Assembly (NCBI RefSeq): GCF_002261185.1
Contig: NZ_NEVQ01000013.1
Coordinates: forward strand, 248,001 to 312,000
Origin: Bordetella genomosp. 4
GTDB taxonomy: Bacteria; Pseudomonadota; Gammaproteobacteria; Burkholderiales; Burkholderiaceae_B
Direction: 5' to 3'
DNA length: 64,000 bases
The position numbers and the translations under genes were made by a program. The notes beneath the pieces are model-generated. The model was given only the letters and a program-made list of their open reading frames with translations, did no database searches and was not told the DNA's origin. Positions 1 to 64,000 of the stretch are shown piece after piece (the stretch's first letter is position 1; each line of letters begins with the position of its first letter).

Positions 1-2980
1 ACGCGTCCGCCGGCGGAGCACCCGGGCCCTCAGGCGATATGGGCGCCAACGCGGTGGCGCGGGCCGCCACACTCGCGGCATAGTCAAAGGACCGCAGCAT
101 GCCCGCCAGATCCTTGTACACCGTGCTCGGCGCCTGGCGTTGTTCTGCATCGCGCAGCGGTTCGCCTTCGAAATCGATCAAATAGGCATCGGTCTGCACG
201 ACGAGCACCTGGCCCAGATGGAAATCCCCATGCACCGATTGACATGGCACGCCGTGTTCAATAACCGCCAATTCCCGAATGCATGCTTCCAGGCGCGGAG
301 CATGTTCAGCCAGCCACTGGCCGCTGGATTGCAGCGCAGGAGGCAGGTTGGCATGATGTCGCTGAATCACGTCCAGTGCCATCCGCAACTGTGTCAGGAC
401 GCGCATCGCCGTTTCATCGCTGTCGCCGGGGCGATCGCTGGTCTCATGCAGGGCAGCGTGCATTTGTGCCAGCCGTTGCCCGATGACACGAACGAACGCG
501 TTATATCCGGCCAAGCGCTCTTCGAAGGCATTGGCGTCTTCGTCGGCGACCAAGGCCGCATCCAATACGCGCCGCAGATAATCGAGCGTCCATGTCCACG
601 CATCGCCTTCATTGGGCACGTAACGATGAAATATCGCCAGCGTTGTACTCTTGCCATCGCGCTGGCACTGCAGCGTTCCTAGCAATGCCGGCGTATTGTG
701 AAAGCCGCCGGCTGCCAGCCTGCGTCCCATCTCCGCCTCGAGAGAGGGGCCGTCTGGCGGTGCGCGCAACACCTTGACCATCACCTGCTCGTCCACGATC
801 GCAGAACTGTTGCTTTGTTCAACGCTAAGCCAGCGCACGGTAGGCGTCTCGGCTGCAGCCAGTTCCTCAGCTGCGGGCTCTGCATTGAAAACCAACGGCC
901 CGTCGTCGCCAGCGCCTTGACGCAATCCGTCGACTAACGCCCGCACGAAAGCCTCCTGCAGAAAAGCATCAGCGAGATAGCCTGTGACCGCGCCACGCCG
1001 CAACCGCGCCGCCGGATAGCTGACGTCGCTCGAGTCGTCCCACACCAATGCGAGCGGCAACTGCAGATCAGGCTTGTCGGCGGCGTGATGAACCGCCAAC
1101 CAGTAGTACTGCCCCTCATGGCCTGGCAGCGGCAAGACCGCACTCACGCTCAGATTGCGTGCCGTGCTGCCTGGATACCATCGCTGACGCGCCAGATACT
1201 CGGGCAAGACCTCGTTTTCGAATGCGCGCCGTGCACCGTCGGTCAGGGCCAGATCGCCACGCGGCTTCAGCACCAGCGTAATCAGTTCGGGCATCTGTTC
1301 TGGCGCCTGAGCATGCCAGGCCGGGACACTGGCGTCGCGGCTCAGCTCGAACCAATAGAAACCATAAGGCGGCAGCGTCAACAGATAAGGCAGTTCTCCG
1401 ATCGCCGGAAACGCCGTGCCGCCCAACAACTCGACCGGCACTGTGCCGGCGTATGCCTGCAAGGGCAACTCGACGGGCTGGGCGGCAGCCGACAGATTGG
1501 CGACACACAGGATGCTTGTGTCCTGCCATTCGCGCAGATAGGCCAATATTCTGCGATTGCCCGGCGAGAGAAAGCGCAGCGTGCCGCGACCGAACGCCTG
1601 AGTCTGGCGGCGTTGCGCCAGCATGCGGCGTGTCCAGTTCAATAGCGAATGGGGGTCGCGCTGCTGCGCCTCCACATTGACGGCCTCGTAGCCATACAGC
1701 GGGCTCATGATCGGCGGCAACTGCAACCGTTCCGGATCGGCGCGCGAGAACCCGCCATTGCGGTCGGCGGACCACTGCATCGGCGTACGCACACCATCGC
1801 GGTCGCCCAAGTGAATGTTGTCGCCCATCCCCAGCTCGTCACCGTAATAGAGCACAGGCGTACCGGGCATGGACAGCAACAGGCTGTTCATCAACTCAAC
1901 CCGACGGCGATCGCGCTCAAGCAGCGGCGCCAGTCGCCTGCGGATGCCCAGATTGATGCGGGCTCGCGTGTCCGCCGCGTAGACCTTCCACAAATAGTCC
2001 CGTTCCCGGCTCGTCACCATTTCCAGCGTCAACTCATCGTGATTGCGCAGAAAGATGGCCCATTGGCAGTTCTCAGGGATGTCCGGCGTCTGGCGCATGA
2101 TGTCGATGATGGGAAACCGATCCTCCTGCGCGATGGCCATATACATGCGTGGCATCAGCGGGAAATGAAAAGACATGTGGCATTCGTCGCCCTGGCCAAA
2201 GTATTCCTGCGCATCCTCCGGCCATTGATTGGCTTCGGCCAGCAACATACGTCCCGGATACTCGCGCTCGATGACGGCCCGTATTTGTTTAAGCACTGCA
2301 TGGGTCTCCGGCAGGTTCTCGTTATTAGTCCCCTCGCGTTCGACCAGATAGGGCACCGCATCCAGGCGTAGCCCGTCCACGCCCATATCGAGCCAGTAGC
2401 GCATGACACTGATGACCTCCCGCAGCACGCGCGGATTGTCATAATTCAGGTCCGGTTGATGGCTGTAAAAACGATGCCAGTAATAGGCTTGCGCGACGGG
2501 GTCCCAGCTCCAGTTCGATGTCTCGGTATCGCAAAATATGATGCGGGTGCCGGCGTAATCGCGGTCCGAGTCGGACCAGACATAGTAGTTGCGTGCTGCC
2601 GAACCAGGCTTGGCGCGCCGGGCGCGTTGGAACCACGGATGTTGATCCGAGGTATGGTTGACGACCAGCTCGGTAATCACGCGCAGGCCACGCTCATGTG
2701 CAGCGCGAATCAATCGGCGCACGTCGCTGACCGTGCCGTAGTCGGGATGGACAGTCCGATAGTCTGCGATGTCATATCCGTCATCGCGGCGTGGCGACGG
2801 GTAGAACGGCAACAGCCAGATCGCGGTCACGCCCAGGCTCGCCACATAATCCAGCTTCGCCAAAAGACCAGGCAGATCTCCTACGCCGTCGTCGTTCGAA
2901 TCAAAGAACGACTTCACATGCAACTGATACACGACGGCGTCCTTGAACCAGAGCAGATCTTCGCTTGGGGTCTGAGTCAT
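1..2980 (-). CDS. treS: Trehalose synthase-maltokinase fusion (TreS-Mak), 3' end outside window
   Basis: Interconverts maltose and trehalose (TreS) and phosphorylates maltose to maltose-1-phosphate (maltokinase), the substrate of GlgE. The frame is open from ATG at 2980 to base 1, about 993 codons, with no stop in the window. The N-terminal GH13 domain (about residues 1-540) shows the nucleophile Asp in GLRLDAVPYL (near 207), the acid/base Glu in AEANQWPED (near 249) and the NHDE motif (near 314). The C-terminal kinase domain shows HGDFHLGQVL (near 916), DFEGEP (near 934) and KDLAGMLRSFDYAA just before the edge, so only a short C-terminal piece is missing. The start overlaps the glgE stop (ATGA), which implies translational coupling, and has a GCAGGAG ribosome site. 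The fusion is common in proteobacteria that use the GlgE pathway. Confidence 0.93.
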   Translation of the reverse strand, partial: MTQTPSEDLLWFKDAVVYQLHVKSFFDSNDDGVGDLPGLLAKLDYVASLGVTAIWLLPFYPSPRRDDGYDIADYRTVHPDYGTVSDVRRLIRAAHERGLRVITELVVNHTSDQHPWFQRARRAKPGSAARNYYVWSDSDRDYAGTRIIFCDTETSNWSWDPVAQAYYWHRFYSHQPDLNYDNPRVLREVISVMRYWLDMGVDGLRLDAVPYLVEREGTNNENLPETHAVLKQIRAVIEREYPGRMLLAEANQWPEDAQEYFGQGDECHMSFHFPLMPRMYMAIAQEDRFPIIDIMRQTPDIPENCQWAIFLRNHDELTLEMVTSRERDYLWKVYAADTRARINLGIRRRLAPLLERDRRRVELMNSLLLSMPGTPVLYYGDELGMGDNIHLGDRDGVRTPMQWSADRNGGFSRADPERLQLPPIMSPLYGYEAVNVEAQQRDPHSLLNWTRRMLAQRRQTQAFGRGTLRFLSPGNRRILAYLREWQDTSILCVANLSAAAQPVELPLQAYAGTVPVELLGGTAFPAIGELPYLLTLPPYGFYWFELSRDASVPAWHAQAPEQMPELITLVLKPRGDLALTDGARRAFENEVLPEYLARQRWYPGSTARNLSVSAVLPLPGHEGQYYWLAVHHAADKPDLQLPLALVWDDSSDVSYPAARLRRGAVTGYLADAFLQEAFVRALVDGLRQGAGDDGPLVFNAEPAAEELAAAETPTVRWLSVEQSNSSAIVDEQVMVKVLRAPPDGPSLEAEMGRRLAAGGFHNTPALLGTLQCQRDGKSTTLAIFHRYVPNEGDAWTWTLDYLRRVLDAALVADEDANAFEERLAGYNAFVRVIGQRLAQMHAALHETSDRPGDSDETAMRVLTQLRMALDVIQRHHANLPPALQSSGQWLAEHAPRLEACIRELAVIEHGVPCQSVHGDFHLGQVLVVQTDAYLIDFEGEPLRDAEQRQAPSTVYKDLAGMLRSFDYAASVAARATALAPISPEGPGAPPADA

Positions 2981-5900
2981 GTTGCGCTCCTGCAAGGGTC
3001 GGCCGGTAATCTCCAGATAGAGTAGGGGGCTTCGGGTGTGAGCCTGATTCGTGCGACGCTGTCATGCCAGGCGCTGTGCGCACCCGTTAATAGATCGTCG
3101 GCGTGCGCGACGGGCTCAGGCAGCCGCACTTCGGCCTCTGTACTGTGCTGCGGGTCGAGGTTGATGACGACCAGAATTACATTGGCGCCGCCAGATGCGC
3201 GTTTGATATAGGCCATCACTGTGTCGGGCCCCGCATTCAAGGGTTGGAAACCGCGATGCGTTTGCAGGGCGGGGTTGGCGCGCCGGATGGCATTGAGCTG
3301 CGCGATTTCCGAGCGGATGTTGCCAGGCATGTGCCAGTCGCGAGGGCGTAGTTCGTACTTTTCGGAGTCGAGATATTCCTCGCGCCCAGGCAGCGCGGCC
3401 GATTCACACAGTTCGAATCCGCTGTAAACGCCCCAGAGACCCGATCCCGTTGCCGCGAGCGCGGCACGCGCCAGAAAACCTGGGCGGCCATGCGATTGCA
3501 AATAGTACGGATTGATATCCGGGGTGTTCACAAAGAAATGAGGCCGGAAAAAACTGGCTACCGGCTCGCCTGACAGCTCAGTGAAATACTCCACCAGTTC
3601 CTGCCGGTGGTTACGCCACGTGAAATAGGTGTACGACTGCGTGAATCCGATTTTCGCGAGCCGGTACATCATCGCCGGCCGCGTGAATGCCTCTGACAGA
3701 AATAGCGTGTCAGGGTATTTGGCACGAACCTCGGCGATCAACCATTCCCAAAACGGCAGGGGCTTCGTGTGGGGGTTATCCACGCGAAAGATGCGAACGC
3801 CACGCTGCGCCCAGAACAGCACAATGTCGCGTAAAGCCCGCCAGACCGGCGATTTGCGGCGCCATGGCGGCGTGTTCTCGTAGAACGCGACGTTGACGAT
3901 GTCTTCGTATTTCTTCGGTGGATTTTCCGCGTAACGCAGACTGCCGTCTGCCAGCCATGAAAACCAGTTCGGATGGGACTTGAGCCATGGATGATCGGGC
4001 GAGCACTGGATAGCGAAATCCAGCGCCATTTCCATTCCCTCTGCGTGGGTGGCTGCCAGCAGACGATCGAAGTCTTCCAACGTACCCAGTTCCGGCGCCA
4101 CGGCATCGTGTCCGCCTGCGGCCGACCCGATCGCATAAGGACTGCCGACATCGTCAGGACCGGCCTTCAAACTGTTGTTGCGGCCCTTGCGGTTGCGTTG
4201 ACCTATGGGATGGATCGGGGGCAGATACAACACGTCAAAGCCCATTGCGCGGATATCGGGCAACCGGTTGATGACGTCGTCAAAGCATCCATGACCGCTC
4301 GCGGCCTGAGAGCGCGGGAATAGCTCGTACCAGGCTGCATGGCGGGCACGGTTGCGATCCACCCACAGCGGATAGACGGCGCTGGCGCGGGCATGCGGCC
4401 GCTGAGCCGTTTCCCGTATCGACGCGGCGAGCGCCGGATCACATAGCTGCTGTAAAGCGCGATCCACGGTCACGCCACCGTCAAAGACCTGCTGCAGTGT
4501 TTTCAGCGCGCGTTTGAGCCCGTTGCAGACCCGGGGCGGAGCATTGTCGCGCTCGGCCTTGGCAATCGTACGCGTCAACCATTGCGCGCCCTCGCGCAAA
4601 GGCATATCCACAGACTGTCCTGCCGTGTGTTTGCTGTGCCATTCATGGCAGTAGCCTGCCCAGATATCTTGCCAGGCCTGCACCCGATACTCGTGCGCGC
4701 CAATCCGTTGCGGCGCAAACGCGGCCTCCCACCGGTCGTTGCCGAGCAGACGCATGGGCACGCGATGCCAATGACGTTCGTCACATGCCCGCCAGCATAA
4801 ATCGGCAGCCAGCTGCTCGTGACCGTCCATGATCAGCGTGGCCTGCACAGTAAGCTGCTCGTGAGCAATACATTTGACAGGCAGGCGCTCAGGCCCCAGA
4901 GCCGGCTGTACGGATTCGATCGCGAGCCGTGGCGCCTGTGGCTGGCGCTCGTCGGCCGGCGCCCGTGCGTCTGATTTCACCTCTGTGGACTCTTGCCAGA
5001 CCAGTAGGGAACAACCGCTCTCGCCGACAATGCCATGGCGAGGGCGCAGCGCTGGCGGCACGTCCTGGTCAGTCAATGGACCCGCCGGCAAGACCCCGGC
5101 CAACGGTGGCAGATCGATGCAGCTGGACGACTCGCCCTGCGGGGCGACGGCCAAGCCCAGTGTCGTATCGTCTTGTGTCTGACGCAACAGCAACGTTGCT
5201 CTGCCAGCCTGTCCACCAATGATCGTCAATGGACCTGACAGTGCAACGCTAGCGTGCCATTGCAGCGCCGCGACCACGTCACTCGTGGGCGCATCGCCAT
5301 CGCGCACATCCACCATCAATCCGTCGCCGCAAAACGCAGCCAGCCACGCGGCGCGGGCTTCTGAACGCCCATCCAACGGTGCCAGTACAGGCGCCAAGGC
5401 GCGCAGACGGGCGTCTTCCTGCGCCAGCCAATCTGCCCGGCCATCCCACCACGGCAGCGAATTGACCGTCCAATCGAAACCGACGTGTGTGCGTTGCTGC
5501 AGATCGTGCGGTGTCATGCCTTGTGTGGCGGCGATGAAGCGTACCTCGGGATGCCTCTGACGCAGTCCGCTCAACAACTCGTCCCACGTCGCGGGCGGCA
5601 GGCCTTGAGGCCGTTGAAGGTAGTAGCCATCGACGCCCGCATTCAGCCATTGGCCGAGACGTTCACTCCAACAACGCAGGAAATCCTCGCCATCGCCTCG
5701 CACCTGCCGCGACGACAATGCGTCCAGGGGCTGCCGGGGGTCGAGCTCCGGCAGGTCCCGATCCACTGCGAGCCAGTCGGCCTGCGCCGTCGTGGCCACA
5801 GCATCCCGGGCGACGCGATCCAGGATCACATCGACATAGCAAGCCAAGCCCACCGCATGTGCCGATTCGGCGTAGCGCGCAATGGCGTCAACGGCCGGCT

Positions 5901-6075
5901 CCTTACCGTCAGCCGCCAGGTCAGCATCGTAGGGAACGTTCTGCACGCCGGCTCCGCGCCAAGGCGCGGGCAGCAGAACAGCATTGATACCAGCGCGCGC
6001 CCAGGGAGCGAGCGCGTCGCGCTCGCATTGCGTCGTGCGCAACAGCCGCAGGGCAGGGGAGTGAACCAACACCAT
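2977..6075 (-). CDS. glgE: GlgE, alpha-1,4-glucan:maltose-1-phosphate maltosyltransferase, with extra N-terminal domain
   Basis: Transfers maltosyl units from maltose-1-phosphate to the non-reducing end of alpha-1,4-glucans in the cytoplasm. At 1032 aa it is much longer than the roughly 660-700 aa actinobacterial enzyme. Residues about 385-490 resemble the N-terminal sandwich of GlgE. The GH13 catalytic barrel follows from about 575, with ALDFAIQCSPDHPW, the nucleophile Asp766 in RIFRVDNPHTKP and the acid/base Glu795 in FLSEAFTRP. Residues 1 to about 380 look like a second, degenerate GH13 barrel. The gene starts 7 nt after the glgA stop and its stop overlaps the treS start, so the three genes form one operon. 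The AGG lies directly against the ATG, so translation may really begin at the next GTG or TTG codon. Confidence 0.93.
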   Translation of the reverse strand: MVLVHSPALRLLRTTQCERDALAPWARAGINAVLLPAPWRGAGVQNVPYDADLAADGKEPAVDAIARYAESAHAVGLACYVDVILDRVARDAVATTAQADWLAVDRDLPELDPRQPLDALSSRQVRGDGEDFLRCWSERLGQWLNAGVDGYYLQRPQGLPPATWDELLSGLRQRHPEVRFIAATQGMTPHDLQQRTHVGFDWTVNSLPWWDGRADWLAQEDARLRALAPVLAPLDGRSEARAAWLAAFCGDGLMVDVRDGDAPTSDVVAALQWHASVALSGPLTIIGGQAGRATLLLRQTQDDTTLGLAVAPQGESSSCIDLPPLAGVLPAGPLTDQDVPPALRPRHGIVGESGCSLLVWQESTEVKSDARAPADERQPQAPRLAIESVQPALGPERLPVKCIAHEQLTVQATLIMDGHEQLAADLCWRACDERHWHRVPMRLLGNDRWEAAFAPQRIGAHEYRVQAWQDIWAGYCHEWHSKHTAGQSVDMPLREGAQWLTRTIAKAERDNAPPRVCNGLKRALKTLQQVFDGGVTVDRALQQLCDPALAASIRETAQRPHARASAVYPLWVDRNRARHAAWYELFPRSQAASGHGCFDDVINRLPDIRAMGFDVLYLPPIHPIGQRNRKGRNNSLKAGPDDVGSPYAIGSAAGGHDAVAPELGTLEDFDRLLAATHAEGMEMALDFAIQCSPDHPWLKSHPNWFSWLADGSLRYAENPPKKYEDIVNVAFYENTPPWRRKSPVWRALRDIVLFWAQRGVRIFRVDNPHTKPLPFWEWLIAEVRAKYPDTLFLSEAFTRPAMMYRLAKIGFTQSYTYFTWRNHRQELVEYFTELSGEPVASFFRPHFFVNTPDINPYYLQSHGRPGFLARAALAATGSGLWGVYSGFELCESAALPGREEYLDSEKYELRPRDWHMPGNIRSEIAQLNAIRRANPALQTHRGFQPLNAGPDTVMAYIKRASGGANVILVVINLDPQHSTEAEVRLPEPVAHADDLLTGAHSAWHDSVARIRLTPEAPYSIWRLPADPCRSAT

Positions 6076-6082
6076 CCTCGTT

Positions 6083-7621
6083 CTACGCCGACGCGGCCGA
6101 CTGCGTTTGCGCCGACTTGCTCAGCCGTATGCGTTCCGCACGCCGCTGTGCGACCGTCAAACGTCTGCCCGTCAGCTCGGCAAACAAGTCCAGATAACTC
6201 TGAACAGCATGCGACCATCCGTGGGTGCCTGTCATGGCATTGCGCTGCATGGCTCGCCATACCGCGTCATGCGCCTTCAAATGCGCCGCACGCGCCAGAA
6301 CCGCCATCACCCCGTTCGTGTCTGGGCTATTCAACATCAGGCCATTAGCGTGCATCATGGCGGCTTCACCCGCGTGCGCGCCGGGATCGCGGACCGAGTC
6401 TGCCAGTCCGCCCACGGCGGTCACGATGGGCAGCGTGCCATAACGCATCGCGTAGAGCGGGGTCAATCCGAATGGCTCGAAGCGGCTGGGGTGCCACAGC
6501 ACGTCCGCGCCCGCCAGCAAGCGATGAGCGACTGCCTCGTCATATCCAATATGCACCCCGCAACGTCCTGGATGTTTTGCCGCGATCTGTCTGAACGCCT
6601 CTTCGAATCTTTGCTCGCCCTTGCCGAGCAGGGCGAACTGCAGCCGCGGGTGGGCGGCTAGCGCATCTATCAAGGTATCGGCGGTGAGATCGGCCATCTT
6701 CTGTTCAGTCAGACGGCAACATGACACCGTCAGCAATGCGCCCGGATCCTGTGCGAGGCCGAATGCGCGCTGTACATGTTCTTTCCAGCGGGCCTTATTA
6801 CCCAGATTATTGACACTGAATCCATTGGGCTGCAGGTGCACATTGGTCGCGGGATTCCACAGTTCATCGTCAATCCCATTAGGCAACGCCACCAGCGCGT
6901 CTGCCCGAAAACGCAGCGCGCCGTCCAATCCGCAACCGCGCTCGGGATCCAGAATTTCGCGCGCATAGGTATGACTGACTGTGGTCACGCGATCGGCATG
7001 CAGAATGCCGGCTTGCAAAAAATTCAGTCTGCCCCAGGCATAAAGCCCGGCCGCTTCGCGCACATTGGACGGCAAGCCGAGCTGTTGCACTTCACCCGGA
7101 TCGAATGCCCCCTGGAATGCCAGATTGTGGATAGTGAGTACCGTTTTTACCGATCGCAGACCCGCGCCCTTGATGAGTAGCGGTGTCAGCGCCGCATGCC
7201 AATCGTGAGCATGTACGATCGCAGGCCGTTCCAGGCCCGGCAAGCCCGCAGCGACGGCAGCGGCCGCATGCGCGAGCGCGGCAAAGCGGCAGGCGTTATC
7301 GGCATAGTCGCGGCCGGTCTCGTCGATATAACATCCCGGCCGGTCAAAGAGCGCCGGATTGTCCAATAGCAGGCATGCCAATCCGGTAGAACGGCAGTGG
7401 CCAGACACCAGGCGGGCAGGGCCTCCGGGCAAACCCTCGATCGGCCAACTGGCATCGATACGGACCTTGTCCAGCACGCCCCGGTAGGCCGGTAACAATA
7501 TCCGTACCTGAGCACCCGATTGGTCCAACGCCTGCGCCAAGCCCGTTACAGCATCTGCCAACCCCCCGGTCTTTACCAGCGGATACGCTTCCCCAGCGAC
7601 AATCAGTACTGTGCTCGACAT
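6083..7621 (-). CDS. glgA: Glycogen synthase GlgA (GT5)
   Basis: Elongates alpha-1,4-glucan from a nucleotide-sugar donor, normally ADP-glucose. The 512-aa length is usual for bacterial GT5 enzymes. The N-terminal donor-binding KTGGLADA begins at residue 17. TIHNLAFQG lies in the first Rossmann domain, and the C-terminal domain holds RFEPFGLTPLYAMRYGTLP with the conserved Glu, followed by GGLADSV. It is the first gene of the glgA-glgE-treS operon. The pairing suggests GlgA-made linear glucan is remodelled or extended by GlgE. No glgC or glgB is in the window; glgB and glgX would be expected beyond the left edge. An actinobacterial-style role in making maltose-1-phosphate belongs to GT4 GlgM and is less likely for this GT5 protein. 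Confidence 0.93.
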   Translation of the reverse strand: MSSTVLIVAGEAYPLVKTGGLADAVTGLAQALDQSGAQVRILLPAYRGVLDKVRIDASWPIEGLPGGPARLVSGHCRSTGLACLLLDNPALFDRPGCYIDETGRDYADNACRFAALAHAAAAVAAGLPGLERPAIVHAHDWHAALTPLLIKGAGLRSVKTVLTIHNLAFQGAFDPGEVQQLGLPSNVREAAGLYAWGRLNFLQAGILHADRVTTVSHTYAREILDPERGCGLDGALRFRADALVALPNGIDDELWNPATNVHLQPNGFSVNNLGNKARWKEHVQRAFGLAQDPGALLTVSCCRLTEQKMADLTADTLIDALAAHPRLQFALLGKGEQRFEEAFRQIAAKHPGRCGVHIGYDEAVAHRLLAGADVLWHPSRFEPFGLTPLYAMRYGTLPIVTAVGGLADSVRDPGAHAGEAAMMHANGLMLNSPDTNGVMAVLARAAHLKAHDAVWRAMQRNAMTGTHGWSHAVQSYLDLFAELTGRRLTVAQRRAERIRLSKSAQTQSAASA

Positions 7622-7674
7622 ATTGGCTCCTTGTTTTGGCCCTTCCTTCCTACAGGAGCAAGTCGCGTGCCTGG

Positions 7675-8742
7675 CTATATCTCCGCGCTTTGAACCGCAT
7701 CCTCGCGCAGGTGCAGGGTGCGTTCTTGGGGACGCAAGGTCACATCGCGCGCCGCAAAAGCACGCACAATCCCCAAGTTGATCGCCTGCTGAATGTCCAT
7801 ATACCGGTTGTAATCGGCGCTCAATACGTAATAGACCGCTTCAATTTCCAGACCATAGTCGCCGAATCTGGCTACGTGAGCGCGGTCAAAACGCGTTGCT
7901 GCCTGCGCTTCGATCTGCGCCTTGATGTCGGCGGGCAGTTCGAGCAGCGTGTCGGCCGGCGTGTCATAAGGCACGCGTAATGTGAAAATGATTCGCCGCT
8001 GTTCCATCCGTTTGTAGTTTTGAATGGTCTGCTTCAGCAGTTCTGTATTCGAGCAGACGATCTGCTCTCCGCCCAGACTGCGGATGCGCGTCGTTTTCAA
8101 TCCGATATGTTCGATCGACCCGGCCACCGAGCCAAACACAATAAAATCGCCGACCTCAAAGGGCTTGTCCAGCCCGATCGAGATGGAGGCGAACAGGTCG
8201 CTCAGTATGGTTTGCACCGCCAACGCCACTGCGACGCCGCCTATCCCCAGGCTCGTGACGAGTGCCGTGATATTCACACCCAAATTGTCCAGGATTGCCA
8301 GCAACGCCACGACCCACACCACCGTGCGCACCAGGAAAGAAAGCAGCGTGATGGTCACGCGTCCGGCACGCAGCCGTTCACCCACGATGGTCAGCACGCT
8401 GCGGCAAGCGACGTCCAGCCATAAGGCCAGTTGTAACGCCAGCAACACGAACCATAGATGATCGGATACCCAGCTTTGCCAAGGGAATACCGCTTGAGTC
8501 AAACGCATGCCGATCATCAGCGCCAGCAGCGCGACGATAAGGCGATTAGTGCGTGTGACTACTGCCAGCAATGCCGATGCGTAGGGATGGTCGCCCTCGG
8601 CCATCCGAGAGGTCGCTTGGCGACGCACGACATTCAATACCGAGATAAACCCAATGAACAGCACAACAGCCAGTGCCAGGGTCCCAAACCAGGCGCCCCA
8701 TATCGCGCCGTATTCTGCATACAAATCAGGCAAACTAATCAT
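7675..8742 (-). CDS. MscS-family mechanosensitive ion channel
   Basis: An inner-membrane small-conductance channel of 355 aa that should open under membrane tension during hypo-osmotic shock. Four to five hydrophobic helices occupy the N-terminal half. The pore helix region with Gly/Ala packing (TSLGIGGVAVALAVQ) runs into the DLFASISIGLDKPFEVGDFI signature and then a soluble beta domain. I start at ATG 8742 (MISLPDLYAEYG), because the longer frame would run far into pncC. The start lies inside the last codons of pncC (8-nt overlap), so the two genes are probably cotranscribed. There are more membrane helices than in minimal MscS, as in YbdG/YnaI-type relatives. No ion selectivity can be deduced. 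Confidence 0.88.
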   Translation of the reverse strand: MISLPDLYAEYGAIWGAWFGTLALAVVLFIGFISVLNVVRRQATSRMAEGDHPYASALLAVVTRTNRLIVALLALMIGMRLTQAVFPWQSWVSDHLWFVLLALQLALWLDVACRSVLTIVGERLRAGRVTITLLSFLVRTVVWVVALLAILDNLGVNITALVTSLGIGGVAVALAVQTILSDLFASISIGLDKPFEVGDFIVFGSVAGSIEHIGLKTTRIRSLGGEQIVCSNTELLKQTIQNYKRMEQRRIIFTLRVPYDTPADTLLELPADIKAQIEAQAATRFDRAHVARFGDYGLEIEAVYYVLSADYNRYMDIQQAINLGIVRAFAARDVTLRPQERTLHLREDAVQSAEI

Positions 8743-9250
8743 CGTCGTTTCCGCGCTCTCGAGATGCCAACCATTGGGCGTGATAATGCTGAATGCGCTG
8801 CAGCGCATACTCAGCGGCCATCTGCCTCACCTCGTTGCGGCTGCCGGAAAACTGGCGCGTCTCGGTGTAAATCCTGGTTGGAATGCCGGGCGTGCGTAAT
8901 AACCAGGCATAGCATTGGGTTCCAGCCTCGACGCCTTCGCCGCCATCATCGGCCACACCGGTATTGGCGATGATCACTGATGCGCTGCAACGTTCAGCGG
9001 CACCTTTCGCCATCGCGCACGAGACTTCCGTGCTAGTCAGGTTGTACTGGCGCAAAATCTCGTCGGAGACGCCCAGGCAACTACGTTTGGCAGCCGGCGA
9101 ATACACCACGAACTCACACTCCAGCAAACCGCCCGCACCCGGCACCTCGGCCAGCTGCGATGCAATGAGGCCGGCCGTGCAGCTCTCAGCGGTTGCCAGC
9201 GTCAAACTGCGACGGCGCAGGTAGTTGGCAACGTTCTCGATCTCCGTCAT
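8735..9250 (-). CDS. pncC: Nicotinamide-nucleotide amidohydrolase PncC (CinA C-terminal family)
   Basis: Deamidates nicotinamide mononucleotide to nicotinate mononucleotide in pyridine-nucleotide recycling. The 171-aa protein is the single CinA C-terminal domain. It has LATAESCTAGLIASQLAEVPG near residue 17, ECEFVVYSPAAKRSCLGV in the position of the usual VVYSN.AK segment, and the IANTGVADDGGEG glycine-rich loop. I chose ATG 9250 (MTEIENVANYL) because GGAGGA lies 8 nt upstream; an in-frame start further upstream adds an unconserved tail. It is followed by the MscS gene with overlapping ends and diverges from the phosphoglucose isomerase gene at 9400. The segment 9251-9399 must hold both promoters, but I recognise no clear boxes in it. 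Confidence 0.87.
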   Translation of the reverse strand: MTEIENVANYLRRRSLTLATAESCTAGLIASQLAEVPGAGGLLECEFVVYSPAAKRSCLGVSDEILRQYNLTSTEVSCAMAKGAAERCSASVIIANTGVADDGGEGVEAGTQCYAWLLRTPGIPTRIYTETRQFSGSRNEVRQMAAEYALQRIQHYHAQWLASRERGNDDD

Positions 9251-9399
9251 TTGATGGTCCTCCGGCTGCAGTCCATGCAGTTCGAATCGGGGAATAGGGC
9301 AGGGGAAATATTCATGCCGGCGCCGCAGCAAGCCCCGTTCCCGCTTGGGTACGCGACTTGCAGTGTCTATCCCATTCATCACCCCTCAGGGACATTCCC

Positions 9400-11121
9400 A
9401 TGCTCGAATCGCTCTCTCAGTACCCAGCCACGCAAGCGACATCCGTTGCGCGCCATACCTACCCGGCGGCGATCAATCGTCAACACGTGTATCTGCCTGC
9501 GGAATTAGGACGACGCGTCACCGAACGTTTGCAGACCATACGAGCGCAGCGCTGGGTGTCGCGATTGTGGGCGGGCGACGCCAAACTGTGGACCGATACT
9601 GACGAAAGCCATTGGATGGGATGGGTCGACCCGTCGCGCCAGGAGCCGGTGATACGCCGTTATCTGGGGCAATGCGCACGGTTGCGCGATAACGGCTGCG
9701 TCAACGCTATCCTCATGGGCATGGGCGGAGCGGCGCTGGGCGCCCATGTCCTGCAAAATGCTTTGGGCAGCGCGGCCGGCGGTTTACGGCTGCATGTGCT
9801 GGACTCGACTGACCCGGATCAGGTGGCAGCACTGCAGCGCCGCGTTGCACCGGAAACCTGTCTGCACATCGTCGCCAGCAAATCGGGCACTACGATGGAA
9901 TCGACACTGCTCGCCCAGCACTTCTATGAGAGCGCGCGCGACAGAATCGGCGCCAATGCGGGCCGGCACTTCTGCGCCATTACCGATCCCGGCTCGCCGT
10001 TGCAGGCGCTCGCCGAGCAACAAGGGTATGCCGCCATTTTTACCGGTGATCGCACGGTAGGCGGACGCTACTCGGTGCTTTCGCCCTTTGGCCTGGTGCC
10101 ACTGGTTCTGATGGGACACGATCCGATAGACTTTCTACGTCACGCCAAGCTGCTGCGTAATCACTGCGGCCCACGGGTTCCATTGAACAACAACCCTGCG
10201 GCGTTGTTAGGGGCAACGCTAGGCGAAGCGGCCCTGGCTCACCGCGACAAGGTCACTATCTGGGCTGAGCCCGAACTGGAGGGCCTCGGCGAGTGGATTG
10301 AGCAACTGTTAGCCGAATCGACAGGAAAGTTTGGCGGTGGACTCATCCCCGTCAATCAAGAACCGATAGCGCAAGCAGACCGTTATTCGTCAGACCGCCT
10401 GTTCGTCATACTGCGCCATGGCGCCGCGATGGAGCGGCAGCGAGACGCCTTGAGAGCAGCAGGCCAAGCCGTGATCGATGTGGAGATCGGCGACGGCGCC
10501 GCGCTGGCTCAGGAATTCTATCGCTGGCAGTTTGCCACCGCCGTGGCGGGCTCGATCCTGCAGGTCAATCCCTTTGACCAACCGGATGTAGAGGCCAGCA
10601 AGTGGCGCACGCGTCAATTGCTGGGGGCCCCGGTGACGCCGGCGGACGGGCAACGTTACGGCAGCCTGATCGTCGATACCGGCGGTAATCAGGATCTGGG
10701 CGAATGGCTGCAGACACAGGCGGCGCGCTATTTCGCGTTGCTAGCCTACGTTCCGTGCAATTCGCGCAACCGCGCGTGGCTCTCGTATTGGCAAGGCCAC
10801 CTACGCGACCTGTTCGGCACAGCCGCTACTGCGGGATTCGGACCACGTTATCTCCATGCCAGCGGTCAACTGCACAAGGGCGGCCCCGCGGGCGGCGCGT
10901 ATCTATTCATCGGCCGCCAGGCTTGCGACACCAACGAACTGGGCAGGTGCCAAGCCGCCCAGGCGCAAGCCGATTTGGCAGAATTACGTGCTCGCGGCAG
11001 ACGCTGCGCCGCCGTCTGGTTCACGGCGGATGCCGTCCAGGGTATGCGCGATCTAGGCGCGCTGTTGGAGCAGGCGCTGAGCGTTACAAGCGCCAGCGCC
11101 GCAGATGCCGCCTTGACCTAG
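9400..11121 (+). CDS. Stand-alone glucose-6-phosphate isomerase of the transaldolase/Pgi-fusion type
   Basis: Expected to interconvert glucose-6-phosphate and fructose-6-phosphate. The 573-aa sequence resembles the C-terminal isomerase half of bifunctional transaldolase/phosphoglucose isomerase proteins rather than classical Pgi. It shows ILMGMGGAALGAHVL, the sugar-phosphate loop IVASKSGTTMEST (near residue 160), VGGRYSVLSPFGLVPLVLMG, LAESTGKFGGGLIPVNQE and a late ASGQLHKGG with the candidate catalytic Lys. No transaldolase domain precedes it; upstream lies divergent pncC. I use ATG 9400, which has TCAGGGA seven bases upstream. Its 3' end overlaps the convergent SDR gene by 4 nt. It may supply hexose phosphate to the neighbouring glycogen genes, but that is inferred only from proximity. 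Confidence 0.83.
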   Translation: MLESLSQYPATQATSVARHTYPAAINRQHVYLPAELGRRVTERLQTIRAQRWVSRLWAGDAKLWTDTDESHWMGWVDPSRQEPVIRRYLGQCARLRDNGCVNAILMGMGGAALGAHVLQNALGSAAGGLRLHVLDSTDPDQVAALQRRVAPETCLHIVASKSGTTMESTLLAQHFYESARDRIGANAGRHFCAITDPGSPLQALAEQQGYAAIFTGDRTVGGRYSVLSPFGLVPLVLMGHDPIDFLRHAKLLRNHCGPRVPLNNNPAALLGATLGEAALAHRDKVTIWAEPELEGLGEWIEQLLAESTGKFGGGLIPVNQEPIAQADRYSSDRLFVILRHGAAMERQRDALRAAGQAVIDVEIGDGAALAQEFYRWQFATAVAGSILQVNPFDQPDVEASKWRTRQLLGAPVTPADGQRYGSLIVDTGGNQDLGEWLQTQAARYFALLAYVPCNSRNRAWLSYWQGHLRDLFGTAATAGFGPRYLHASGQLHKGGPAGGAYLFIGRQACDTNELGRCQAAQAQADLAELRARGRRCAAVWFTADAVQGMRDLGALLEQALSVTSASAADAALT

Positions 11122-12116
11122 TGGCGGCGTCGGGCGAGCGCAGTGCCGACCAGCAGTACTGCGCCTGTCCCCAGCCAGAACATCCCTTTACCACGTGTGT
11201 TGACTTCCGTGTAATAGCTGTGGCGCCGAACCTTCGAAGGCGATGGCGTTGCTGCGCGGACACCAGGCTCGTATAACCCGTCGCCGCCCTCTGTGGCAGG
11301 CACGTTGCTGCGTTGATGCCGCGTCAGCCAGCCCCCCAGCGCGTCCATCAGACCCGGTGCGCGATGCCCTAACGAGGACATTATCTTGGCTGCCGAGCCG
11401 ACATACAGATCGCGCTGCGGCTTCTGGGCTGCATACAGAATGGCCTGCGCCACCGCCTCCGGCGAATAAATCGGAGGAGGCAAGACGGGCTCGACATCCA
11501 TATAGTTGCGAGCGCGGCGTGTGTAATCCGTATCGATGGACCCGGGCTTGATCAGTGTGACGCTCACGGGCAGGTTCTCTTGCATCAGTTCCATGCGCAA
11601 GGCGTCGGTAAACCCTTTCACTGCATGCTTGGCGGCAGAATATGCGCCTTGCATCGGAATTGCCCGGTCCGAGACTTCGCTGCCCACGTTGATCAGCGCG
11701 CCGCCTCGCTCTCGCAGATAGGGTACGGCCGTGAGCGATCCGTACACCACGCCCCAGTAGTCCGTCTCGAAGAGCTTGCGCTGATCTTCAATCGGCACGC
11801 TCTGCAATGGCCCAAAAATAGACACACCAGCGTTGTTCACCCACGTATCGACCGAACCGTAGGCCTCCAGCGCTGCCTGCAGCAGCCGGTGATGATCTTC
11901 CTCGATCCCTACGTCCATCGTTACGGTGGTGACCTGACCGCCTTCGGTCCGGATCGATTCCGCTACCTTGTCCAACTCAGCCGCATCGCGGCCGGCCAAG
12001 ACAACCCGAGCGCCCGCCCGGGCAGCGGCGCGGCCTGTGGCCGCCCCTATACCGCTGCTGCCGCCGGTGATGACGAGCACCTGTTCAGCCAACGGTTTCA
12101 AGTTCAATTTACGCAT
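11118..12116 (-). CDS. SDR-family oxidoreductase with C-terminal membrane anchor
   Basis: A classical short-chain dehydrogenase/reductase of 332 aa, about 80 aa longer than usual. The cofactor motif TGGSSGIGAATG lies near residues 17-28, NNAG near 93-96, the catalytic Ser in INVGSEVSD, and YSAAK supplies the Tyr-x3-Lys pair. After about residue 250 comes a polar, low-complexity linker. The sequence then ends in a single hydrophobic helix (GMFWLGTGAVLLVGTALA) followed by RRRH, which suggests a tail anchor in the inner membrane. A strong AGGGAGG site precedes ATG 12116. It is convergent with, and overlaps, the isomerase gene. The substrate is unknown; similar anchored SDRs occur widely in Burkholderiales. 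Confidence 0.85.
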   Translation of the reverse strand: MRKLNLKPLAEQVLVITGGSSGIGAATGRAAARAGARVVLAGRDAAELDKVAESIRTEGGQVTTVTMDVGIEEDHHRLLQAALEAYGSVDTWVNNAGVSIFGPLQSVPIEDQRKLFETDYWGVVYGSLTAVPYLRERGGALINVGSEVSDRAIPMQGAYSAAKHAVKGFTDALRMELMQENLPVSVTLIKPGSIDTDYTRRARNYMDVEPVLPPPIYSPEAVAQAILYAAQKPQRDLYVGSAAKIMSSLGHRAPGLMDALGGWLTRHQRSNVPATEGGDGLYEPGVRAATPSPSKVRRHSYYTEVNTRGKGMFWLGTGAVLLVGTALARRRH

Positions 12117-12219
12117 CGCGACCTCCCTGTGAAAGCAGAAAATCGCTGCAAGTCACGTGCCTGAATGGGCCCGCCGCTGCCGCAAAAGCGCAGGCCAGAG
12201 GAGGGCGCTCAGTCTGTCG

Positions 12220-12924
12220 TCATACAGATCGTGTCAGCCCGCCGTCGACCCGAATGTTCTGGCCGGTGATATACGCTGCGCCTTCGCTGGCCAGAAAGGC
12301 AACTGTGGCGGCAATTTCGTCACTCGTGCCGTAACGCTTCATTGGCACGTTGTCACGACGCTCATCACGCTGCGGCAGGCTGTCGATCCATCCGGGCAAG
12401 ACGTTGTTGATGCGGATATTGTCCTGGGCATACGTATCGGCAAAAATCTTGCTGAATGCGGCCAAGCCGGCGCGAAACACTGCCGACGTCGGAAACATAT
12501 CGCTGGGTTCGAACGCCCACGCGGTGGAAATATTGATGATCGCGCCGCCTTTCTGTTTCTGCATGACGGGGGTCACCAGACGGGTCGGGCGGATCACGTT
12601 CATCAGATAGGTATCCATCCCCTTGTGCCAGTCATCGTCGCTGATTTCCAGAATCTGCGCGCGCGGCCCGTGCCCGGCGCTATTGACCAGCACGTCGATC
12701 CGGTCCCATTTCGCGACGGCCGCATCGACCAGGCGGCGCAGATCGTCGTTGGACTGATTGCTGCCCGTGACGCCGATGCCGCCCAGTTCGTTGGCCAGTG
12801 CCTCGCCCTTGCCGGACGACGACAGAATTCCTACCTTGAAACCGTCTGCAGCCAGCCGCTTGGCTGCCGCTGCGCCCATGCCGCTGCCGCCTGCAATGAT
12901 CAGTGCGACTTTTTCTGTTTTCAT
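12220..12924 (-). CDS. Atypical SDR lacking the catalytic Tyr/Lys, last gene of the oxygenase arm
   Basis: A 234-aa short-chain dehydrogenase-fold protein. The nucleotide loop is AGGSGMGAAAA (residues 11-21), with NSAG at 81-84 and a conserved Ser at 133 (NIST). Where classical SDRs carry Tyr-x3-Lys, this protein reads S-A-V-F-R (Ser147, Arg151), so standard SDR redox chemistry is doubtful. ATG 12924 is preferred because AGGAG sits 5 nt upstream. It lies 78 nt downstream of the MarR gene on the same strand and is probably the last gene of the ring-hydroxylase operon. It could act on a pathway intermediate by another mechanism, or be regulatory. In the published pic pathway, as I recall it, no such enzyme is required. 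Confidence 0.78.
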   Translation of the reverse strand: MKTEKVALIIAGGSGMGAAAAKRLAADGFKVGILSSSGKGEALANELGGIGVTGSNQSNDDLRRLVDAAVAKWDRIDVLVNSAGHGPRAQILEISDDDWHKGMDTYLMNVIRPTRLVTPVMQKQKGGAIINISTAWAFEPSDMFPTSAVFRAGLAAFSKIFADTYAQDNIRINNVLPGWIDSLPQRDERRDNVPMKRYGTSDEIAATVAFLASEGAAYITGQNIRVDGGLTRSV

Positions 12925-13002
12925 CATGACTCCTGCAAACAAAAAAGATATATGGTGAACGAGAGGGTAGCAGTATCCAGCCCGGCTGGTCCTCGGCGAC
13001 CG

Positions 13003-13545
13003 TCAGAAACCTCGCAGAACCGTGCGGCCATACTGGTTGTTGCCCTCTACCAGCGTCGCGAGCAAGCGCATGAACACCTCACGGCTGCGCGCGTTCAGCG
13101 GTTCCAGCAGGCGCTCCTGGGCGCGAGCCATCCCGGCATGGAGTTCCTCGACCACTCTGGCGCCTTCTTTGGTCAGCTTGGCCTGCCGCGAGCGCTTGTC
13201 TTCGGGGTTGGTGCGGCGTTCGATCAGGCCGCGTTCTTGCAGCCGCTTGACCACGTCGGCGGTGGTGGTGCGGTCCAGCCCCACATCCATGCCTATTTCT
13301 GTCTGGTCCATCCACGGCACGAGCGACAGGGCCGTCAGGATGCCGTACTGGACTGGCGTGATGTTGTGAGCATGACATTCCTCAAAGAACATGGCGTAGT
13401 GGATCTGGTTCAAACGCCGTACAAGGAACCCGGGCCGTTCCCACAGTACCTCGCGGGCGACGTCCGCTGCCTCGTTCGCGCCTGCGGATGCCTTTGGGGA
13501 GGCTGTTTTTCGTGTGACTGGAGTCTGCTTCTTTGATAGTGTCAT
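13003..13545 (-). CDS. picR: MarR-family regulator, candidate PicR
   Basis: A 180-aa winged-helix repressor of the MarR family. After a Lys/Ala-rich N-terminal tail (about 35 aa), LVRRLNQIHYAMFFEEC starts the dimer helix. The DNA-reading part is QTEIGMDVGLDRTTTADVVKRL, followed by a wing with ERRTNPEDKRSRQAKLT. It sits between the oxygenase beta gene (47 nt upstream) and the SDR (78 nt downstream), so it is probably cotranscribed and autoregulated with the arm it controls. MarR proteins usually bind short palindromes at promoters. Three TCAG-TRTG-CTGA palindromes in the locus (17047, 17273, 25338) are the best targets. The name PicR is assigned by analogy with the picolinate cluster of Alcaligenes faecalis. 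Confidence 0.8.
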   Translation of the reverse strand: MTLSKKQTPVTRKTASPKASAGANEAADVAREVLWERPGFLVRRLNQIHYAMFFEECHAHNITPVQYGILTALSLVPWMDQTEIGMDVGLDRTTTADVVKRLQERGLIERRTNPEDKRSRQAKLTKEGARVVEELHAGMARAQERLLEPLNARSREVFMRLLATLVEGNNQYGRTVLRGF

Positions 13546-13592
13546 GCGGCCAAGTTTCCAATCCCCGCCAGTGGCGAGGAAATACTGAGGTT

Positions 13593-14108
13593 TTATACAG
13601 GATGGACCAGATCATTCGCCAGAATGTTGGTATCGTAAATGACGTCGCGTCGTTTTAGCAGCAAACGCCCATGCTCCCGGACAAACACGTCGTGATAGCT
13701 GCCGGCCAGGTGCACCGTCGTGGGGCCTTCCACGAGCGTCTGCATCAATAGGAAGGTGGCGTGCGCCTCGACCTCGCTGCCCTTGTCGTCGATCACGCGC
13801 ACATTGCTGACGATGTGCAGCAAATAACGGGGTGCGAACATTTGGGTACGGGAGATCGCCACCGCGCGATCATGCATCATGTCGCGGCCCTCTGCGTAGA
13901 CCAGGCCGACGGGCAGATTCAATTCTGCATTTTCGCGAGAGGTGATTCGATAGAGCGCGTCGGGCGTAAAAAAATCAGGCCATCGTTCTACATCGCCGCC
14001 ATCCAGCGCCGCACAATACTCCGCATGGAACAGTTCTATTTCGGCTTTCAGCAATACCGCTTTCTCAATGGCCAACCGGCTAGGCACGTAAGTGTTCTTT
14101 TCGTTCAT
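13593..14108 (-). CDS. Ring-hydroxylating oxygenase beta subunit (PicB component)
   Basis: The small subunit of a Rieske non-haem iron ring hydroxylase (SnoaL/NTF2-like fold), 171 aa as is usual. Typical family features include the start EIELFHAEYCAALDGGDVERWPDFFTPDALYRI and later ISRTQMFAPRYLLHIVSNVRV. It has a structural role in an alpha3beta3 oxygenase and carries no metal site. Its start lies 13 nt after the alpha-subunit stop. In the proposed pathway the complex hydroxylates 6-hydroxypicolinate at C3. Taken alone, the subunit would also fit anthranilate- or salicylate-type oxygenases; the assignment rests on the neighbouring 2,5-dihydroxypyridine genes. Confidence 0.88.
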   Translation of the reverse strand: MNEKNTYVPSRLAIEKAVLLKAEIELFHAEYCAALDGGDVERWPDFFTPDALYRITSRENAELNLPVGLVYAEGRDMMHDRAVAISRTQMFAPRYLLHIVSNVRVIDDKGSEVEAHATFLLMQTLVEGPTTVHLAGSYHDVFVREHGRLLLKRRDVIYDTNILANDLVHPV

Positions 14109-14121
14109 GTCGTCGGGCTCT

Positions 14122-15411
14122 TCAAAATTCCATGACTTGGCGGTAGTACTGATACATGGCGCGAATGGCGGCTTCGGAAATCAGCGTGTCGGAGGTTCCT
14201 ACTTTGCCGCTCTCCAGCTTGAGCACGTTGAGATCCGTGCTGGAACGGCGTACGCCTTCTTGAACGAACTTCATGGCTTCGTTGTCTTCCAGGCCCAGAA
14301 AGCCCGCCGGTCCCATCAAATTGCCTTGGCGCAAGCGATGGCGCTGCATCTCGTCGGTGTCATCCTCATAGCCGAACATGGTCCATTGCATGATCATGCT
14401 GTTAGGGCCGTTGGGAATAATGTGACGCACGCCCAGGGTATTCATCTCGCGCTGCACGATCAGATTCGGCCAAATGGTCTGCATCGTCACTGACCAAGGC
14501 GAGTCAAATTCCTTGATGTACTCCAGAAACCGATCATCGCGCAGGCGCAGGCCATCGTGGAAAGAGCGCATCTCTTTCTTGTTTTCCTCGCTCACCGTCG
14601 CGTACTTATCCTCGCTCTTGGCCGATGCCATCGTGCCATGGCGGCCATGGGCAGTATCGACCGTCATCGCCGATTTATTGCCCGCCACGAGCAGTCCGAA
14701 CACGACCAGGAATGAATGCAGCAGCGTGGCGTGATAGGGATCCTTCAGGTTTTCGTGATACATCTTCCAGTTGCAGGGCAACTCGTTGCGGTAATAGCCC
14801 AGTATTTTCAGCGGACGCCCTGGAAATACCGCGTCGAAATCCAAGAGCATCTCGGGCGTGAGATAGTCCTCCAGCGGTTCGACGTCGTGTGAGTACGACG
14901 CAAAAATCACGCCATGACGGGTGGTCACGTTCAGCTTGCGCAGGCCGTGCTCTTCGTTGCGGAAATCCCGCGGCATGCCGCCTGCCTTGTTGACCCCGCG
15001 CTTGAAGGGGACGCCCTGCAAGTTGCCCTTCAGGTCATAAGACCACTGGTGATACGGACAAACGAACTCTGCGGTCTTGCCTTGCCCATGCCGGCAAAAT
15101 TCCGCACCACGATGCGCGCAGCGATTTTCAAAGACATGCAGGCTGCCGTCTTCCGCGCGTGAAACCACCACGGGAACGGCGCCAACATAAGAACGTTTAT
15201 AACTACCGGGCTCCGGTACTTCCGCCTCCAAGCCGACGAAATTCCATGTCTTTCCGCGAAAGATCCGGTCCTGTTCGCGCTCGTAGACATCCTGGCTGGT
15301 ATAGACCCAGTCAGGCACATAATGCAACGCGTCCTCTGGCCACACACAGTCGGCCAGCGGAGGGTCTTTTCGGGCGGGCGTAATGCCGATCACGGTTTGT
15401 GATTGATACAT
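14122..15411 (-). CDS. Ring-hydroxylating oxygenase alpha subunit (PicB component)
   Basis: The catalytic subunit of a Rieske oxygenase, 429 aa. The Rieske [2Fe-2S] ligands are Cys98, His100, Cys118 and His121 (C-x-H-x17-C-x2-H). The mononuclear iron site is His227, His232 and Asp375, with Asp224 (ENLKDPYHATLLH) in the bridging position. It most resembles the anthranilate/salicylate-type alpha subunits. In this locus I infer that it 3-hydroxylates 6-hydroxypicolinate to 3,6-dihydroxypicolinate, as described for the four-component PicB of Alcaligenes faecalis. AGGAG precedes ATG 15411. Electrons would come from the ferredoxin and reductase encoded just upstream. A distinct aromatic carboxylate substrate cannot be excluded from the sequence. 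Confidence 0.87.
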   Translation of the reverse strand: MYQSQTVIGITPARKDPPLADCVWPEDALHYVPDWVYTSQDVYEREQDRIFRGKTWNFVGLEAEVPEPGSYKRSYVGAVPVVVSRAEDGSLHVFENRCAHRGAEFCRHGQGKTAEFVCPYHQWSYDLKGNLQGVPFKRGVNKAGGMPRDFRNEEHGLRKLNVTTRHGVIFASYSHDVEPLEDYLTPEMLLDFDAVFPGRPLKILGYYRNELPCNWKMYHENLKDPYHATLLHSFLVVFGLLVAGNKSAMTVDTAHGRHGTMASAKSEDKYATVSEENKKEMRSFHDGLRLRDDRFLEYIKEFDSPWSVTMQTIWPNLIVQREMNTLGVRHIIPNGPNSMIMQWTMFGYEDDTDEMQRHRLRQGNLMGPAGFLGLEDNEAMKFVQEGVRRSSTDLNVLKLESGKVGTSDTLISEAAIRAMYQYYRQVMEF

Positions 15412-15439
15412 GGATAAAGCTCCTGAATGATGTGCGCTG

Positions 15440-16711
15440 TCAGGCTGGTTGCGCCATGCACGATTTAACGAATGGTTTCAAGCCAGTGGCCGTGTCTGCA
15501 AAGACCTCTGCGCGAATGCGAACCGATTGCTCGAACAGCGGACGCAATACTCGCAAGTCGCCTCCCGCGTTGATGGCCACGCCGTGTACCGGGACGCCGT
15601 CGCGCAACCCCAGATACAAGCATTTGGGAACAGTGTCATCGGGTGCGGCGTCGCCGCGCAGGACATACTCGAGGCCGGGGGACGGGGCGCCCAATATCTG
15701 GATATTGCAGCCCAGCTGATCAGTCCAGAACCAGGGGTAGGGGACTGCGGGCCTAGGCGCATTCAGGATGGCAGCCGCGGCGATGGCGGCTTGGGTGTTC
15801 GCGTTCTGCCACGACTCGATCCGCACAGGGGAGTCGCCCGGGGACTGATACTGGCTGGCGCAGTCACCTGCTGCCCATATGTACTCGTTCGATGTCCTGC
15901 AGTGCCTGTCCACCAGCACGCCGCCAGTCTTGGCGCAAATCGACAGATTGGCGGCGCGGGCAAGCGTGGTATCTGGCGTCAGGCCCACAGAGACCAACAC
16001 GTGGTCAGCGTCGACGACACTGCCGTCGCCTAACGTGATGGCCATCTTCCCCTCAGCAGAGGTGTCGGCGAGCACGCTGGTCACCGCGACACCCAGGCGC
16101 ACGTCCAGCCCCATGGCCTGGGCGCGCTGCGATAGCCAATCGCTGACCTGCGCGGGCAACACCCGGCCCAATAATGCAGGTCCGCCTTCGAGCACTGTCA
16201 CGTGGGCGCCGCGCTGCTTGGCGCTCCAGCCGGCCTCCAGACCGAGGAAACCGCCGCCGATCACTACCAATCGCACACCAGGCTTCAGGGCCGAACCCAA
16301 GGTCATTGCGTCGTCGAGGGTCCGCAGCGTGTGCACGGCCGACGAGCGCGGCAACATGGGCAATTGCTTGGCTCGTCCTCCCGTGGCCAGCAGACAGGCG
16401 TCGTATGTCAACGTTCTGCCATCCGACAGGCCGACCTCTCGTCGTTGGGTATCAAGCGATTGAGCGCTGACGCCGTTGATCACCTCGATGTCCTGTTCCG
16501 AATAAAACTCAGCCGGATACAACCTGCCTATGGCGGGATCGACGCTCTGCTCCAGGGCGGCCTTGGACAGGGGAGGGCGCTCGTATGGCAGATGAGGCTC
16601 ATTGCCGATTATCGTGATGCGTCCGTCATAGCCCAGATCGCGCAGCGTGCGTGCCGCGACCGCACCTGTCTGGCCGGCGCCGATGATCAGAATGGTTTTC
16701 GGCGTGAGCAT
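15440..16711 (-). CDS. FAD-dependent ferredoxin reductase of the ring hydroxylase
   Basis: Transfers electrons from NAD(P)H through FAD to the ferredoxin encoded next to it. This 423-aa protein belongs to the BphA4-type pyridine nucleotide-disulfide family. The FAD-binding loop GAGQTGAVAART is near residue 11, LLATGGRAKQLP near 106, the second Rossmann loop VVIGGGFLGLEAGWSAKQRG near 150, and the WAAGDCAS motif near 273. It begins 3 nt after the ferredoxin stop and ends 28 nt before the alpha-subunit start, consistent with one transcript carrying ferredoxin, reductase, alpha and beta genes. There is no 2Fe-2S domain of its own, which is why a separate ferredoxin is needed. Confidence 0.92.
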   Translation of the reverse strand: MLTPKTILIIGAGQTGAVAARTLRDLGYDGRITIIGNEPHLPYERPPLSKAALEQSVDPAIGRLYPAEFYSEQDIEVINGVSAQSLDTQRREVGLSDGRTLTYDACLLATGGRAKQLPMLPRSSAVHTLRTLDDAMTLGSALKPGVRLVVIGGGFLGLEAGWSAKQRGAHVTVLEGGPALLGRVLPAQVSDWLSQRAQAMGLDVRLGVAVTSVLADTSAEGKMAITLGDGSVVDADHVLVSVGLTPDTTLARAANLSICAKTGGVLVDRHCRTSNEYIWAAGDCASQYQSPGDSPVRIESWQNANTQAAIAAAAILNAPRPAVPYPWFWTDQLGCNIQILGAPSPGLEYVLRGDAAPDDTVPKCLYLGLRDGVPVHGVAINAGGDLRVLRPLFEQSVRIRAEVFADTATGLKPFVKSCMAQPA

Positions 16712-16714
16712 GGT

Positions 16715-17026
16715 TCAGGTGTCCAGTTGGGCATAGACGGCGCCGTCCTCGACGCGAACCGGGTAAACCCGGATAGGTACCGTGGCGGGTCCGCATTGGG
16801 GAATGCCCGTACGCAAATCGAACTGTGCTTGATGCAGCGGGCATTCCACACAGCCGTCTTCCACATACCCCTCGGCCAACATGGCATGGCCGTGCGTACA
16901 GATGCCGTCGGAAAGAAAGAACTCGCCGCCGCATTTGTATAACGCCAACTGAGCCTGGCCTGCCGTGATTGAAATGGCGCTGTCGTCGTCGATATCCTGC
17001 ACCGAGGCAATGCGAGTCCAATTCAT
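16715..17026 (-). CDS. Rieske-type ferredoxin of the ring hydroxylase
   Basis: A small cytoplasmic electron carrier of 103 aa linking the reductase to the oxygenase. The Rieske cluster ligands are Cys43, His45, Cys62 and His65 (C-x-H-x16-C-x2-H). The protein starts at ATG 17026 (MNWTRIASVQDI), with AAGGAAA seven bases upstream; an in-frame upstream codon would swallow this ribosome site and the operator. It is the first gene of the minus arm. A promoter with TAGAAT as -10 and the 12-bp palindrome 17047-17058 lie immediately upstream, so expression of the whole oxygenase operon is probably set here by the MarR regulator. Confidence 0.92.
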   Translation of the reverse strand: MNWTRIASVQDIDDDSAISITAGQAQLALYKCGGEFFLSDGICTHGHAMLAEGYVEDGCVECPLHQAQFDLRTGIPQCGPATVPIRVYPVRVEDGAVYAQLDT

Positions 17027-17046
17027 GGGTTTTCCTTTGAAAATGA

Positions 17047-17058
17047 TCAGCACACTGA
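17047..17058. promoter_or_regulatory. Candidate MarR operator A (TCAG-TGTG-CTGA on minus strand)
   Basis: A 12-bp site with perfect TCAG/CTGA arms. It begins four bases downstream of the predicted -10 of the oxygenase operon and therefore covers the likely transcription start. The identical 12-mer recurs at 25338-25349, and a one-base variant at 17273-17284. Confidence 0.7.
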
Positions 17059-17062
17059 ATAA

Positions 17063-17091
17063 ATTCTAGCAGTGAATTTTTTTCTTATCCA
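17063..17091 (-). promoter_or_regulatory. Predicted sigma70 promoter of the oxygenase arm
   Basis: Reading on the minus strand, TGGATA (17091-17086, 4 of 6 to TTGACA) and TAGAAT (17068-17063, 5 of 6 to TATAAT) are separated by 17 bp. The ferredoxin ATG lies 37 nt beyond the -10. Operator A follows at once, a repressible arrangement. Confidence 0.5.
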
Positions 17092-17252
17092 GTTCTGAAT
17101 CGCGCATTTTTCAGGCATTGGGGAATGCCCTGATTGTCTTGTCGCTTCCGGCTTTAATCGGTTAATTAATGCATATATATAGGAACATTTGCGGAAATGT
17201 CGCTGCGTCGAATTATCGAAAATCGCGCGCGTCAGCTTCGGAAAAAAACCTA

Positions 17253-17282
17253 TTGACTGATTCCATAAATAGTCAGCATACT
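17253..17282 (+). promoter_or_regulatory. Predicted sigma70 promoter of the TRAP/hydroxylase arm
   Basis: TTGACT at 17253-17258 (5 of 6) and CATACT at 17277-17282 (4 of 6) are 18 bp apart. The operator-like palindrome 17273-17284 covers the whole -10 element, which would block RNA polymerase when bound. The leader to the receptor ATG (17408) would be about 120 nt. I see no other clear structure between 17092 and 17252 apart from AT-rich sequence. Confidence 0.45.
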
Positions 17283-17284
17283 GA
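17273..17284. promoter_or_regulatory. Candidate MarR operator B (TCAG-CATA-CTGA)
   Basis: Perfect TCAG/CTGA arms. Read on the minus strand the core is TATG instead of the TGTG of sites A and C. It overlaps the predicted -10 of the plus arm. Confidence 0.62.
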
Positions 17285-17407
17285 TCATAAATCAGCTTGA
17301 GTTTTGGTTTGGTCGTGTCATGGTCCGGTGGCACGGTCTCTGCGCAGCGCGCCGGATACTCCACAGCAAAGGGCCGAATACGGCCATTCATAACAAGGGA
17401 AATAGCT

Positions 17408-18493
17408 ATGCAACGTCGTCGTTTCTTGACCCACGCCGCAGGGATCAGTGCAGTGGCCGTAGCGGCGCCTGCCGTGGCGCAGAGCGCTACAACCGTCCGC
17501 TGGCGCATGTCCACCAGTTGGCCCAAAAGCCTCGATGCCATGTACGGCTCGGCCGAGGCGCTCACCAAACGCGTCGCCGAGTTGACCGACGGGAAATTTG
17601 AAATCCGCGCCTTTCCCGCCGGGGAGCTCGTGCCTCCCGCACAGAACATGGACGCTGTCAGCAATGGCACCGTAGAGTGCAACCACGTTCTCGCCACCTT
17701 TCATATCGGAAAGAACACGGCGTTGGCTTTCGATACCGGTTTATCGTTCGGATTGAGCGCGCGCCAACATAACGCATGGATTCACTACGGTGGCGGCCTG
17801 GAAAAGCTGCGCGCGCTCTACAAGAAATACAACATCGTCAATCATGTCTGTGGCAACGTGGGTGTCCAGATGGGAGGATGGTTCCGCCGCGAGATTAAAA
17901 CCGTGGAAGATCTCAAGGGGCTCAAAATGCGCATCGGCGGCATTGGGGGAATGGTGCTCTCGAAACTGGGCGCAATCCCTCAACAGATTCCGCCTGGCGA
18001 TATCTATCCCTCGCTGGAAAAAGGCACGATTGACGCGGCTGAATGGATCGGCCCCTATGATGATCTGAAGCTCGGCCTGAACAAAGTCGCACCATACTAT
18101 TACTCGCCCGGCTGGTTCGAGGGCAGTGCCTCGATCACCACCATGGTCAATGCCGAAGCCTGGAATGCGTTGCCGCCCCTTTTCAAGGCGGCCTTCGAAT
18201 GCGCCAGCTCCGAGCAGACCATGAAGATGCTCGCCAAATACGATGCCGGCAACCCCGGCGCCTTGAAATCGCTGATCGCCGGCGGCGCAAAGCTGTCGTT
18301 CTTTCCCCGCGATGTCATGGATGCCGCTTACAAGGCCTCGCAAGAACTCTGGAAAGAACTGGGCGCGTCCAATCCCGATTTCGCCGCGCTGTATCCGCAA
18401 TGGGCCGAGTTCCAGCGCGACGAGGCGAGTTGGTTCCGTGTGGCCGAGAGCGCACTTGATAACTACACATTCCAGGCAGTGACCCGCCGTTGA
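17408..18493 (+). CDS. TRAP transporter substrate-binding protein (DctP/TakP type), candidate picolinate receptor
   Basis: A periplasmic receptor of a tripartite ATP-independent transporter, 361 aa. The N-terminus MQRRRFLTHAAGISAVAVA is a signal peptide with a twin-Arg-like start, cleaved near AQS (residues 24-26). The mature protein has the family elements FEIRAFPAGELVPP, DLKGLKMRIGGIGG with the carboxylate-binding Arg, and DAAEWIGPYDD as in 2-oxoacid and chloroaromatic-acid receptors. ATG 17408 is preceded by AAGGGA. It heads the plus arm, directly before the molybdenum hydroxylase genes, while its membrane subunits lie after them. Binding of picolinate (or 6-hydroxypicolinate) is inferred from this context. 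Confidence 0.88.
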   Translation: MQRRRFLTHAAGISAVAVAAPAVAQSATTVRWRMSTSWPKSLDAMYGSAEALTKRVAELTDGKFEIRAFPAGELVPPAQNMDAVSNGTVECNHVLATFHIGKNTALAFDTGLSFGLSARQHNAWIHYGGGLEKLRALYKKYNIVNHVCGNVGVQMGGWFRREIKTVEDLKGLKMRIGGIGGMVLSKLGAIPQQIPPGDIYPSLEKGTIDAAEWIGPYDDLKLGLNKVAPYYYSPGWFEGSASITTMVNAEAWNALPPLFKAAFECASSEQTMKMLAKYDAGNPGALKSLIAGGAKLSFFPRDVMDAAYKASQELWKELGASNPDFAALYPQWAEFQRDEASWFRVAESALDNYTFQAVTRR

Positions 18494-18534
18494 ACCATGT
18501 GGCGGCGAGCCGCCGCCGATTTCCTGAGGTATTT

Positions 18535-20967
18535 ATGCACGACAAGCCTCTCGCTTCGAAGAGTGCGGCACCGCAAGGTGTCGGCGCACGCGTCCCTCGC
18601 AAAGAGGACATCCGGCACCTCATGGGCAAAGGCCAGTTTGTTGGAGACATGTCCATGCCAGGCCTATGCGAAGTCGCGTTTCTTCGCAGCCCCTTGGCTC
18701 ATGCCAGCCTGGACCGGATCCACTTGCCGCAATCGCTCGCGGGAAAAGTATTCACCCGCGAGCATATGCAGGTGCGAGACATCGTCGCGGATTCGACCCT
18801 GCCTACCTATCAGCGTTCCGCACAGCCGCCCCTGGCCAGCGGGAAAGTGCGATTCGTCGGTGAACCCATCGCCATGGCCATTGCGGCCTCTCGCGCGGAG
18901 GCCGAAGACCTGATCGAGGAGCTCAATGTCGACTATGGCGAGTTGCCCGTCTACGCCAATACGGAATCGGCGCTCGCGGCCACGGACCACCTGGTCCATG
19001 AAGAATGGCGCGACAACGTATTCGTCACCTTGAAGGCGGATCGCGATTTCGACGTGGCGGCGCTCGATGCGCCGGTGGTCGTGCGGCGGCGGGTCGAGCT
19101 GGCGCGTCAATGCATGGTGCCCATGGAGGGCAAGGCTGTGCTGGCCTATTGGGACCATCGTGATGATCAACTGGTTGTGGTCAGCGCTACTCAAGTTCCG
19201 CACATGATACGTACGGGGTTGGCTGAATGCCTGGAGATGGATCAGACCAAAATTCGGGTCATCTCCCCGGATGTGGGCGGCGCCTTCGGATACAAATGCG
19301 TGCTGCAGCAGGAAGAGGTCTGTATCGCATGGCTGGCAAAGACGTATAAACGGCCTTTTCGCTACCTCGAAGACCGTCGAGAGCATCTCATCGCCGGCGC
19401 TAACACGCGAGAGCACTACTACGATATGACGGCCTACGCCGATCGCGACGGACGGCTGTTGGCGCTCGACGCGCACATCGTGATCGACGGCGGCGCCTAT
19501 TCGGTCTGGCCGTTCACCATCGGTCTGGAGCCTGGCCAGGCGACCGGCAATCTTCCCGGTCCGTATGATTTTCAGCGATACCGCTGCCTGACGCAGTGCG
19601 TGGCGACAAACAAACCTGGTTTCGTCCCATACCGCGGGGTGGCGCGCACCGGGGTGTGTTTTGCCATCGAATTGATGATGGATGCAATCGCCTACGAGGT
19701 CGGCCGCGAGCCCTGGGACATCAGACTGCTGAACCTGGTCAAGCCAGAGCAGATGCCCTATGTCAACGTCGCGAACAAACACTTCGACAGCGGCGACTAT
19801 CCCGCCAGCCTGCGCCGAGCGCTGGAAATGATTGACGCACCCGCGATACGCGCTCGGCAGGCGCATGCGGAACGGGATGGACGTTTGATTGGCCTCGGCG
19901 TAGCGACCTATACCGAGCAGTCCGCGCACGGCACCTCGGTGTTCGCAGCATGGGGAACGCCAGTGATACCGGGCTACGACCAGGCCGGCGTCAAGGTCAC
20001 TCCCGACGGTGGTCTGGAGATACGCGTGGGCGTGCATTCTCATGGACAGGGAATGGAAACGACGTTTGCCCAGATCGCCAACGAAATTCTGGGTGTCGAT
20101 GTCGAGAACATCAGGGTCATACACGGCGATACGGGCCAAACGCCATTCTCCACCGGAACCTACGCGTCGCGCTCGCTGGTGATGTCGGGCGGGGCGGTCG
20201 CTCAGGCGTGTAAAGCGCTGGCGCCGCGCATTCTGCATATCGGCGCGCACTTGTTGAAGGCCGAGCCTTCCACGGCCGAACTGCGCGCTGGTGCGGTATG
20301 GGCGGGGGACAGTTCTGTCGGGATTCGTGACGTCGCCCAAGCGTGGTACATCAATCCCCAAACCCTGCCGGCGGACGCGCCTGTCGGCGGCCTCGAGACC
20401 ACCGTGGGATACAAGCCCAAGGTCGACACTGGCGCATTTACCTACGCCACCCATGCCGCCGTGGTCGCGGTGGACCCTGGCACAGGCGAAGTCGAGATTC
20501 TGGACTATGTCGTGGTCGAAGACTGCGGCACCATGGTGAACCCCATGGTCGTCGAGGGGCAGACCTTTGGGGGAATTGCGCAGGGCTTGGGAACGGCACT
20601 GTACGAGGAAACTCCCTATGACGAAAATGCGCAGCCCTTAGCCTCGACCTTTGCCGACTATGTGATGCCAGGCGCCACGGAGGTTCCCCATATCCGCATC
20701 GATCATTTTGAAACCCCGTCGCCGCATACCGAGTTCGGCGCCAAAGGCATGGGGGAGGGAGGAGCCATTGCGCCGCCCGCTGTGATCTACAACGCGGTGA
20801 ACGACGTGCTTCGGCGGTTGAATGCGCCGGTAGTAAACCGTACGCCGCTGACGCCCGCCAGATTGCGGCATGCCTTGGCGGGTGCGAATAGCGCAGCCGC
20901 GGACGCGGTCGCGACGCACCCGGCACCATCTGCGACGGTGCAAGCCGAGGTGGAGGCTCAATCATGA
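18535..20967 (+). CDS. Molybdenum hydroxylase large (molybdopterin) subunit, candidate picolinate dehydrogenase
   Basis: The catalytic subunit of a xanthine-oxidase-family dehydrogenase, 810 aa. VGARVPRKEDIRHLMGKGQFVGD and LRSPLAHA open the family's N-terminal domain. DVGGAFGYK, PYRGVARTG and EFGAKGMGEGG mark the Mo-cofactor domain, with the catalytic Glu at residue 741. The PYRGVARTG loop lacks the AYRCSFR cysteine of aerobic CO dehydrogenase, so it is not a CoxL of that type. The expected reaction is hydroxylation of an N-heteroaromatic carbon with water as oxygen source, here picolinate to 6-hydroxypicolinate. I use ATG 18535 (CTGAGGT ribosome site); an upstream in-frame ATG at 18490 overlaps the receptor gene. 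The stop overlaps the next gene by 4 nt. Confidence 0.87.
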   Translation: MHDKPLASKSAAPQGVGARVPRKEDIRHLMGKGQFVGDMSMPGLCEVAFLRSPLAHASLDRIHLPQSLAGKVFTREHMQVRDIVADSTLPTYQRSAQPPLASGKVRFVGEPIAMAIAASRAEAEDLIEELNVDYGELPVYANTESALAATDHLVHEEWRDNVFVTLKADRDFDVAALDAPVVVRRRVELARQCMVPMEGKAVLAYWDHRDDQLVVVSATQVPHMIRTGLAECLEMDQTKIRVISPDVGGAFGYKCVLQQEEVCIAWLAKTYKRPFRYLEDRREHLIAGANTREHYYDMTAYADRDGRLLALDAHIVIDGGAYSVWPFTIGLEPGQATGNLPGPYDFQRYRCLTQCVATNKPGFVPYRGVARTGVCFAIELMMDAIAYEVGREPWDIRLLNLVKPEQMPYVNVANKHFDSGDYPASLRRALEMIDAPAIRARQAHAERDGRLIGLGVATYTEQSAHGTSVFAAWGTPVIPGYDQAGVKVTPDGGLEIRVGVHSHGQGMETTFAQIANEILGVDVENIRVIHGDTGQTPFSTGTYASRSLVMSGGAVAQACKALAPRILHIGAHLLKAEPSTAELRAGAVWAGDSSVGIRDVAQAWYINPQTLPADAPVGGLETTVGYKPKVDTGAFTYATHAAVVAVDPGTGEVEILDYVVVEDCGTMVNPMVVEGQTFGGIAQGLGTALYEETPYDENAQPLASTFADYVMPGATEVPHIRIDHFETPSPHTEFGAKGMGEGGAIAPPAVIYNAVNDVLRRLNAPVVNRTPLTPARLRHALAGANSAAADAVATHPAPSATVQAEVEAQS

Positions 20968-21851
20968 AGGCAGCACGTTTTGTTTACTCATGTCCCGTGA
21001 CGCTGAGCGACGCGCTCGCGAGCCTGCAAGGCGCCGAAGCCGTCGCCAAGCCCATGGCGGGCAGCCAATCCCTGGGCCCTATGTTGAACCTGCGTTTGGC
21101 GCGCCCTCCCGCCGTGGTGGATGTCTCTCGTGTAGCGGAAATGCGCCAGGTCGAGCGCCGTGGTGATCGCCTGCGGGTGGGCGCGGCGGTGACGCATGCG
21201 GAAATCGAGGATGGCGTGCATGAATTGCTGCGCGGCCACCCCATGCAGCACGTCGCGCAGCGCATTGCCTATCGTGCAGTCCGCAATCGCGGGACGCTAG
21301 GCGGCAGCCTTGCACACGCCGACCCCGCGGCCGACTGGGTCGTCGTCTGTGCCGGGCTGGATGCCAGGATAGAAATCGCCGGGCCGCAGCAGGCGGTGCG
21401 CCACGAGAGCGTTCAGCAATTCATGGCTGGCACCTACACAACCTCACTCCAGGAAGGCGAACTCATCGTCGCCGTCGATGTTCCTGCCTTCAGCGCTGAC
21501 TCGCGATTTGGCTACTACAAATTCTGCAGAAAGACCGGGGAGTTTGCCGAGGCCAGTTGTGTGGCGTGGTTTGACCCCGCCAGTCGCACCGCCCGGATAG
21601 TGCTGGGCGCCATTGACGCCACGCCCCGCTCGCTGACGGCATTGGCGCATGCTTGTGCCAAGACAGGCAGATCAGCCGTCACGGCAGCGTCGATACGTTC
21701 GGCGGTAGCACACGCACTGCCCGAGAAAGACGACGTCGAGCGCCATCTTTACGAAACCGCGGTGACCCGCTGCCTTGATCAAGCGCTCAACGGCGCGTCG
21801 CTGGCGGCAGAACCCTCCTTTGAACGCAAGGCGAGCGAGATAGCGCCATGA
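20964..21851 (+). CDS. Molybdenum hydroxylase FAD-binding (medium) subunit
   Basis: The electron-transfer flavoprotein subunit (CoxM/CutM type), 295 aa as expected. FAD contacts are seen in MAGSQSLGPMLNLRLARPP (residues about 32-50) and in RNRGTLGGSLAHADPAAD (about 110-127), the latter being the usual T-x-GG-x-x-A-H segment. A CO-dehydrogenase flavoprotein C-terminal domain follows after about residue 180. It overlaps both neighbours by the ATGA pattern (20964 and 21848), so the three subunits are translationally coupled and probably made in equal amounts. It passes electrons from the Mo and Fe-S subunits to an acceptor that is not encoded nearby. Confidence 0.88.
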   Translation: MKAARFVYSCPVTLSDALASLQGAEAVAKPMAGSQSLGPMLNLRLARPPAVVDVSRVAEMRQVERRGDRLRVGAAVTHAEIEDGVHELLRGHPMQHVAQRIAYRAVRNRGTLGGSLAHADPAADWVVVCAGLDARIEIAGPQQAVRHESVQQFMAGTYTTSLQEGELIVAVDVPAFSADSRFGYYKFCRKTGEFAEASCVAWFDPASRTARIVLGAIDATPRSLTALAHACAKTGRSAVTAASIRSAVAHALPEKDDVERHLYETAVTRCLDQALNGASLAAEPSFERKASEIAP

Positions 21852-23038
21852 ATAGAGTTTCCATGACAGTCAATGGCCAACAGGTGTGCCATGACGTTCC
21901 CCCGCGGATGCATCTGGCGGATTATCTGCGCGACAAAGAGCATCTCACCGGTACGCACCTGGGGTGCGAACACGGCGTGTGCGGAGCCTGTACGGTGCTG
22001 CTCGACGGCAAGCCCGTCAGATCCTGCATAACGTTCTCGGTTGCTTGCGAGTCGCGCAACATCACCACGGTCGAAGGCTACGACGATGACCCGGTCATGC
22101 AGCGTTTGCGCCTGGCTTTTCGCGCAAATCACGCCCTGCAGTGCGGGTTTTGTACACCAGGCATGTTGGCGACCGCCCGCGACATCGTGTTGCGCCTGCC
22201 GGATGCGGACGAAAAGCGGATTCGTATCGAACTCTCCGGCAATCTGTGCCGCTGCACGGGGTATATGGGGATAGTCGCGGCAATACGGTCGGTCCTCGAC
22301 GAGTTGCGCGAGATGCCCGATCCCGCGGTCACGGCCTTGCGCGCCGCGCTATCCACGCCAGCGATCATTCCTATCGTCCACGAAAAGACGATGCCGGTTT
22401 TCGAGCCGGCAGAGCCCATGAACGGCGCTGTGGAACGGGAACAACCCTCGGCGCCTGCCTCGCCCGGAAGAGGCGAGAGCAAAGGAAAAGGGCAGCATAT
22501 CAACGGTGAGTTCACATTGCCCTTTCCGCCCGAACAGGTCTGGTCATTCATGGTGGATCTCCCCATGGTGGCGGGCTGCCTGCCCGGTGCGCAGATAACG
22601 TCCCAACAGGGCAACGAAGTCCAGGGTCACATCGGCATCAAATTCGGTCCGATGCAGGCCGCGTTCCAGGGGACTGCGCAACTCGAGCTCGACAACGAAA
22701 AGCGCCTCGCCGTGTTGCATGGCACGGGGCGCGATACCGTCAGCCAGTCTCGCGCACAGGGCGATATCCAGTACCGGATATTGGCCGCAGGGCAGGGCAC
22801 GCGAGTCGAGATTGATATGGACTATGCGCTGCAGGGTCCATTGGCACAGTTCTCGCGCTCAGGCCTGGTGCAGGACTTCGTGCGCCGCATGATCGCCGAA
22901 TTCGGGCGCAACGTCACGCGCCGCATCGAGAATCCGAGCTCGGCGGACGAGCCAGTCAAGGCCTTGAATCCCGTCGCGCTGTTCTTCGGCGTACTCAAAG
23001 ACCGGATTCTGCGCTTGTTCCAGCGACGCCGGCGATAG
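21848..23038 (+). CDS. [2Fe-2S] small subunit fused to a CoxG (SRPBCC) domain
   Basis: A 396-aa fusion. Residues 1 to about 160 are a standard two-cluster small subunit. A plant-type cluster is bound by Cys40, Cys45, Cys48 and Cys60 ([12 protein letters not shown]). The second cluster uses LQCGFCTPG and NLCRCTGY. A Pro/Glu/Ser-rich linker (about 165-215) leads to a CoxG-like domain: [42 protein letters not shown], then [19 protein letters not shown]. The tail [23 protein letters not shown] is hydrophobic then basic. In CO dehydrogenase loci CoxG is a separate protein linked to membrane recruitment, so the fusion may bring the hydroxylase to the membrane near the TRAP importer or respiratory chain. 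That last step is inference. Confidence 0.87.
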
Positions 23039-23101
23039 CCCGGTACGCACGGCGTGACGCTTTCCCATCAACCGCACTTTATCGACATCAAGAGACTGCC
23101 A

Positions 23102-23653
23102 ATGCAAGCCTTGCTTAGGGTATCCCATGTCATAGACGCAATGAGCACTTTTGTAGGCCGCATTGTGGCTTGGCTTATCCTGGCCATGGTGCTGATCAGC
23201 ACGGCCAACGCCTTTGGGCGCAAGCTTTTTCATACCAGCTCGAATGCGTGGCTGGAAATCCAGTGGTATATGTTCGGCGCACTGTTCCTGCTGACAGCAG
23301 GCTATGCATTGCTGCGCAATGATCACGTGCGCGTCGATATCATCGCTCAGCAATTCTCGCGCCGGGCCCAAGTACGCATGGAAATTGTGGGCGTGCTGTT
23401 TTTCCTCTTGCCCGGTTGCGGTCTGATCATGTGGCTGGCGTGGCCCATGTTTTGGGAATCCTATGTCAGTGGCGAGATGTCTTCCAATTCAGGTGGCCTG
23501 ATCCGCTGGCCCGCGAAATTGCTGGTGCCGTTGGGTTTCACCTTATTGATCGTGGCGGCCCTGTCGCACCTCATCAAGTGCGTGGGATTTCTGAAAGGCC
23601 TGCGCGGCGATCCGCGCGAACGCGAAACGAATTCGGCAAAAGAGGCAGACTGA
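23102..23653 (+). CDS. TRAP transporter small permease (DctQ type)
   Basis: The four-helix small membrane subunit of a TRAP transporter, 183 aa. Hydrophobic segments are seen near residues 20-38 (GRIVAWLILAMVLISTANA), 58-75, 100-122 and 142-160, with the DctQ-like EIQWYMFGALFLLTAGYALLRNDHVRVD. I use ATG 23102; an in-frame GTG at 23054 lacks a ribosome site. The gene follows the hydroxylase operon by 63 nt and is one base from the large permease. With the receptor at 17408 it matches the mannitol/chloroaromatic branch of TRAP systems, in which 4-chlorobenzoate importers are known. This supports an aromatic or heteroaromatic acid as substrate. Confidence 0.88.
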   Translation: MQALLRVSHVIDAMSTFVGRIVAWLILAMVLISTANAFGRKLFHTSSNAWLEIQWYMFGALFLLTAGYALLRNDHVRVDIIAQQFSRRAQVRMEIVGVLFFLLPGCGLIMWLAWPMFWESYVSGEMSSNSGGLIRWPAKLLVPLGFTLLIVAALSHLIKCVGFLKGLRGDPRERETNSAKEAD

Positions 23654-23654
23654 C

Positions 23655-25316
23655 ATGGAATTCTTTATCGGCAATATGGCGCCGATTATGTTCGCCACGC
23701 TGATTTTTCTGCTCTTGACTGGGTTTCCGGTAGCGTTCGCATTGATGGCCAACGGCATCCTGTTCGGCGTGATTGGCATGGAACTGGGCCTGCTTTCGCC
23801 GTCGCTGTTCCAGGCATTGCCGCAACGCGTATTTGGCGTCGTATCCAACGATACCTTGCTGGCCTTGCCGTTCTTTACGTTCATGGGCCTGGTACTGGAA
23901 CGATCCGGCATGGCAGAGGAACTGCTGGAAACCGTAGGGCAGCTCTTTGGTCCAGTGCGTGGCGGCCTGGCGGTGGCAGTGGTGGCGGTCGGCGCCGTTC
24001 TGTCTGCAACGACCGGGGTCGTGTCGGCGTCCATCATTTCGATGGGGCTGATTTCCTTGCCCATCATGCTGCGGTATGGCTATGACCGCCGACTGGCCAC
24101 CGGGGTGATCGCCGCCTCTGGCACGCTATCTCAGATTATTCCTCCCTCGTTGACCTTGATCATCCTGGCCGATCAACTGGGCCGCTCCGTGGGAGACATG
24201 TATCGCGGCGCGATCTTGCCAGGCATATTGATGATCGTCGCGTACCTGATCTACGCCCTCGTGCTCACCTGGATTCGACCGGCCGCGGGGCCGGCCATGC
24301 CGGTCGCTGCGAGAGATTTCGGTCAGGCCAATGGATCATCGGGGATTCGGTCCTTGGTGGTGTTGATGCTGATCTCCAGCCTTTGCGCCTATTTCCTGAC
24401 CGTCAATGTCATTGATCCGAACGCACCGATCGACGAGACGGTCGTGATCGCCATCATCTGTTGGGGCTCCGTTGCGTTTCTGTTGGCCTCGCTCAACCGG
24501 ATGTTGCGTCTGGGATGGCTTTCAACGATTGCCGAGCGCGTCACGTTTGCATTGATCCCTCCGCTGGCGCTCATCTTTCTGGTGCTGGGCACGATATTCA
24601 TCGGGCTGGCCACGCCCACGGAAGGAGGAGCAATGGGAGCGCTGGGCGCAATCGTCATGGCGCTCTTCAAGCGTCGGCTCAGCTTGCCCCTGTTGAAACA
24701 AGCCATGGACTCCAGCGCCCGGTTGACGTGTTTTGCACTGTTCATCCTGATCGGTTCCACGGTGTTCGGTCTCACGTTTCGCGCTGTGAATGGCGATCTT
24801 TGGGTGGAACATCTGCTGGTGTCCGTACCAGGAGGCGAAACCGGCTTTCTGATTTTCGTCATGGCCTTCGTGTTCGTCGCCGCATTCTTCCTGGATTTTT
24901 TCGAGCTGGCTTTCATTATCGTGCCCTTGTTGGGGCCGGTGGCGGACAAACTGGGTATCGACCTGATCTGGTTTGGCGTGCTGCTGGCGCTGAACATGCA
25001 AACGTCATTCATGCATCCGCCATTCGGCCTGGCCTTGTTTTACCTGCGATCGGTTGCGCCGCGCGAGGATTATCCAGACAGGGTGACGGGCGCCATGATT
25101 CCAAAGGTCACCACAGGCCAGATCTATTGGGGTTCCTTGCCGTTCATCGCCATTCAGTTGCTCATGGTGGCCATCGTTCTGTGTATTCCCTCGTTAGTGA
25201 CGCACTACCGCGATGGCGTGAAAGAAATCGATTCTTCCAATGTGCGCATAGAGATGCAAGGAGGGGGCTTTGACACCAACTACGGCGCCAACATGAGCAA
25301 TCCTTTCGGCAAGTAG
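23655..25316 (+). CDS. TRAP transporter large permease (DctM type)
   Basis: The substrate-translocating membrane subunit, 553 aa. This is long for DctM (about 430 aa) but usual for the mannitol/chloroaromatic branch, which has extra helices in the middle (here about residues 230-300). Signature elements are LPFFTFMGLVLERSGMAEEL near residue 73, TTGVVSASIISMGLISLP, and GVIAASGTLSQIIPPSLTLI with the IPPS turn. LATPTEGGAMGALGAIVMAL starts the second repeat. It begins one nucleotide after the small permease. A weak hairpin with a T-run overlaps its stop codon, so part of the transcripts may end here before the decarboxylase gene. Confidence 0.9.
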   Translation: MEFFIGNMAPIMFATLIFLLLTGFPVAFALMANGILFGVIGMELGLLSPSLFQALPQRVFGVVSNDTLLALPFFTFMGLVLERSGMAEELLETVGQLFGPVRGGLAVAVVAVGAVLSATTGVVSASIISMGLISLPIMLRYGYDRRLATGVIAASGTLSQIIPPSLTLIILADQLGRSVGDMYRGAILPGILMIVAYLIYALVLTWIRPAAGPAMPVAARDFGQANGSSGIRSLVVLMLISSLCAYFLTVNVIDPNAPIDETVVIAIICWGSVAFLLASLNRMLRLGWLSTIAERVTFALIPPLALIFLVLGTIFIGLATPTEGGAMGALGAIVMALFKRRLSLPLLKQAMDSSARLTCFALFILIGSTVFGLTFRAVNGDLWVEHLLVSVPGGETGFLIFVMAFVFVAAFFLDFFELAFIIVPLLGPVADKLGIDLIWFGVLLALNMQTSFMHPPFGLALFYLRSVAPREDYPDRVTGAMIPKVTTGQIYWGSLPFIAIQLLMVAIVLCIPSLVTHYRDGVKEIDSSNVRIEMQGGGFDTNYGANMSNPFGK

Positions 25317-25326
25317 GATTTTTTTT
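25299..25326 (+). terminator. Possible weak rho-independent terminator/attenuator
   Basis: AATCCT (25299-25304) pairs with AGGATT (25315-25320) over a 10-nt loop and is followed by a run of eight T (25319-25326). The stem has only two G-C pairs, so termination would be partial. It separates the transporter/hydroxylase genes from the decarboxylase gene, which has its own operator-like site. Confidence 0.4.
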
Positions 25327-25337
25327 AGAACCATTCA

Positions 25338-25349
25338 TCAGTGTGCTGA
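25338..25349. promoter_or_regulatory. Candidate MarR operator C (TCAG-TGTG-CTGA)
   Basis: The exact 12-bp sequence of operator A, read here on the plus strand, 64 nt before the decarboxylase ATG and just after the weak terminator. This suggests a third, internal promoter under the same regulator. I do not see convincing -35/-10 boxes around it. Confidence 0.62.
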
Positions 25350-25413
25350 ATACTTTCGGCCAGAGCTAGCGGACGGTCTGCCGTCCAGCATTTAATCACC
25401 AGGAAACAGCGCC

Positions 25414-26367
25414 ATGCGAAAGATTGCATTTGAAGAGCATTACACCGCCCCAGGCTTTCAGGAATACTCCAAAGTATTCGCGCAGCATATCGACGCCGCC
25501 ACCTATGCAGAGACCGGACGCCGTCTCGCCGACTTCGACGAGCTGCGGCTCGCGGATATGGACCAGAATGGCATTGACTATGTCATCCTGTCGCAGACGG
25601 GACCAGGGGTGCAGGCCGAACCGGATCCCGCGACGGCGTTGCGACGCGCACGGGAGAATAATGACTTCCTGGCCGAGCGCGTCGCCAAGAACAACCGCAG
25701 ATACGGCGGCTTTGCCGTCATCCCGATGCATGATCCCGAAATCGCGGCCGATGAGCTCGAACGCACGGTGCGCGACTATGGTTTCAAAGGCGCATTGATC
25801 AATGGCCATACGAATGGCACCTATTACGATGGACGCGAGTACGACGTATTCTGGGAACGTGTGCAGGCGCTGCAGGCGCCGATCTACTTGCATCCTGCCG
25901 ATGCGTACGTAATGCCCCATGCCTATGGCGGCCATCCCGTGATCGAACGCGCGACTTGGGGGTGGGGCGTCGAGACAGGTACGCATGCGCTGCGCTTGCT
26001 GTTTGGGGGAGTGTTCGATCGATTCCCCGGTGTGCGCTTGATCTTGGGACATATGGGAGAGGGGCTGCCATTTCTGCGCTGGCGCTTTGATAGCCGATTT
26101 GCGGTGTATCCCCATGGTGTGAGGCTCGAACGGGCGCCTTCGGCATATTTCGGGTCCAACATCTTGATCACCACCTCGGGTGTCTGCTCGCATCCGACGC
26201 TGGTGGCTGCCATTGCCGAAATGGGCGCAGAGGCCGTCATGTTTTCGGTGGACTATCCCTACGAGTCCAGCGCGATCGCCGCCGAGTTCATCGAAACCGC
26301 ACCGCTCGATGAGGCCACCCGCGCATTGGTGTGCCATGGCAATGCCGAGAGACTATTCAAACTCTGA
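25414..26367 (+). CDS. picC: Amidohydrolase-2 family decarboxylase, candidate 3,6-dihydroxypicolinate decarboxylase PicC
   Basis: A non-oxidative decarboxylase of the ACMSD/gamma-resorcylate decarboxylase family, 317 aa. Metal and catalytic residues are in family positions: Glu7 and His9 in FEEH, His160 in IYLHPAD, His213 in LILGHMGE, and Asp280 in FSVDYPYE. GALINGHTNG matches the substrate loop region of gamma-resorcylate decarboxylases. The gene order decarboxylase, deformylase, dioxygenase, amidase equals picC-E-D-F of Alcaligenes faecalis, where PicC converts 3,6-dihydroxypicolinate to 2,5-dihydroxypyridine. CAGGAAA precedes ATG 25414. Other hydroxy-aryl carboxylates are possible substrates, but the next genes need 2,5-dihydroxypyridine. 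Confidence 0.86.
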   Translation: MRKIAFEEHYTAPGFQEYSKVFAQHIDAATYAETGRRLADFDELRLADMDQNGIDYVILSQTGPGVQAEPDPATALRRARENNDFLAERVAKNNRRYGGFAVIPMHDPEIAADELERTVRDYGFKGALINGHTNGTYYDGREYDVFWERVQALQAPIYLHPADAYVMPHAYGGHPVIERATWGWGVETGTHALRLLFGGVFDRFPGVRLILGHMGEGLPFLRWRFDSRFAVYPHGVRLERAPSAYFGSNILITTSGVCSHPTLVAAIAEMGAEAVMFSVDYPYESSAIAAEFIETAPLDEATRALVCHGNAERLFKL

Positions 26368-26405
26368 TCGATCCCGACGCGGATTCTTCTCAGCAAGGAT
26401 TTCCT

Positions 26406-27236
26406 ATGAGCACCTATCAATACGGCGGTCATGTTCATGCCAATGGCATACGCCAGCATTATTTGCGTTATGGCGGGACGAAACCGGGACGAGATCCCAT
26501 CATCATCATTCCCGGGATTACCAGCCCGGCGGTGACATGGGGTTTTGTGGCCGAGCGTTTCGGATCGACGTTCGATACTTACGTCCTGGATGTGCGGGGC
26601 AGGGGATTGTCCCAGGCGGATGCGTCTCTCGATTACAGCCTGGACGCACAGGCGGCGGATGTCCTGGCCTTTGCGCAGGCGCTGGGCCTCGAGCGATACA
26701 GCATCGTGGGGCATTCCATGGGAGCACGCATCGGCATTCGCGCCGCACGCAGCCAAGCGTCGGCGCTCCACCGTCTCGTGATGGTGGATCCGCCCGTGTC
26801 TGGTCCCGGACGTCGCCCGTATCCGGCGCAGTTGCCCTGGTATGTCGGATCCATGGCTCAGGCGCGCGCGGGAATGAGCGCAGCAGACATGTCCGTATTT
26901 TGCCCGACCTGGACGGAAGAACAACGGCAATTGCGGGCGCAATGGCTGCATACGTGCGACGAACGCGCCATCCTGGCGAGCTTTGACGGCTTTCATATGG
27001 ACGACATTCATGCCGACCTGACCCATCTGAAAATCCCGAGCCTGCTCATCACTGCCGAGCGCGGAGACGTGGTGCGCGATGACGATGTCAATGAGCTGCA
27101 GGCCTTGGTGCCCGGGTTGCTGCATGTTCGAGTGCCGGACGCTGGCCACATGATTCCGTGGGACAACGAGGAAGGCTTTTATGCCGCGTTCGGCACATTT
27201 CTTGGTGCGGCCCTGCCGGGCCCGAATCCACGTTGA
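26406..27236 (+). CDS. picE: N-formylmaleamate deformylase (PicE/NicD)
   Basis: An alpha/beta hydrolase of 276 aa that should release formate from N-formylmaleamate to give maleamate. The nucleophile is Ser104 in GHSMGAR, the acid Asp128 in VMVDPP, and the base His248 in DAGHMIP. As I recall, NicD of Pseudomonas putida uses Ser101, Asp125 and His245. The constant offset of three, and the unusual placement of the acid after strand 6, support orthology. ATG 26406 has AAGGA seven bases upstream. The gene lies 38 nt after the decarboxylase and 9 nt before the dioxygenase. Confidence 0.9.
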   Translation: MSTYQYGGHVHANGIRQHYLRYGGTKPGRDPIIIIPGITSPAVTWGFVAERFGSTFDTYVLDVRGRGLSQADASLDYSLDAQAADVLAFAQALGLERYSIVGHSMGARIGIRAARSQASALHRLVMVDPPVSGPGRRPYPAQLPWYVGSMAQARAGMSAADMSVFCPTWTEEQRQLRAQWLHTCDERAILASFDGFHMDDIHADLTHLKIPSLLITAERGDVVRDDDVNELQALVPGLLHVRVPDAGHMIPWDNEEGFYAAFGTFLGAALPGPNPR

Positions 27237-27245
27237 GGTGACACG

Positions 27246-28301
27246 ATGCCGGTAAGTGATTACGCAATGGTCAACGCCTGGCAGCAGGTATTGACGCTGT
27301 CCCAACTGCAACCGGGACAAACCGTCACCATCCTGACGGGGGCAACGACACACGCCCAGACCCTTTCCACCGCTCTTATCGCGGCGCAGTCGATGGGCGC
27401 CATCGTCAATCGCCTGGACTTGCCCCCGGTCAATGGCGACAAGGCGCTCAGCCGCGACCCGCTCGCATACCTGGGGACGACACCCTTGACGGGCAACCAG
27501 GCCGCCATCGCCGCGCTAAAGGCCAGTGATCTCGTGCTCGATCTGATGACGCTGCTGTTCTCGCCCGAACAGCACGAGATACTCAAAAGCGGCACCAAGA
27601 TCCTGCTGGCAGTGGAACCGCCCGAAATCCTCGTCCGCATGGTGCCCACGGCAGCGGACCGCGAACGCGTCAAACAGGCATCTGCCTGCATCGAGGCAGC
27701 CAAGACCATGCACGTGACTTCGCCGGCAGGGACCGACGTACGCTTCGCGCTTGGGGAGTTTCCTGCGATCAGTGAGTACGGATACGTGGACGAACCCGGC
27801 AGGTGGGATCATTGGCCCAGCGGATTTGCACTGACCTGGCCTGACGAAGGCAGTGCCGAAGGGGTGATTGTCATCGACCGTGGCGACATTCTGCTGCCGC
27901 AGAAATGCTACGCGAATGACGCGATCAGAATAACCGTGTCCGGTGGGTATGCCACGCATATCGAGGGCGGTGTCGACGCCGAGCTGCTGAGCAGCTACAT
28001 GGCTTCCTTTAACGATCCGGAAGGCTATGCGATCTCGCATATAGGCTGGGGCCTGCAGCCGCGCGCACATTGGAGCACGTTGTCGCTCTATGACCGTGAG
28101 GCCTCTATTGGCATGGATGCCCGTGCATTCGAGGGGAATTTCTTGTTTTCACTAGGTCCCAATAACGAGGCTGGCGGCAATCGCACGACTGCCTGCCATA
28201 TCGACATTCCGTTGCGTGGCTGCACGGTTCGCCTGGATGACCAGATTGTCGTCGAACACGGCAAGGTCTTATTTCCCCCACCATCAGGAGCGAAGCAATG
28301 A
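27246..28301 (+). CDS. picD: 2,5-dihydroxypyridine 5,6-dioxygenase (PicD/NicX)
   Basis: An extradiol-type Fe(II) dioxygenase that opens 2,5-dihydroxypyridine to N-formylmaleamate. It belongs to the NicX family, which is related to M29 metallopeptidases rather than to classical extradiol enzymes. It is 351 aa, the usual size. The three iron ligands reported for Pseudomonas putida NicX (His265, His318, Asp320, from memory) fall at exactly the same numbers here, in ISHIGWG and ACHIDIP. GAGGTGACACG supplies the ribosome site for ATG 27246. The stop overlaps the start of the amidase gene (ATGA). This is the most diagnostic gene of the locus, because 2,5-dihydroxypyridine arises in nicotinate, picolinate and nicotine breakdown. 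Confidence 0.95.
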   Translation: MPVSDYAMVNAWQQVLTLSQLQPGQTVTILTGATTHAQTLSTALIAAQSMGAIVNRLDLPPVNGDKALSRDPLAYLGTTPLTGNQAAIAALKASDLVLDLMTLLFSPEQHEILKSGTKILLAVEPPEILVRMVPTAADRERVKQASACIEAAKTMHVTSPAGTDVRFALGEFPAISEYGYVDEPGRWDHWPSGFALTWPDEGSAEGVIVIDRGDILLPQKCYANDAIRITVSGGYATHIEGGVDAELLSSYMASFNDPEGYAISHIGWGLQPRAHWSTLSLYDREASIGMDARAFEGNFLFSLGPNNEAGGNRTTACHIDIPLRGCTVRLDDQIVVEHGKVLFPPPSGAKQ

Positions 28302-28921
28302 CACGACAGCAGGATGTCGAGACCTACAGCCGCCAAAGCTTCGGCACGGCCATGGCGCCCAAAGCGCCGTATGGCCTGTTGATCGTCGATTTTGTCAACG
28401 GATTCGCCGATCCCGCCGTTTTCGGCGGAGGCAATATTCGCCCCGCCATCGATCGCACCGTGGCATTGCTGGATGCGGCTCGATCACGTAAATGGCCGGT
28501 AGCGCATTCGCGTATCGTCTATGCCGATGATGGCGCCGACGCCAATGTTTTCTCGTTGAAAGTGCCCGGCATGCTTGGGCTGAAGGAGCACGAGTCCAAT
28601 AGCGCCATCGTGCCCGAACTGACACCGATCGCAGGGGAGTTGGTCGTGCGCAAGAACGTGCCGTCGGCGTTCTTTGGCACAGGGCTCGCGGCATGGCTAT
28701 CGTTTCATGGCGTGCAAACCCTGTTGGTGGCCGGCGCGGTCACCAGCGGCTGTGTGCGGGCCAGTGTCGTCGATGCCATGCAATACGGCTTTCGGCCCCT
28801 GGTGGTCACTGACTGCGTAGGGGACCGGGCGATTGCGCCGCATGAGGCGAACTTGTTCGATATGGAGCAAAAATACGCCACGTTGATGTCGAGAGACGAG
28901 GCGCTGGCGATAAGCGCCTAG
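28298..28921 (+). CDS. picF: Maleamate amidohydrolase (PicF/NicF)
   Basis: A cysteine hydrolase of the isochorismatase fold, 207 aa, converting maleamate to maleate and ammonia. The triad is Asp31 (LLIVDFVNGFAD), Lys119 (VRKNVPSAFFGT) and Cys152 (AGAVTSGCVRAS). The cis-peptide region before the Cys is also typical. It is the last gene of the plus arm and overlaps the dioxygenase stop by 4 nt. The product maleate still needs isomerisation to fumarate. No maleate isomerase (Asp/Glu racemase family) gene follows or occurs elsewhere in the window. Confidence 0.92.
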   Translation: MTRQQDVETYSRQSFGTAMAPKAPYGLLIVDFVNGFADPAVFGGGNIRPAIDRTVALLDAARSRKWPVAHSRIVYADDGADANVFSLKVPGMLGLKEHESNSAIVPELTPIAGELVVRKNVPSAFFGTGLAAWLSFHGVQTLLVAGAVTSGCVRASVVDAMQYGFRPLVVTDCVGDRAIAPHEANLFDMEQKYATLMSRDEALAISA

Positions 28922-29046
28922 CAGGGCACGGGATAGGGCGCTGCGCCCGGGTGCTGCGCCCGCGTGCAAGGTAGAGAATTCAAATACACTACCGCACGGT
29001 CAGTGTTCCCTATTCACCTCAGACGCTCTGTGATTTTTATTTGACG

Positions 29047-29550
29047 ATGTCGGCTATCCGTAACCCCAAGTTCCCTTTGATGTCGAAATTTGCGATAGGC
29101 GCGGGCCTGTTCAGTATTGGTTTAGCCTTGGTGGGGGCTCCATTCCAGAGCCGCGCGCAGGAGGCGGCAGGCGCTCAGGTCGCCCAGACTCTCTCGTCCA
29201 CGGGCCATCCGGCGCCAGGTACCGACACATTTGGGCAGCCGCAGTTTGTACTCTCCGGCGACCCGAGCGTGCCGCCGCGCGACTACAGCAAAGGCATCGA
29301 GGTCCCCCAGCCGCAGGACTACGATCCCCGGACGGTCGGCATCATCTACGACGTCTGCTTCCTGGGCATCGAAGACGGAAATATGCAGTTCGAAATCCGT
29401 GGCTTTTCGGCCGAGGACCTGGACTTGCCCGAAAGCGGCCAGACCATCGAGTTTCCTGCTGATCAAAAGACCATTGTCATCCGCGATCTGAAGATCGAAA
29501 TCGATGAGGTACTGCCTGGCAGTTTGACGTACGTGGTTCGACGGTCGTGA
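29047..29550 (+). CDS. Exported protein of unknown function
   Basis: A 167-aa protein that I do not recognise. MSAIRNPKFPLMSKF followed by the hydrophobic AIGAGLFSIGLALVGA and SRAQEA looks like a signal peptide cleaved near residues 36-38, so the product is probably periplasmic. The mature part is acidic and Pro/Asp-rich up to about residue 95. It then has a compact region (GIIYDVCFLGIEDGNMQFEI) and alternating strands to the end. ATG 29047 is tentative: an in-frame TTG lies at 29041 and another ATG at 29080, and none has a good ribosome site. It follows picF by 125 nt and is unlikely to belong to that pathway. Confidence 0.6.
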   Translation: MSAIRNPKFPLMSKFAIGAGLFSIGLALVGAPFQSRAQEAAGAQVAQTLSSTGHPAPGTDTFGQPQFVLSGDPSVPPRDYSKGIEVPQPQDYDPRTVGIIYDVCFLGIEDGNMQFEIRGFSAEDLDLPESGQTIEFPADQKTIVIRDLKIEIDEVLPGSLTYVVRRS

Positions 29551-29620
29551 TCGCTCAGCGGCTGCATGTTGCAGCGACCAGCAGCCGTTGACCTACGCTG
29601 AAGACAACAGCGGTCGATAG

Positions 29621-29652
29621 GCATTGATCCATGCCGTGGTACGGATCAATGC
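29621..29652. repeat. Perfect 10-bp inverted repeat (GCATTGATCC, 12-nt spacer, GGATCAATGC)
   Basis: It lies between the exported protein gene and the lytic transglycosylase gene. A second, 7-bp inverted repeat (CGGCTGC 29559-29565 with GCAGCCG 29581-29587) lies just before it. No T-run follows either, so this could be an operator or an RNA hairpin rather than an intrinsic terminator. Confidence 0.55.
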
Positions 29653-29764
29653 AAATCACGCCGGTCAAATAACTGTCATCTTTCTGTCGTAGCATCCGCA
29701 TCCAACGCTACAGGGTGCGCTCGTGGCGTGGGACCGTTTCGACACGACAGCCGGGGAGGGCACA

Positions 29765-30472
29765 TTGAAAAGGAAATCATGGCGCAGTACCGCCAGACTT
29801 TTCCTCGTCGCCCTGAGCTTGCTGGTATTGCTGCCCACCTCGTTTGCCCAAACGGGGAAAGCCAAGGCGAAGACAAAAACTGCTACTAAACACCGTGCAC
29901 CCGCGCCATCGGCCATGCAGATCATCGAAAACGGCATTGTCGTTGCCGAGATCAACGTCCGCGGTGGTGAGCTGGTCTTGTCCTTTCCTGCGCCTATAGT
30001 CGCCAAAGCTGCGCCCAGGCAACTTCAAGCGCCGGCGATATCCGACCCAGCGCAGCACTACGATCCCGTGATTCGCGAAGCGGCCTGGCGCTACGGCATG
30101 GATCCCGATCTACTTCACGCCGTCATCAAAGTCGAATCGAATTACAACCCCCATGCTGTTTCACCTAAAGGTGCGACGGGTCTGATGCAGATCATGCCCG
30201 CCACCGGCATGGAACTGGGTTTCGCCAACCCGCGACGGGATCTATTGATTCCTGCCAATAACATCGATGCGGGAACCCGTTACCTGGCATGGTTGAAAGA
30301 CCAGTTCGACGGCGATCTGAGTCTGGCGCTCGCGGCCTACAACGCCGGCATAGGGGCTGTGACGCGGAACCAGGTGCTGTCCAATTATCCCGAAACGAGC
30401 AAGTACGTCAGGTCCGTGTTGGATCTGTACCGTCAGGCTGAACTGACGGCCTTGCTGCGTGCACGCTATTGA
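29765..30472 (+). CDS. Lytic transglycosylase (SLT/goose-lysozyme fold)
   Basis: A periplasmic murein-cleaving enzyme of 235 aa forming 1,6-anhydromuramyl ends. After an N-terminal signal peptide (KRKSWRSTARLF, then LVALSLLVLLPTSFAQ) and a Lys-rich linker comes a short beta segment. The SLT domain begins near residue 105: YDPVIREAAWRYGMDPDLLHAVI, the catalytic Glu in KVESNYNP, GATGLMQIMPAT, and AALAAYNAGIGAV in the usual AYNAG position. I prefer TTG 29765 because GGGAGGG lies directly upstream and the signal peptide then starts correctly; GTG 29723 is the alternative. It resembles the small SLT proteins linked to flagella or secretion systems, but no such genes are adjacent. Confidence 0.87.
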   Translation: MKRKSWRSTARLFLVALSLLVLLPTSFAQTGKAKAKTKTATKHRAPAPSAMQIIENGIVVAEINVRGGELVLSFPAPIVAKAAPRQLQAPAISDPAQHYDPVIREAAWRYGMDPDLLHAVIKVESNYNPHAVSPKGATGLMQIMPATGMELGFANPRRDLLIPANNIDAGTRYLAWLKDQFDGDLSLALAAYNAGIGAVTRNQVLSNYPETSKYVRSVLDLYRQAELTALLRARY

Positions 30473-30490
30473 AAAGCCTCAGACCTCGAA

Positions 30491-31042
30491 TCAAAGCCCG
30501 GCAGGGCGGCCGTATGGTCCCGGAGTACCGGCTTCGCGCAACACATTCTCAAACTCGCTGGCGAGGACACTGAGTCGCTCATAGCTGAAAGCGGCCACAT
30601 GCACATCACGGCTGGCGTGCTTCAGATCGTTGAACAAGTTTTCCTCGTCGCCTTCTAGCCGCCACAGGATCCGGCCCTGCTCGTCGTCCTGGCGATAGGC
30701 AAACACGGAATAACAGTCGAACAAGGTCCCGCAGGTCAGGTTGTAGGGCCACGCCGCTTCGCTGAAGTCCTTGCCGTCTTCTTCGTCATAAGAGCACAGA
30801 TCATCGTACAGCGCATGAAACAGGCGGTGTTTGTCAGTGCCCCGATATCGATCGGTCAAGCGTGGCTTCTTTTGGAGATCTTGCAAGCAGCCAAGTAAGT
30901 AACCGTCGAAGTAAATCAGGTCTTCGAGGCTACCCAGTGGCTACCCCTCAAACCAAAGTCTGCCATGGCCCATACGCGATGCTGGATCGGCCACCACATA
31001 TTCGATGGCGATTATTGCTTTGTTTCCGATCAGTTGAGTCAT
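30491..31042 (-). pseudogene. Imm42-like immunity protein gene interrupted by an amber codon
   Basis: From ATG 31042 the frame reads 33 sensible codons (IGNKAIIAIEYVVADPAS, then MGHGRLWFEG). It hits TAG at 30941-30943 and continues in the same frame for 149 further codons to a normal stop (PLGSLEDLIYFDGYLLG and on). Both halves are protein-like and join without frameshift, so one C-to-T change (CAG to TAG) would explain the break. The pattern GN..AIEY, then a Trp-Gly-Leu-Gly-Leu core, then a C-terminal Tyr/Glu helix resembles the Imm42 family of contact-toxin immunity proteins; that family call is from memory. The downstream part could be translated from TTG 30886 (codon 53). It starts 4 nt after the small membrane gene upstream. 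Confidence 0.68.
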
Positions 31043-31046
31043 GACC

Positions 31047-31232
31047 TTATGTGGCAATGACCAGAGACAATGCGACAATGGCTACCATCATCAGGGCGCC
31101 TGAAATGCCGGCGGACGGCCGGTAATCCGGCCCCGTGCCGTTGTCCTTGAACTGAAACGGCTGGGTGTAGCCGATGAACAGACTCGCAGCCAAGGCAACC
31201 ACAGCCAGGAAACTCAAAACGTAAAGATGCAT
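31047..31232 (-). CDS. Small membrane protein, two predicted helices
   Basis: A 61-aa protein that I cannot name. Helix 1 is YVLSFLAVVALAASLFIGY and helix 2 is ISGALMMVAIVALSLVIA, joined by a polar loop of about 20 residues (TQPFQFKDNGTGPDYRPSAG). Its stop lies 4 nt before the start of the interrupted immunity-like gene, so the two are probably cotranscribed and coupled. The ribosome site is weak. It diverges from the membrane-protein gene at 31298. Confidence 0.6.
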   Translation of the reverse strand: MHLYVLSFLAVVALAASLFIGYTQPFQFKDNGTGPDYRPSAGISGALMMVAIVALSLVIAT

Positions 31233-31297
31233 CGAACGACTTTAGCACACGAGTACCGTCTGGCCTTGCCTCCTGCACCGCCAGGAACAAGACATTC

Positions 31298-31900
31298 ATG
31301 AGCCGACGTCCCATACAACTCGTCTCCATCCCGATGCAGGTCGCCTCGGGGCACCTGCGCTCAATCGAACCGCAGACGCCGGGCAGGGCTCGCCGGCGCG
31401 AGCAGGGCGCGCCATTGCTGCATCTACGTGTGGACGTAGCCGGAAAATCCCAACTCGCATTCACGCTCCCGGCCTCCGGGAATCAGGTGCCTGCCGCAAT
31501 TGGCGACTTGCTGGAAATTGCCTACATCGACTATCCCGGGCACAGAAAGATCTACGGTCTGCGCAACCGAACTCGGCAAACCGTCCATCTGGCGGCTGCG
31601 GCCAAACCCGTTACTCCTTTCGCCGCCCTCTGCATGGCCTTGCTGCTCGTGGGACTTGGCGGTGTAGGCGCCTACGCTATGACTGCAGCAAACGGCCGGG
31701 GCGAGGCTGTCATCGTGCCCATGGCAGCCTTGCTGTTTGCGCTGAACCTGTTGGTAATCTGGCTGGGGTATGACTCTTATGTGCCTGGCACTCCTCAGCC
31801 GGGCGGCAGGCACCACCTCAAGGCCGCGTGCAAAGCACTCGCGCTAAGTCGCAAGGAAATGCGCAGCGTGCGCATGTCGCGTGCTGGTGCTAGCGTCTGA
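31298..31900 (+). CDS. Membrane protein of unknown function
   Basis: A 200-aa protein without a recognised family. Residues 1 to about 95 are soluble and beta-rich, with LLHLRVDVAGKSQLAFTLP and GDLLEIAYIDYPGHRKIYGLRN. Two hydrophobic helices follow (about 105-127 and 138-158: FAALCMALLLVGLGGVGAYA and VPMAALLFALNLLVIWLGY). A basic tail (LSRKEMRSVRMSRAGA) is probably cytoplasmic. The gene is divergent from the 61-aa membrane protein gene, with 65 bp between the starts, and is followed at 77 bp by the SMI1/KNR4-like gene. Confidence 0.6.
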   Translation: MSRRPIQLVSIPMQVASGHLRSIEPQTPGRARRREQGAPLLHLRVDVAGKSQLAFTLPASGNQVPAAIGDLLEIAYIDYPGHRKIYGLRNRTRQTVHLAAAAKPVTPFAALCMALLLVGLGGVGAYAMTAANGRGEAVIVPMAALLFALNLLVIWLGYDSYVPGTPQPGGRHHLKAACKALALSRKEMRSVRMSRAGASV

Positions 31901-31976
31901 GGAGGTATAGTGTTGCGCCCTCAAGGTTCACGCCTTTGCCGCGAACCACGATTTGTCTTTGATTCAGGAAGCTTGT

Positions 31977-32558
31977 ATGACCATGACCGCCGAACAGTTT
32001 CACCAACGCATGTGGGAGATTCTGGAAATCGTGGACACTGACTATTTCGAGGCCCTGTCCGCACCCGCGCCCGAAGCAAAAGCGATCGCTAGCCTGGAGG
32101 CCGCTGTCGGCTTTCCGCTGCCTGCGGCGTTTGCCGCGTTCTGCCAGCGCAGCAACGGTCTGTCCGTGATAGCGCGTGAAGACGTCTGGCCGCATGCGCA
32201 GGAATTCGACGTTGGCCCCGCCTGGACGTTCTGGCGCGGCCTGGTGCTCCTGGGTATCGACACGCCGGAGTTGCCCGAATGGGCCAGCATTTCTGCGCAT
32301 CAGCGCCAGCTGGCCGAGGCTGGTTTACCCGGCATCCTACCCGTGCTGAAGATCGTCGGCGACGGCAGCCGGATCTGGGGCGTGGATCAAGAGGGAACAG
32401 TCGTCGTGATTGATGACTTGACCGATCCAGAGCCACTCAGCGGTGACCTCACCGATCTCTACGCCGAGCAGATCGCCGAACTGGTGCAACGCCAGCAGGA
32501 TATGGCGCTGCGATTGGCCGAGCGTGCGGCGCGCAAGAAGCCCAGGTTGCCCGGCTAG
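31977..32558 (+). CDS. SMI1/KNR4 (SUKH) family protein, possible orphan immunity protein
   Basis: A 193-aa protein with the SUKH pattern: an N-terminal helix, SLEAAVGFPLPAAFAAFCQRSNG (the hallmark LP..F..F...NG), and a central strand region with W and G (ILPVLKIVGDGSRIWGVDQEGTVVVIDD). In bacteria such proteins usually neutralise secreted polymorphic toxins. No toxin, Rhs or CDI gene is in the window. ATG 31977 has AGGAA six bases upstream. The Arg/Lys-rich C-terminus (LAERAARKKPRLPG) is unusual. Together with the interrupted Imm42-like gene it suggests remains of an immunity-gene array. Confidence 0.7.
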   Translation: MTMTAEQFHQRMWEILEIVDTDYFEALSAPAPEAKAIASLEAAVGFPLPAAFAAFCQRSNGLSVIAREDVWPHAQEFDVGPAWTFWRGLVLLGIDTPELPEWASISAHQRQLAEAGLPGILPVLKIVGDGSRIWGVDQEGTVVVIDDLTDPEPLSGDLTDLYAEQIAELVQRQQDMALRLAERAARKKPRLPG

Positions 32559-32599
32559 GCGGACAGCAAGTGGGTGGTCTACAGTTATAGATCGCCTGC

Positions 32600-33340
32600 T
32601 CAGATGGATTGTTGATTCAGCCGCTTTGAGAGTTCAGCGGACGTTTCTTTACGTTCGCTATAACGGTCCAACAAATACGGTCCGATATCGCGTGTGAGCA
32701 AGGTGAACTTCATCAATTCCTCGACGACGTCGACGATCCGGTCATAGTACGGGGACGGCTTCATCCGTCCGCTGTCATCGAACTCTTGATAGGCCTTGGC
32801 CACGGAGGATTGATTCGGGATCGTCAACATCCGCATCCAGCGGCCCAGCACTCGCATCTGGTTCACGGCATTGAATGATTGCGAGCCACCGGATACCTGC
32901 ATGACCGCGAGTGTCTTGCCTTGAGTTGGACGCACGGCGCCGGCCGACAATGGTATCCAGTCGATCTGTGTTTTCATGAGGCCAGTCATTGCGCCATGTC
33001 GCTCTGGCGAGCACCAAACCATTCCCTCGGCCCATTGAGCCAGTTCATGCAGTTCGCGCACCTTGGGATGTCCTGCGCTGGCGACGTCGTCTACCAATGG
33101 CAGCCCGGAGGGATTGAACAGCCGGGTTTCTCCGCCCAGCGCTCGAAGTAGTCGCGCGGCTTCTTCCGCGACCAGCCGGCTGTACGAGCGCTCGCGCAGC
33201 GAGCCGTACAACAAGAGAAAGCGCGGTGCATGAGTCGCTCGGCGCGGAGAAAATAATTGCGCTGTATCCGGCAATTGAAACAGCGAACTATCGATGTTCG
33301 GCATATCCTTCAGCGCGTCAGACACGTCGACCCTCCGCAT
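32600..33340 (-). CDS. arsH: Organoarsenical oxidase ArsH
   Basis: An NADPH:FMN flavodoxin-fold enzyme of 246 aa that oxidises trivalent methyl and aromatic arsenicals to the less toxic pentavalent forms. Diagnostic segments are [62 protein letters not shown] and [19 protein letters not shown]. The N-terminus [17 protein letters not shown] resembles known ArsH proteins, so I keep the start at 33340 although it overlaps arsC by 23 nt and has a poor ribosome site. It is the last gene of the ars operon. Confidence 0.93.
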
Positions 33341-33740
33341 CGACGACAGGCTCGCCGTCTTCCTTGTTAAAGCTTCCCCGTTGTGGCTGGGGCAGGATAT
33401 CCAACACAGCCTCCGAGGGCCGGCACAGACGGGTTCCTAACGGCGTGACAACAATAGGGCGGTTGATGAGAATCGGATACTCGAGCATGAAGTCAATCAG
33501 TTGATCGTCAGTCCATTTTTCATCGGACAGTCCCAGCTCATCATACGGGGTGCCTTTTTGGCGAAGCAGATCGCGCACCGGATTGCCCATTGCAGAGATC
33601 AGCGTTTTCAGCGTTTCTCTATCGGGCGGGGTCTTCAGATACTCGATAACGTGTGGTTCTTCGCCGCTATTCCGGATAAGTGCAAGCACGTTTCGAGAGG
33701 TGCCGCAAGCAGGGTTGTGATAGATCGTGATGGAACTCAT
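33318..33740 (-). CDS. arsC: Arsenate reductase ArsC (glutaredoxin-coupled)
   Basis: Reduces arsenate to arsenite with glutathione/glutaredoxin. The 140-aa length is typical. The catalytic Cys is in [13 protein letters not shown] (Cys12), and the oxyanion-binding Arg residues fall in [26 protein letters not shown] lies six bases before ATG 33740. It follows acr3 by 97 nt, a spacer that contains a strong hairpin, and overlaps arsH. Arsenite produced here would be exported by Acr3. Confidence 0.94.
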
Positions 33741-33789
33741 GGAGCACCTTTATTGAGACAAAATCCCCATCAATGGGTCGAAGGTTTCG

Positions 33790-33816
33790 CGTGCAGCGGC
33801 ATTTACCGGCTGCACG
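33790..33816. repeat. Hairpin between acr3 and arsC
   Basis: CGTGCAGC and GCTGCACG form an 8-bp perfect stem around an 11-nt loop, 49 nt before the arsC start. There is no T-run. It may stabilise or process the mRNA so that acr3 and arsC are expressed at different levels. Confidence 0.5.
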
Positions 33817-33837
33817 AACGGGCACGCCCGGTACGGA

Positions 33838-34917
33838 TCAATTCCGCTTGACGCCTGCGTCGTACCAACCTTTGCTGCGATTGACGATTCGTACAACGAG
33901 CAACATGATGGGCACCTCGATGAGTACGCCCACGACTGTCGCCAGCGCAGCCCCAGAGTGGAATCCAAACAGGCTGATCGCCGCGGCGACGGCCAGTTCA
34001 AAGAAGTTTGACGCACCGATCAGCGCAGAGGGGCACGCAATACTGTGCTGTTCGCCAACACGGCGATTGAGCCAGTATGCCAGGCCGGAATTAAAAAACA
34101 CCTGGATGAGAATAGGCACAGCCAACATCGCAATGACCAATGGCTGGCTAATGATGGCCTCGCCCTGAAACGCGAACAGCAGCACCAAGGTCAACAGCAA
34201 AGCAGCCATCGAGAACGGCCCGATGCGTGTCAATGCGGCATCAAACGTGGCCTGTCCGCGACGCAGCAGCGCACGCCGCCAGAGCTGCGCAACGACGACC
34301 GGAATCACAATGTACAGACCGACAGATACCAGCAGCGTATCCCACGGCACCGTGATGGCCGACAGGCCCAGCAACAGCCCCACAATCGGCGCGAACGCGA
34401 ACACCATGATCGTGTCGTTCAACGCTACCTGAGACAACGTAAACACCGGATCGCCACCGGTCAATCGACTCCACACAAAGACCATGGCCGTGCATGGCGC
34501 GGCCGCTAGAAGGATCAACCCCGCGATGTAGCTATCCAATTGGTCAGCGGGCAGCCAGGGAGAAAATATCTGGCGAATAAATAACCAGCCCAGCAACGCC
34601 ATCGAGAACGGTTTCACCGCCCAATTGATGAACAACGTTACCCCGATGCCGCGCCAATGCTGCTTGACCTGGCCCAGCGCACCGAAATCCACCTTCAACA
34701 GCATCGGGATGATCATGACCCAGATAAGGATCCCGAGCGGCAGGTTGACCTGCGCGATCTCTAAACGTCCGATCGCCTGCGATAGCGCAGGCAGGAGCCT
34801 GCCGACGGCTACTCCCAACACGATGCACAGAAAGACCCACAGCGTGAGGTAGCGCTCAAAAACGCTCATCGCAGGGCGCTGGCGCGGGATCTGCGCCGAC
34901 TCTACATTGGACAGCAT
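33838..34917 (-). CDS. acr3: Arsenite efflux permease Acr3
   Basis: An inner-membrane arsenite exporter of the ACR3 (bile-acid/arsenite permease) family, 359 aa, with about ten helices. The conserved Cys lies in LILLAAAPCTAMVFVWSRL. NDTIMVFAFAPIVGLLLG and SALIGASNFFELAVAAA are further family hallmarks, and GGDP follows the Cys helix. It starts 5 nt after the arsI stop. An internal ATG (MSVFERYLTLWV, codon 17) is a possible start, but neither candidate has a strong ribosome site. Family ArsB is excluded by the motif set. Confidence 0.94.
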   Translation of the reverse strand: MLSNVESAQIPRQRPAMSVFERYLTLWVFLCIVLGVAVGRLLPALSQAIGRLEIAQVNLPLGILIWVMIIPMLLKVDFGALGQVKQHWRGIGVTLFINWAVKPFSMALLGWLFIRQIFSPWLPADQLDSYIAGLILLAAAPCTAMVFVWSRLTGGDPVFTLSQVALNDTIMVFAFAPIVGLLLGLSAITVPWDTLLVSVGLYIVIPVVVAQLWRRALLRRGQATFDAALTRIGPFSMAALLLTLVLLFAFQGEAIISQPLVIAMLAVPILIQVFFNSGLAYWLNRRVGEQHSIACPSALIGASNFFELAVAAAISLFGFHSGAALATVVGVLIEVPIMLLVVRIVNRSKGWYDAGVKRN

Positions 34918-34922
34918 CGTCT

Positions 34923-35468
34923 TTACTCGTGAGGCTTGCTAATACCGCGACGCTCGTTCTGGTGCGACATAGCATCCAGGCAGTCAGGCGGCAAATTGGT
35001 ACTCGGCGCGCAACCACTGGACGGGGCCGGCGTTTGAGGCGACGGCGCACAGCAGCCAGTCACTGCAGATGGGATGGCAGTCGTGCCACGCGAAACACCA
35101 TAAACCGGAATGGTGCCGAGAGTGTGAAAGTGCTCCCAGGCAAGTCCCTGCGGATCAGTGACCCAGTATTTTTCGCTACGGGCGTAGCAGCAGACCGTTT
35201 CTCCCTGGTCGTCCAATAGCAAGCTGGCAGCCTCTGCCCTGGACTTCAATGCGGCGAGTTCCTCGGCATCCTCTGTCTGAATACCGAAATGATCGACGCC
35301 ATGGCTGACGCCACGGGTGGATATCGCGAAGTTCACAGGCGGATCGTCGAGCATCCATTTTGCATAGTCCGACTCGATGCGGGCCGGCGCCTGGGCAAAA
35401 AGCTGCGAGTAGAAACCAATATTCTTGGCTAAATCATCGACGTGTAAATGAACGTGAAAGCGCTTCAT
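34923..35468 (-). CDS. arsI: ArsI/CadI-family vicinal-oxygen-chelate protein
   Basis: A 181-aa protein of the glyoxalase/dioxygenase fold found in arsenic operons. MKRFHVHLHVDDLAKNIGFYS and DYAKWMLDDPPVNFAIS open the first half. VDHFGIQTEDAEELAAL and TVCCYARSEKYWVTDPQG follow. The Cys pair in TVCCYA matches the trivalent-arsenic site of ArsI C-As lyase, which demethylates methylarsenite. The C-terminal 45 residues are Cys/Pro-rich (CCAPSPQTPAPSSGCA) and could bind more thiophilic metal. GGAG lies eight bases before ATG 35468. A cadmium-induced, non-enzymatic role is possible for this family, so lyase activity is not certain. Confidence 0.82.
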   Translation of the reverse strand: MKRFHVHLHVDDLAKNIGFYSQLFAQAPARIESDYAKWMLDDPPVNFAISTRGVSHGVDHFGIQTEDAEELAALKSRAEAASLLLDDQGETVCCYARSEKYWVTDPQGLAWEHFHTLGTIPVYGVSRGTTAIPSAVTGCCAPSPQTPAPSSGCAPSTNLPPDCLDAMSHQNERRGISKPHE

Positions 35469-35481
35469 GGATAACTCCGGA

Positions 35482-35808
35482 TCAGCAGGTGGTGCAACGT
35501 TCGGGACTGGAAACTTCGCAGGCGGCACCTTCGCAACAGTGTTCTGTGAGATAGCCCAGCAGCCCATTCATCTGAGAAAAGTCGGCTCGGTAGATCAGGT
35601 TGCGGCCGTGCTGTTCGATACTGACCAGGCCGGCATGTGATAGCTCTTTCAGGTGAAAGGAAAGGGTATTCCTGGCCACATCCAATCGCTCGGCCAGAAC
35701 GCTCGGAGTGAGGCCCGAAGGCCCGGCAACAACCAAAGCGCGAAAGACGCGCAATCGTTGAGCGTGTGCCAGGGCGCCGAGCGCCGAAATGATTTGGTCT
35801 TCTTTCAT
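35482..35808 (-). CDS. arsR: Arsenic-responsive repressor ArsR
   Basis: A winged-helix metalloregulator of 108 aa. The helix-turn-helix is LTPSVLAERLDVARNTLSFHLKELSHAGLV, and the wing is IEQHGRNLIYRAD. Instead of a CxCxxC site in the recognition helix it has a C-terminal cluster (EHCCEGAACEVSSPERCTTC), as in ArsR proteins of other proteobacteria that bind arsenite near the C-terminus. The start ATG 35808 is part of an inverted repeat that probably forms its own operator. It is the first gene of the arsR-arsI-acr3-arsC-arsH operon. Confidence 0.92.
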   Translation of the reverse strand: MKEDQIISALGALAHAQRLRVFRALVVAGPSGLTPSVLAERLDVARNTLSFHLKELSHAGLVSIEQHGRNLIYRADFSQMNGLLGYLTEHCCEGAACEVSSPERCTTC

Positions 35809-35837
35809 GATTCGATAATACAACAAATATTGAATCA
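35808..35837. promoter_or_regulatory. Candidate ArsR operator overlapping its start codon
   Basis: TGATTC and GAATCA form perfect 6-bp arms around 18 bp of AT-rich sequence, directly at the arsR ATG. Repression here would block both transcription and initiation of the whole ars operon. No clear ribosome site is visible, so the transcript may be leaderless or weakly translated. Confidence 0.5.
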
Positions 35838-35926
35838 TTGGATAGATGAGCCTGCCAACGATGCTCCACATCTGAGTTCGCGGCGCTCGCACGCCGCGAC
35901 ACATTGTTGACGGAGGGCTATGCCAA

Positions 35927-37114
35927 TCACGCGGCGTGGCTGATTTTCTGAGCTCGACCGGCTCGCATGCCTATGACCGCGGCCAGTACCGCCAAGATGG
36001 TGCACAGCCCGAGGGGAACGTCCCACCCGCCCAGAGAGTCGTGCAGCGCACCCATGGCCATCGGGCCCGCTGCGGCCAGCAAATAGCCGATGCACTGCGC
36101 CATTCCAGACAAAGCTGCCGCTTGCTGCGCGTTCGTCGTACGCAGACTGATAAAGGCCAAGCCAAGAATGATGCCAGCCCCGGTGCCTATACCGAAGAGA
36201 ATCGACCAAACGAGCGCGATTCCAGGGGCTACCATAAACCCGCCAAGCGCGGTCGCCGAGCATAGCGCGACGACCGCCGCCGCCAAGCGCTGGTCCCGCA
36301 TTCGGCGCATGATCGGTGTGAGCAGAAAACCCGGTATTGCCGTGGCCAACTGCAATACGCCATGCAGCGATCCTGCCTGGTTTGGCGACATTCCTGATTC
36401 GGTCAGGATGGTGGGCAGCCATCCAATCGCCACGTAGTAAATCGTCGAGATCAGGCCAAGGAACAGCGTGACCTGCCACGCCAGACGGGAACGCCAGACC
36501 GTGCCGCCGTGGGGTGGGGTGGCTGTACCTGGGGCGGGCCGCGAATGCCCCGCCAATTGCGTGGACCACACGGCGATCGCCGCCGCCGGCAGGATGAGGA
36601 AAGCCAACAGAGCCGTGGTCCATCCCCATGCATGTGCGAGGGGAGCAATAGCGGCGGATCCTAACGCAGCAGCAACGCCCATCGCGAGCGCATACGCGCT
36701 CGTAATCGCCGTGACATTGTGCGGAAAATCGCGTTTGACCAGGCTTGGCAGCAGCACGTTTCCTACCGCAATACCCATCCCGATGATCCACGTGCCGAGA
36801 TACAGGCTCCAGATCGATTCGGCTGACCGGATCGCGATGCCGGCAGCGATGGCGATCATTGCCCCGAACAACGTGCGCTCTAACCCGTACTCACGGGCAA
36901 AAAGTGCGCTGAAGGGGGAAAGCAGGGCGAATGCGAGCAAGGGAAGGGTGGTGAGAGCGCCAGCGGCCGCGGTGCTCAGCCCCAGATCGGCGCGAATAGC
37001 GTCCAGGAGCGGGGGCAATCCCGTGATCGGCGCGCGCAGATTTGCGGCAATCAAGAGGATTCCGATGAACAGAATAGGGTACGTTGAGGCTCGACCGTGT
37101 GTTGATGTCGTCAT
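35927..37114 (-). CDS. MFS exporter of the CynX/NimT family
   Basis: A 12-helix major facilitator of 395 aa. NLRAPITGLPPLLDAIRADLGLS near residue 25 is the signature of the CynX/NimT (YeaN) group. SPFSALFAREYGLERTLFGAM gives the loop 2-3 signature. SGMAQCIGYLLAAAGPMAMGALHD lies in a late helix. NimT of Escherichia coli exports 2-nitroimidazole, and other members handle cyanate or similar small compounds. It is divergent from an AraC-type gene, as nimT is from nimR, and a perfect palindrome lies 17 bp before its ATG. The substrate cannot be fixed. Confidence 0.85.
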   Translation of the reverse strand: MTTSTHGRASTYPILFIGILLIAANLRAPITGLPPLLDAIRADLGLSTAAAGALTTLPLLAFALLSPFSALFAREYGLERTLFGAMIAIAAGIAIRSAESIWSLYLGTWIIGMGIAVGNVLLPSLVKRDFPHNVTAITSAYALAMGVAAALGSAAIAPLAHAWGWTTALLAFLILPAAAIAVWSTQLAGHSRPAPGTATPPHGGTVWRSRLAWQVTLFLGLISTIYYVAIGWLPTILTESGMSPNQAGSLHGVLQLATAIPGFLLTPIMRRMRDQRLAAAVVALCSATALGGFMVAPGIALVWSILFGIGTGAGIILGLAFISLRTTNAQQAAALSGMAQCIGYLLAAAGPMAMGALHDSLGGWDVPLGLCTILAVLAAVIGMRAGRAQKISHAA

Positions 37115-37131
37115 GAAGTTCTGAGGGAGTA

Positions 37132-37147
37132 TTAGGGAATTCCCTAA
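37132..37147. promoter_or_regulatory. Perfect 16-bp palindrome TTAGGGAATTCCCTAA
   Basis: It lies in the divergent region between the NimT-like exporter (17 bp from its ATG) and the AraC-type regulator (58 bp from its ATG). This is a likely regulator-binding site covering the exporter promoter. Confidence 0.6.
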
Positions 37148-37205
37148 CTCTACGCCTCAAGACGGCGATCATAATAGAGAATGAATGACAATTAATCTCT
37201 AAAAA

Positions 37206-38000
37206 ATGACAACACGTGCCCCGTTGGACCAGACGCTGTGCCATTTCGATCCGGATGAGATCGACCGGCCTGTCATTGCCTGGCGTATCGAAGTCGAGCA
37301 AAACGAAGCCGAACAACCCGTGCATACGCATCGAAAAGGCCAGCTCATTATGGCGCTGCACGGCGGCGTTACGTGCGAGGTGCCAAAAGCAATGTGGATG
37401 GTTCCGCCGCATCATGCCGTCTGGATACCGGGCGGAATGCCGCACAGCAATCGGGCGACCGACAATGCTCGGATCTACTTTCTATTCATTGAGCCGACAG
37501 CTGCCCGAATGCCGCAGGAATGCTGCACGGTCGCGATCTCGCCGATGCTGCGGGAAATGATCAAGTATCTTGCGGATCTAGGGCCCGATTACCCAGACAA
37601 CGGGCCGACCGCCAGATTGGCAGCAGTGCTGCTTGACCAGGTTTCGGCGGCGCCTATTGAGCAGTTGAATTTGCCGATTTCCCAACATCCAAAGATTCGT
37701 CGCATTACCGATGCGCTGGCTGCAGATCCGTCTGATCGGACTACCTTGGCAGATTGGGGTGATCGATTGGCGATGAGCGAACGAACCTTGGCGCGTCTGG
37801 TCATGCGAGAGACTGGACTGACGTTCGGGCGCTGGCGACAACAGCTCCATCTCATCGTTGCGTTGCGTCAGTTGGCGGCAGGAACGACCGTCCAGCAAGT
37901 TGCCGGGAATCTCGGCTACGACTCGGTCACGGCGTTTATTACGATGTTCAAGAAGGCTCTAGGGCAACCGCCGGCGCAGTACTTTTCTACGTTGCGGTAA
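37206..38000 (+). CDS. AraC-family regulator of the NimR type
   Basis: A transcription factor of 264 aa with an N-terminal cupin and a C-terminal double helix-turn-helix. The cupin shows HTHRKGQLIMALHGGVTCEV, PPHHAVWIPGGMPHSNRA and IYFLFIEP. The DNA-binding part shows TLADWGDRLAMSERTLARLVMRETGLTFGRWRQQLHLI and VQQVAGNLGYDSVTAFITMFKKALGQPPAQYF. It resembles NimR (YeaM), which represses the adjacent exporter until a ligand binds. The divergent arrangement with the CynX/NimT-type gene supports local control. No ribosome site is visible before ATG 37206. Confidence 0.88.
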   Translation: MTTRAPLDQTLCHFDPDEIDRPVIAWRIEVEQNEAEQPVHTHRKGQLIMALHGGVTCEVPKAMWMVPPHHAVWIPGGMPHSNRATDNARIYFLFIEPTAARMPQECCTVAISPMLREMIKYLADLGPDYPDNGPTARLAAVLLDQVSAAPIEQLNLPISQHPKIRRITDALAADPSDRTTLADWGDRLAMSERTLARLVMRETGLTFGRWRQQLHLIVALRQLAAGTTVQQVAGNLGYDSVTAFITMFKKALGQPPAQYFSTLR

Positions 38001-38228
38001 AAGCAGGGTGCGTGGCTGCGTCAGGGTCCATTTGGTGGCCGTACGACTATTTAGTCGGGCTTTGCAGTGCGTATTGATTGTCTTGAACAGACGACGCAGG
38101 CGGGAGATTGGTAGCAACTTGGGCCGATGTTAGGCCCAGCGAGTACGGTGGGCCTATCCCGGGTCAAGCCGGTTCAGCGCCGCCATTAGGCGGGCTGAAG
38201 GATGCTGGAGGCGAACTGCAGCCGGAAA

Positions 38229-38396
38229 TTAACCCGAGTGCGGGCGCTTACCGGGATTTTTCTTGTGGTGGGTATGCGAGCCACGCTCCAGGCTGCAACG
38301 CTGGCCGCCGCCTTGTTTCTTAAAGGTCACGCCCTTGGGAGCGACGGGAGCGGGAGTGCGCTTGCGGTCGGCTTCCGTAACGATCTTGTTGCCCAT
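38229..38396 (-). CDS. Small basic protein (55 aa) of unknown function
   Basis: A short frame from ATG 38396 to TAA 38229 with GAGAG eight bases upstream. The sequence starts MGNKIVTEADRKRTPAP, continues through KGVTFKKQGGGQRC, and ends in a His/Lys-rich stretch (SHTHHKKNPGKRPHSG). It has about 14 Arg/Lys and one Cys, with a pattern of alternating basic and Gly/Pro residues that suggests nucleic-acid or phosphate binding. I do not know the family. It stands alone in a 0.67-kb region between the AraC gene and the DUF6644 gene; the flanks (38001-38228, 38397-38674) show no further gene. Confidence 0.62.
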   Translation of the reverse strand: MGNKIVTEADRKRTPAPVAPKGVTFKKQGGGQRCSLERGSHTHHKKNPGKRPHSG

Positions 38397-38674
38397 GGAA
38401 AATCTCTCTGGTTTGGTTAAACCCGGTATTGTTCCACATTCACTTAGTTTTTTCTTGCGAAGCAGGGAGCAGACAGTGGAAATTGTGGTTTGCTTTGAAC
38501 AGACGGGGTACCGCCCGGGCGGCCACGCGATTTTGCTAAATCCATTACTTTACATAATATACATTATGCGGTTATTGGATAGGTATCGGGCAGGCCTCAT
38601 CTCGATCCTGTGAAATCATTGGCCACGTCCTTTTCGGCCCGCGTTTGTATATGCCCTGATTGATACCTGGCGCA

Positions 38675-39139
38675 CTATAAAAAACCGATCCACCGTCCCG
38701 CAACGATGGCACCCAGCCAGACAAACAGCGACATCGCCGCGTGCAGCTTAACTCTCGTTGGTATCGATTCGCTCTGCATGGCCTGGCGCCATGGTCCCCC
38801 GTAATGCAGCCACAGAGCATTCGCGATTCCCAAGGCCAGCAATCCCAGTTTGGCGAGAAACGCAGAGTTATCCAGGTAGTTCTGAGGATTGACGGCGAAC
38901 AGGCACATTCCTGTTAACAGCGCCGCTAGCAGTCCAGCAGCTGCCAGGCGCGACAGATAAGGCCCTGCCGTGGCCAATGGCAAGGTGCGTGCGGCCCCCA
39001 ACAGGCGCAAATCCAGCGCCGCAATAGCCCCAAAAAGCAGACCGATCGACGCGACATGCCCTGCGTTGACCAGCAAATAGGCGGTGCCGGAACGCCGCAG
39101 CATAGCGGCCAGAGGCCAGCCAGCGATCCAGTCCAGCAT
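38675..39139 (-). CDS. DUF6644-like integral membrane protein
   Basis: A 154-aa protein with about four hydrophobic helices (LLVNAGHVASIGLLFGAIAAL, LSRLAAAGLLAALLTGMCLF, AFLAKLGLLALGIANALWL, AAMSLFVWLGAIVAGRWIGFL). Conserved His residues occur in helix 1 and after helix 3 (WLHYGGPW), a pattern seen in haem- or copper-linked membrane proteins such as CopD relatives. The start overlaps the stop of the upstream DUF6152-like gene by one base (TAATG), so the two are translationally coupled. The family name is from memory; no function is established. Confidence 0.7.
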   Translation of the reverse strand: MLDWIAGWPLAAMLRRSGTAYLLVNAGHVASIGLLFGAIAALDLRLLGAARTLPLATAGPYLSRLAAAGLLAALLTGMCLFAVNPQNYLDNSAFLAKLGLLALGIANALWLHYGGPWRQAMQSESIPTRVKLHAAMSLFVWLGAIVAGRWIGFL

Positions 39140-39522
39140 TATTTTTTAATACGGTCCGGATAAATATCGTAGGTTTTGCCGCCTACGGTGATTTGCACGG
39201 CCTTCATGCGTTTCTCCGCATGATCCTGCGCGCGGTTACCTGTCGCAGTAATCGTATCGCCCGGTTTGGCGGATGACTCATCAAACCCGGCGCGGCTGGT
39301 CTGGTTGGGATTGCCCAGCTCTACGCGCCACAGACCATCCTGAGTTTCGACATCCAGCCAAGGATGTGGCGGCGCGACCTGCACTTGCTTGACCGTGCCC
39401 GTGAGCTTGATTTGCTCGGCGTCGGCCCATGACCAGCCGTGGTGCGCGAGCGCCTGGGGCATGGCAATGAAGACGGAAGCGGCCGCGCATAGCGTGCTGG
39501 CTGCGATGAGGCGGTGAGACAT
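39139..39522 (-). CDS. DUF6152-like periplasmic protein
   Basis: A 127-aa exported protein with a signal peptide (SHRLIAASTLCAAASVFIAMPQALA) followed at once by HHGWSWAD, which places two His at the mature N-terminus. The rest is a small beta-barrel-like domain (IKLTGTVKQVQVAPPHPWLDVET, GDTITATGNRA, MKAVQITVGGKTYDIYPDRIKK). ATG 39522 has AAAGG about eight bases upstream. It forms a two-gene operon with the DUF6644-like membrane protein. An N-terminal His pair followed by an Asp/His-containing domain could bind metal, but this is speculation. Confidence 0.72.
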   Translation of the reverse strand: MSHRLIAASTLCAAASVFIAMPQALAHHGWSWADAEQIKLTGTVKQVQVAPPHPWLDVETQDGLWRVELGNPNQTSRAGFDESSAKPGDTITATGNRAQDHAEKRMKAVQITVGGKTYDIYPDRIKK

Positions 39523-39628
39523 GACGACACCTTTGACGTTGTGCTTCACTATTCATCAACTGGCAATGAATCGGCGCCAGCCGGCGTGTGAACGACTATA
39601 ACGTAGTCTTTTTTCCACCGGGTTTCAG

Positions 39629-39817
39629 TCAGTCGTCTTTTCCGTGCGTCGGTTTTTCGTAGGCATCCCTACCCGGCCGCGTCCGCTCGCCGCCAGCGGG
39701 ATAGCCGGAGTCGCTATAGGGATCGGTGTTGGTCTTTTCCAATGGCTTTTTTCGGGCAAGCTCCTGCAATTTCTCGCCTAGATGTTCCTTTTGACCTTCC
39801 GGTTGATGAGGGCTCAT
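39629..39817 (-). CDS. Small hydrophilic protein (62 aa)
   Basis: Starts at ATG 39817 with GGAG six bases upstream. The sequence is strongly charged and probably disordered (EGQKEHLGEKLQELARKKPLEK, then TNTDPYSDSGYPAGGERTRPG). Such short stress-type proteins are common in Burkholderiales next to ferritin-like YciE genes. It is divergent from the ferritin-like gene at 40023. No function can be given. Confidence 0.55.
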   Translation of the reverse strand: MSPHQPEGQKEHLGEKLQELARKKPLEKTNTDPYSDSGYPAGGERTRPGRDAYEKPTHGKDD

Positions 39818-40022
39818 TGAGTGCTCCAGTTGATGATGGGTTCTGGGAGCCCATTTGGTCGCAAGCGCCATACCTAAGCATGCGTCTGGCGGCGCGTTAG
39901 TCACAGACACACCAGCGATTTGCGCGGCGCATGAAACGCGAGAATTCGAGTCTGCTACGGGAACGCCGGATGCTGACGATCCTCCGCGGGCCGCACTCAC
40001 GATGGCCTGACTGGAGATTGCT

Positions 40023-40544
40023 ATGGAACGAAATGACTCAAAGGCAAGCGAGCACCTCATGGACTGGCTGAGGGATGCGCACGCCATGGAAGAACAGGCC
40101 GAAACGATGCTCACCAGCATGGCCTCACGTATTGAAAACTACCCTGACCTGCATCAACGTATTCAACGCCATATCGAAGAAACGCGCGAACAACAGCGTT
40201 TGGTGCGCAGTTGCATCGAGCGGCGTGGCGGCGATACCTCGATGCTCAAGGATCTTACCGCCAAGGCAATGGCAACTTTTCAAGGATTTTCCGGCGTTTT
40301 TGCGTCCGATGAGGTAGTGAAAGGCAGTCTGTTCAGCTTCGCCTTTGAAAACCTCGAAATCGCGGCGTATACCCAACTGAAAGAGGCCGCCAGCTTTGTA
40401 GGCGATACGGAGACCGCCGAGATCTGCCAAAGAATTCTGGTGGAGGAACAGGCGATGGCCCAATGGCTGGCGGACAACTCCCCTGCCCTTGTGCGCCATT
40501 TTCTGGCGCGTGCGCAAGATCCGGACGCGCAGGCAAAGCGATAA
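40023..40544 (+). CDS. Ferritin-like DUF892 protein (YciE/YciF type)
   Basis: A four-helix-bundle protein of 173 aa. LMDWLRDAHAMEEQAETMLTSM, HIEETREQQRLVRSCIERRGG, FAFENLEIAAYTQLKEAA and ICQRILVEEQAMAQWLADN carry the Glu and His residues expected of a di-metal ferritin-like site (EE near residues 22-23, E..H near 51, E near 110 and 142). These proteins are stress-induced in enterobacteria; their biochemical role is unclear. GGAG precedes ATG 40023. It is followed by a strong hairpin and the convergent DUF4148 gene. Confidence 0.83.
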   Translation: MERNDSKASEHLMDWLRDAHAMEEQAETMLTSMASRIENYPDLHQRIQRHIEETREQQRLVRSCIERRGGDTSMLKDLTAKAMATFQGFSGVFASDEVVKGSLFSFAFENLEIAAYTQLKEAASFVGDTETAEICQRILVEEQAMAQWLADNSPALVRHFLARAQDPDAQAKR

Positions 40545-40623
40545 CGAAATATCTGTGGCCGACGTGGAGGCGTCGCTGCATGTGCCGTCTCGTTTATTAA
40601 TTGATCAACTCAAGGCCGGCACC

Positions 40624-40655
40624 ATGGGGCGGATCCGGCGGGATCCGTGCCCCAT
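40624..40655. terminator. Strong hairpin between convergent genes
   Basis: ATGGGGC (40624-40630) and GGATCC (40631-40636) pair with GGATCC (40641-40646) and GCCCCAT (40649-40655). This gives 13 bp with a 2-nt bulge and a 4-nt loop. It lies between the ends of the ferritin-like gene and the DUF4148 gene, and may stop transcription from both sides, though without a T-run. Confidence 0.5.
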
Positions 40656-40698
40656 ATATATCGATCAGGTTGCATAGGCGTTCTACACAAAATGTCAA

Positions 40699-41058
40699 TC
40701 AACCGTGTTGTGCTACGGGGTACTCCTGTTCGCCGTACGTGATCAGCCCTTGCGCCTTGGCGTCGGCCAATTCGCTACGGACTTCGGCACGGCTCTTGTC
40801 GCTGGCGATAGCCACGGGCACCGGATATGGGGCTTCGCCATCGCTGATCTGACCTGCTGCGCGAGCGGCGGCCAGTTCGGCGCGAACTTCCGCGCGGGTC
40901 TTGGTGCTGACAATGGATGCAGGCAGCGGGGACGGTGCTTCGCCGAAGCTCGCTTCGCTTGCTGCGAGTTGAGTCAGCGGCTCGCCATTGCCGCCATCAG
41001 CGTGGGCGGTGCCGATCAAGGCGGAAAAAACGATCAAGCTGGTCAGTGCGATTTTCAT
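40699..41058 (-). CDS. DUF4148 exported repeat protein
   Basis: A small secreted protein of 119 aa with a signal peptide (MKIALTSLIVFSALIGTAHA). Two copies of a 30-residue unit are seen: KTRAEVRAELAAARAAGQI then SDGEAPYPVPV, and KSRAEVRSELADAKAQGLI then TYGEQEYPVA. A partial earlier GEAPSPLP segment precedes them. DUF4148 proteins are abundant in Burkholderia, Bordetella and Ralstonia and have no known function. GAGGAG precedes ATG 41058. Confidence 0.85.
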   Translation of the reverse strand: MKIALTSLIVFSALIGTAHADGGNGEPLTQLAASEASFGEAPSPLPASIVSTKTRAEVRAELAAARAAGQISDGEAPYPVPVAIASDKSRAEVRSELADAKAQGLITYGEQEYPVAQHG

Positions 41059-41322
41059 CGTGATACTCCTCGTGAATGATGGGAAAACTTGGGTATCAGC
41101 CCAGGCCGTTTAGTTGCCGGACTGCGTTCACGAAGATTAATTAGGCTTGCGGACTGGCAGAAGCCATTTGCCTGACACTTCAGAGTTGTATGTATGGCAA
41201 CAATTCATCCCGGTGGGGCTTCGGCATTCGCCGGATCAACGTAACGATGTCGCGGATTGATGAATAGCATTCGACGTGAATGCGGGTCTGCACCCACCGA
41301 CTGTTGGCGGGTGCGCGCCAAC

Positions 41323-41727
41323 TCAGGCGGCCGCAGTCTCCGGCAACTTGGCGATCACTTTGATTTCAAACTGGAAGCCAGCCAACCAGGTAACACCGAC
41401 AGCCGTCACAGTCGGATACGGCGCTTTGCCCCAGAACTCTGCAGCAACAGCCCACGCCCGTTCGAAATGCGTCTGCGGGTCGATCATGAATACCGTCACA
41501 TCGACCACATCGTCGAAAGTGCATCCGGCCTCGGCGAGGATGGCATTGAGATTTTTGAACGCCAGACGAACCTGGTCATCAAGATTCGGCTCGGGAGAAC
41601 CATCGAGCCGACTACCAACCTGGCCTGACACGAACAACAGGCCATTGGCACGGATAGCAGGGGAATATCGGTGTAGTTCGTACAGGGCGTGGCGTTCGGC
41701 CGGAATAACAACGTCGCGGGTGGTCAT
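41323..41727 (-). CDS. RidA-family protein
   Basis: A 134-aa member of the YjgF/YER057c/UK114 family, whose archetype hydrolyses reactive 2-imino/enamine acids. LHRYSPAIRANGLLFVSGQVGS, NLDDQVRLAFKNLNAILAEAG, VDVTVFMID and PYPTVTAVGVTWLAGFQFEIKVIA are family segments. In RidA proper a conserved Arg binds the substrate carboxylate near PARS; here the corresponding region reads PYPTVTAVGV, so it is probably a non-archetypal Rid subfamily. GGAA precedes ATG 41727. Confidence 0.85.
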   Translation of the reverse strand: MTTRDVVIPAERHALYELHRYSPAIRANGLLFVSGQVGSRLDGSPEPNLDDQVRLAFKNLNAILAEAGCTFDDVVDVTVFMIDPQTHFERAWAVAAEFWGKAPYPTVTAVGVTWLAGFQFEIKVIAKLPETAAA

Positions 41728-41909
41728 CTGACAAATTCCTTAAGTTGTGGCAGGCGGAGCCACTATATAAGGGCGTTAATCGCTGATAAACCAGCCAAAT
41801 CCAAAAACATTATTCGATCAAAAGGGATAATTTTGATCGGCCTCTACCATTTTGCTCTCTGTTGCACTCCGGATCCGGGTTGGCGCATGGGCCGCCCCGC
41901 CCTTCCCAA

Positions 41910-42545
41910 TCACTTCGGACGATGAACCACGCGCAGCTTGCCGCTACCGCCACCGCCGCAGAAAAACTGGCCGTCTCTACCTGCCTCTAAACCCGACACG
42001 CCTGTGCCGACCGGCATCTCTATCGTTTCGATGACCTCGCCTGTTTCCGGATCGATCCTTCTCAAGTCGCTTTCTTTGCCTTCCCACGTCCCGTGCCAGA
42101 GCTGGCCTTGCACCCACGTTACGCCAGTCACGACACGATTGGATTCAATGGTCCGCAGGATTTTCCCGGTATCCGGATCGATCTGATAGATTTTCCGGTC
42201 GCGATATTGGCCAACCCAAAGTGTGCCCTCTGCCCAGGCCAGCCCAGAGTTATTGCCTGAATCGCCCGGTGCCGGGATTGTGGCGAGTACGCGACCGGTC
42301 GCCACGTCGATTTTCCGGATGTGTTGGCCGGTGATCTGAAAGAGATGTTTGCCGTCGAAAGCCGTCCCGGCATCACCCTGGACATCAATCTGGCGCACCA
42401 TCGCACCGGTGTTGGGATCGAATGCGTTGAGTTTGTCTCCCGAGGCGAACCAGACGAGTTGCCCATCATAGGTCACGCCGTGGACTTCGGCTGCGCCTTC
42501 GAATGGGCCGTATTCGCGGATAATTTCGGCGTTGGAATGTTTCAT
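41910..42545 (-). CDS. Beta-propeller-like protein with repeated blades
   Basis: A 211-aa protein made of about five repeats of some 40 residues, each with a W/Y-G-L-x-W strand followed by IDPDTG-type turns: VTYDGQLVWFAS then NAFDPNTGAMV; RKIDVATGRVL; AEGTLWVGQYRDRKIYQIDPDTG; VQGQLWHGTWEGKESDLRRIDPETG. It resembles quinoprotein or glutamine-cyclotransferase-like propellers but has no signal peptide and no clear catalytic site. I use ATG 42545, preceded by GGAG. It lies 79 nt downstream of the wHTH/TPR gene on the same strand and may be cotranscribed. Confidence 0.68.
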   Translation of the reverse strand: MKHSNAEIIREYGPFEGAAEVHGVTYDGQLVWFASGDKLNAFDPNTGAMVRQIDVQGDAGTAFDGKHLFQITGQHIRKIDVATGRVLATIPAPGDSGNNSGLAWAEGTLWVGQYRDRKIYQIDPDTGKILRTIESNRVVTGVTWVQGQLWHGTWEGKESDLRRIDPETGEVIETIEMPVGTGVSGLEAGRDGQFFCGGGGSGKLRVVHRPK

Positions 42546-42624
42546 CTGTTGCTCCGGTTCCGCCCGCTCAAGTAGCAACTGCCACATGAGGCACGCTGGT
42601 TGATTAGGTTCTGACCCAGATAGT

Positions 42625-43845
42625 CTACTTATCGTGTAACAAGTCGGGGAGTAACAAGGCTGTCGGGAATCCTGGCACGGAGGCAACCGTCCAGCGACGT
42701 GCCCGGCCCGCACCGTAGGCCTGCACTTTGCCTGCTGCACACAGCGGTTCCAGCGCCCGTTGAACGGTGCGCGCGCTCATGCCTAGCGCGATCGCCAGGG
42801 CCGAACTCGACCACGCCTCGCCATCGGCGAGCAGCGCCAAAATCGCCGTGTTTCGTTCGTCAACAAGGGGCACCAACACCACAACGGGCTGCGCATCGCA
42901 AGGCGTCAGCACGAAGCCGCGTTTGGTCGCCCCAAGTTTGGCTATCCCCGCCAGCGCCACGCGCAGACGCCCTATTTCCACGCGCAAGCGCGCCCGATGC
43001 GATTCGTCAATGTGTTTTGCCCGAAACGCCCGCAGCAGCAGGGTTTCCCGCGCAACGTCGCTCGGCGAGGCTTCGCCCAGGCAACGGGCCAAGGTGAACA
43101 AGACCGGCCGCTTCGCCAGCCGCACGATCGCGTTGGAGCCGCGTACCAGGCCGCGGCATGCGTCGATAACGAGCGCCCCTGATGTCAACAACGACTCGAC
43201 CTCATCGAGCAGGACCAGACGCTTCGCGCCGCCGGTGATAGCACATGCAACGGGCTGGTCGAGAATGCCTGCTGCCTGCTGGACCTCTGCAGTCAACGCG
43301 GGAATATCCGCTTGGCGCGCGGCGTCGGCGGCCTGGGTAAACGCCGAGCGCGCGGCAACCGTGTCCAGGCGGCGAACGGCGATGCCCGCTAACGTCAACT
43401 CGACGGCCGCCCGCAACGCGGGCGTCAAGCTGGCCGAATCCACATTGGAAAGCGCCTGCGCCGCCTCGTCCACCCGCCCGATCAACAACAGCCGGCGGGC
43501 AGCCAGGTTGCGCGCATGGGCGGCGTTCATGAGATCGCCATGCGTTTGGAGCACTGTATACGCAGCATCCAGGGCTGGGACGGGCCAGTTCAGGTTGCGT
43601 GAGACCAGGGCGATCTCGGCCTCGGCGACGATGCAGCGCGCACGGGCGATCTGGTCTGTCTGGCCGAATGCCCTCGCCGCGCGCTTGAGCAGCGCTTGTG
43701 CGCGGCCGAAATCACCCAACTGCGCCATGGCGATGCCACGCAGCGCCAGCGCTGCCGGTTCTTCACGTAGCGCGACGTGCTTGAGAGCGTCAAGGACATC
43801 GCCCCTGGCCAGGGCTTGCGCCGCCGCTCGAATCAAAGCGTCCAT
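42625..43845 (-). CDS. TPR-like helical protein with C-terminal winged helix, putative regulator
   Basis: A 406-aa, Ala-rich helical protein. Residues 1 to about 200 read as TPR-like helix pairs (LALRGIAMAQLGDFGRAQALLKRAARAFG, AAHARNLAARRLLLIGRVDEAAQAL). The last 60 residues form a winged helix (TAILALLADGEAWSSSALAIALGMSARTVQRALEPL, then GKVQAYGAGRARRWTV). ATG 43845 has GGGAA five bases upstream. It is divergent from the DUF899 gene, with 124 bp between the starts, and so is probably its regulator. No ligand domain is recognised. Confidence 0.68.
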   Translation of the reverse strand: MDALIRAAAQALARGDVLDALKHVALREEPAALALRGIAMAQLGDFGRAQALLKRAARAFGQTDQIARARCIVAEAEIALVSRNLNWPVPALDAAYTVLQTHGDLMNAAHARNLAARRLLLIGRVDEAAQALSNVDSASLTPALRAAVELTLAGIAVRRLDTVAARSAFTQAADAARQADIPALTAEVQQAAGILDQPVACAITGGAKRLVLLDEVESLLTSGALVIDACRGLVRGSNAIVRLAKRPVLFTLARCLGEASPSDVARETLLLRAFRAKHIDESHRARLRVEIGRLRVALAGIAKLGATKRGFVLTPCDAQPVVVLVPLVDERNTAILALLADGEAWSSSALAIALGMSARTVQRALEPLCAAGKVQAYGAGRARRWTVASVPGFPTALLLPDLLHDK

Positions 43846-43969
43846 TGGATTCCCGTCACATTTGTCACTCCCATGATGTCGAGGCCTGGTGCGACCATGG
43901 TATCCAGCCCTGCCCTGACAGATCGATGATGCAGCGCAGTTTGTCAATTAGCCAACGAGGAATCAAGCC

Positions 43970-44824
43970 ATGAACGAGACCACAGCCCCCCAGACCGAAA
44001 GTGCCAAAGTCAACGCAGGCGATCATCGCATCGTTTCCCGAGACGACTGGATTGCCGAACGTAAAGCCTTGCTGACGCGCGAAAAAGAACTGACGCGCTT
44101 GAGCGATCAGCTCGCCGCAGAACGCCGTGCCCTGCCCTGGGTTCGTGTCGAGAAAGAGTACGTCTTCAATACCAATAAAGGCCCCCGCAGGCTGATCGAT
44201 CTATTTGACGGCCGCCATCAGTTGATTGTCCAACACTTTATGTTCGCGCCCGGCTGGGAGCAAGGCTGCCGGAGTTGTTCCTACATGGCCGACCATACCG
44301 ATGGGATGACGACCCATTTGGCTCAGCGTGACGTGACGTTTATCGCGATTTCGCGTGCCCCGCTGGCGGATATCGAGCGTTTTCGTCGACGGATGGGATG
44401 GAAATTTAACTGGGTGTCATCCCAGGGTAGCCGGTTTAATTACGATTTCGGCGTGAGTTTCTCGCCGGAAGACGTCGCGCGGGGAACGCTGCAGTACAAC
44501 TATGGCGATTGGCCCTATGCGTACGAGGAATGGCCGGGAATCAGTGTCTTTCTGAAAACCGACGCAGGCGAAGTTTTCCATACGTATTCCTGCTATACGC
44601 GTGGCGTCGAGATCATGATGGGCACGTATAACCTGCTGGACATCACGCCCAAGGGACGCGATGAACGAGAGGTGGAGAACAAAATGGAATGGGTGCGCCA
44701 CCACGATCGCTATCAAACGGAGCCGGCACAAGACGCCGCGGCTCAAGGTACGGTCGCGGAGCTGCTCGATACCGTCAAATCGGCGTGTTGCCACGCCGAT
44801 CTCGCCAGTGGAGCACGGCCATGA
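43970..44824 (+). CDS. DUF899 thioredoxin-fold protein
   Basis: A 284-aa protein of the DUF899 family. RDDWIAERKALLTREKELTRL and LPWVRVEKEYVFNT open the domain. GPRRLIDLFDGRHQLIVQHFMF and PGWEQGCRSCSYMADH give the thioredoxin-like segment with a CRSC motif. FIAISRAPLADIERFRRRMGWKFNWVSS and FHTYSCYTRGVEIMMGTYNLLDI complete it. The family is annotated as AhpC/TSA- or thioredoxin-like, with unknown substrate. AGGA precedes ATG 43970. The stop overlaps the start of the next gene (ATGA). Confidence 0.85.
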   Translation: MNETTAPQTESAKVNAGDHRIVSRDDWIAERKALLTREKELTRLSDQLAAERRALPWVRVEKEYVFNTNKGPRRLIDLFDGRHQLIVQHFMFAPGWEQGCRSCSYMADHTDGMTTHLAQRDVTFIAISRAPLADIERFRRRMGWKFNWVSSQGSRFNYDFGVSFSPEDVARGTLQYNYGDWPYAYEEWPGISVFLKTDAGEVFHTYSCYTRGVEIMMGTYNLLDITPKGRDEREVENKMEWVRHHDRYQTEPAQDAAAQGTVAELLDTVKSACCHADLASGARP

Positions 44825-45096
44825 CCCCGCTCAGCCAAAGCGAATGGTCGGGTGCGCCTCCGCCACGGGAGGCGCGTGGGGGCGCCCTGCGGATGGCCCG
44901 TTGGTTACACCTGGCCGCTGCCCCGGCCTTTGCAGCCATGGCGGCGATGACGTTTTTGCTGGGCGGCGATGCGCACCCGATGACGTGCCTGGGCGGCGAT
45001 CGTGGCTCGCCGATTAGCGGCATGGGCCTGATGTATTTGCTGATGAGCGTTTTCCACGCGGCCCCGTGGCTGAAGTTTGTCGCGTCCCGGAGGTAA
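44821..45096 (+). CDS. Small membrane protein coupled to the DUF899 gene
   Basis: A 91-aa protein with two hydrophobic segments (WLHLAAAPAFAAMAAMTFLLGG and GMGLMYLLMSVFHAAPWLKFV), separated by a short loop with one Cys. It begins inside the DUF899 stop codon, so its synthesis is tied to that gene. No family is recognised. It could anchor or accompany the thioredoxin-like protein at the membrane. Confidence 0.68.
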   Translation: MTPLSQSEWSGAPPPREARGGALRMARWLHLAAAPAFAAMAAMTFLLGGDAHPMTCLGGDRGSPISGMGLMYLLMSVFHAAPWLKFVASRR

Positions 45097-45162
45097 GCCG
45101 GAAACGATACTGCCGGGCGATGGTTTATTATTGCGCGCGAGCCCCTCTCTGGAAATTTGCGC

Positions 45163-46386
45163 GTGAAAACCATCGATAAATCCGTCAAGCTGAACAATGT
45201 TGCGTACGATATACGCGGTCCGGTTCTGGATCGCGCCCGGGAAATGGAAGAAGCCGGGCAACGTATTATCAAGCTGAATATCGGTAATGTCGCCGCGTTC
45301 GGGATCCAACCGCCGGACGAAATCATTCAGGACATCATCCGCAACGTGGCCGATTTTGCAGGCTATACCGATAGCAAGGGATTGTTCGCGCCGCGCAAAG
45401 CCGTCGTGCACTATATGCAGAGCAAGGGCGTCCACGGCGTCGACGTCAATGACGTTTATCTGGGTAACGGCGCATCGGAACTGATCTCGATGAGCATCAA
45501 TGCGCTGTTGAACGATGGCGATGAGCTGCTCATCCCGTCCCCGGATTTTCCGCTGTACACGGCGGTGACGGGTCTGTCCGGTGGGCGCCCGGTGCATTAT
45601 TTGTGCGACGAGAGCTCTGACTGGATGCCCGATATCGCGGATATCCGCGCCAAGATCACGCCCCGCACCCGCGGCATCGTCGTCATCAACCCAAACAATC
45701 CTACCGGGGCTCTGTATTCCCGTGAGGTACTCCTGGATATCATCCAGATCGCGCGCGAACACAATCTCGTCATCCTGTCGGACGAGATCTACGACAAGAC
45801 GATCTACGACGATCTGACCCACGTCAGCATGGCGTCGCTGGCGGACGACGTATTGATCTTGACCTTTAACGGCCTGTCCAAGAACTATCGTTCCTGCGGC
45901 TACCGTGCGGGCTGGATGGTGGTCTCGGGCGACAAGCGGCCCGCACAGGGCTATATCGAGGGGCTGAACATGCTGGCCTCGCTGCGCCTGTGTTCGAATA
46001 CCCCTGGCCAGGTCGCCATTCAGACCGCGCTGGGCGGATACCAGAGCATCAACGAACTGGTCGGCCCCACCGGCAGACTGCGCCGGCAACGAGACCTGGC
46101 CTATGATTTGCTGACCCAGATTCCGGGCGTCAGCGTAATGAAGCCCAAGGGCGCGCTGTATCTGTTCCCCCGTCTGGACCCAGCGGTTTACCCGATACAA
46201 GACGATCAGCAGTTTGCGTATAGCCTGTTGGACCAGGAGCGCGTCCTGGTGGTCCAGGGCACCGGCTTTAATTGGGCCAACCATGACCATTTCCGGATGG
46301 TGTTCCTGCCGAACGCCGACGATTTGACTGAGGCGATCGGGCGGATTGACCGCTTCTTGGGCCGGATGCGCAAGGGCGGCGTCTGA
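45163..46386 (+). CDS. alaA: Alanine aminotransferase AlaA-type PLP enzyme
   Basis: A fold-type I aminotransferase of 407 aa, very close in length and motif order to Escherichia coli AlaA, which makes alanine from pyruvate and glutamate. Shared stretches include YDIRGPVLDRAREMEE, ESSDWMPDIADIRAKITPRT, GIVVINPNNPTGALYS, LSDEIYDK, the PLP Lys in FNGLSKNYRSCGYR, and GYIEGLNMLASLRLC. I use GTG 45163 (MKTIDKSVKLNNVAYD) because it aligns with AlaA and has a TGGAA site upstream; a TTG two codons earlier is possible. It is probably monocistronic, with a small inverted repeat at its stop. Confidence 0.92.
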   Translation: MKTIDKSVKLNNVAYDIRGPVLDRAREMEEAGQRIIKLNIGNVAAFGIQPPDEIIQDIIRNVADFAGYTDSKGLFAPRKAVVHYMQSKGVHGVDVNDVYLGNGASELISMSINALLNDGDELLIPSPDFPLYTAVTGLSGGRPVHYLCDESSDWMPDIADIRAKITPRTRGIVVINPNNPTGALYSREVLLDIIQIAREHNLVILSDEIYDKTIYDDLTHVSMASLADDVLILTFNGLSKNYRSCGYRAGWMVVSGDKRPAQGYIEGLNMLASLRLCSNTPGQVAIQTALGGYQSINELVGPTGRLRRQRDLAYDLLTQIPGVSVMKPKGALYLFPRLDPAVYPIQDDQQFAYSLLDQERVLVVQGTGFNWANHDHFRMVFLPNADDLTEAIGRIDRFLGRMRKGGV

Positions 46387-46407
46387 GGATAGGTATCTCT
46401 CTATCCT
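46386..46407 (+). terminator. Small hairpin after alaA
   Basis: AGGATAG and CTATCCT form a 7-bp stem with an 8-nt loop starting at the last base of the alaA stop. There is no T-run, so its role as a terminator is uncertain. Confidence 0.35.
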
Positions 46408-46447
46408 GATTCAATAATAAATCCATCGAGAGGAGACATCAGACGCC

Positions 46448-47593
46448 ATGCGCCTGCAAAATTGCCACAATTTTCACGATTTTCGTGAGCTAGCAAAACG
46501 TCGTCTGCCCGGGCCGATTTTCAATTACATCGATGGCGCGGCGGACGACGAGGTCACATTGCGGCGCAATGCGGCGAGCTTTGAGCAATGTGACCTGGTG
46601 CCCAATGTGCTGCGCGGCGTGACGGATGTGGACCTCTCGGTCACGGTGATGGGACAGAAACTGGCGATGCCGGTGTATTGCTCCCCTACCGCGCTGCAGC
46701 GCCTGTTTCATCACGATGGGGAAAATGCAGTCGCAGCCGCGGCGTCGAAATTCGGCACGATGTTTGGCGTGTCCTCGCTAGGTACGGTCAGCCTCGAGCA
46801 GATACGCAAAACGTATAGCGGCCCGCAGGTCTACCAGTTTTATTTTCATAAAGACCGTGGCCTGAATCAGGCCATGATGCAGCGAGCGAAGGACGCGGGC
46901 GTCAACGTCATGATGTTGACGGTCGATAGCATTACGGGCGGCAATCGCGAACGGGATTTGCGCACGGGGTTCTCGATTCCCTTCAAGCTGAACCTCGCTG
47001 GGTTGACGCAGTTCGCTGTGAAGCCGGCCTGGGCGCTGAACTACCTGACGCACGAGCGTTTTCGGCTGCCTCAGCTCGATGAGCATGTAGACATGAGCGG
47101 CGGCGCGATGTCTATCGGGCGGTATTTCACCGAAATGCTGGACCCGGCGATGACTTGGGACGATGTGGCCCAGATGGTGAAGCTCTGGGGCGGTCAGTTT
47201 TGCCTGAAGGGCATCATGTCCGTAGAAGACGCCAAGCGTGCGGTGGACATCGGCTGCACGGGCATCATTTTGTCCAACCATGGTGGGCGCCAATTGGATG
47301 GTTCGCGTTCGGGCTTTGATCAGCTGGCCGAGATTGTCGATGCAGTGGGCGATCGGATCGACGTGATGATGGATGGCGGGATACAGCGCGGCACGCACGT
47401 GCTGAAGGCGCTGTCATTAGGCGCCAAGGCGGTGGGTATTGGCAGGTTCTACCTCTACCCTCTCGCGGCAGCCGGGCAACCCGGGGTCGAGCGTGCGCTG
47501 GGTCAACTGCGCACCGAGATCGAACGCGATATGAAACTCATGGGATGCACCTCAGTGTCGCAATTGACGCGTGAGAACCTGCGATTCCGTTGA
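46448..47593 (+). CDS. FMN-dependent alpha-hydroxy-acid dehydrogenase (LldD-like)
   Basis: Oxidises an L-2-hydroxy acid such as lactate to the oxoacid, passing electrons to the respiratory chain or to oxygen. The 381-aa TIM barrel has YIDGAADDEVTLRRN at the N-terminus. YQFYFHKDRG and VNVMMLTVDS follow. The Lys in FCLKGIMSVEDA binds the FMN, the catalytic His is in ILSNHGGRQLDGS, and DRIDVMMDGGIQRGTHVLKAL ends the flavin site. GAGGAGA lies 12 nt before the ATG, slightly far. No lactate permease or regulator is adjacent, so the actual substrate may be another hydroxy acid. Confidence 0.88.
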   Translation: MRLQNCHNFHDFRELAKRRLPGPIFNYIDGAADDEVTLRRNAASFEQCDLVPNVLRGVTDVDLSVTVMGQKLAMPVYCSPTALQRLFHHDGENAVAAAASKFGTMFGVSSLGTVSLEQIRKTYSGPQVYQFYFHKDRGLNQAMMQRAKDAGVNVMMLTVDSITGGNRERDLRTGFSIPFKLNLAGLTQFAVKPAWALNYLTHERFRLPQLDEHVDMSGGAMSIGRYFTEMLDPAMTWDDVAQMVKLWGGQFCLKGIMSVEDAKRAVDIGCTGIILSNHGGRQLDGSRSGFDQLAEIVDAVGDRIDVMMDGGIQRGTHVLKALSLGAKAVGIGRFYLYPLAAAGQPGVERALGQLRTEIERDMKLMGCTSVSQLTRENLRFR

Positions 47594-47716
47594 ACGATAG
47601 CTCCGCGTCTCGTGTGCGCGAATTCGCACGGTCTACGTTAGTCGGCAACGTAGACCTGCTCGGTAAACCTCAAGCGCTGTGTCTATCCAACGAGTCGCGT
47701 TTCCGCCGATACGCCA

Positions 47717-48922
47717 TCACGTCGCGTCGGCATCGATCCGCAAATAGGTTTCCACCAGACGGCTCCAATACGCCGCACCGATAACCAAGTTGTTGTCGTT
47801 GAAGTCGTATTTGGGATTATGCAGCCCGCGGCCGTCAGTCGCGGGCCCGTTGCCCAGCCGTACAAGCGCACCAGGGCAGCGCTGCAGCATGTAGGCAAAA
47901 TCCTCGCTGCCCATCAAACGCTTGGTTTGAGGCACAACCTGATCGTCGGGTAACACCATACGCGCCACCTCGATCGCGAGATCGTTGGCGGCGGCATCAT
48001 TCACTAATACAGGATAGCCCTCGACATAATCGATGTCCGCCGTGACGCCCTGCGCGATGGCTGTGGACTGCACGATCTCAATGATGCGTTTCTTCAATAG
48101 CGCGCGCACGTCTGTACTGAACGAGCGGACGCTGATGCCTATTTCGGCGGAATCCGGGATGACATTGAGCGCCTGGCCAGCTTGCAGCCGGCCCACGGTG
48201 ACGACTGCCGCCTCGTCCGGATCGACATTGCGGGAAACGACGGTCTGCAACGCTACCACGATGTGCGCCGCGGCGACCAGAGGATCGGCTGCCTGATGCG
48301 GCCGGGCGGCGTGGCCCCCTACTCCCTTTACTTTGATGAACACCCGGTCGCCGGCGGCCATGAAGGGGCCTTCGCGAAACAGCATCTGCCCTTGCGGCAT
48401 GCCCGGGTGATTATGAATCGCAAAGACATAGTCGCAAGGGAACCGTTCAAACAAGCCATCGTCGAGCATAGCGGTTGCGCCGCTATCAAAACCACGCTCT
48501 TCAGCAGGCTGAAAAATGAGATGCACGGTGCCGTCGAAACGGCGAGTCTGCGCGAGGTGTTTCGCCGCACCCAGCAGCATGGTCGTATGGCCATCGTGGC
48601 CACAGGCGTGCATGACGCCGTTGTGTTGACTGGCGTATGGGAGGCCGGTTTCCTCGAGGATGGGCAAGGCGTCCATGTCGGCGCGAATGCCGATACTGCG
48701 GGCACTGGAGCCGCATCGCAGGGATCCCACTACGCCGGTTTTGCCAAGGCCCGTGGTGACCTCATAGCCCCACTCTTTCAGTTTTTCCGCCACCAGCGAT
48801 GCTGTCGCCTGCTCGTTGAAAGCGAGTTCCGGATGCTCGTGAATATGATGCCGCAGTGTTCGCAACTCTGCGTCAAAGGCATTGAGGTCTGAGATCTCGG
48901 TGGAATTCTTGATAGTTGACAT
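47717..48922 (-). CDS. M20 family amidohydrolase (hippurate-hydrolase type)
   Basis: A di-metal amidase of 401 aa in the M20D family, whose members hydrolyse N-acyl amino acids. LRHHIHEHPELAFNE, GIRADMDALPI, the metal-binding HACGHDGHTTMLLGAA, and FQPAEERGFDSGATAML with the catalytic Glu pair are present, followed by GVGGHAARPHQAADP in the lid domain and GSEDFAYMLQRCPG near the end. There is no signal peptide. It stands between the lldD-like gene (convergent) and the ene-reductase gene (divergent). The ribosome site is poor. Substrates in this family cannot be predicted from sequence. Confidence 0.9.
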   Translation of the reverse strand: MSTIKNSTEISDLNAFDAELRTLRHHIHEHPELAFNEQATASLVAEKLKEWGYEVTTGLGKTGVVGSLRCGSSARSIGIRADMDALPILEETGLPYASQHNGVMHACGHDGHTTMLLGAAKHLAQTRRFDGTVHLIFQPAEERGFDSGATAMLDDGLFERFPCDYVFAIHNHPGMPQGQMLFREGPFMAAGDRVFIKVKGVGGHAARPHQAADPLVAAAHIVVALQTVVSRNVDPDEAAVVTVGRLQAGQALNVIPDSAEIGISVRSFSTDVRALLKKRIIEIVQSTAIAQGVTADIDYVEGYPVLVNDAAANDLAIEVARMVLPDDQVVPQTKRLMGSEDFAYMLQRCPGALVRLGNGPATDGRGLHNPKYDFNDNNLVIGAAYWSRLVETYLRIDADAT

Positions 48923-49009
48923 GGAAAGAACTTGAAGCGATGAAATCGTTGGTTAGGTTACTTCCAGACGGTATCTGGTGCAAAACCGGCAGGGGCCGAA
49001 ACACTTACC

Positions 49010-49025
49010 GTTCACGCAAGTGAAC
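49010..49025. promoter_or_regulatory. Palindrome GTTCAC-GCAA-GTGAAC upstream of the ene-reductase
   Basis: Perfect 6-bp arms, 85 bp before the ene-reductase ATG and 87 bp before the divergent amidohydrolase start. This is a likely operator for one or both genes. No regulator gene is adjacent. Confidence 0.55.
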
Positions 49026-49110
49026 TGCTATCTTTGGAAATTGACGGGTAGCACTGCATCCTTTCATCATTGACGCCCAATCGCATTACGTATCGCATCA
49101 GGAACGAACA

Positions 49111-50232
49111 ATGACCCAAGACAGCCGCGCCAGCGCAGGCCCCCTGCTCTTTCAACCCATTTCGATCAACCAACTGAATCTGGCCAACAGGATCACTGTC
49201 GCACCCATGTGCCAGTACTCTGCTGTCGATGGACTGGCCAGCGACTGGCACCGCATGCATCTCGGCATGCTCGGCAGTAATGGATCGGGGCTCGTGATGC
49301 TGGAGGCCACGGCAGTGACAGAGGACGGCCGCATCAGTCCGGGATGCTTGGGGTTGTGGGGAGAAGATCAAGGCCGAGCCTTGACCGCTACGCTCGAAGC
49401 GAGCCGTAAATTCTCGACAGGCGCTTTCGGGATCCAGCTGTCGCACGCGGGACGCAAAGGATCTACCCAAGTCCCGTTTCACGGTGGCGCCCGTCTGGAT
49501 GCCGAACAAGGCGGCTGGAGCACGCTGGCGCCTAGCGCAATACCCTCCCGGCCCTCCGATACTGTCCTGCCTGTCGAAATGACCATGGACGATCTCGCCG
49601 AGGTCCGCAAAGCATTCGTTCAAGCCGCTCATCGTGCATTGGCTGCGGGGATTGAGCTCATCGAATTGCACATGGCGCATGGATACCTGTTGCATCAGTT
49701 CTTGTCTCCCTTGGCCAATCAGCGGTCGGATCACTATGGCGGCTCGCTGGAAAATCGCATGCGATATCCGCTCGAGGTCTTTGATGCGGTACGTCAGGCA
49801 ATCCCGACAGAGATTCCTCTAGGCGTACGCGTGTCGGCCACTGACTGGGTTGACGGCGGCTGGAACGAGGACGAAACCGAGGCGCTATGTCAGCGATTGC
49901 TGCCCATGGGTTGCGATTTCTTTGATATTTCCTCCGGAGGATTATCCGCGGCACAAAAGATCACGGTACATCCAGGTTATCAAGTCCCGTTTGCTGCACG
50001 CATCAAAAAATCCGTATCCGTGCCCGTCATCGCAGTCGGCATGATCACCGAGCCGGACCAGGCCGAGCAAATCCTGCAAGACGGCAGCGCCGACATGGTG
50101 GCACTGGCGCGTCAAATGCTGTTCGAGCCGCATTGGCCATGGCGCGCCGCCGCGCAACTGAAGGGACAGCTGCAGATTCCGCCTCAATACTTGCGCTCGT
50201 TGACGTCTGCGCCCGACATTGCAAAAACGTAG
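49111..50232 (+). CDS. Old-yellow-enzyme family ene-reductase (XenA/YqjM type)
   Basis: An FMN enzyme of 373 aa that reduces activated C=C bonds or nitro compounds with NAD(P)H. LFQPISINQLNLANRITVAPMCQYSA carries the Cys that marks the thermophilic-like YqjM/XenA class. QLSHAGRKG, the His pair in LIELHMAHGYLLHQFLSPLANQR, YGGSLENRMR, and DFFDISSGGL follow. GMITEPDQAEQIL and DMVALARQMLFEPHWPW end the barrel. AGGAACG precedes ATG 49111. A palindrome lies upstream. It is followed by a convergent operon. Confidence 0.92.
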   Translation: MTQDSRASAGPLLFQPISINQLNLANRITVAPMCQYSAVDGLASDWHRMHLGMLGSNGSGLVMLEATAVTEDGRISPGCLGLWGEDQGRALTATLEASRKFSTGAFGIQLSHAGRKGSTQVPFHGGARLDAEQGGWSTLAPSAIPSRPSDTVLPVEMTMDDLAEVRKAFVQAAHRALAAGIELIELHMAHGYLLHQFLSPLANQRSDHYGGSLENRMRYPLEVFDAVRQAIPTEIPLGVRVSATDWVDGGWNEDETEALCQRLLPMGCDFFDISSGGLSAAQKITVHPGYQVPFAARIKKSVSVPVIAVGMITEPDQAEQILQDGSADMVALARQMLFEPHWPWRAAAQLKGQLQIPPQYLRSLTSAPDIAKT

Positions 50233-50327
50233 GCCGTCGCCTCATCATGCAGCGGCAATGCTGGCTGGCACACATCTCCTGCCAGCCAGCATTCGCTTAC
50301 GGGCCCGGGTGAAATCCAGGCGCGAAC

Positions 50328-51335
50328 TCAGGAAATCCCGGTAGCGCCCACGAGTTTTACCAACTCGCCCCACTTTGCATACTCGCTCTCGAAAAAAGCT
50401 CGCGTTTGCTCCGCCGTCATCGGCGCGTAGGCGGGAACGCCCTCATTTTCTACACGCGCATTGATGGCTGGATCCCTGAGTGAGGCTTGAATCGCCTCTC
50501 TCAATTGCGCTGCGATATCGGCCGGCAAGCCGGCGGGCGCGACATAGGCGTTCCACGTCACGACATCAAAATCGGTATTCAGCAGTTCCTCTACCGTAGG
50601 CACGTCCGGGGCAGCCTTCAGGCGCGCTTTGCCCGACACGGCCAGCGCAACGAGACGTCCTGATTTGACCTGGGGACCGACCACCGACCATGCGTCGAAC
50701 GCGTAAGTCAACTGCCCGCCTGCGAGATCCGTCAGCACCTGGGGCCCTTGTTTGTAGGGTACGTGCACCGCCTTGGGCACACCCAATTTCTGGGCCAGCA
50801 CGTGGCACGCGATATGGCTGGACGTCCCTGTACCGCTGGATCCGTAGGTTGCCGTGTCGGGATTCTCGCGCAAATGTGCGGCCAGCTGGTCGAGGGTCTT
50901 GATGCCGGACTCGGCTGTGACGACCAATACCACGGGCACCTGAATAGTGACCGCCAGCGGTTCGAACGCCGTGCGCGGATCAAACGGCAGGCTCGAGTAC
51001 ACATGCGGGTTGATAGCGAATGAACTGGCGGTGCTGTACAGCAAGGTATAGCCATCGGGTCGGGCGCGCGCCACGGCGGCTGCGCCGATGTTGCCGCCGG
51101 CGCCAGCTTTATTCTCGATGACCAGATTCGCGTCGAGGTGTTTGGACAGCACGGTTCCTATCAGGCGTGCGATGATGTCCGTATTGCCGCCAGGCGCAAA
51201 CGGAACGACGATGGACACCGGTTTATCCGGAAACTTCGAAGCCGCTTGCACACTGCGCCACGGCATCATGGCGCCGGCGCCCACTAACGGCAAACTCGCT
51301 AATTGCGCACAAAACGTGCGGCGCTTTACGTTCAT
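50328..51335 (-). CDS. Bug/TctC-family solute receptor (1)
   Basis: A periplasmic tripartite-tricarboxylate-type receptor of 335 aa. The N-terminus MNVKRRTFCAQLASLP with SVQAAS is a signal peptide. The mature protein has PDKPVSIVVPFAPGGNTDIIARLI, VIENKAGAGGNIGAAAVARA, ATYGSSGTGTSSHIAC and YKQGPQVLTDLAGGQLTYAFDA, all hallmarks of Bug proteins that bind small carboxylates or amides. ATG 51335 has AAGGGGA six bases upstream; a longer in-frame start would overlap the deacetylase gene. It is the last gene of an operon with the deacetylase, SDR and ketopantoate-reductase-like genes. No TctAB permease is nearby, as is common for Bug orphans. Confidence 0.92.
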   Translation of the reverse strand: MNVKRRTFCAQLASLPLVGAGAMMPWRSVQAASKFPDKPVSIVVPFAPGGNTDIIARLIGTVLSKHLDANLVIENKAGAGGNIGAAAVARARPDGYTLLYSTASSFAINPHVYSSLPFDPRTAFEPLAVTIQVPVVLVVTAESGIKTLDQLAAHLRENPDTATYGSSGTGTSSHIACHVLAQKLGVPKAVHVPYKQGPQVLTDLAGGQLTYAFDAWSVVGPQVKSGRLVALAVSGKARLKAAPDVPTVEELLNTDFDVVTWNAYVAPAGLPADIAAQLREAIQASLRDPAINARVENEGVPAYAPMTAEQTRAFFESEYAKWGELVKLVGATGIS

Positions 51336-51352
51336 GGAATCCCCTTTTTTGT

Positions 51353-52291
51353 TTACTTGCTCACGCTTGGGGCAAATCGCCCCACGTGTGCACTGACATC
51401 GAAACGATTGGCATTGGCCGACGAACGGTGATATTCGGCAATCTGCATCGGCGTTGCCCACCAGACATCTTTCGCGGCTGAGATATGCGCGAAAAATCTG
51501 TCCAACAGCCGCAGACGCTGCGGGCGTCCCGAGATCCAGTCATGGACGGTGATCATGCAGAGCCCGCCCCATTCCCGCGTTCCTTCGAACTCTTCGATCC
51601 AGCTTTCCAGAACCGCATTGGGATTGGCGGGATGGGTCTTGTCGCGCGGCCCGTTCGTATAGCGGAAATACAGTGCATCGTCGATGGTCCAGGTGACGGG
51701 AACCTGCACCAGGCCGTCGATTGTGTAGGGATGATCGAACCCCATCAGCGAACTGTCGTAGGCGATATTCGCCCGCGCCAATGCAGCAAGGCTCTCGGGC
51801 GAGTGTTCAAATGAGGGCGCGCGATAGCCGCGTACCGCCTCGCCTGTCTGGGCGCGAAACACATCGATGCTGCGATTGAGGTAATCGTCCAGCAACGCAT
51901 CATCGAGCGTATCCAGCCGCTCGTGGAAATAGCCGTGATACCCGACTTCATGGCCTGCTTGCAACAGCGTGGGCAACAGATCGGGATAAGTCGCGGCGAC
52001 GACGCCGGGCACGTAGAAGGCGCCCTTGATATCCCATTTTTTCAACAAGGCCAAAATCCGTGCCACCCCTTGTCTGGGGCCATAGCGGCGCTGCTCCAGC
52101 TCTCCCAGAGACTTGGTTTGCTGCTGTCGTGTTACCCAAAAGTACGGCGACTCGGCATCCAGGTCCAACGTGAAAGCGACGGCGCTGCGCTTGCCCGACG
52201 GCCAGGTGTAGTCCGGAAAAGAAATGCGGCTGTCGTCGTGCATGTTCACGCAGGTCTCGTGCACGTTTGCGGGGCTCGGTGTGCTATTCAT
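51353..52291 (-). CDS. Polysaccharide-deacetylase-fold hydrolase (NodB homology), imidase-like
   Basis: A 312-aa cytoplasmic metal-dependent hydrolase of the NodB/PuuE fold. Metal ligands are in FTLDLDAES (first Asp pair) and EVGYHGYFHERL (His pair). GYRAPSFEHSPESL and the late HDWISGRPQRL complete the active site. Members with this motif set include allantoinase PuuE, cyclic imidase and peptidoglycan deacetylases, so the substrate may be a cyclic imide or amide rather than a polysaccharide. No signal peptide is present. GAGGAT precedes ATG 52291. It starts 3 nt after the SDR stop. Confidence 0.85.
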   Translation of the reverse strand: MNSTPSPANVHETCVNMHDDSRISFPDYTWPSGKRSAVAFTLDLDAESPYFWVTRQQQTKSLGELEQRRYGPRQGVARILALLKKWDIKGAFYVPGVVAATYPDLLPTLLQAGHEVGYHGYFHERLDTLDDALLDDYLNRSIDVFRAQTGEAVRGYRAPSFEHSPESLAALARANIAYDSSLMGFDHPYTIDGLVQVPVTWTIDDALYFRYTNGPRDKTHPANPNAVLESWIEEFEGTREWGGLCMITVHDWISGRPQRLRLLDRFFAHISAAKDVWWATPMQIAEYHRSSANANRFDVSAHVGRFAPSVSK

Positions 52292-52294
52292 GGT

Positions 52295-53053
52295 TCAATC
52301 CTCAGTGATGCGTTTGCTCGGATCTGGGCGACGATTGATCCCGCCTCCGCCGTCTACAGAGAGCACTTGGCCTGTCGTGAACGACGCAGCGTCGCTCGCG
52401 AGAAAAAGCACTGCGCGGCTCAGCTCTCCGGGCTGGATCATGCGGCCAAGTGGAATCGCCGCGGATAGTGTCTTCAGATGATCGCCCGGCAATGCAGGGC
52501 TGTTCATCCCCTGCGCCAGCCCGGGTCGGACCGCGTTCGCACGGATGCCGTGAGGCGCCAGCTTCACCGCCAGAATGCGGGTCATCTGCTCGAGCGCGGC
52601 CTTCGATGGCCCGTATATCGCCCCATTGGGCCGCGCCACCTCGGCCGAGGCCGAACTGATATTGACCACTGCCCCGCGGATGCCGGCGGCGATCCAGCGT
52701 TTGGCCAGCAGCTGAGTCAGCAGCAACGGTGCCAGCACATTGACTTCCACGATGCTGCGGCACAGATCTGGCGTCGCGTCCAGGATGTCTACAAAGGGAA
52801 ATACGGCAGCGTTATTGACCAGCACACGGGGCAATGCTTCATCGCTCCAGCTGGCGACCAGTTTCTCGATAGCGGCCGCATCGGTGATGTCTGCCACCAC
52901 GGTTCGAATGGCTTTACCTACTTGAGACGAATGCTCGCGGTCGATGCTCGTCACCGTGGCGCCCTCTGCGATAAATGCGTGCGCCAACTCCAGTCCAAAA
53001 TGGCCATTCCCGCCCGTCACCAGTACGTGCTGGCCCCGATACGCCTCGTTCAT
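52295..53053 (-). CDS. Classical SDR oxidoreductase
   Basis: A 252-aa short-chain dehydrogenase. The cofactor loop is TGGNGHFGLELA, the NNAA motif is in VLVNNAAVFPF, and the catalytic set is Ser in NISSASAE plus Tyr-Gly-Pro-Ser-Lys (YGPSK). The C-terminal ASFTTGQVLSVDGGGG is the usual end segment. The ATG at 53053 shares one base with the stop of the upstream ketopantoate-reductase-like gene (TGATG), so translation is coupled. The substrate is unknown; as part of the four-gene operon it probably acts on a small hydroxy or oxo acid derivative. Confidence 0.9.
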   Translation of the reverse strand: MNEAYRGQHVLVTGGNGHFGLELAHAFIAEGATVTSIDREHSSQVGKAIRTVVADITDAAAIEKLVASWSDEALPRVLVNNAAVFPFVDILDATPDLCRSIVEVNVLAPLLLTQLLAKRWIAAGIRGAVVNISSASAEVARPNGAIYGPSKAALEQMTRILAVKLAPHGIRANAVRPGLAQGMNSPALPGDHLKTLSAAIPLGRMIQPGELSRAVLFLASDAASFTTGQVLSVDGGGGINRRPDPSKRITED

Positions 53054-54081
53054 CACACCACCCTCTCCATGAGTTCGTCCAGATTGGCATTGCCAAAATC
53101 ACGGCGTCCCGTCTCCATCTCGCGGATCATGGCGATCATGTGCGCGACAGTCGGGGTCTGAATACCGGCAGCCCGGCCATGCGCGACAATGTCGGTAATC
53201 TGCGGGTCGACCTCTGTCGCGCGTTTGCGCACCGCCAGGTCACGCCATACGCCGCTGCGGGGCTTTCCGACCCAGCGGCGGCAATGATCAGTGATCTGCT
53301 GCATCTGGGCCCAGGCGTCGTCCTCGTTCGCTTGCGCACTGAAAGCCTCGGGGGCAAAACCGTCAAACGGCATGGGTTGAACGCCGTTGGCGTTGGCTAC
53401 CTTGACGACTTCGCCGCATAAAGCGCGCCAGAGGGGCAAATAGTGGCGATTGCCTAGTTGTTCGACGATGGTGTCGTTGGACAGCGCCGTCGTGAACAGC
53501 AGCGCGCCGATAGCGACCTTGCTCCACTTGTAACCCAACAAATGCGCCGTCCAGCTCGATTCCGGGTCAACCATCCGCACCAATGATTCGGCGTCTCTGG
53601 ACCGCGTCGTGTCACGGCCATCCAGTTCGCCAACGCGAATACATCCTTTGCCACCGAACTGAATTCGCCCCGGGCCCAGATAATCCGAGGCGAAATTCAC
53701 CAGTGCGCCCATGGTGCGCTCGGCACCAATCAGATTCGCGATGATGGATTCTGTCAGGCCGTTCTGCAACGCCAATACCCAGCCATCGTCACGCAGATGT
53801 GGGCGCAGCATGGTAACGGCGTCATGCGTGTGTTGCCCTTTGACAGACAGCAATATGCGCCCATAAACGCCCTCGATTTCCGACGCTAAACAAGCGTCCA
53901 TACGAGAAAACGTGCTGCTGCCATCCGGTCCGACGATCTCCAGACCATGGGTGCGGACTGCCTGAACGTGTTCGGGAACCACATCCACCAGCAACACCGC
54001 CTGCCCGGCATCGGCGAGCTTTGCCGCCACGACGCCGCCGATCGCGCCACCCCCCCAAACAACGATTGGTTCCTGACTCAC
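53053..54081 (-). CDS. Ketopantoate-reductase-family (ApbA/PanE-like) dehydrogenase
   Basis: A 342-aa NAD(P)-dependent reductase of 2-oxo acids. The N-terminal Rossmann loop is VVWGGGAIGGVVAAKLADAG. GRILLSVKGQHTHDA and LALQNGLTE, with the conserved Asn, follow. The catalytic Lys falls in YKWSKVAIGALLFTTALSN, and the C-terminal helical domain ends in IREMETGRRDFGNANLDEL. I prefer GTG 54081 because AGGGGG lies just upstream; GTG 54108 is an alternative. It is longer than biosynthetic PanE (about 300 aa) and in a catabolic operon, so it is probably not for pantothenate. It is divergent from a LysR gene. Confidence 0.85.
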   Translation of the reverse strand: MSQEPIVVWGGGAIGGVVAAKLADAGQAVLLVDVVPEHVQAVRTHGLEIVGPDGSSTFSRMDACLASEIEGVYGRILLSVKGQHTHDAVTMLRPHLRDDGWVLALQNGLTESIIANLIGAERTMGALVNFASDYLGPGRIQFGGKGCIRVGELDGRDTTRSRDAESLVRMVDPESSWTAHLLGYKWSKVAIGALLFTTALSNDTIVEQLGNRHYLPLWRALCGEVVKVANANGVQPMPFDGFAPEAFSAQANEDDAWAQMQQITDHCRRWVGKPRSGVWRDLAVRKRATEVDPQITDIVAHGRAAGIQTPTVAHMIAMIREMETGRRDFGNANLDELMERVV

Positions 54082-54218
54082 TACCACCCCCTGATTTCGA
54101 TAATGCACCGCACGGCGCGTCCCAGACCGAAATTCTGAAGCGCCAAAACATATAATTCAATTTCTTAATTTGGCCATTTACTTGCATAAAACGTAAGTAA
54201 TACACCAGGACCAGCGAC

Positions 54219-55136
54219 ATGAATTACCGCGCTTTCGAGGCGCTACACGCCTTTGTGGAAGGTGGCAGCATTGCGCAAGCCGCGATGCGATTGAACCGTA
54301 CACAGCCCCAAATCAGCCGCCTGCTCAGCCAACTGGAGGAGGACGCGGGATTTGAGATCCTGACTAAAGTCGGACGCCGGCTCGAACTAACGGAGGACGG
54401 TCAAGCCCTCTATCAGCGGGTCTATGGACTGCTGCGCGCCCAAGATGCCGTACACGATTTTGCAGAAGACATGCGGCACGGCCGGCGAGACCGGGTGCGC
54501 ATCATCGCAGCCAATCACATCATCGATGGCATGGCGGCAGAGGCGCTAGGCAACTGCCGCCTGCAGAATCCCGGCTTCTCGGCCGCGCTGACGGCCCGCA
54601 TGCCTGCGGAGCTGCAATGGTGGCTGGCGCAGCAGCAGTTTGACGTGGCGTTGGTACAGTTGCCGCTGGAGCACCCCGCCATCGAGACAGAGCTGTTCTG
54701 CCAAAGCGAGATCGTAGCGGTGATGCATCCGGATCATCCCTATGCGGACCGTACACAGATCGAACCCAAAGACACCCAGGCCGAACCCTACATCAGCCTG
54801 GGACGCCGCAGCATTCTGGAGCAGCGCTGCCTGGCGTCATTCGAGGCCACTAATGCCAGTGCCAACAGCGAACTGGAGGTTTCTTTCAGCACCACCGCGA
54901 TCCAATTGGCCGCGATGGGTTGCGGCATCGCTCTCGCAGAGCCCATGGCCGCGCTTGCGCAGCGGCATCTGAACATCGTCGTGAAAAAATTCCGACCGGT
55001 CGCGAAGCTGCATTACGGTATGGTGTTTCCGCGGGGAAAACGGCGTAGCCCTGCTACCGAGATCTTTGTCGAAGAGCTGCGTCGATGCGCGGACCGGAAA
55101 GTGGTCGAAATACAGAAGCTTTTGGCGGGCACGTAG
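54219..55136 (+). CDS. LysR-family regulator (1)
   Basis: A transcription factor of 305 aa. The helix-turn-helix is ALHAFVEGGSIAQAAMRLNRTQPQISRLLSQLEEDAG near residues 8-44, followed by LTEDGQALYQRV and a two-part ligand-binding domain (QFDVALVQLPLEHPAIETELFC, then GCGIALAEPM). It is divergent from the ketopantoate-reductase/SDR/deacetylase/Bug operon and is the likely activator of that operon. The intergenic 54082-54218 is AT-rich, but I do not pin down a T-N11-A box. AGGACC precedes ATG 54219. Confidence 0.9.
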   Translation: MNYRAFEALHAFVEGGSIAQAAMRLNRTQPQISRLLSQLEEDAGFEILTKVGRRLELTEDGQALYQRVYGLLRAQDAVHDFAEDMRHGRRDRVRIIAANHIIDGMAAEALGNCRLQNPGFSAALTARMPAELQWWLAQQQFDVALVQLPLEHPAIETELFCQSEIVAVMHPDHPYADRTQIEPKDTQAEPYISLGRRSILEQRCLASFEATNASANSELEVSFSTTAIQLAAMGCGIALAEPMAALAQRHLNIVVKKFRPVAKLHYGMVFPRGKRRSPATEIFVEELRRCADRKVVEIQKLLAGT

Positions 55137-55175
55137 CGCGGGATGCGCACGCAGCTGCTATCGCTCGCGCCGCAT

Positions 55176-55580
55176 TCAATCTGTCGAAGCGGCCTTCTCC
55201 AGAATCCTGGGCAAGCTGAGCTCCAGCCAATCCACCAAGCCGCGCACTTTTTCGGCCGCCTCGACGCCAATGGGCGTCAACGAATACTCCACATGGGGCG
55301 GCACGGTATTGAAAGCGCGCCGATGCACCATGCCGTCGCCTTCGAGCCATTGCAGTGTCTGGGCCAGCATACGCTCGCTCACGCCGCCGATCTGACGCCG
55401 CAGATCGCTGAATCGCAGGGTCCCCGACTGGAGAGCAATCAATACCAATACACCCCAGCGGCTCGTCAGATGCTTGAGAATCGGGCGCGATGGACAGCCC
55501 GCCGCCATCACGTCGCCGCGGCGCAGTTTGGCCGATAGCGATTCCGCGACGGAGGATTTAGGAGAACGGGGCTTAGACAT
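55176..55580 (-). CDS. HxlR-family regulator (QorR/YtfH-like)
   Basis: A winged-helix regulator of 134 aa. CPSRPILKHLTSRWGVLVLIAL with a Cys near the start (Cys29), LRFSDLRRQIGGVSERMLAQTLQWLEGDGMV, and VEYSLTPIGVEAAEKV are HxlR hallmarks. Relatives such as QorR and YodB sense quinones or diamide through this N-terminal Cys. It is divergent from a qorB-like gene, and the region between holds an inverted repeat, so it most likely represses that gene until the Cys is modified. Confidence 0.9.
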   Translation of the reverse strand: MSKPRSPKSSVAESLSAKLRRGDVMAAGCPSRPILKHLTSRWGVLVLIALQSGTLRFSDLRRQIGGVSERMLAQTLQWLEGDGMVHRRAFNTVPPHVEYSLTPIGVEAAEKVRGLVDWLELSLPRILEKAASTD

Positions 55581-55640
55581 ATCGGTGATGAGTTCACAAC
55601 AACATAATCAGTGTAGCCCCTTAACTAACATTTTTGTACG

Positions 55641-55659
55641 TACTTACTAAAAATAAGTA
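55641..55659. promoter_or_regulatory. Candidate HxlR operator (TACTTA, 7-bp spacer, TAAGTA)
   Basis: Perfect 6-bp arms in the divergent region, with a GTACGTAC palindrome partly overlapping its left side. The TACT-N-AGTA core matches the type of site described for YodB/QorR regulators. It lies 44 bp before the qorB-like ATG, near its promoter. Confidence 0.6.
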
Positions 55660-55703
55660 TTGGCTCTATAGTGTGTTCACCGCACATTTCTTGGAGTCGC
55701 ATC

Positions 55704-56552
55704 ATGACCATCGCAATCACTGGCGCCACAGGCCAGCTAGGACGTCTCGTTGTTCAAAAGCTGAAAGCAAAAATCAATCCTGGCGATATCGTCGGCCTGG
55801 TGCGCAGCCCTGAAAAAGCCGCCGATCTGGGCATCACGGTGCGCGCCGCGGACTACACGCAGCCCGCCACACTGGAGGCGGCACTGCAAGGGATAGATAC
55901 CCTGCTGCTGATCTCGGGCAATGACATCGGGCATCGCACGGCGCAACACGCCAACGTCATTAACGCTGCCAAGCAATCCGGAATGAAGCGGATCGTCTAT
56001 ACCAGCCTTCTGCGTGCGGATACATCACCATTGAGTCTGGCGCCAGAGCATGCGCAGACCGAAGCGCTATTGAAACAATCCGGTCTGGTGTACACCATCC
56101 TGCGCAACGGCTGGTACACCGAAAATTACACCGGTGCTATTCCCCCCGCCCTCGCCCACGGCGCGCTCTATGGCAGCGCGAAGGACGGCAAAATCTCGTC
56201 TGCGCCCAGAGCCGACTATGCGGATGCTGCCGTGGCGGCACTGACGGGTGCGGGGCATGACGGAAAAATATATGAACTCGCGGGCGACACGTCGTACACA
56301 TTGACCCAGCTGGCAGCAGAGGTCTCCAGGCAGACGGGCAAGGACATCCCTTATCGGGACATCCCGGAGGCAGATTACGCTGCCGCGCTCAAGGGCGCAG
56401 GTCTGCCAGAAGGACTCGCGGCCGCCATCGCTTCGTGGGACGTGGGCGTATCTCACGGAGCGCTATACGACGATAGCCGGCAACTCTCGAAACTGATCGG
56501 CCGGGCCACGGGCTCACTGCAGGATGCCGTTGCTGCAGCGCTGAAAGCCTGA
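55704..56552 (+). CDS. qorB: NAD(P)H:quinone oxidoreductase QorB (YtfG-like, NmrA fold)
   Basis: A 282-aa atypical SDR that reduces quinones. The cofactor loop ITGATGQLGRLVVQ is at residues 5-18. LVRSPEKAADLGITVRAADY, KRIVYTSLLRAD and LRNGWYTENYTG, found in QOR2 enzymes of enterobacteria, follow, and IYELAGDTSYTLTQLAAEV lies in the C-terminal half. GGAG lies eight bases before ATG 55704. It is divergent from the HxlR gene, the same arrangement as ytfG/ytfH. Confidence 0.9.
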   Translation: MTIAITGATGQLGRLVVQKLKAKINPGDIVGLVRSPEKAADLGITVRAADYTQPATLEAALQGIDTLLLISGNDIGHRTAQHANVINAAKQSGMKRIVYTSLLRADTSPLSLAPEHAQTEALLKQSGLVYTILRNGWYTENYTGAIPPALAHGALYGSAKDGKISSAPRADYADAAVAALTGAGHDGKIYELAGDTSYTLTQLAAEVSRQTGKDIPYRDIPEADYAAALKGAGLPEGLAAAIASWDVGVSHGALYDDSRQLSKLIGRATGSLQDAVAAALKA

Positions 56553-56656
56553 CCCCCCTCGATCTGGCACGCGTCGATAAATCATCGGCCGCCCGCCGCA
56601 CTGCCCCACCAATGGGCCATCAGCGGGCGGCGTATCGTGCGGCAGCAACGCGGTCG

Positions 56657-57652
56657 TTATTCCACCTTCGTCCCGGTGGATTTCACCAAGTCGCCCCATT
56701 TCGCTATTTCCTTTTTCTGGAAAACCGCGAAATCGTCTGGCGACATCGCAGACGGTATGACGCCCATTCCCTCTAGACGCGCCTGCATATCGGGTGAATG
56801 GATAATCTGCGCGAGTGCTTGGTACAGCTTGTCCACGATGGGCCGCGGTGTGCCGGCAGGTGCAAAGATCGCTTGCCAGGCTTGTACCTCGTAGTCTTTG
56901 ACGCCCGCCTCTTGCATGGTAGGCACGTCGGGCAGGCTTTTCAGCCGCTGGGGCGAGGTCACGGCCAACGCACGCAGGCGCCCGCCTTTGACCTGTGGCA
57001 CGACTGTCGGTCCCTCGAACATGAAGTCGACTTGTTGCCCGATCACATCCGGAATGGCCGAGCGGCCCGAGTATGGCGCGTGCACGAGCTTGATGCCCGC
57101 TATCTGCTCCAGCAAGACTCCCGACAGATGTTGTGTCGTGCCGATCCCGGAGGATGCATACGAGATCGTGCCCGGTTTCTCGCGCGCGGCGTCGATGATG
57201 TCCTGGACCGATTTGAATCGGCTTTCGTTAGATACGACCAGCGTATTTGCATTCATGCCGATGATCGTGATCGGCTGAAACGACGCCACCGGGTCGTATT
57301 GCATGTCTTTGAACAAGCTGGGATTGATCGCATGGGTCGCAATACTGGCGCCCAATAGCGTGTAGCCATCAGGCGGTGCCTTGGCGACATAGGCGGACCC
57401 GATCATCCCGGTCGCGCCGGCGCGATTTTCCACCACGACATTGTCCTTGAGCGCTTCGCCCAGTTTCTGCGCCATGATGCGGCCCAGCACGTCGCTGTTG
57501 CTGCCGGGCGCAAAAGCAATCACATAGTTGATCTGTTTACTGGGCCAGGCGTCTACCGAGGCCCGGGCGGAGCGCGGGGTGATACCGAATGCACATGCGA
57601 CTGCACTGGCGACGCCGGTCAAGCCGGCCGCCACGAAAGTTCTGCGGTTCAT
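56657..57652 (-). CDS. Bug/TctC-family solute receptor (2)
   Basis: A 331-aa periplasmic receptor with signal peptide MNRRTFVAAGLTGVASAVACAFG ending near ARA. The mature part has PSKQINYVIAFAPGSNSDVLGRIM, VVENRAGATGMIGSAYVAKA, SYASSGIGTTQHLSG, YSGRSAIPDVIGQQVDFMFE and LPDVPTMQEAG, all typical of Bug proteins. GGAGA precedes ATG 57652. It lies downstream of the DapA-family and enolase-superfamily genes on the same strand, so its ligand is probably the sugar acid or hydroxy acid they degrade. Confidence 0.92.
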   Translation of the reverse strand: MNRRTFVAAGLTGVASAVACAFGITPRSARASVDAWPSKQINYVIAFAPGSNSDVLGRIMAQKLGEALKDNVVVENRAGATGMIGSAYVAKAPPDGYTLLGASIATHAINPSLFKDMQYDPVASFQPITIIGMNANTLVVSNESRFKSVQDIIDAAREKPGTISYASSGIGTTQHLSGVLLEQIAGIKLVHAPYSGRSAIPDVIGQQVDFMFEGPTVVPQVKGGRLRALAVTSPQRLKSLPDVPTMQEAGVKDYEVQAWQAIFAPAGTPRPIVDKLYQALAQIIHSPDMQARLEGMGVIPSAMSPDDFAVFQKKEIAKWGDLVKSTGTKVE

Positions 57653-57759
57653 GAGGTGTCTCCTCCCGGATCTCGCTCCGGGTTGTTGTTCAGCGGTGCC
57701 GGTGATGTCCTCCGGCTTTAAAAGTGATGCGTAGACATATGGCTTTTCTGAGGGATGCG

Positions 57760-58710
57760 CTACTTGGGTAATGCCAGTGTCTGCGCGCCCGGGATTTCAA
57801 AATTCACAGACGCCAGGCCGTCCTCCAGCGACGCGCGTTGCGCCGCTGTCAACTCGACGAGCGGCGGCCTGACGGTGGCCCAGCCCTCGTCGCCCGCTCG
57901 TTGCGCAATGGCGGCTTTCATTGCGGGAATCATGGGGAATTTCTGGAACACATTACGGACGGCATCCAGGCCGGCCTGCAACGTGTCGGCGTTATCGCTT
58001 TGCCATTCTCGATACAGCTCGGCGATGGGACCTGGATTGACGTTGCCGGTGGCGGTGATGCATCCCACACCGCCGCCTCGCAACGTGCGCAGCAGGAATG
58101 TCTCGCTGCCGGCAAACACGTCGAACCCTTGCGGCTGGAACGCCTTGAGCATGGCTTCGGTGTTGCTCCAGTCGCCGGAACTGTCCTTGATGCCGGCGAT
58201 ATTCTTGGGATAGGCCTTTAGTAAGCGCTCGATCAACCCCATACTGATACCGACCTGCGCGACGGGCGGGATGTGATACAGATACACGCGCAGGCTCTCG
58301 TCGGCGACTTCATCGATCACCTGTGCGAAGGCTCGATATAGTCCTTCGTCGCTGACGCCTTTGTAGTAGAACGGCGGCAACATCAGCACGCCTGCGCATC
58401 CCGCTGATACCGCATGGCGGGTCAGCTCAATCGCGTCGGGTAACGCGCATGCGCCAGTGCCAGGCATCATGCGGGCTGCAGGCAGGCCTGCTTCCAACAA
58501 CGCATCGAGCAACGCTCGCTTCTCGGCAACGCTGAGCGAGTTTGCCTCCGAGTTGGTGCCGAATATCGCCAGACCTACGCCCTGCTCCAGCAGGTTCTTG
58601 CAGTGAGCCACAAAACGCGGCGCCGAGGGTGAATAATCGGGATTGAACGGTGTCAATACCGGAGAAAGCACGCCACGCAAACGCGGCGTGTCAGGGATCA
58701 ATGCAGACAT
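57760..58710 (-). CDS. DapA/N-acetylneuraminate-lyase family aldolase or dehydratase
   Basis: A class I (Schiff-base) lyase of 316 aa. The GTNSEANSLSVAEKR loop stands for the usual GTTGE. YLYHIPPVAQV carries the catalytic Tyr, and the Schiff-base Lys is in NIAGIKDSSGDW. The family cleaves or dehydrates 2-oxo-3-deoxy acids. Beside an enolase-superfamily dehydratase and a Bug receptor, a 2-keto-3-deoxy-aldonate aldolase or ketodeoxyglucarate-dehydratase-like role is most plausible, not lysine synthesis. It starts 39 nt after the enolase-superfamily gene; the ribosome site is weak. Confidence 0.87.
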   Translation of the reverse strand: MSALIPDTPRLRGVLSPVLTPFNPDYSPSAPRFVAHCKNLLEQGVGLAIFGTNSEANSLSVAEKRALLDALLEAGLPAARMMPGTGACALPDAIELTRHAVSAGCAGVLMLPPFYYKGVSDEGLYRAFAQVIDEVADESLRVYLYHIPPVAQVGISMGLIERLLKAYPKNIAGIKDSSGDWSNTEAMLKAFQPQGFDVFAGSETFLLRTLRGGGVGCITATGNVNPGPIAELYREWQSDNADTLQAGLDAVRNVFQKFPMIPAMKAAIAQRAGDEGWATVRPPLVELTAAQRASLEDGLASVNFEIPGAQTLALPK

Positions 58711-58749
58711 GATCGAGCGGACTCCATCGCAAAGTTAATCGTGAACGCC

Positions 58750-59874
58750 TCAACGCACGGTGCGCCATTGCCCATAGCGCTCGACCATGGACTCCTCGAA
58801 ATCAAAGCCCAGACCGGGGTCTTGCCGCAACAGCACGCGGCCGTTTTTGTGTTCGAGCTGACGATCCACCAGTTTGCGGAAATTCAGCACCTGGTCGTCC
58901 CAGAAAAACTCGACATACCGCGCGTTGGGCGTGGCAGCGACCAGAGGCGCATGCAGATCGTGGAACCAGTGCGGGCATACGATGACGCCGTAGCTCGCGG
59001 CCGTCGCCGAGATGCGCCGCCATTCGGTAATGCCGCCGCAGACAGCCGCGTCATGCTGCAAGATCGCGGCGGCGTTTTTGTCCAGCAGTTCCTTGTGATA
59101 CCAGCGGCCATAGCCGATCTCGGCCGTTGCCACGGGGATGTTGGTGAGCTTGGCCAATTTCGCATGGCTGTCCACGTCGTCGGGAGAGAACGGTTCCTCG
59201 ATGAAATACGGGTTGTATTGCTCAAAACGGCGCACGTACTGCATCGCCTGCGTGGTATCCACCCAGGCATTGTTCATGTCCATCATGATTTCGACATCAG
59301 GACCCACTGCCTCGCGTGCGGCGCGCAAGCGCGCTTCTTCTTCGGCAGGCGACAGTCGGCCGGATTTCATTTTCACGGCGTTAAAGCCTTTGGCCACGTA
59401 GCTGGCCATTTCCTCGCCCAGCATTTGCGGGGTCTTTCCGTCCAGGTAATAGCCGCCGCTGGCGTATGCCGGGACCGACTCCAACTCGTATGCGCCCAAA
59501 AAACGATGCAGAGGCAATTGCGCAGTGCGCGCATTCAAATCCCATAGCGCCGTATCCAGCGCACTGATGGCACGCATCACGGTGCCGGCACGCCCCTGCA
59601 GTAGCGATTCCTGATACATGTTCTGCCATAGGCGTTCGACGGCGTGCGAGTCCTGGCCGATCAGAACCGGCGCGAGCAGTTGCTCCACGGCGTTGACGAA
59701 CAACTCGCCGGCCGCGCTGCCGACATAGCAGAACCCGATGCCCTCGACACCGTCTGTCGAGCGGACTTTGACCAGGCCGTAATAACGAGTGCTCACGGTA
59801 CGGGTGGAAAACGAGGTGACTTTATCCAGTGGGACGGCGGCGGCGCAAACGTCGACGGAAAGAATCTTGGGCAC
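58750..59874 (-). CDS. Mandelate-racemase/muconate-lactonizing family enzyme (acid-sugar dehydratase type)
   Basis: An enolase-superfamily enzyme of 374 aa. The K-x-K acid/base pair is in NAVKMKSGR. Metal ligands are in EIMMDMNNAW, YFIEEPFSP and ATAEIGYGRWYH. The Asp in QHDAAVCGGITEW and the His in VCPHWFHDLHAPL form the His-Asp dyad of the mandelate racemase subgroup, which abstracts protons alpha to carboxylates. Dehydration of an aldonate or aldarate is likely. GTG 59874 is the start, with GAGGAG six bases upstream. It is the first gene of the operon and diverges from a LysR gene. Confidence 0.9.
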   Translation of the reverse strand: MPKILSVDVCAAAVPLDKVTSFSTRTVSTRYYGLVKVRSTDGVEGIGFCYVGSAAGELFVNAVEQLLAPVLIGQDSHAVERLWQNMYQESLLQGRAGTVMRAISALDTALWDLNARTAQLPLHRFLGAYELESVPAYASGGYYLDGKTPQMLGEEMASYVAKGFNAVKMKSGRLSPAEEEARLRAAREAVGPDVEIMMDMNNAWVDTTQAMQYVRRFEQYNPYFIEEPFSPDDVDSHAKLAKLTNIPVATAEIGYGRWYHKELLDKNAAAILQHDAAVCGGITEWRRISATAASYGVIVCPHWFHDLHAPLVAATPNARYVEFFWDDQVLNFRKLVDRQLEHKNGRVLLRQDPGLGFDFEESMVERYGQWRTVR

Positions 59875-60018
59875 GTGGGGCTCCTCAGGGTGGGCATATG
59901 AAAGAAAGCGTATGGATGTATTCTGGGCCTGCTAAAGAAAAAGAAAAATAATGTTCTGGCATTTTGTGAAGTTATAAAATCCATCTTTTTAGTCGATTCG
60001 ATATCGCCTCACACCCCA

Positions 60019-60900
60019 ATGGACACACGATTCCTGCAGAGCTTTATCTATGTGGTGGAAACCGGATCGATCGCCGGCGCCGCACGCCGGCTGGATCTGA
60101 CGCCAGCATCGGTCGCACAGCGGATCAAGGCGCTGGAGGCTGACGTAGGCAGCCAACTGATCGTACGCGCCGGACGCACGGTCAAGCCCACGCTGGCTGG
60201 CAATCGCATTCTGCAGCGCGCACATACGGTATTGAGCGAAGTCCGTGATCTGCGCTCTGCCGCCTCGGAAACCAATTTGCCGGCAGGCCCCTTACGTCTG
60301 GGAGCCACGCCGACGGGGTTGACGCACATCTTGCCTGGCGTGCTGAAGCAATGGGTGCAGGCGCATCCTCATATTGAGATCTATATCGAACCTGCGCCCA
60401 CTACGGTGCTCTATCGACGCGTGCTCGATGGCCAGTTGGATGCCGCCGTCATGGTGCATCCCTTGTTCGACTTGCCTAAAAGCTGTGCCTGGCACAGGCT
60501 GCGCAACGAGCCTCTGACCCTGGTGACGCCTGCGGATATGCGGGTGCGGGATCCCATCAAAACACTGGCGGCAGAGCCTTTCATCCGATATGACCGCCAG
60601 GTCGTCGGCGGCAAACTGGCCGATGATTATCTGCGGCATCATGGCGTACGCCCGCGCGTACGTTTCGAGCTCGATGGCATCGAATCGATAGGCAGGCTCG
60701 TGGCCGAGGGGCTGGGCATTTCCATATTGCCCGACTGGAATGTCGGCGGCCCACCCAATATGGCGATCAAGCGCTGGACGCTGCCTGCGCCCCGGCTGGA
60801 GCGGCAGGTCGGCATCGTCTGGACGCGCGCGAACGTGCGCGCGCAGCTGGCGCAGGCGTTGGTGAATTTAGCCGCGCCGCTGTTTCCGGCCAAGCCTTAA
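60019..60900 (+). CDS. LysR-family regulator (2)
   Basis: A transcription factor of 293 aa. SFIYVVETGSIAGAARRLDLTPASVAQRIKALEADVG is the helix-turn-helix region. The ligand domain shows GPLRLGATPTGLTHILPGVL, LDGQLDAAVMVHPLFD and GLGISILPDWNV. It is divergent from the enolase-superfamily operon and is its probable regulator. The intergenic part is AT-rich, with A-runs on one side. Its last 4 bases overlap the convergent lyase gene. No good ribosome site precedes ATG 60019. Confidence 0.9.
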   Translation: MDTRFLQSFIYVVETGSIAGAARRLDLTPASVAQRIKALEADVGSQLIVRAGRTVKPTLAGNRILQRAHTVLSEVRDLRSAASETNLPAGPLRLGATPTGLTHILPGVLKQWVQAHPHIEIYIEPAPTTVLYRRVLDGQLDAAVMVHPLFDLPKSCAWHRLRNEPLTLVTPADMRVRDPIKTLAAEPFIRYDRQVVGGKLADDYLRHHGVRPRVRFELDGIESIGRLVAEGLGISILPDWNVGGPPNMAIKRWTLPAPRLERQVGIVWTRANVRAQLAQALVNLAAPLFPAKP

Positions 60901-61802
60901 GCCTTCAACCGTTCTTCTGTCGCTGTCCATTTCTCGTATTCGAATAGCGACCATAATTGCCGGTGCGACAGCATTTTATCGGCCGACCCTGCTGTCGTTC
61001 CTGTTGCAGCCAAGTCCCGCAACATCTCCGTCCCGGCATAGGTAAAGCAACGCGTGATCGCGTTAGGGTAAATCGCCATCGCAAAGCCCAACTCGCGCAA
61101 GCGAGCCGCAGGCACGATCGGCGTACGTCCGCCCTCGACCATATTGGCCAATACGGGCGCACGGACGTTACGGGCGACCTCGGCCAATTCCTGTTCATTT
61201 TCCGGGCTCTCGACAAAGATGACGTCGGCCCCGGCCTCGACATAGCTCGCTGCACGATCCAGCGCTGCCTGCAGGCCATGGTCGCTGCGCGCGTCGGTGC
61301 GGGCAATGATGGCCACATCCGGGTCAATCCTCGCATCGACCGCGGCTTTGATACGCCCTACCATTTCCTGAGTGGAAACCAAGTTGCGCCCGCCTTCGTG
61401 CCCGCATTTCTTGGGCCACGATTGGTCCTCGATCTGTATGCCCGAGATACCTGCGCGCTCGAAAGCACGCACAGTGCGGATTACGTTCAAGGGGCCACCG
61501 TATCCCGTATCTGCATCAACAATCACCGGGATGGACACCACATCCGCCACGCGCGCCGCGCGATCCAGGACTTCGGAGAAAGACATCAGGCCGACATCGG
61601 GCGCGCCGAGCGCCGACATGGACATGCCCGAGCCCGTCAGGTACAGCGCCTGAAAGCCAGCCTGTTCAATCAAGCGCGCCCCGACGCAATCGTAAGCGCC
61701 AGGCGCTACTAAGACCTCGGGCGCTGCGATCTGTTGCCGTAGCGCGGCGTTGCGACCGCTAGATTGACGCAGGCCCAAGGGATAGTCGTGAGGATCAGGC
61801 AT
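60897..61802 (-). CDS. Isocitrate lyase/PEP mutase family lyase (methylisocitrate-lyase-like)
   Basis: A 301-aa TIM-barrel enzyme. GAYDCVGARLIEQAGFQALYLTGSG, PVIVDADTGYGG with the Mg-binding Asp, and the catalytic loop KKCGHEGGR are present. A Cys as in KKCGH points to C-C bond lyases (2-methylisocitrate or dimethylmalate lyase) and against PEP mutase or hydrolase. IIARTDARSDHGLQAALDRA and VEGGRTPIVPAARLRELGF follow. It is divergent from the IclR gene at 61922, which likely controls it. No prpC or prpD gene is nearby, so it is probably a dedicated hydroxy-acid lyase rather than part of the methylcitrate cycle. Confidence 0.87.
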   Translation of the reverse strand: MPDPHDYPLGLRQSSGRNAALRQQIAAPEVLVAPGAYDCVGARLIEQAGFQALYLTGSGMSMSALGAPDVGLMSFSEVLDRAARVADVVSIPVIVDADTGYGGPLNVIRTVRAFERAGISGIQIEDQSWPKKCGHEGGRNLVSTQEMVGRIKAAVDARIDPDVAIIARTDARSDHGLQAALDRAASYVEAGADVIFVESPENEQELAEVARNVRAPVLANMVEGGRTPIVPAARLRELGFAMAIYPNAITRCFTYAGTEMLRDLAATGTTAGSADKMLSHRQLWSLFEYEKWTATEERLKA

Positions 61803-61852
61803 GACGGTGAATGCTCCAGAATAAGGACTTGAACAATTAAATTTTATCTAAT

Positions 61853-61865
61853 AGAATTAAATTCT
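61853..61865. promoter_or_regulatory. Palindrome AGAATT-A-AATTCT in the lyase/IclR divergent region
   Basis: A perfect 13-bp odd palindrome in an AT-rich stretch, with a further AATAGAAT copy about 20 bp to the right. It lies 50 bp from the lyase start and 57 bp from the IclR start, and is a plausible IclR operator. Confidence 0.5.
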
Positions 61866-61921
61866 TTTAAATAGAATATTGTCGTCGCCCCTTTGTTGTC
61901 AAGGACGAGGACCGTCACGCC

Positions 61922-62632
61922 ATGCCCCGATACCCTGTCCGCGAGCCTGATCCGTCTCAAGTCGCCGAGGGCGGCGTAGCCGCCGTTGATCGTGCACTGG
62001 CCGTCTTGACCGCCTTTCGCGCAGAAGACACCGGCCTCACCTTGCGTGAGATCAGCGATCGCGTGGCATTGGTACCCAGCACGGTGCTGCGCCTCTTGGC
62101 CTCGCTCATTCATGCAGGTTTTGTGCAACGTCATGCCGATGCCCGCTACACGCTAGGGCCCGCTACAGCGCAACTGCATCGCGTATACGCTGCCTCGTTC
62201 AGCTTGCAGGACGTCGTACTCCCTACCCTGCGTGCGCTGGTTGATCAAACACGGGAGAGCGCATCTTTTCACGTGCGCCAGGGCGATCAACGCTTATTGC
62301 TTTATCGCGTCAACTCGCCTCAACCCCTATCGGATCAAAGCCGTGCGGGCGATCTGCTGCCCTTGGACAAAGGTACGGGCGGACACGTATTGCAGGCGTT
62401 TTCCGGTGCGCCCGGCGCTCACTATGAGCGTATTCGACAAGACGGGTACATGAGCCTGCCGGTCAGCGACCGCTCACGTGAACTGGCGGGGATATCCGCA
62501 CCCGTCTTCTATCCAGGCGGAGAACTCGCCGGCGCATTGACGCTGACCATGCCGGCACATCGATTTCGCAAAACGCACATCCCTGTCTTGCGGCGTGCCG
62601 CCAAAGCGTTGACAGAGGCACTCGGCGGATAA
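61922..62632 (+). CDS. IclR-family regulator
   Basis: A 236-aa regulator. The N-terminal winged helix is AVDRALAVLTAFRAEDTGLTLREISDRVALVPSTVLRLLASLIHAGFVQRH. The GAF-like effector domain starts near residue 90 (LPTLRALVDQTRESASFHVRQGDQRLLLYRV) and ends with GISAPVFYPGGELAGALTLTMP. It is divergent from the methylisocitrate-lyase-like gene and probably represses it. AGGAC lies ten bases before ATG 61922. It is followed on the same strand by a LysR gene after 61 bp. Confidence 0.9.
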   Translation: MPRYPVREPDPSQVAEGGVAAVDRALAVLTAFRAEDTGLTLREISDRVALVPSTVLRLLASLIHAGFVQRHADARYTLGPATAQLHRVYAASFSLQDVVLPTLRALVDQTRESASFHVRQGDQRLLLYRVNSPQPLSDQSRAGDLLPLDKGTGGHVLQAFSGAPGAHYERIRQDGYMSLPVSDRSRELAGISAPVFYPGGELAGALTLTMPAHRFRKTHIPVLRRAAKALTEALGG

Positions 62633-62693
62633 CTCGTCCCTCGATTTGCGAGGGCACGCCCCTGTTCGTGCTGCGGGTTTCTTGGAGCAATGG

Positions 62694-63587
62694 ATGAATC
62701 TGGCCTTCTTCGCTACCTTGAACGCTGTCATCAAGTACGGCAGTTTTGCCCGCGCGGCGCTAGAGGTAAATCTGTCGCCCAGCACGGTGAGCCTGCAGAT
62801 GAAACGGCTCGAGGAATACTACGGGCAACCGTTATTTGACCGCAGCGCGTCGACCATCAAACCCACTCCCCTGGCTCATGAGGTGGCCGGCCTGATCAGC
62901 GGCACGCTGGACCAAATGGAGTCATTGCGGCGTCGCGGCTCATCCGTTATCGAAGGCTGCGTTTCGCTGGGCGCTATTGAGAGCATGCAGGCCCACATCC
63001 TGCCTGAGGCCATGCGGTATCTGCGCGAACACAGCCCTCGGCTCACGGTCAGGCCCGTACGGGATACGAGCCACGGCTTGTTGAGCGGCTTGAAAGAAGG
63101 CACGATTGATGCGGCCATTGTGGCTTTTGCCGACGACGAACGTAACAAGCGCCTGGATTGGTATCCGCTCTTGCAAGAGGAAATGGTGCTGGTGGCCCCC
63201 AAGGACGTGGCAGAGGACAACGCTGCTGCCCTGTTGCGGGCTCATGATCTGATCCGCTATGGAAGGGGATCCAATATTGCTGTGGCCATCGATCGATACT
63301 TGGCAGCATCGGGCAATACGGCGCGCGGGACATTGGAAATGGATTCGACGCATGCCATCCTGGCCATGGTCTCGGCGGGGCTGGGTGTGTCCATTCTGGC
63401 CTGGCCTGATCGCCGCGCCTTTGTCGGCTATCCCGTGCGCGAGGTGCGGCTGGGCCAGCATGCGCCGCGTATGCATTTCTCGCTTGTGACGCGCCGCGGC
63501 GAGACCTCTGACCGCGTGCTGTCAGTCATCAAAGACGCAGTCGTTCGCGCCGCCAATGTCGCGGCAGGCCGCAATCGCTGGCTCTGA
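62694..63587 (+). CDS. LysR-family regulator (3)
   Basis: A 297-aa transcription factor. The helix-turn-helix is NAVIKYGSFARAALEVNLSPSTVSLQMKRLEEYYG, and the ligand domain contains GCVSLGAIESMQAHILPEAM, LKEGTIDAAIVAFADDE and GLGVSILAWPDR. ATG 62694 (MNLAFFATLNAV) has GGAG upstream; the longer in-frame start has no site and adds an atypical tail. It precedes, on the same strand, the Bug receptor gene cut by the right edge and may regulate it, although LysR targets are more often divergent. Confidence 0.9.
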   Translation: MNLAFFATLNAVIKYGSFARAALEVNLSPSTVSLQMKRLEEYYGQPLFDRSASTIKPTPLAHEVAGLISGTLDQMESLRRRGSSVIEGCVSLGAIESMQAHILPEAMRYLREHSPRLTVRPVRDTSHGLLSGLKEGTIDAAIVAFADDERNKRLDWYPLLQEEMVLVAPKDVAEDNAAALLRAHDLIRYGRGSNIAVAIDRYLAASGNTARGTLEMDSTHAILAMVSAGLGVSILAWPDRRAFVGYPVREVRLGQHAPRMHFSLVTRRGETSDRVLSVIKDAVVRAANVAAGRNRWL

Positions 63588-63752
63588 CATCCTCGCAAGC
63601 ATTCGATTTTCCTCATTTGCAAGTGTGAAATCCTCGCTGGAGGCTGGATCGTCTCGTCCCTAGAATGATCGGAGCAGTTTTCAAGAGCCGGACGGCGGCT
63701 GGCCGCATGCCAGCGCCGTACCGGCACGGAACAATCCGTACAAGGGGAAAAC

Positions 63753-64000
63753 ATGACTGTCATGTTCAAACGCGCGGCGCTCGCCGTGCTGAGTTTCACC
63801 ATGCTATCGACCGCATCCGCGGTCTATGCGGACACCTATCCCAGCAAGCCCATTACGTTCGTCGTCGGCTACCCGCCAGGCGGGGCCAGCGACGTCATCA
63901 CGCGCCTGATTGCCGGCCACATGCAGACGGCGCTGAAGCAACCGGTGATCGTCAAAAACCAGCCCGGCGTCAACGGCAATATCGCCACTGAAGAGGTCGC
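63753..64000 (+). CDS. Bug/TctC-family solute receptor (3), 5' part only
   Basis: Starts at ATG 63753 with AAGGGGAAA upstream and runs off the right edge after 82 codons. The signal peptide MTVMFKRAALAVLSFTMLS leads to cleavage near VYADT. The mature start has PSKPITFVVGYPPGGASDVITRLI and VIVKNQPGVNGNIATEEVA, the first two Bug motifs. It is the third such receptor in 14 kb. It may begin another catabolic operon beyond the window. Confidence 0.9.
   Translation, partial: MTVMFKRAALAVLSFTMLSTASAVYADTYPSKPITFVVGYPPGGASDVITRLIAGHMQTALKQPVIVKNQPGVNGNIATEEV

What the first reader, a model, noticed from the sequence alone, without database searches (positions are those of the whole stretch)
12220..28921. 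Complete divergent picolinate-degradation locus with its own transporter
Seen: a four-component Rieske hydroxylase, MarR regulator, three-subunit Mo hydroxylase, gamma-resorcylate-type decarboxylase, deformylase, 2,5-dihydroxypyridine dioxygenase and maleamate amidase in two divergent operons. Known (from memory of the Alcaligenes faecalis pic cluster): picolinate is 6-hydroxylated by a Mo enzyme, 3-hydroxylated by a four-component monooxygenase, decarboxylated to 2,5-dihydroxypyridine, and opened; the order picC-E-D-F is the same here. The dioxygenase ligands His265/His318/Asp320 match NicX numbering exactly, and the deformylase triad is offset from NicD by a constant three residues. Inference: the organism grows on picolinate.
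Basis: partly seen in the sequence, partly recalled or inferred. Interest (0 to 1): 0.85.

Follow-up and report, generated by a model that had tools for sequence, protein, structure and literature searches.

The report
Bordetella picolinate-degradation gene cluster
This stretch carries a known kind of gene cluster predicted to let the bacterium take up and break down picolinic acid, a small pyridine compound; it is an ordinary member of its kind, with likely repressor sites and a possible membrane tether on its first enzyme as the only fresh details.

Summary
Window 12220-28921 holds, in two divergent units, a MarR regulator, a four-component Rieske oxygenase, a TRAP transporter, a three-subunit molybdenum hydroxylase, and the decarboxylase, deformylase, dioxygenase and amidase of picolinate breakdown. 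The genome is most likely a Bordetella; B. ansorpii and B. genomosp. 13 carry the same cluster (oxygenase alpha 95% identical). Of 67 full-length loci found by the decarboxylase alone, 64 also carry the oxygenase alpha. A 2023 paper already lists Bordetella species, B. ansorpii included, as carriers, so this is a new member of a known kind. 'Complete' is too strong: the maleate isomerase gene (picG) is not in the locus; a homologue lies on another contig. Additions here: palindromes TCAG-N4-CTGA at both divergent promoters and upstream of picC, with similar sites in relatives, fit a MarR (PicR) repressor; a CoxG-like domain with a basic tail is fused to the hydroxylase's iron-sulphur subunit, suggesting a membrane-tethered enzyme. 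The SDR gene at 12220 stays unexplained. No growth or enzyme data exist for this organism.

The parts
12220..12942 (-). SDR oxidoreductase, last gene of the minus unit (ATG probably at 12927); role unknown, may be a passenger
   Evidence: Pfam adh_short_C2 3.1e-46; no match at E<=1e-30 in the B. genomosp. 13 or B. ansorpii genomes
13003..13545 (-). MarR regulator, probable PicR
   Evidence: Pfam MarR 8.1e-13; 78-79% identical in the same position in B. ansorpii and B. genomosp. 13
13593..14108 (-). Rieske oxygenase beta subunit (PicB component)
   Evidence: NCBIfam AndAd 2.6e-35, below its cut-off
14122..15411 (-). Rieske oxygenase alpha subunit, proposed 6-hydroxypicolinate 3-monooxygenase (PicB component); Rieske motif CxH-17-CxxH from residue 98, ENLKDPYHATLLH from 220
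   Evidence: nearest solved chain is salicylate 5-hydroxylase 7c8z, E 2.5e-124; motifs; 95% identical in B. ansorpii and B. genomosp. 13
15440..16711 (-). FAD ferredoxin reductase (PicB component)
   Evidence: NCBIfam HcaD 8.9e-113, below its cut-off
16715..17053 (-). Rieske ferredoxin (PicB component); ATG probably at 17026
   Evidence: NCBIfam AndAb 1.3e-34, below its cut-off
17047..17058 (.). TCAGCACACTGA, proposed PicR operator, just downstream of a -10-like hexamer (17063-17068) of the minus unit
17273..17284 (.). TCAGCATACTGA, proposed PicR operator, overlapping the -10-like hexamer (17277-17282) of the plus unit
17297..18493 (+). DctP-type TRAP solute receptor (ATG probably at 17408, starting MQRRRFLT)
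   Evidence: Pfam DctP 1e-54; sequence
18490..20967 (+). Mo hydroxylase large subunit, proposed picolinate 6-hydroxylase (PicA); ATG probably at 18535
   Evidence: nearest solved chain quinoline 2-oxidoreductase 1t3q_B, E 1.9e-136
20964..21851 (+). Mo hydroxylase FAD subunit
   Evidence: Pfam FAD_binding_5 4.9e-42
21848..23038 (+). Mo hydroxylase 2Fe-2S subunit with fused CoxG-like domain (residues 218-360) and basic hydrophobic C-terminal tail
   Evidence: 1t3q_A 6.1e-47 for residues 2-147 and CoxG 8uds_D 1.8e-20 for 218-360; Pfam COXG 1.4e-16; tail
23054..23653 (+). DctQ, TRAP small membrane subunit
   Evidence: Pfam DctQ 5.1e-19
23655..25316 (+). DctM, TRAP large membrane subunit
   Evidence: NCBIfam dctM 1.3e-86, above its cut-off
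25338..25349 (.). TCAGTGTGCTGA, proposed PicR operator upstream of picC
   Evidence: no promoter-like pair was found in 25250-25450
25414..26367 (+). 3,6-dihydroxypicolinate decarboxylase (PicC)
   Evidence: gamma-resorcylate decarboxylase 3s4t 9.3e-76; His160 and His213 invariant in 10 of 10 aligned
26331..27236 (+). N-formylmaleamate deformylase (PicE); ATG probably at 26406
   Evidence: 4l0c deformylase 4.1e-91
27246..28301 (+). 2,5-dihydroxypyridine 5,6-dioxygenase (PicD)
   Evidence: 7cn3 2.3e-121, ligand positions kept
28298..28921 (+). maleamate amidohydrolase (PicF)
   Evidence: 3ot4, deposited as putative isochorismatase, 5e-94; that 3ot4 is a maleamate amidohydrolase is recalled

Best explanation
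A picolinate (pic) catabolic cluster in a Bordetella. TRAP transporter DctPQM imports picolinate or a close relative (inferred). The Mo hydroxylase, nearest in solved structures to an enzyme that hydroxylates next to a ring nitrogen, makes 6-hydroxypicolinate and is probably held at the membrane by its fused CoxG-like domain so that its electrons reach the respiratory chain (inferred). The four-component Rieske enzyme, nearest to salicylate 5-hydroxylase, hydroxylates para to the new hydroxyl to give 3,6-dihydroxypicolinate. PicC decarboxylates it to 2,5-dihydroxypyridine, PicD opens the ring, and PicE and PicF release formate and ammonia to give maleate. A maleate isomerase encoded elsewhere makes fumarate. 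The MarR protein represses the two divergent promoters, and perhaps picC, by binding TCAG-N4-CTGA sites until a pathway compound releases it (inferred).
For: Families and motifs; nearest solved structures for six catalytic proteins; PicC His160/His213 equal the essential H163/H216 of B. bronchiseptica PicC. In the fetched regions of 10 relatives with picC of 66-74% identity, oxygenase alpha is present in 9 of 10, picE, picD and picF in 9 of 10, MarR in 9 of 10, Mo large subunit and DctP in 7 of 10 (recounted; some contigs are short). Of 67 full-length named loci, 64 carry alpha and 60 carry picD near picC. B. ansorpii has the same units in the same order, and B. genomosp. 13 as far as its contig goes. 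Separate nic-like loci in the same genome make nicotinate an unlikely substrate. Three strict operator-like sites against 0.12 expected in the window; at least two TCAG-N4-CT sites in 10 of 10 divergent intergenic regions, window included. A MarR-type PicR repressor of pic is in print for A. faecalis (title seen in a reference list).
Against: No sequence of the characterised A. faecalis JQ135 or RB50 proteins was at hand, so identity to them is unmeasured. picG is missing from the locus, and its homologue's contig has no strict operator site. One relative (G014) has picC, alpha and beta but neither picD, picE, picF nor the Mo large subunit in the 40 kb fetched. The site upstream of picC has no promoter-like pair beside it. 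The JQ135 papers were not readable. No expression or growth data.
Confidence: 0.92

Rival explanations
1. It is a nicotinate (nic) cluster: the Mo hydroxylase makes 6-hydroxynicotinate, which then goes to 2,5-dihydroxypyridine.
For: The lower-pathway enzymes are shared between nic and pic routes; the picD, picE and picF homologues elsewhere in this genome are 70-78% identical.
Against: No flavin monooxygenase of NicC type among the cluster's genes; a NicC-like gene (405 aa) and a NicA/NicB-like pair lie beside the other two picD copies (labels are my reading). The nicotinate route as I recall it needs no separate decarboxylase and no four-component Rieske enzyme.
Confidence: 0.03
2. The cluster works the same way but its natural substrate is a relative of picolinate (for example 6-hydroxypicolinate from outside, or another carboxypyridine).
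For: Mo hydroxylases and TRAP receptors can be broad (general knowledge). Of 61 loci with both alpha and picD, 11 lack a Mo large subunit of at least 55% identity in the fetched flank: 4 (L109, L110, L125, L140) have one of 32-33% and 7 show none.
Against: The window's type of Mo large subunit is in 54 of 67 full-length loci, together with the decarboxylase family whose RB50 member is specific for 3,6-dihydroxypicolinate.
Confidence: 0.05
3. The cluster is decaying: relative to B. ansorpii it lacks picG and a three-gene ABC transporter.
For: Both are present in B. ansorpii at those junctions and absent from the window.
Against: The remaining genes are full length and open with the tested motifs intact. 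Relatives lack them too: in the fetched regions picG is found in 5 of 10 and the ABC receptor in 6 of 10. A picG homologue is elsewhere, and A. faecalis JQ135 also has picG at a distance (PMC10142695).
Confidence: 0.04

Closest known systems
pic cluster of Bordetella bronchiseptica RB50 and Alcaligenes faecalis JQ135 (PMC10142695: abstract, introduction, results, discussion and legends read; the JQ135 primary papers are not held)
   Same: PicA three subunits, PicB four components, PicC, PicE, PicD, PicF, a regulator gene picR, and a gene called picT divergent from picB (its product is not named in the text I read; here the divergent gene is DctP)
   Different: here picG is not between picC and picE as in RB50; the MarR gene ends the picB unit instead of lying near picC
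pic clusters of B. ansorpii (L069, L168, L170) and B. genomosp. 13 (L068, L169, L171)
   Same: same units in the same order, alpha 95%, picC 88-91% identical; the contig of B. genomosp. 13 ends just after picC
   Different: both carry an ABC transporter (receptor, ATPase, permease) between the small Mo subunit and DctQ, and B. ansorpii has picG; the window has neither, and has an extra SDR gene
Salicylate 5-hydroxylase (7c8z)
   Same: nearest solved alpha subunit, iron-ligand motif kept; hydroxylation para to a ring hydroxyl
   Different: proposed substrate is a pyridine acid; paired here with a HcaD-like reductase and a Rieske ferredoxin
Aerobic CO dehydrogenase with CoxG (8uem, 8uds; O. carboxidovorans CoxG, PMC4240915, passages seen)
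   Same: Mo hydroxylase working with a CoxG domain thought to recruit it to the membrane
   Different: here the CoxG domain is fused to the iron-sulphur subunit and the proposed substrate is a pyridine acid

Membership tests
pic (picolinate) cluster | three-subunit Mo hydroxylase (PicA) | tested here: met
pic (picolinate) cluster | four-component oxygenase (PicB1-B4) | tested here: met
pic (picolinate) cluster | 3,6-dihydroxypicolinate decarboxylase PicC with the two essential histidines | tested here: met
   His160 and His213 invariant in 10 of 10, offset three from H163/H216; activity not tested
pic (picolinate) cluster | PicD, PicE, PicF for 2,5-dihydroxypyridine to maleate | tested here: met
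pic (picolinate) cluster | maleate isomerase PicG in the cluster | tested here: not met
   no match in the window; homologue 65% identical to a relative's PicG at G000:C1:19223. Not required of the locus: PMC10142695 says picG is distant in A. faecalis too, and it is found in 5 of 10 relatives' regions
pic (picolinate) cluster | MarR repressor PicR with TCAG-N4-CTNN operators (operator form recalled) | tested here: inconclusive
   regulator present and sites at the divergent promoters and upstream of picC; no promoter-like pair at picC; binding not testable
pic (picolinate) cluster | sequence identity to JQ135 or RB50 Pic proteins | not testable with these tools
   their sequences were not held; named Bordetella, Achromobacter, Pusillimonas and other relatives used instead
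pic (picolinate) cluster | growth on picolinate through 6-hydroxypicolinate | not testable with these tools
   needs culture or purified enzymes
nic (nicotinate) cluster | NicC-type flavin monooxygenase for 6-hydroxynicotinate | tested here: not met
   none among the cluster's proteins scanned; NicC-like gene beside another picD copy
CoxG domain proteins | CoxG/SRPBCC domain by sequence | tested here: met
   8uds_D 1.8e-20, Pfam COXG 1.4e-16; fold model not obtained, membrane binding not tested

The most novel reading that the evidence does not exclude
Picolinate dehydrogenase is a membrane-tethered respiratory enzyme: its iron-sulphur subunit carries a built-in CoxG domain and a basic hydrophobic C-terminal tail, so picolinate 6-hydroxylation feeds electrons to the quinone pool at the membrane. 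Loci around PicC with a distantly related Mo hydroxylase (about 31-33% identical large subunit) also hold a CoxG-like sequence, in the two read (L125, L143) as a separate protein with a similar tail, which suggests that the tether matters to the pathway.
Probability: 0.45. Interest if true: 0.4.

Novelty: new member of a known kind. Interest (0 to 1): 0.25.

Why it matters
It adds one more Bordetella to the known carriers of picolinate catabolism and gives clean coordinates for a PicA-PicB-PicC-PicEDF set. The site map predicts a shared repressor for the divergent promoters and perhaps picC, and the fused CoxG domain gives a testable answer to where a pyridine Mo hydroxylase sends its electrons.

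Tried and rejected
Nicotinate cluster: rejected for lack of a NicC-type gene here and because NicC-like and NicA/NicB-like genes stand beside the two other picD copies. A pathway role for the SDR at 12220: not supported; no match at E<=1e-30 in the two nearest named Bordetella, and matches of 66-68% in Achromobacter xylosoxidans (G429) and Bordetella sp. BOR01 (G430) lie on other contigs than their pic alpha genes, but two Ramlibacter pic loci (L116, L121) do carry a 47-49% homologue, so it is left open. ORF listings around it in L116, B. ansorpii and B. genomosp. 13 told nothing. The JQ135 cluster paper and the PicR paper are not held. Searches for PicR text (20 of 40 papers listed), for picolinate with TRAP transporters in Bordetella (2 papers) and for picolinic acid with CoxG (6 papers) gave, in the listings, nothing that describes this cluster's transporter or a CoxG role in it. 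Tail amphipathicity: in 9 of 23 rows at most 3% of shuffles reached the observed moment, in the window's own row 13% did, and the segment was picked as the best of 13 positions while the shuffles were not, which favours the observed value; so this measure is weak.
Full report
What is there. Between 12220 and 28921 the window encodes two divergent units. On the minus strand, reading away from the centre: Rieske ferredoxin, FAD ferredoxin reductase, Rieske oxygenase alpha, oxygenase beta, MarR regulator, and an SDR oxidoreductase. On the plus strand: DctP, Mo hydroxylase large subunit, FAD subunit, 2Fe-2S subunit, DctQ, DctM, decarboxylase, deformylase, dioxygenase, amidase. NCBIfam hits of the Rieske components are strong but below the curated cut-offs, so they fix the family, not the substrate.

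What the enzymes most resemble. Nearest solved structures are quinoline 2-oxidoreductase for the Mo large subunit, salicylate 5-hydroxylase for the oxygenase alpha, gamma-resorcylate decarboxylase for PicC, 2,5-dihydroxypyridine 5,6-dioxygenase for PicD, a deformylase for PicE and the isochorismatase-type protein 3ot4 for PicF. The chemistry fits picolinate: hydroxylation next to the ring nitrogen, then hydroxylation para to that hydroxyl (as salicylate 5-hydroxylase does), then loss of the neighbouring carboxyl group. Active-site checks: PicD His265, His318 and Asp320 in place; PicC His160 and His213 at the positions of H163 and H216, whose alanine mutants were inactive in B. bronchiseptica (PMC10142695); PicE catalytic residues offset by three from recalled NicD numbers; alpha Rieske motif and DPYHATLLH present.

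Who carries it. A search of 61 genomes (the window's own and 60 kin) found PicC homologues of 66-74% identity in 10 genomes besides the window's own. The regions around them were fetched. Alpha, at 78-85% identity, is in 9 of the 10; picE, picD and picF in 9; MarR in 9; the Mo large subunit and DctP in 7; picG in 5; the ABC receptor in 6. Two of these have only short contigs (G001, 14 kb; G024, 3.6 kb), and G014 has picC, alpha and beta without the Mo large subunit or picDEF in the 40 kb fetched. A scan of named genomes with an alignment of PicC returned 80 loci (the best 80 of 571 confirmed, from a list that was itself cut), led by B. genomosp. 13 (91%) and B. ansorpii (88%). In 67 of these 80 the locus is at least 20.9 kb long; of those 67, 64 carry alpha at 60% identity or more, 60 picD at 60% or more, 54 the Mo large subunit at 55% or more, and 47 picG at 50% or more (thresholds were mine). 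By contrast 3 of 399 genomes sampled from the order showed an alpha of 60% or more, the window's own being one; that search scored at most 4 candidates per genome. One same-genus genome (G004) has a contig of the same length, with picC at the same place, as a Bordetella sp. BOR01 record, which is why I take the window for a Bordetella; this is inference.

What differs. B. ansorpii has the same units in the same order, with an ABC transporter (receptor, ATPase, permease) between the small Mo subunit and DctQ and with picG between picC and picE; neither has a match in the window. B. genomosp. 13 also has the ABC genes; its contig ends just after picC. These absences are not unique to the window. 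A maleate isomerase homologue 65% identical to a relative's PicG lies at C1:19223 of the same genome, next to a Bug-type receptor gene (that label is mine). The paper notes that picG is also distant in A. faecalis JQ135. The genome has two further picD homologues, at C16:1013706 (75%) and C9:63403 (72%), each with picE and picF homologues; the first stands beside a NicC-like monooxygenase gene and the second beside NicA- and NicB-like genes (labels by my reading of the translations).

Regulation. The palindrome TCAGYRYRCTGA occurs three times in the window: 17047, 17273 and 25338; expected 0.12 by shuffles. With free middle bases there are five in the window (expected 0.63), one of the extra two inside the Mo gene and one far away at 48501. 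In the whole genome the strict form occurs 17 times, against 2 for the reversed control; the other 14 lie outside the window and were not looked into, and none is on the contig of the picG homologue. The first two sites flank the divergent intergenic region: the 17273 site overlaps a -10-like hexamer, and the 17047 site lies just past the -10-like hexamer of the other strand (4 promoter-like pairs in the stretch, 0.7 in shuffles). At the third site, upstream of picC, no promoter-like pair was found. Ten of ten fdx-DctP intergenic regions compared, the window's included, hold at least two TCAG-N4-CT sites, though in two (G026, G009) none has the full CTGA half; ten of ten other loci hold at least one strict site somewhere, against at most 0.10 in first-order simulated sequence. 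This fits a MarR repressor acting on the divergent promoters. That PicR is a MarR-type repressor of pic in JQ135 is known to me from a paper title in a reference list; the motif it binds is recalled, not read.

Electron path. The 2Fe-2S subunit is 396 residues long: residues 2-147 match small subunits and 218-360 match the CoxG protein 8uds_D (E 1.8e-20). Of 89 sequences searched, 55 have a small-subunit hit (53 loci at most, B. ansorpii and B. genomosp. 13 being counted twice); 54 of the 55 also have a CoxG match, and in 47 it lies in the same open frame downstream. The 8 others are L092 (no CoxG match), L122 and L124 (frame interrupted or shifted), and L109, L110, L125, L140 and L143, which have the other Mo hydroxylase type (L140's match is partial). 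In L125 and L143, the two where I saw the CoxG ORF, it is a separate protein with a similar tail; L143 shows no alpha in its flank. All 23 fused proteins that I chose for alignment end in a net-positive tail of positive mean hydrophobicity; amphipathicity was weak by shuffles. CoxG is thought to recruit CO dehydrogenase to the membrane in O. carboxidovorans (PMC4240915, passages); it anchors a glycerol-3-phosphate dehydrogenase in Sulfolobus, and such a role has been proposed for a 3-hydroxypyridine dehydrogenase (PMC11962113, passages). In Sulfolobus the dehydrogenase reduced quinones without CoxG, so an anchor need not carry electrons itself. A membrane tether for this pyridine hydroxylase is a fair inference, not shown, and has a proposed precedent.

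Verdict. The cluster is a new member of a published kind, in a genus already reported to carry it. Interest is low to moderate; the CoxG fusion and the site map are the parts worth a bench test.

Noticed in passing
window 21848-23038: CoxG-like domain and basic tail fused to the iron-sulphur subunit of the Mo hydroxylase; in the same open frame in 47 of 55 sequences with a small-subunit hit.
   Followed up: partly
window 12220-12942: SDR gene after MarR in the minus unit, without match at E<=1e-30 in the two nearest named Bordetella but with a 47-49% homologue in two Ramlibacter pic loci (L116, L121).
   Followed up: partly
L109, L110, L125, L140: Pic loci (Pigmentiphaga and other Burkholderiales) with the usual oxygenase alpha and picD but a Mo hydroxylase large subunit only 32-33% identical to the window's: apparent replacement of the first enzyme.
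   Followed up: partly
L064-L067 (window genome, C16 near 1013706 and C9 near 63403): Two more 2,5-dihydroxypyridine dioxygenase genes, one beside a NicC-like gene and one beside NicA- and NicB-like genes: nicotinate degradation genes apparently split over two places.
   Followed up: partly
L041 3430-6168, L053 10058-12647, L170 about 2965-5485: ABC transporter (nitrate/sulfonate type by my reading) between the small Mo subunit and DctQ in several relatives, missing in the window: a second candidate importer for picolinate.
   Followed up: partly
L056, L057 (G014): PicC, oxygenase alpha and beta and DctM without the Mo large subunit or picDEF in the 40 kb fetched: a partial or scattered pic set.
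   Followed up: no
window 2977-7621: Protein with a GlgE N-terminal domain and a starch synthase-type glycosyltransferase side by side upstream of the cluster.
   Followed up: no
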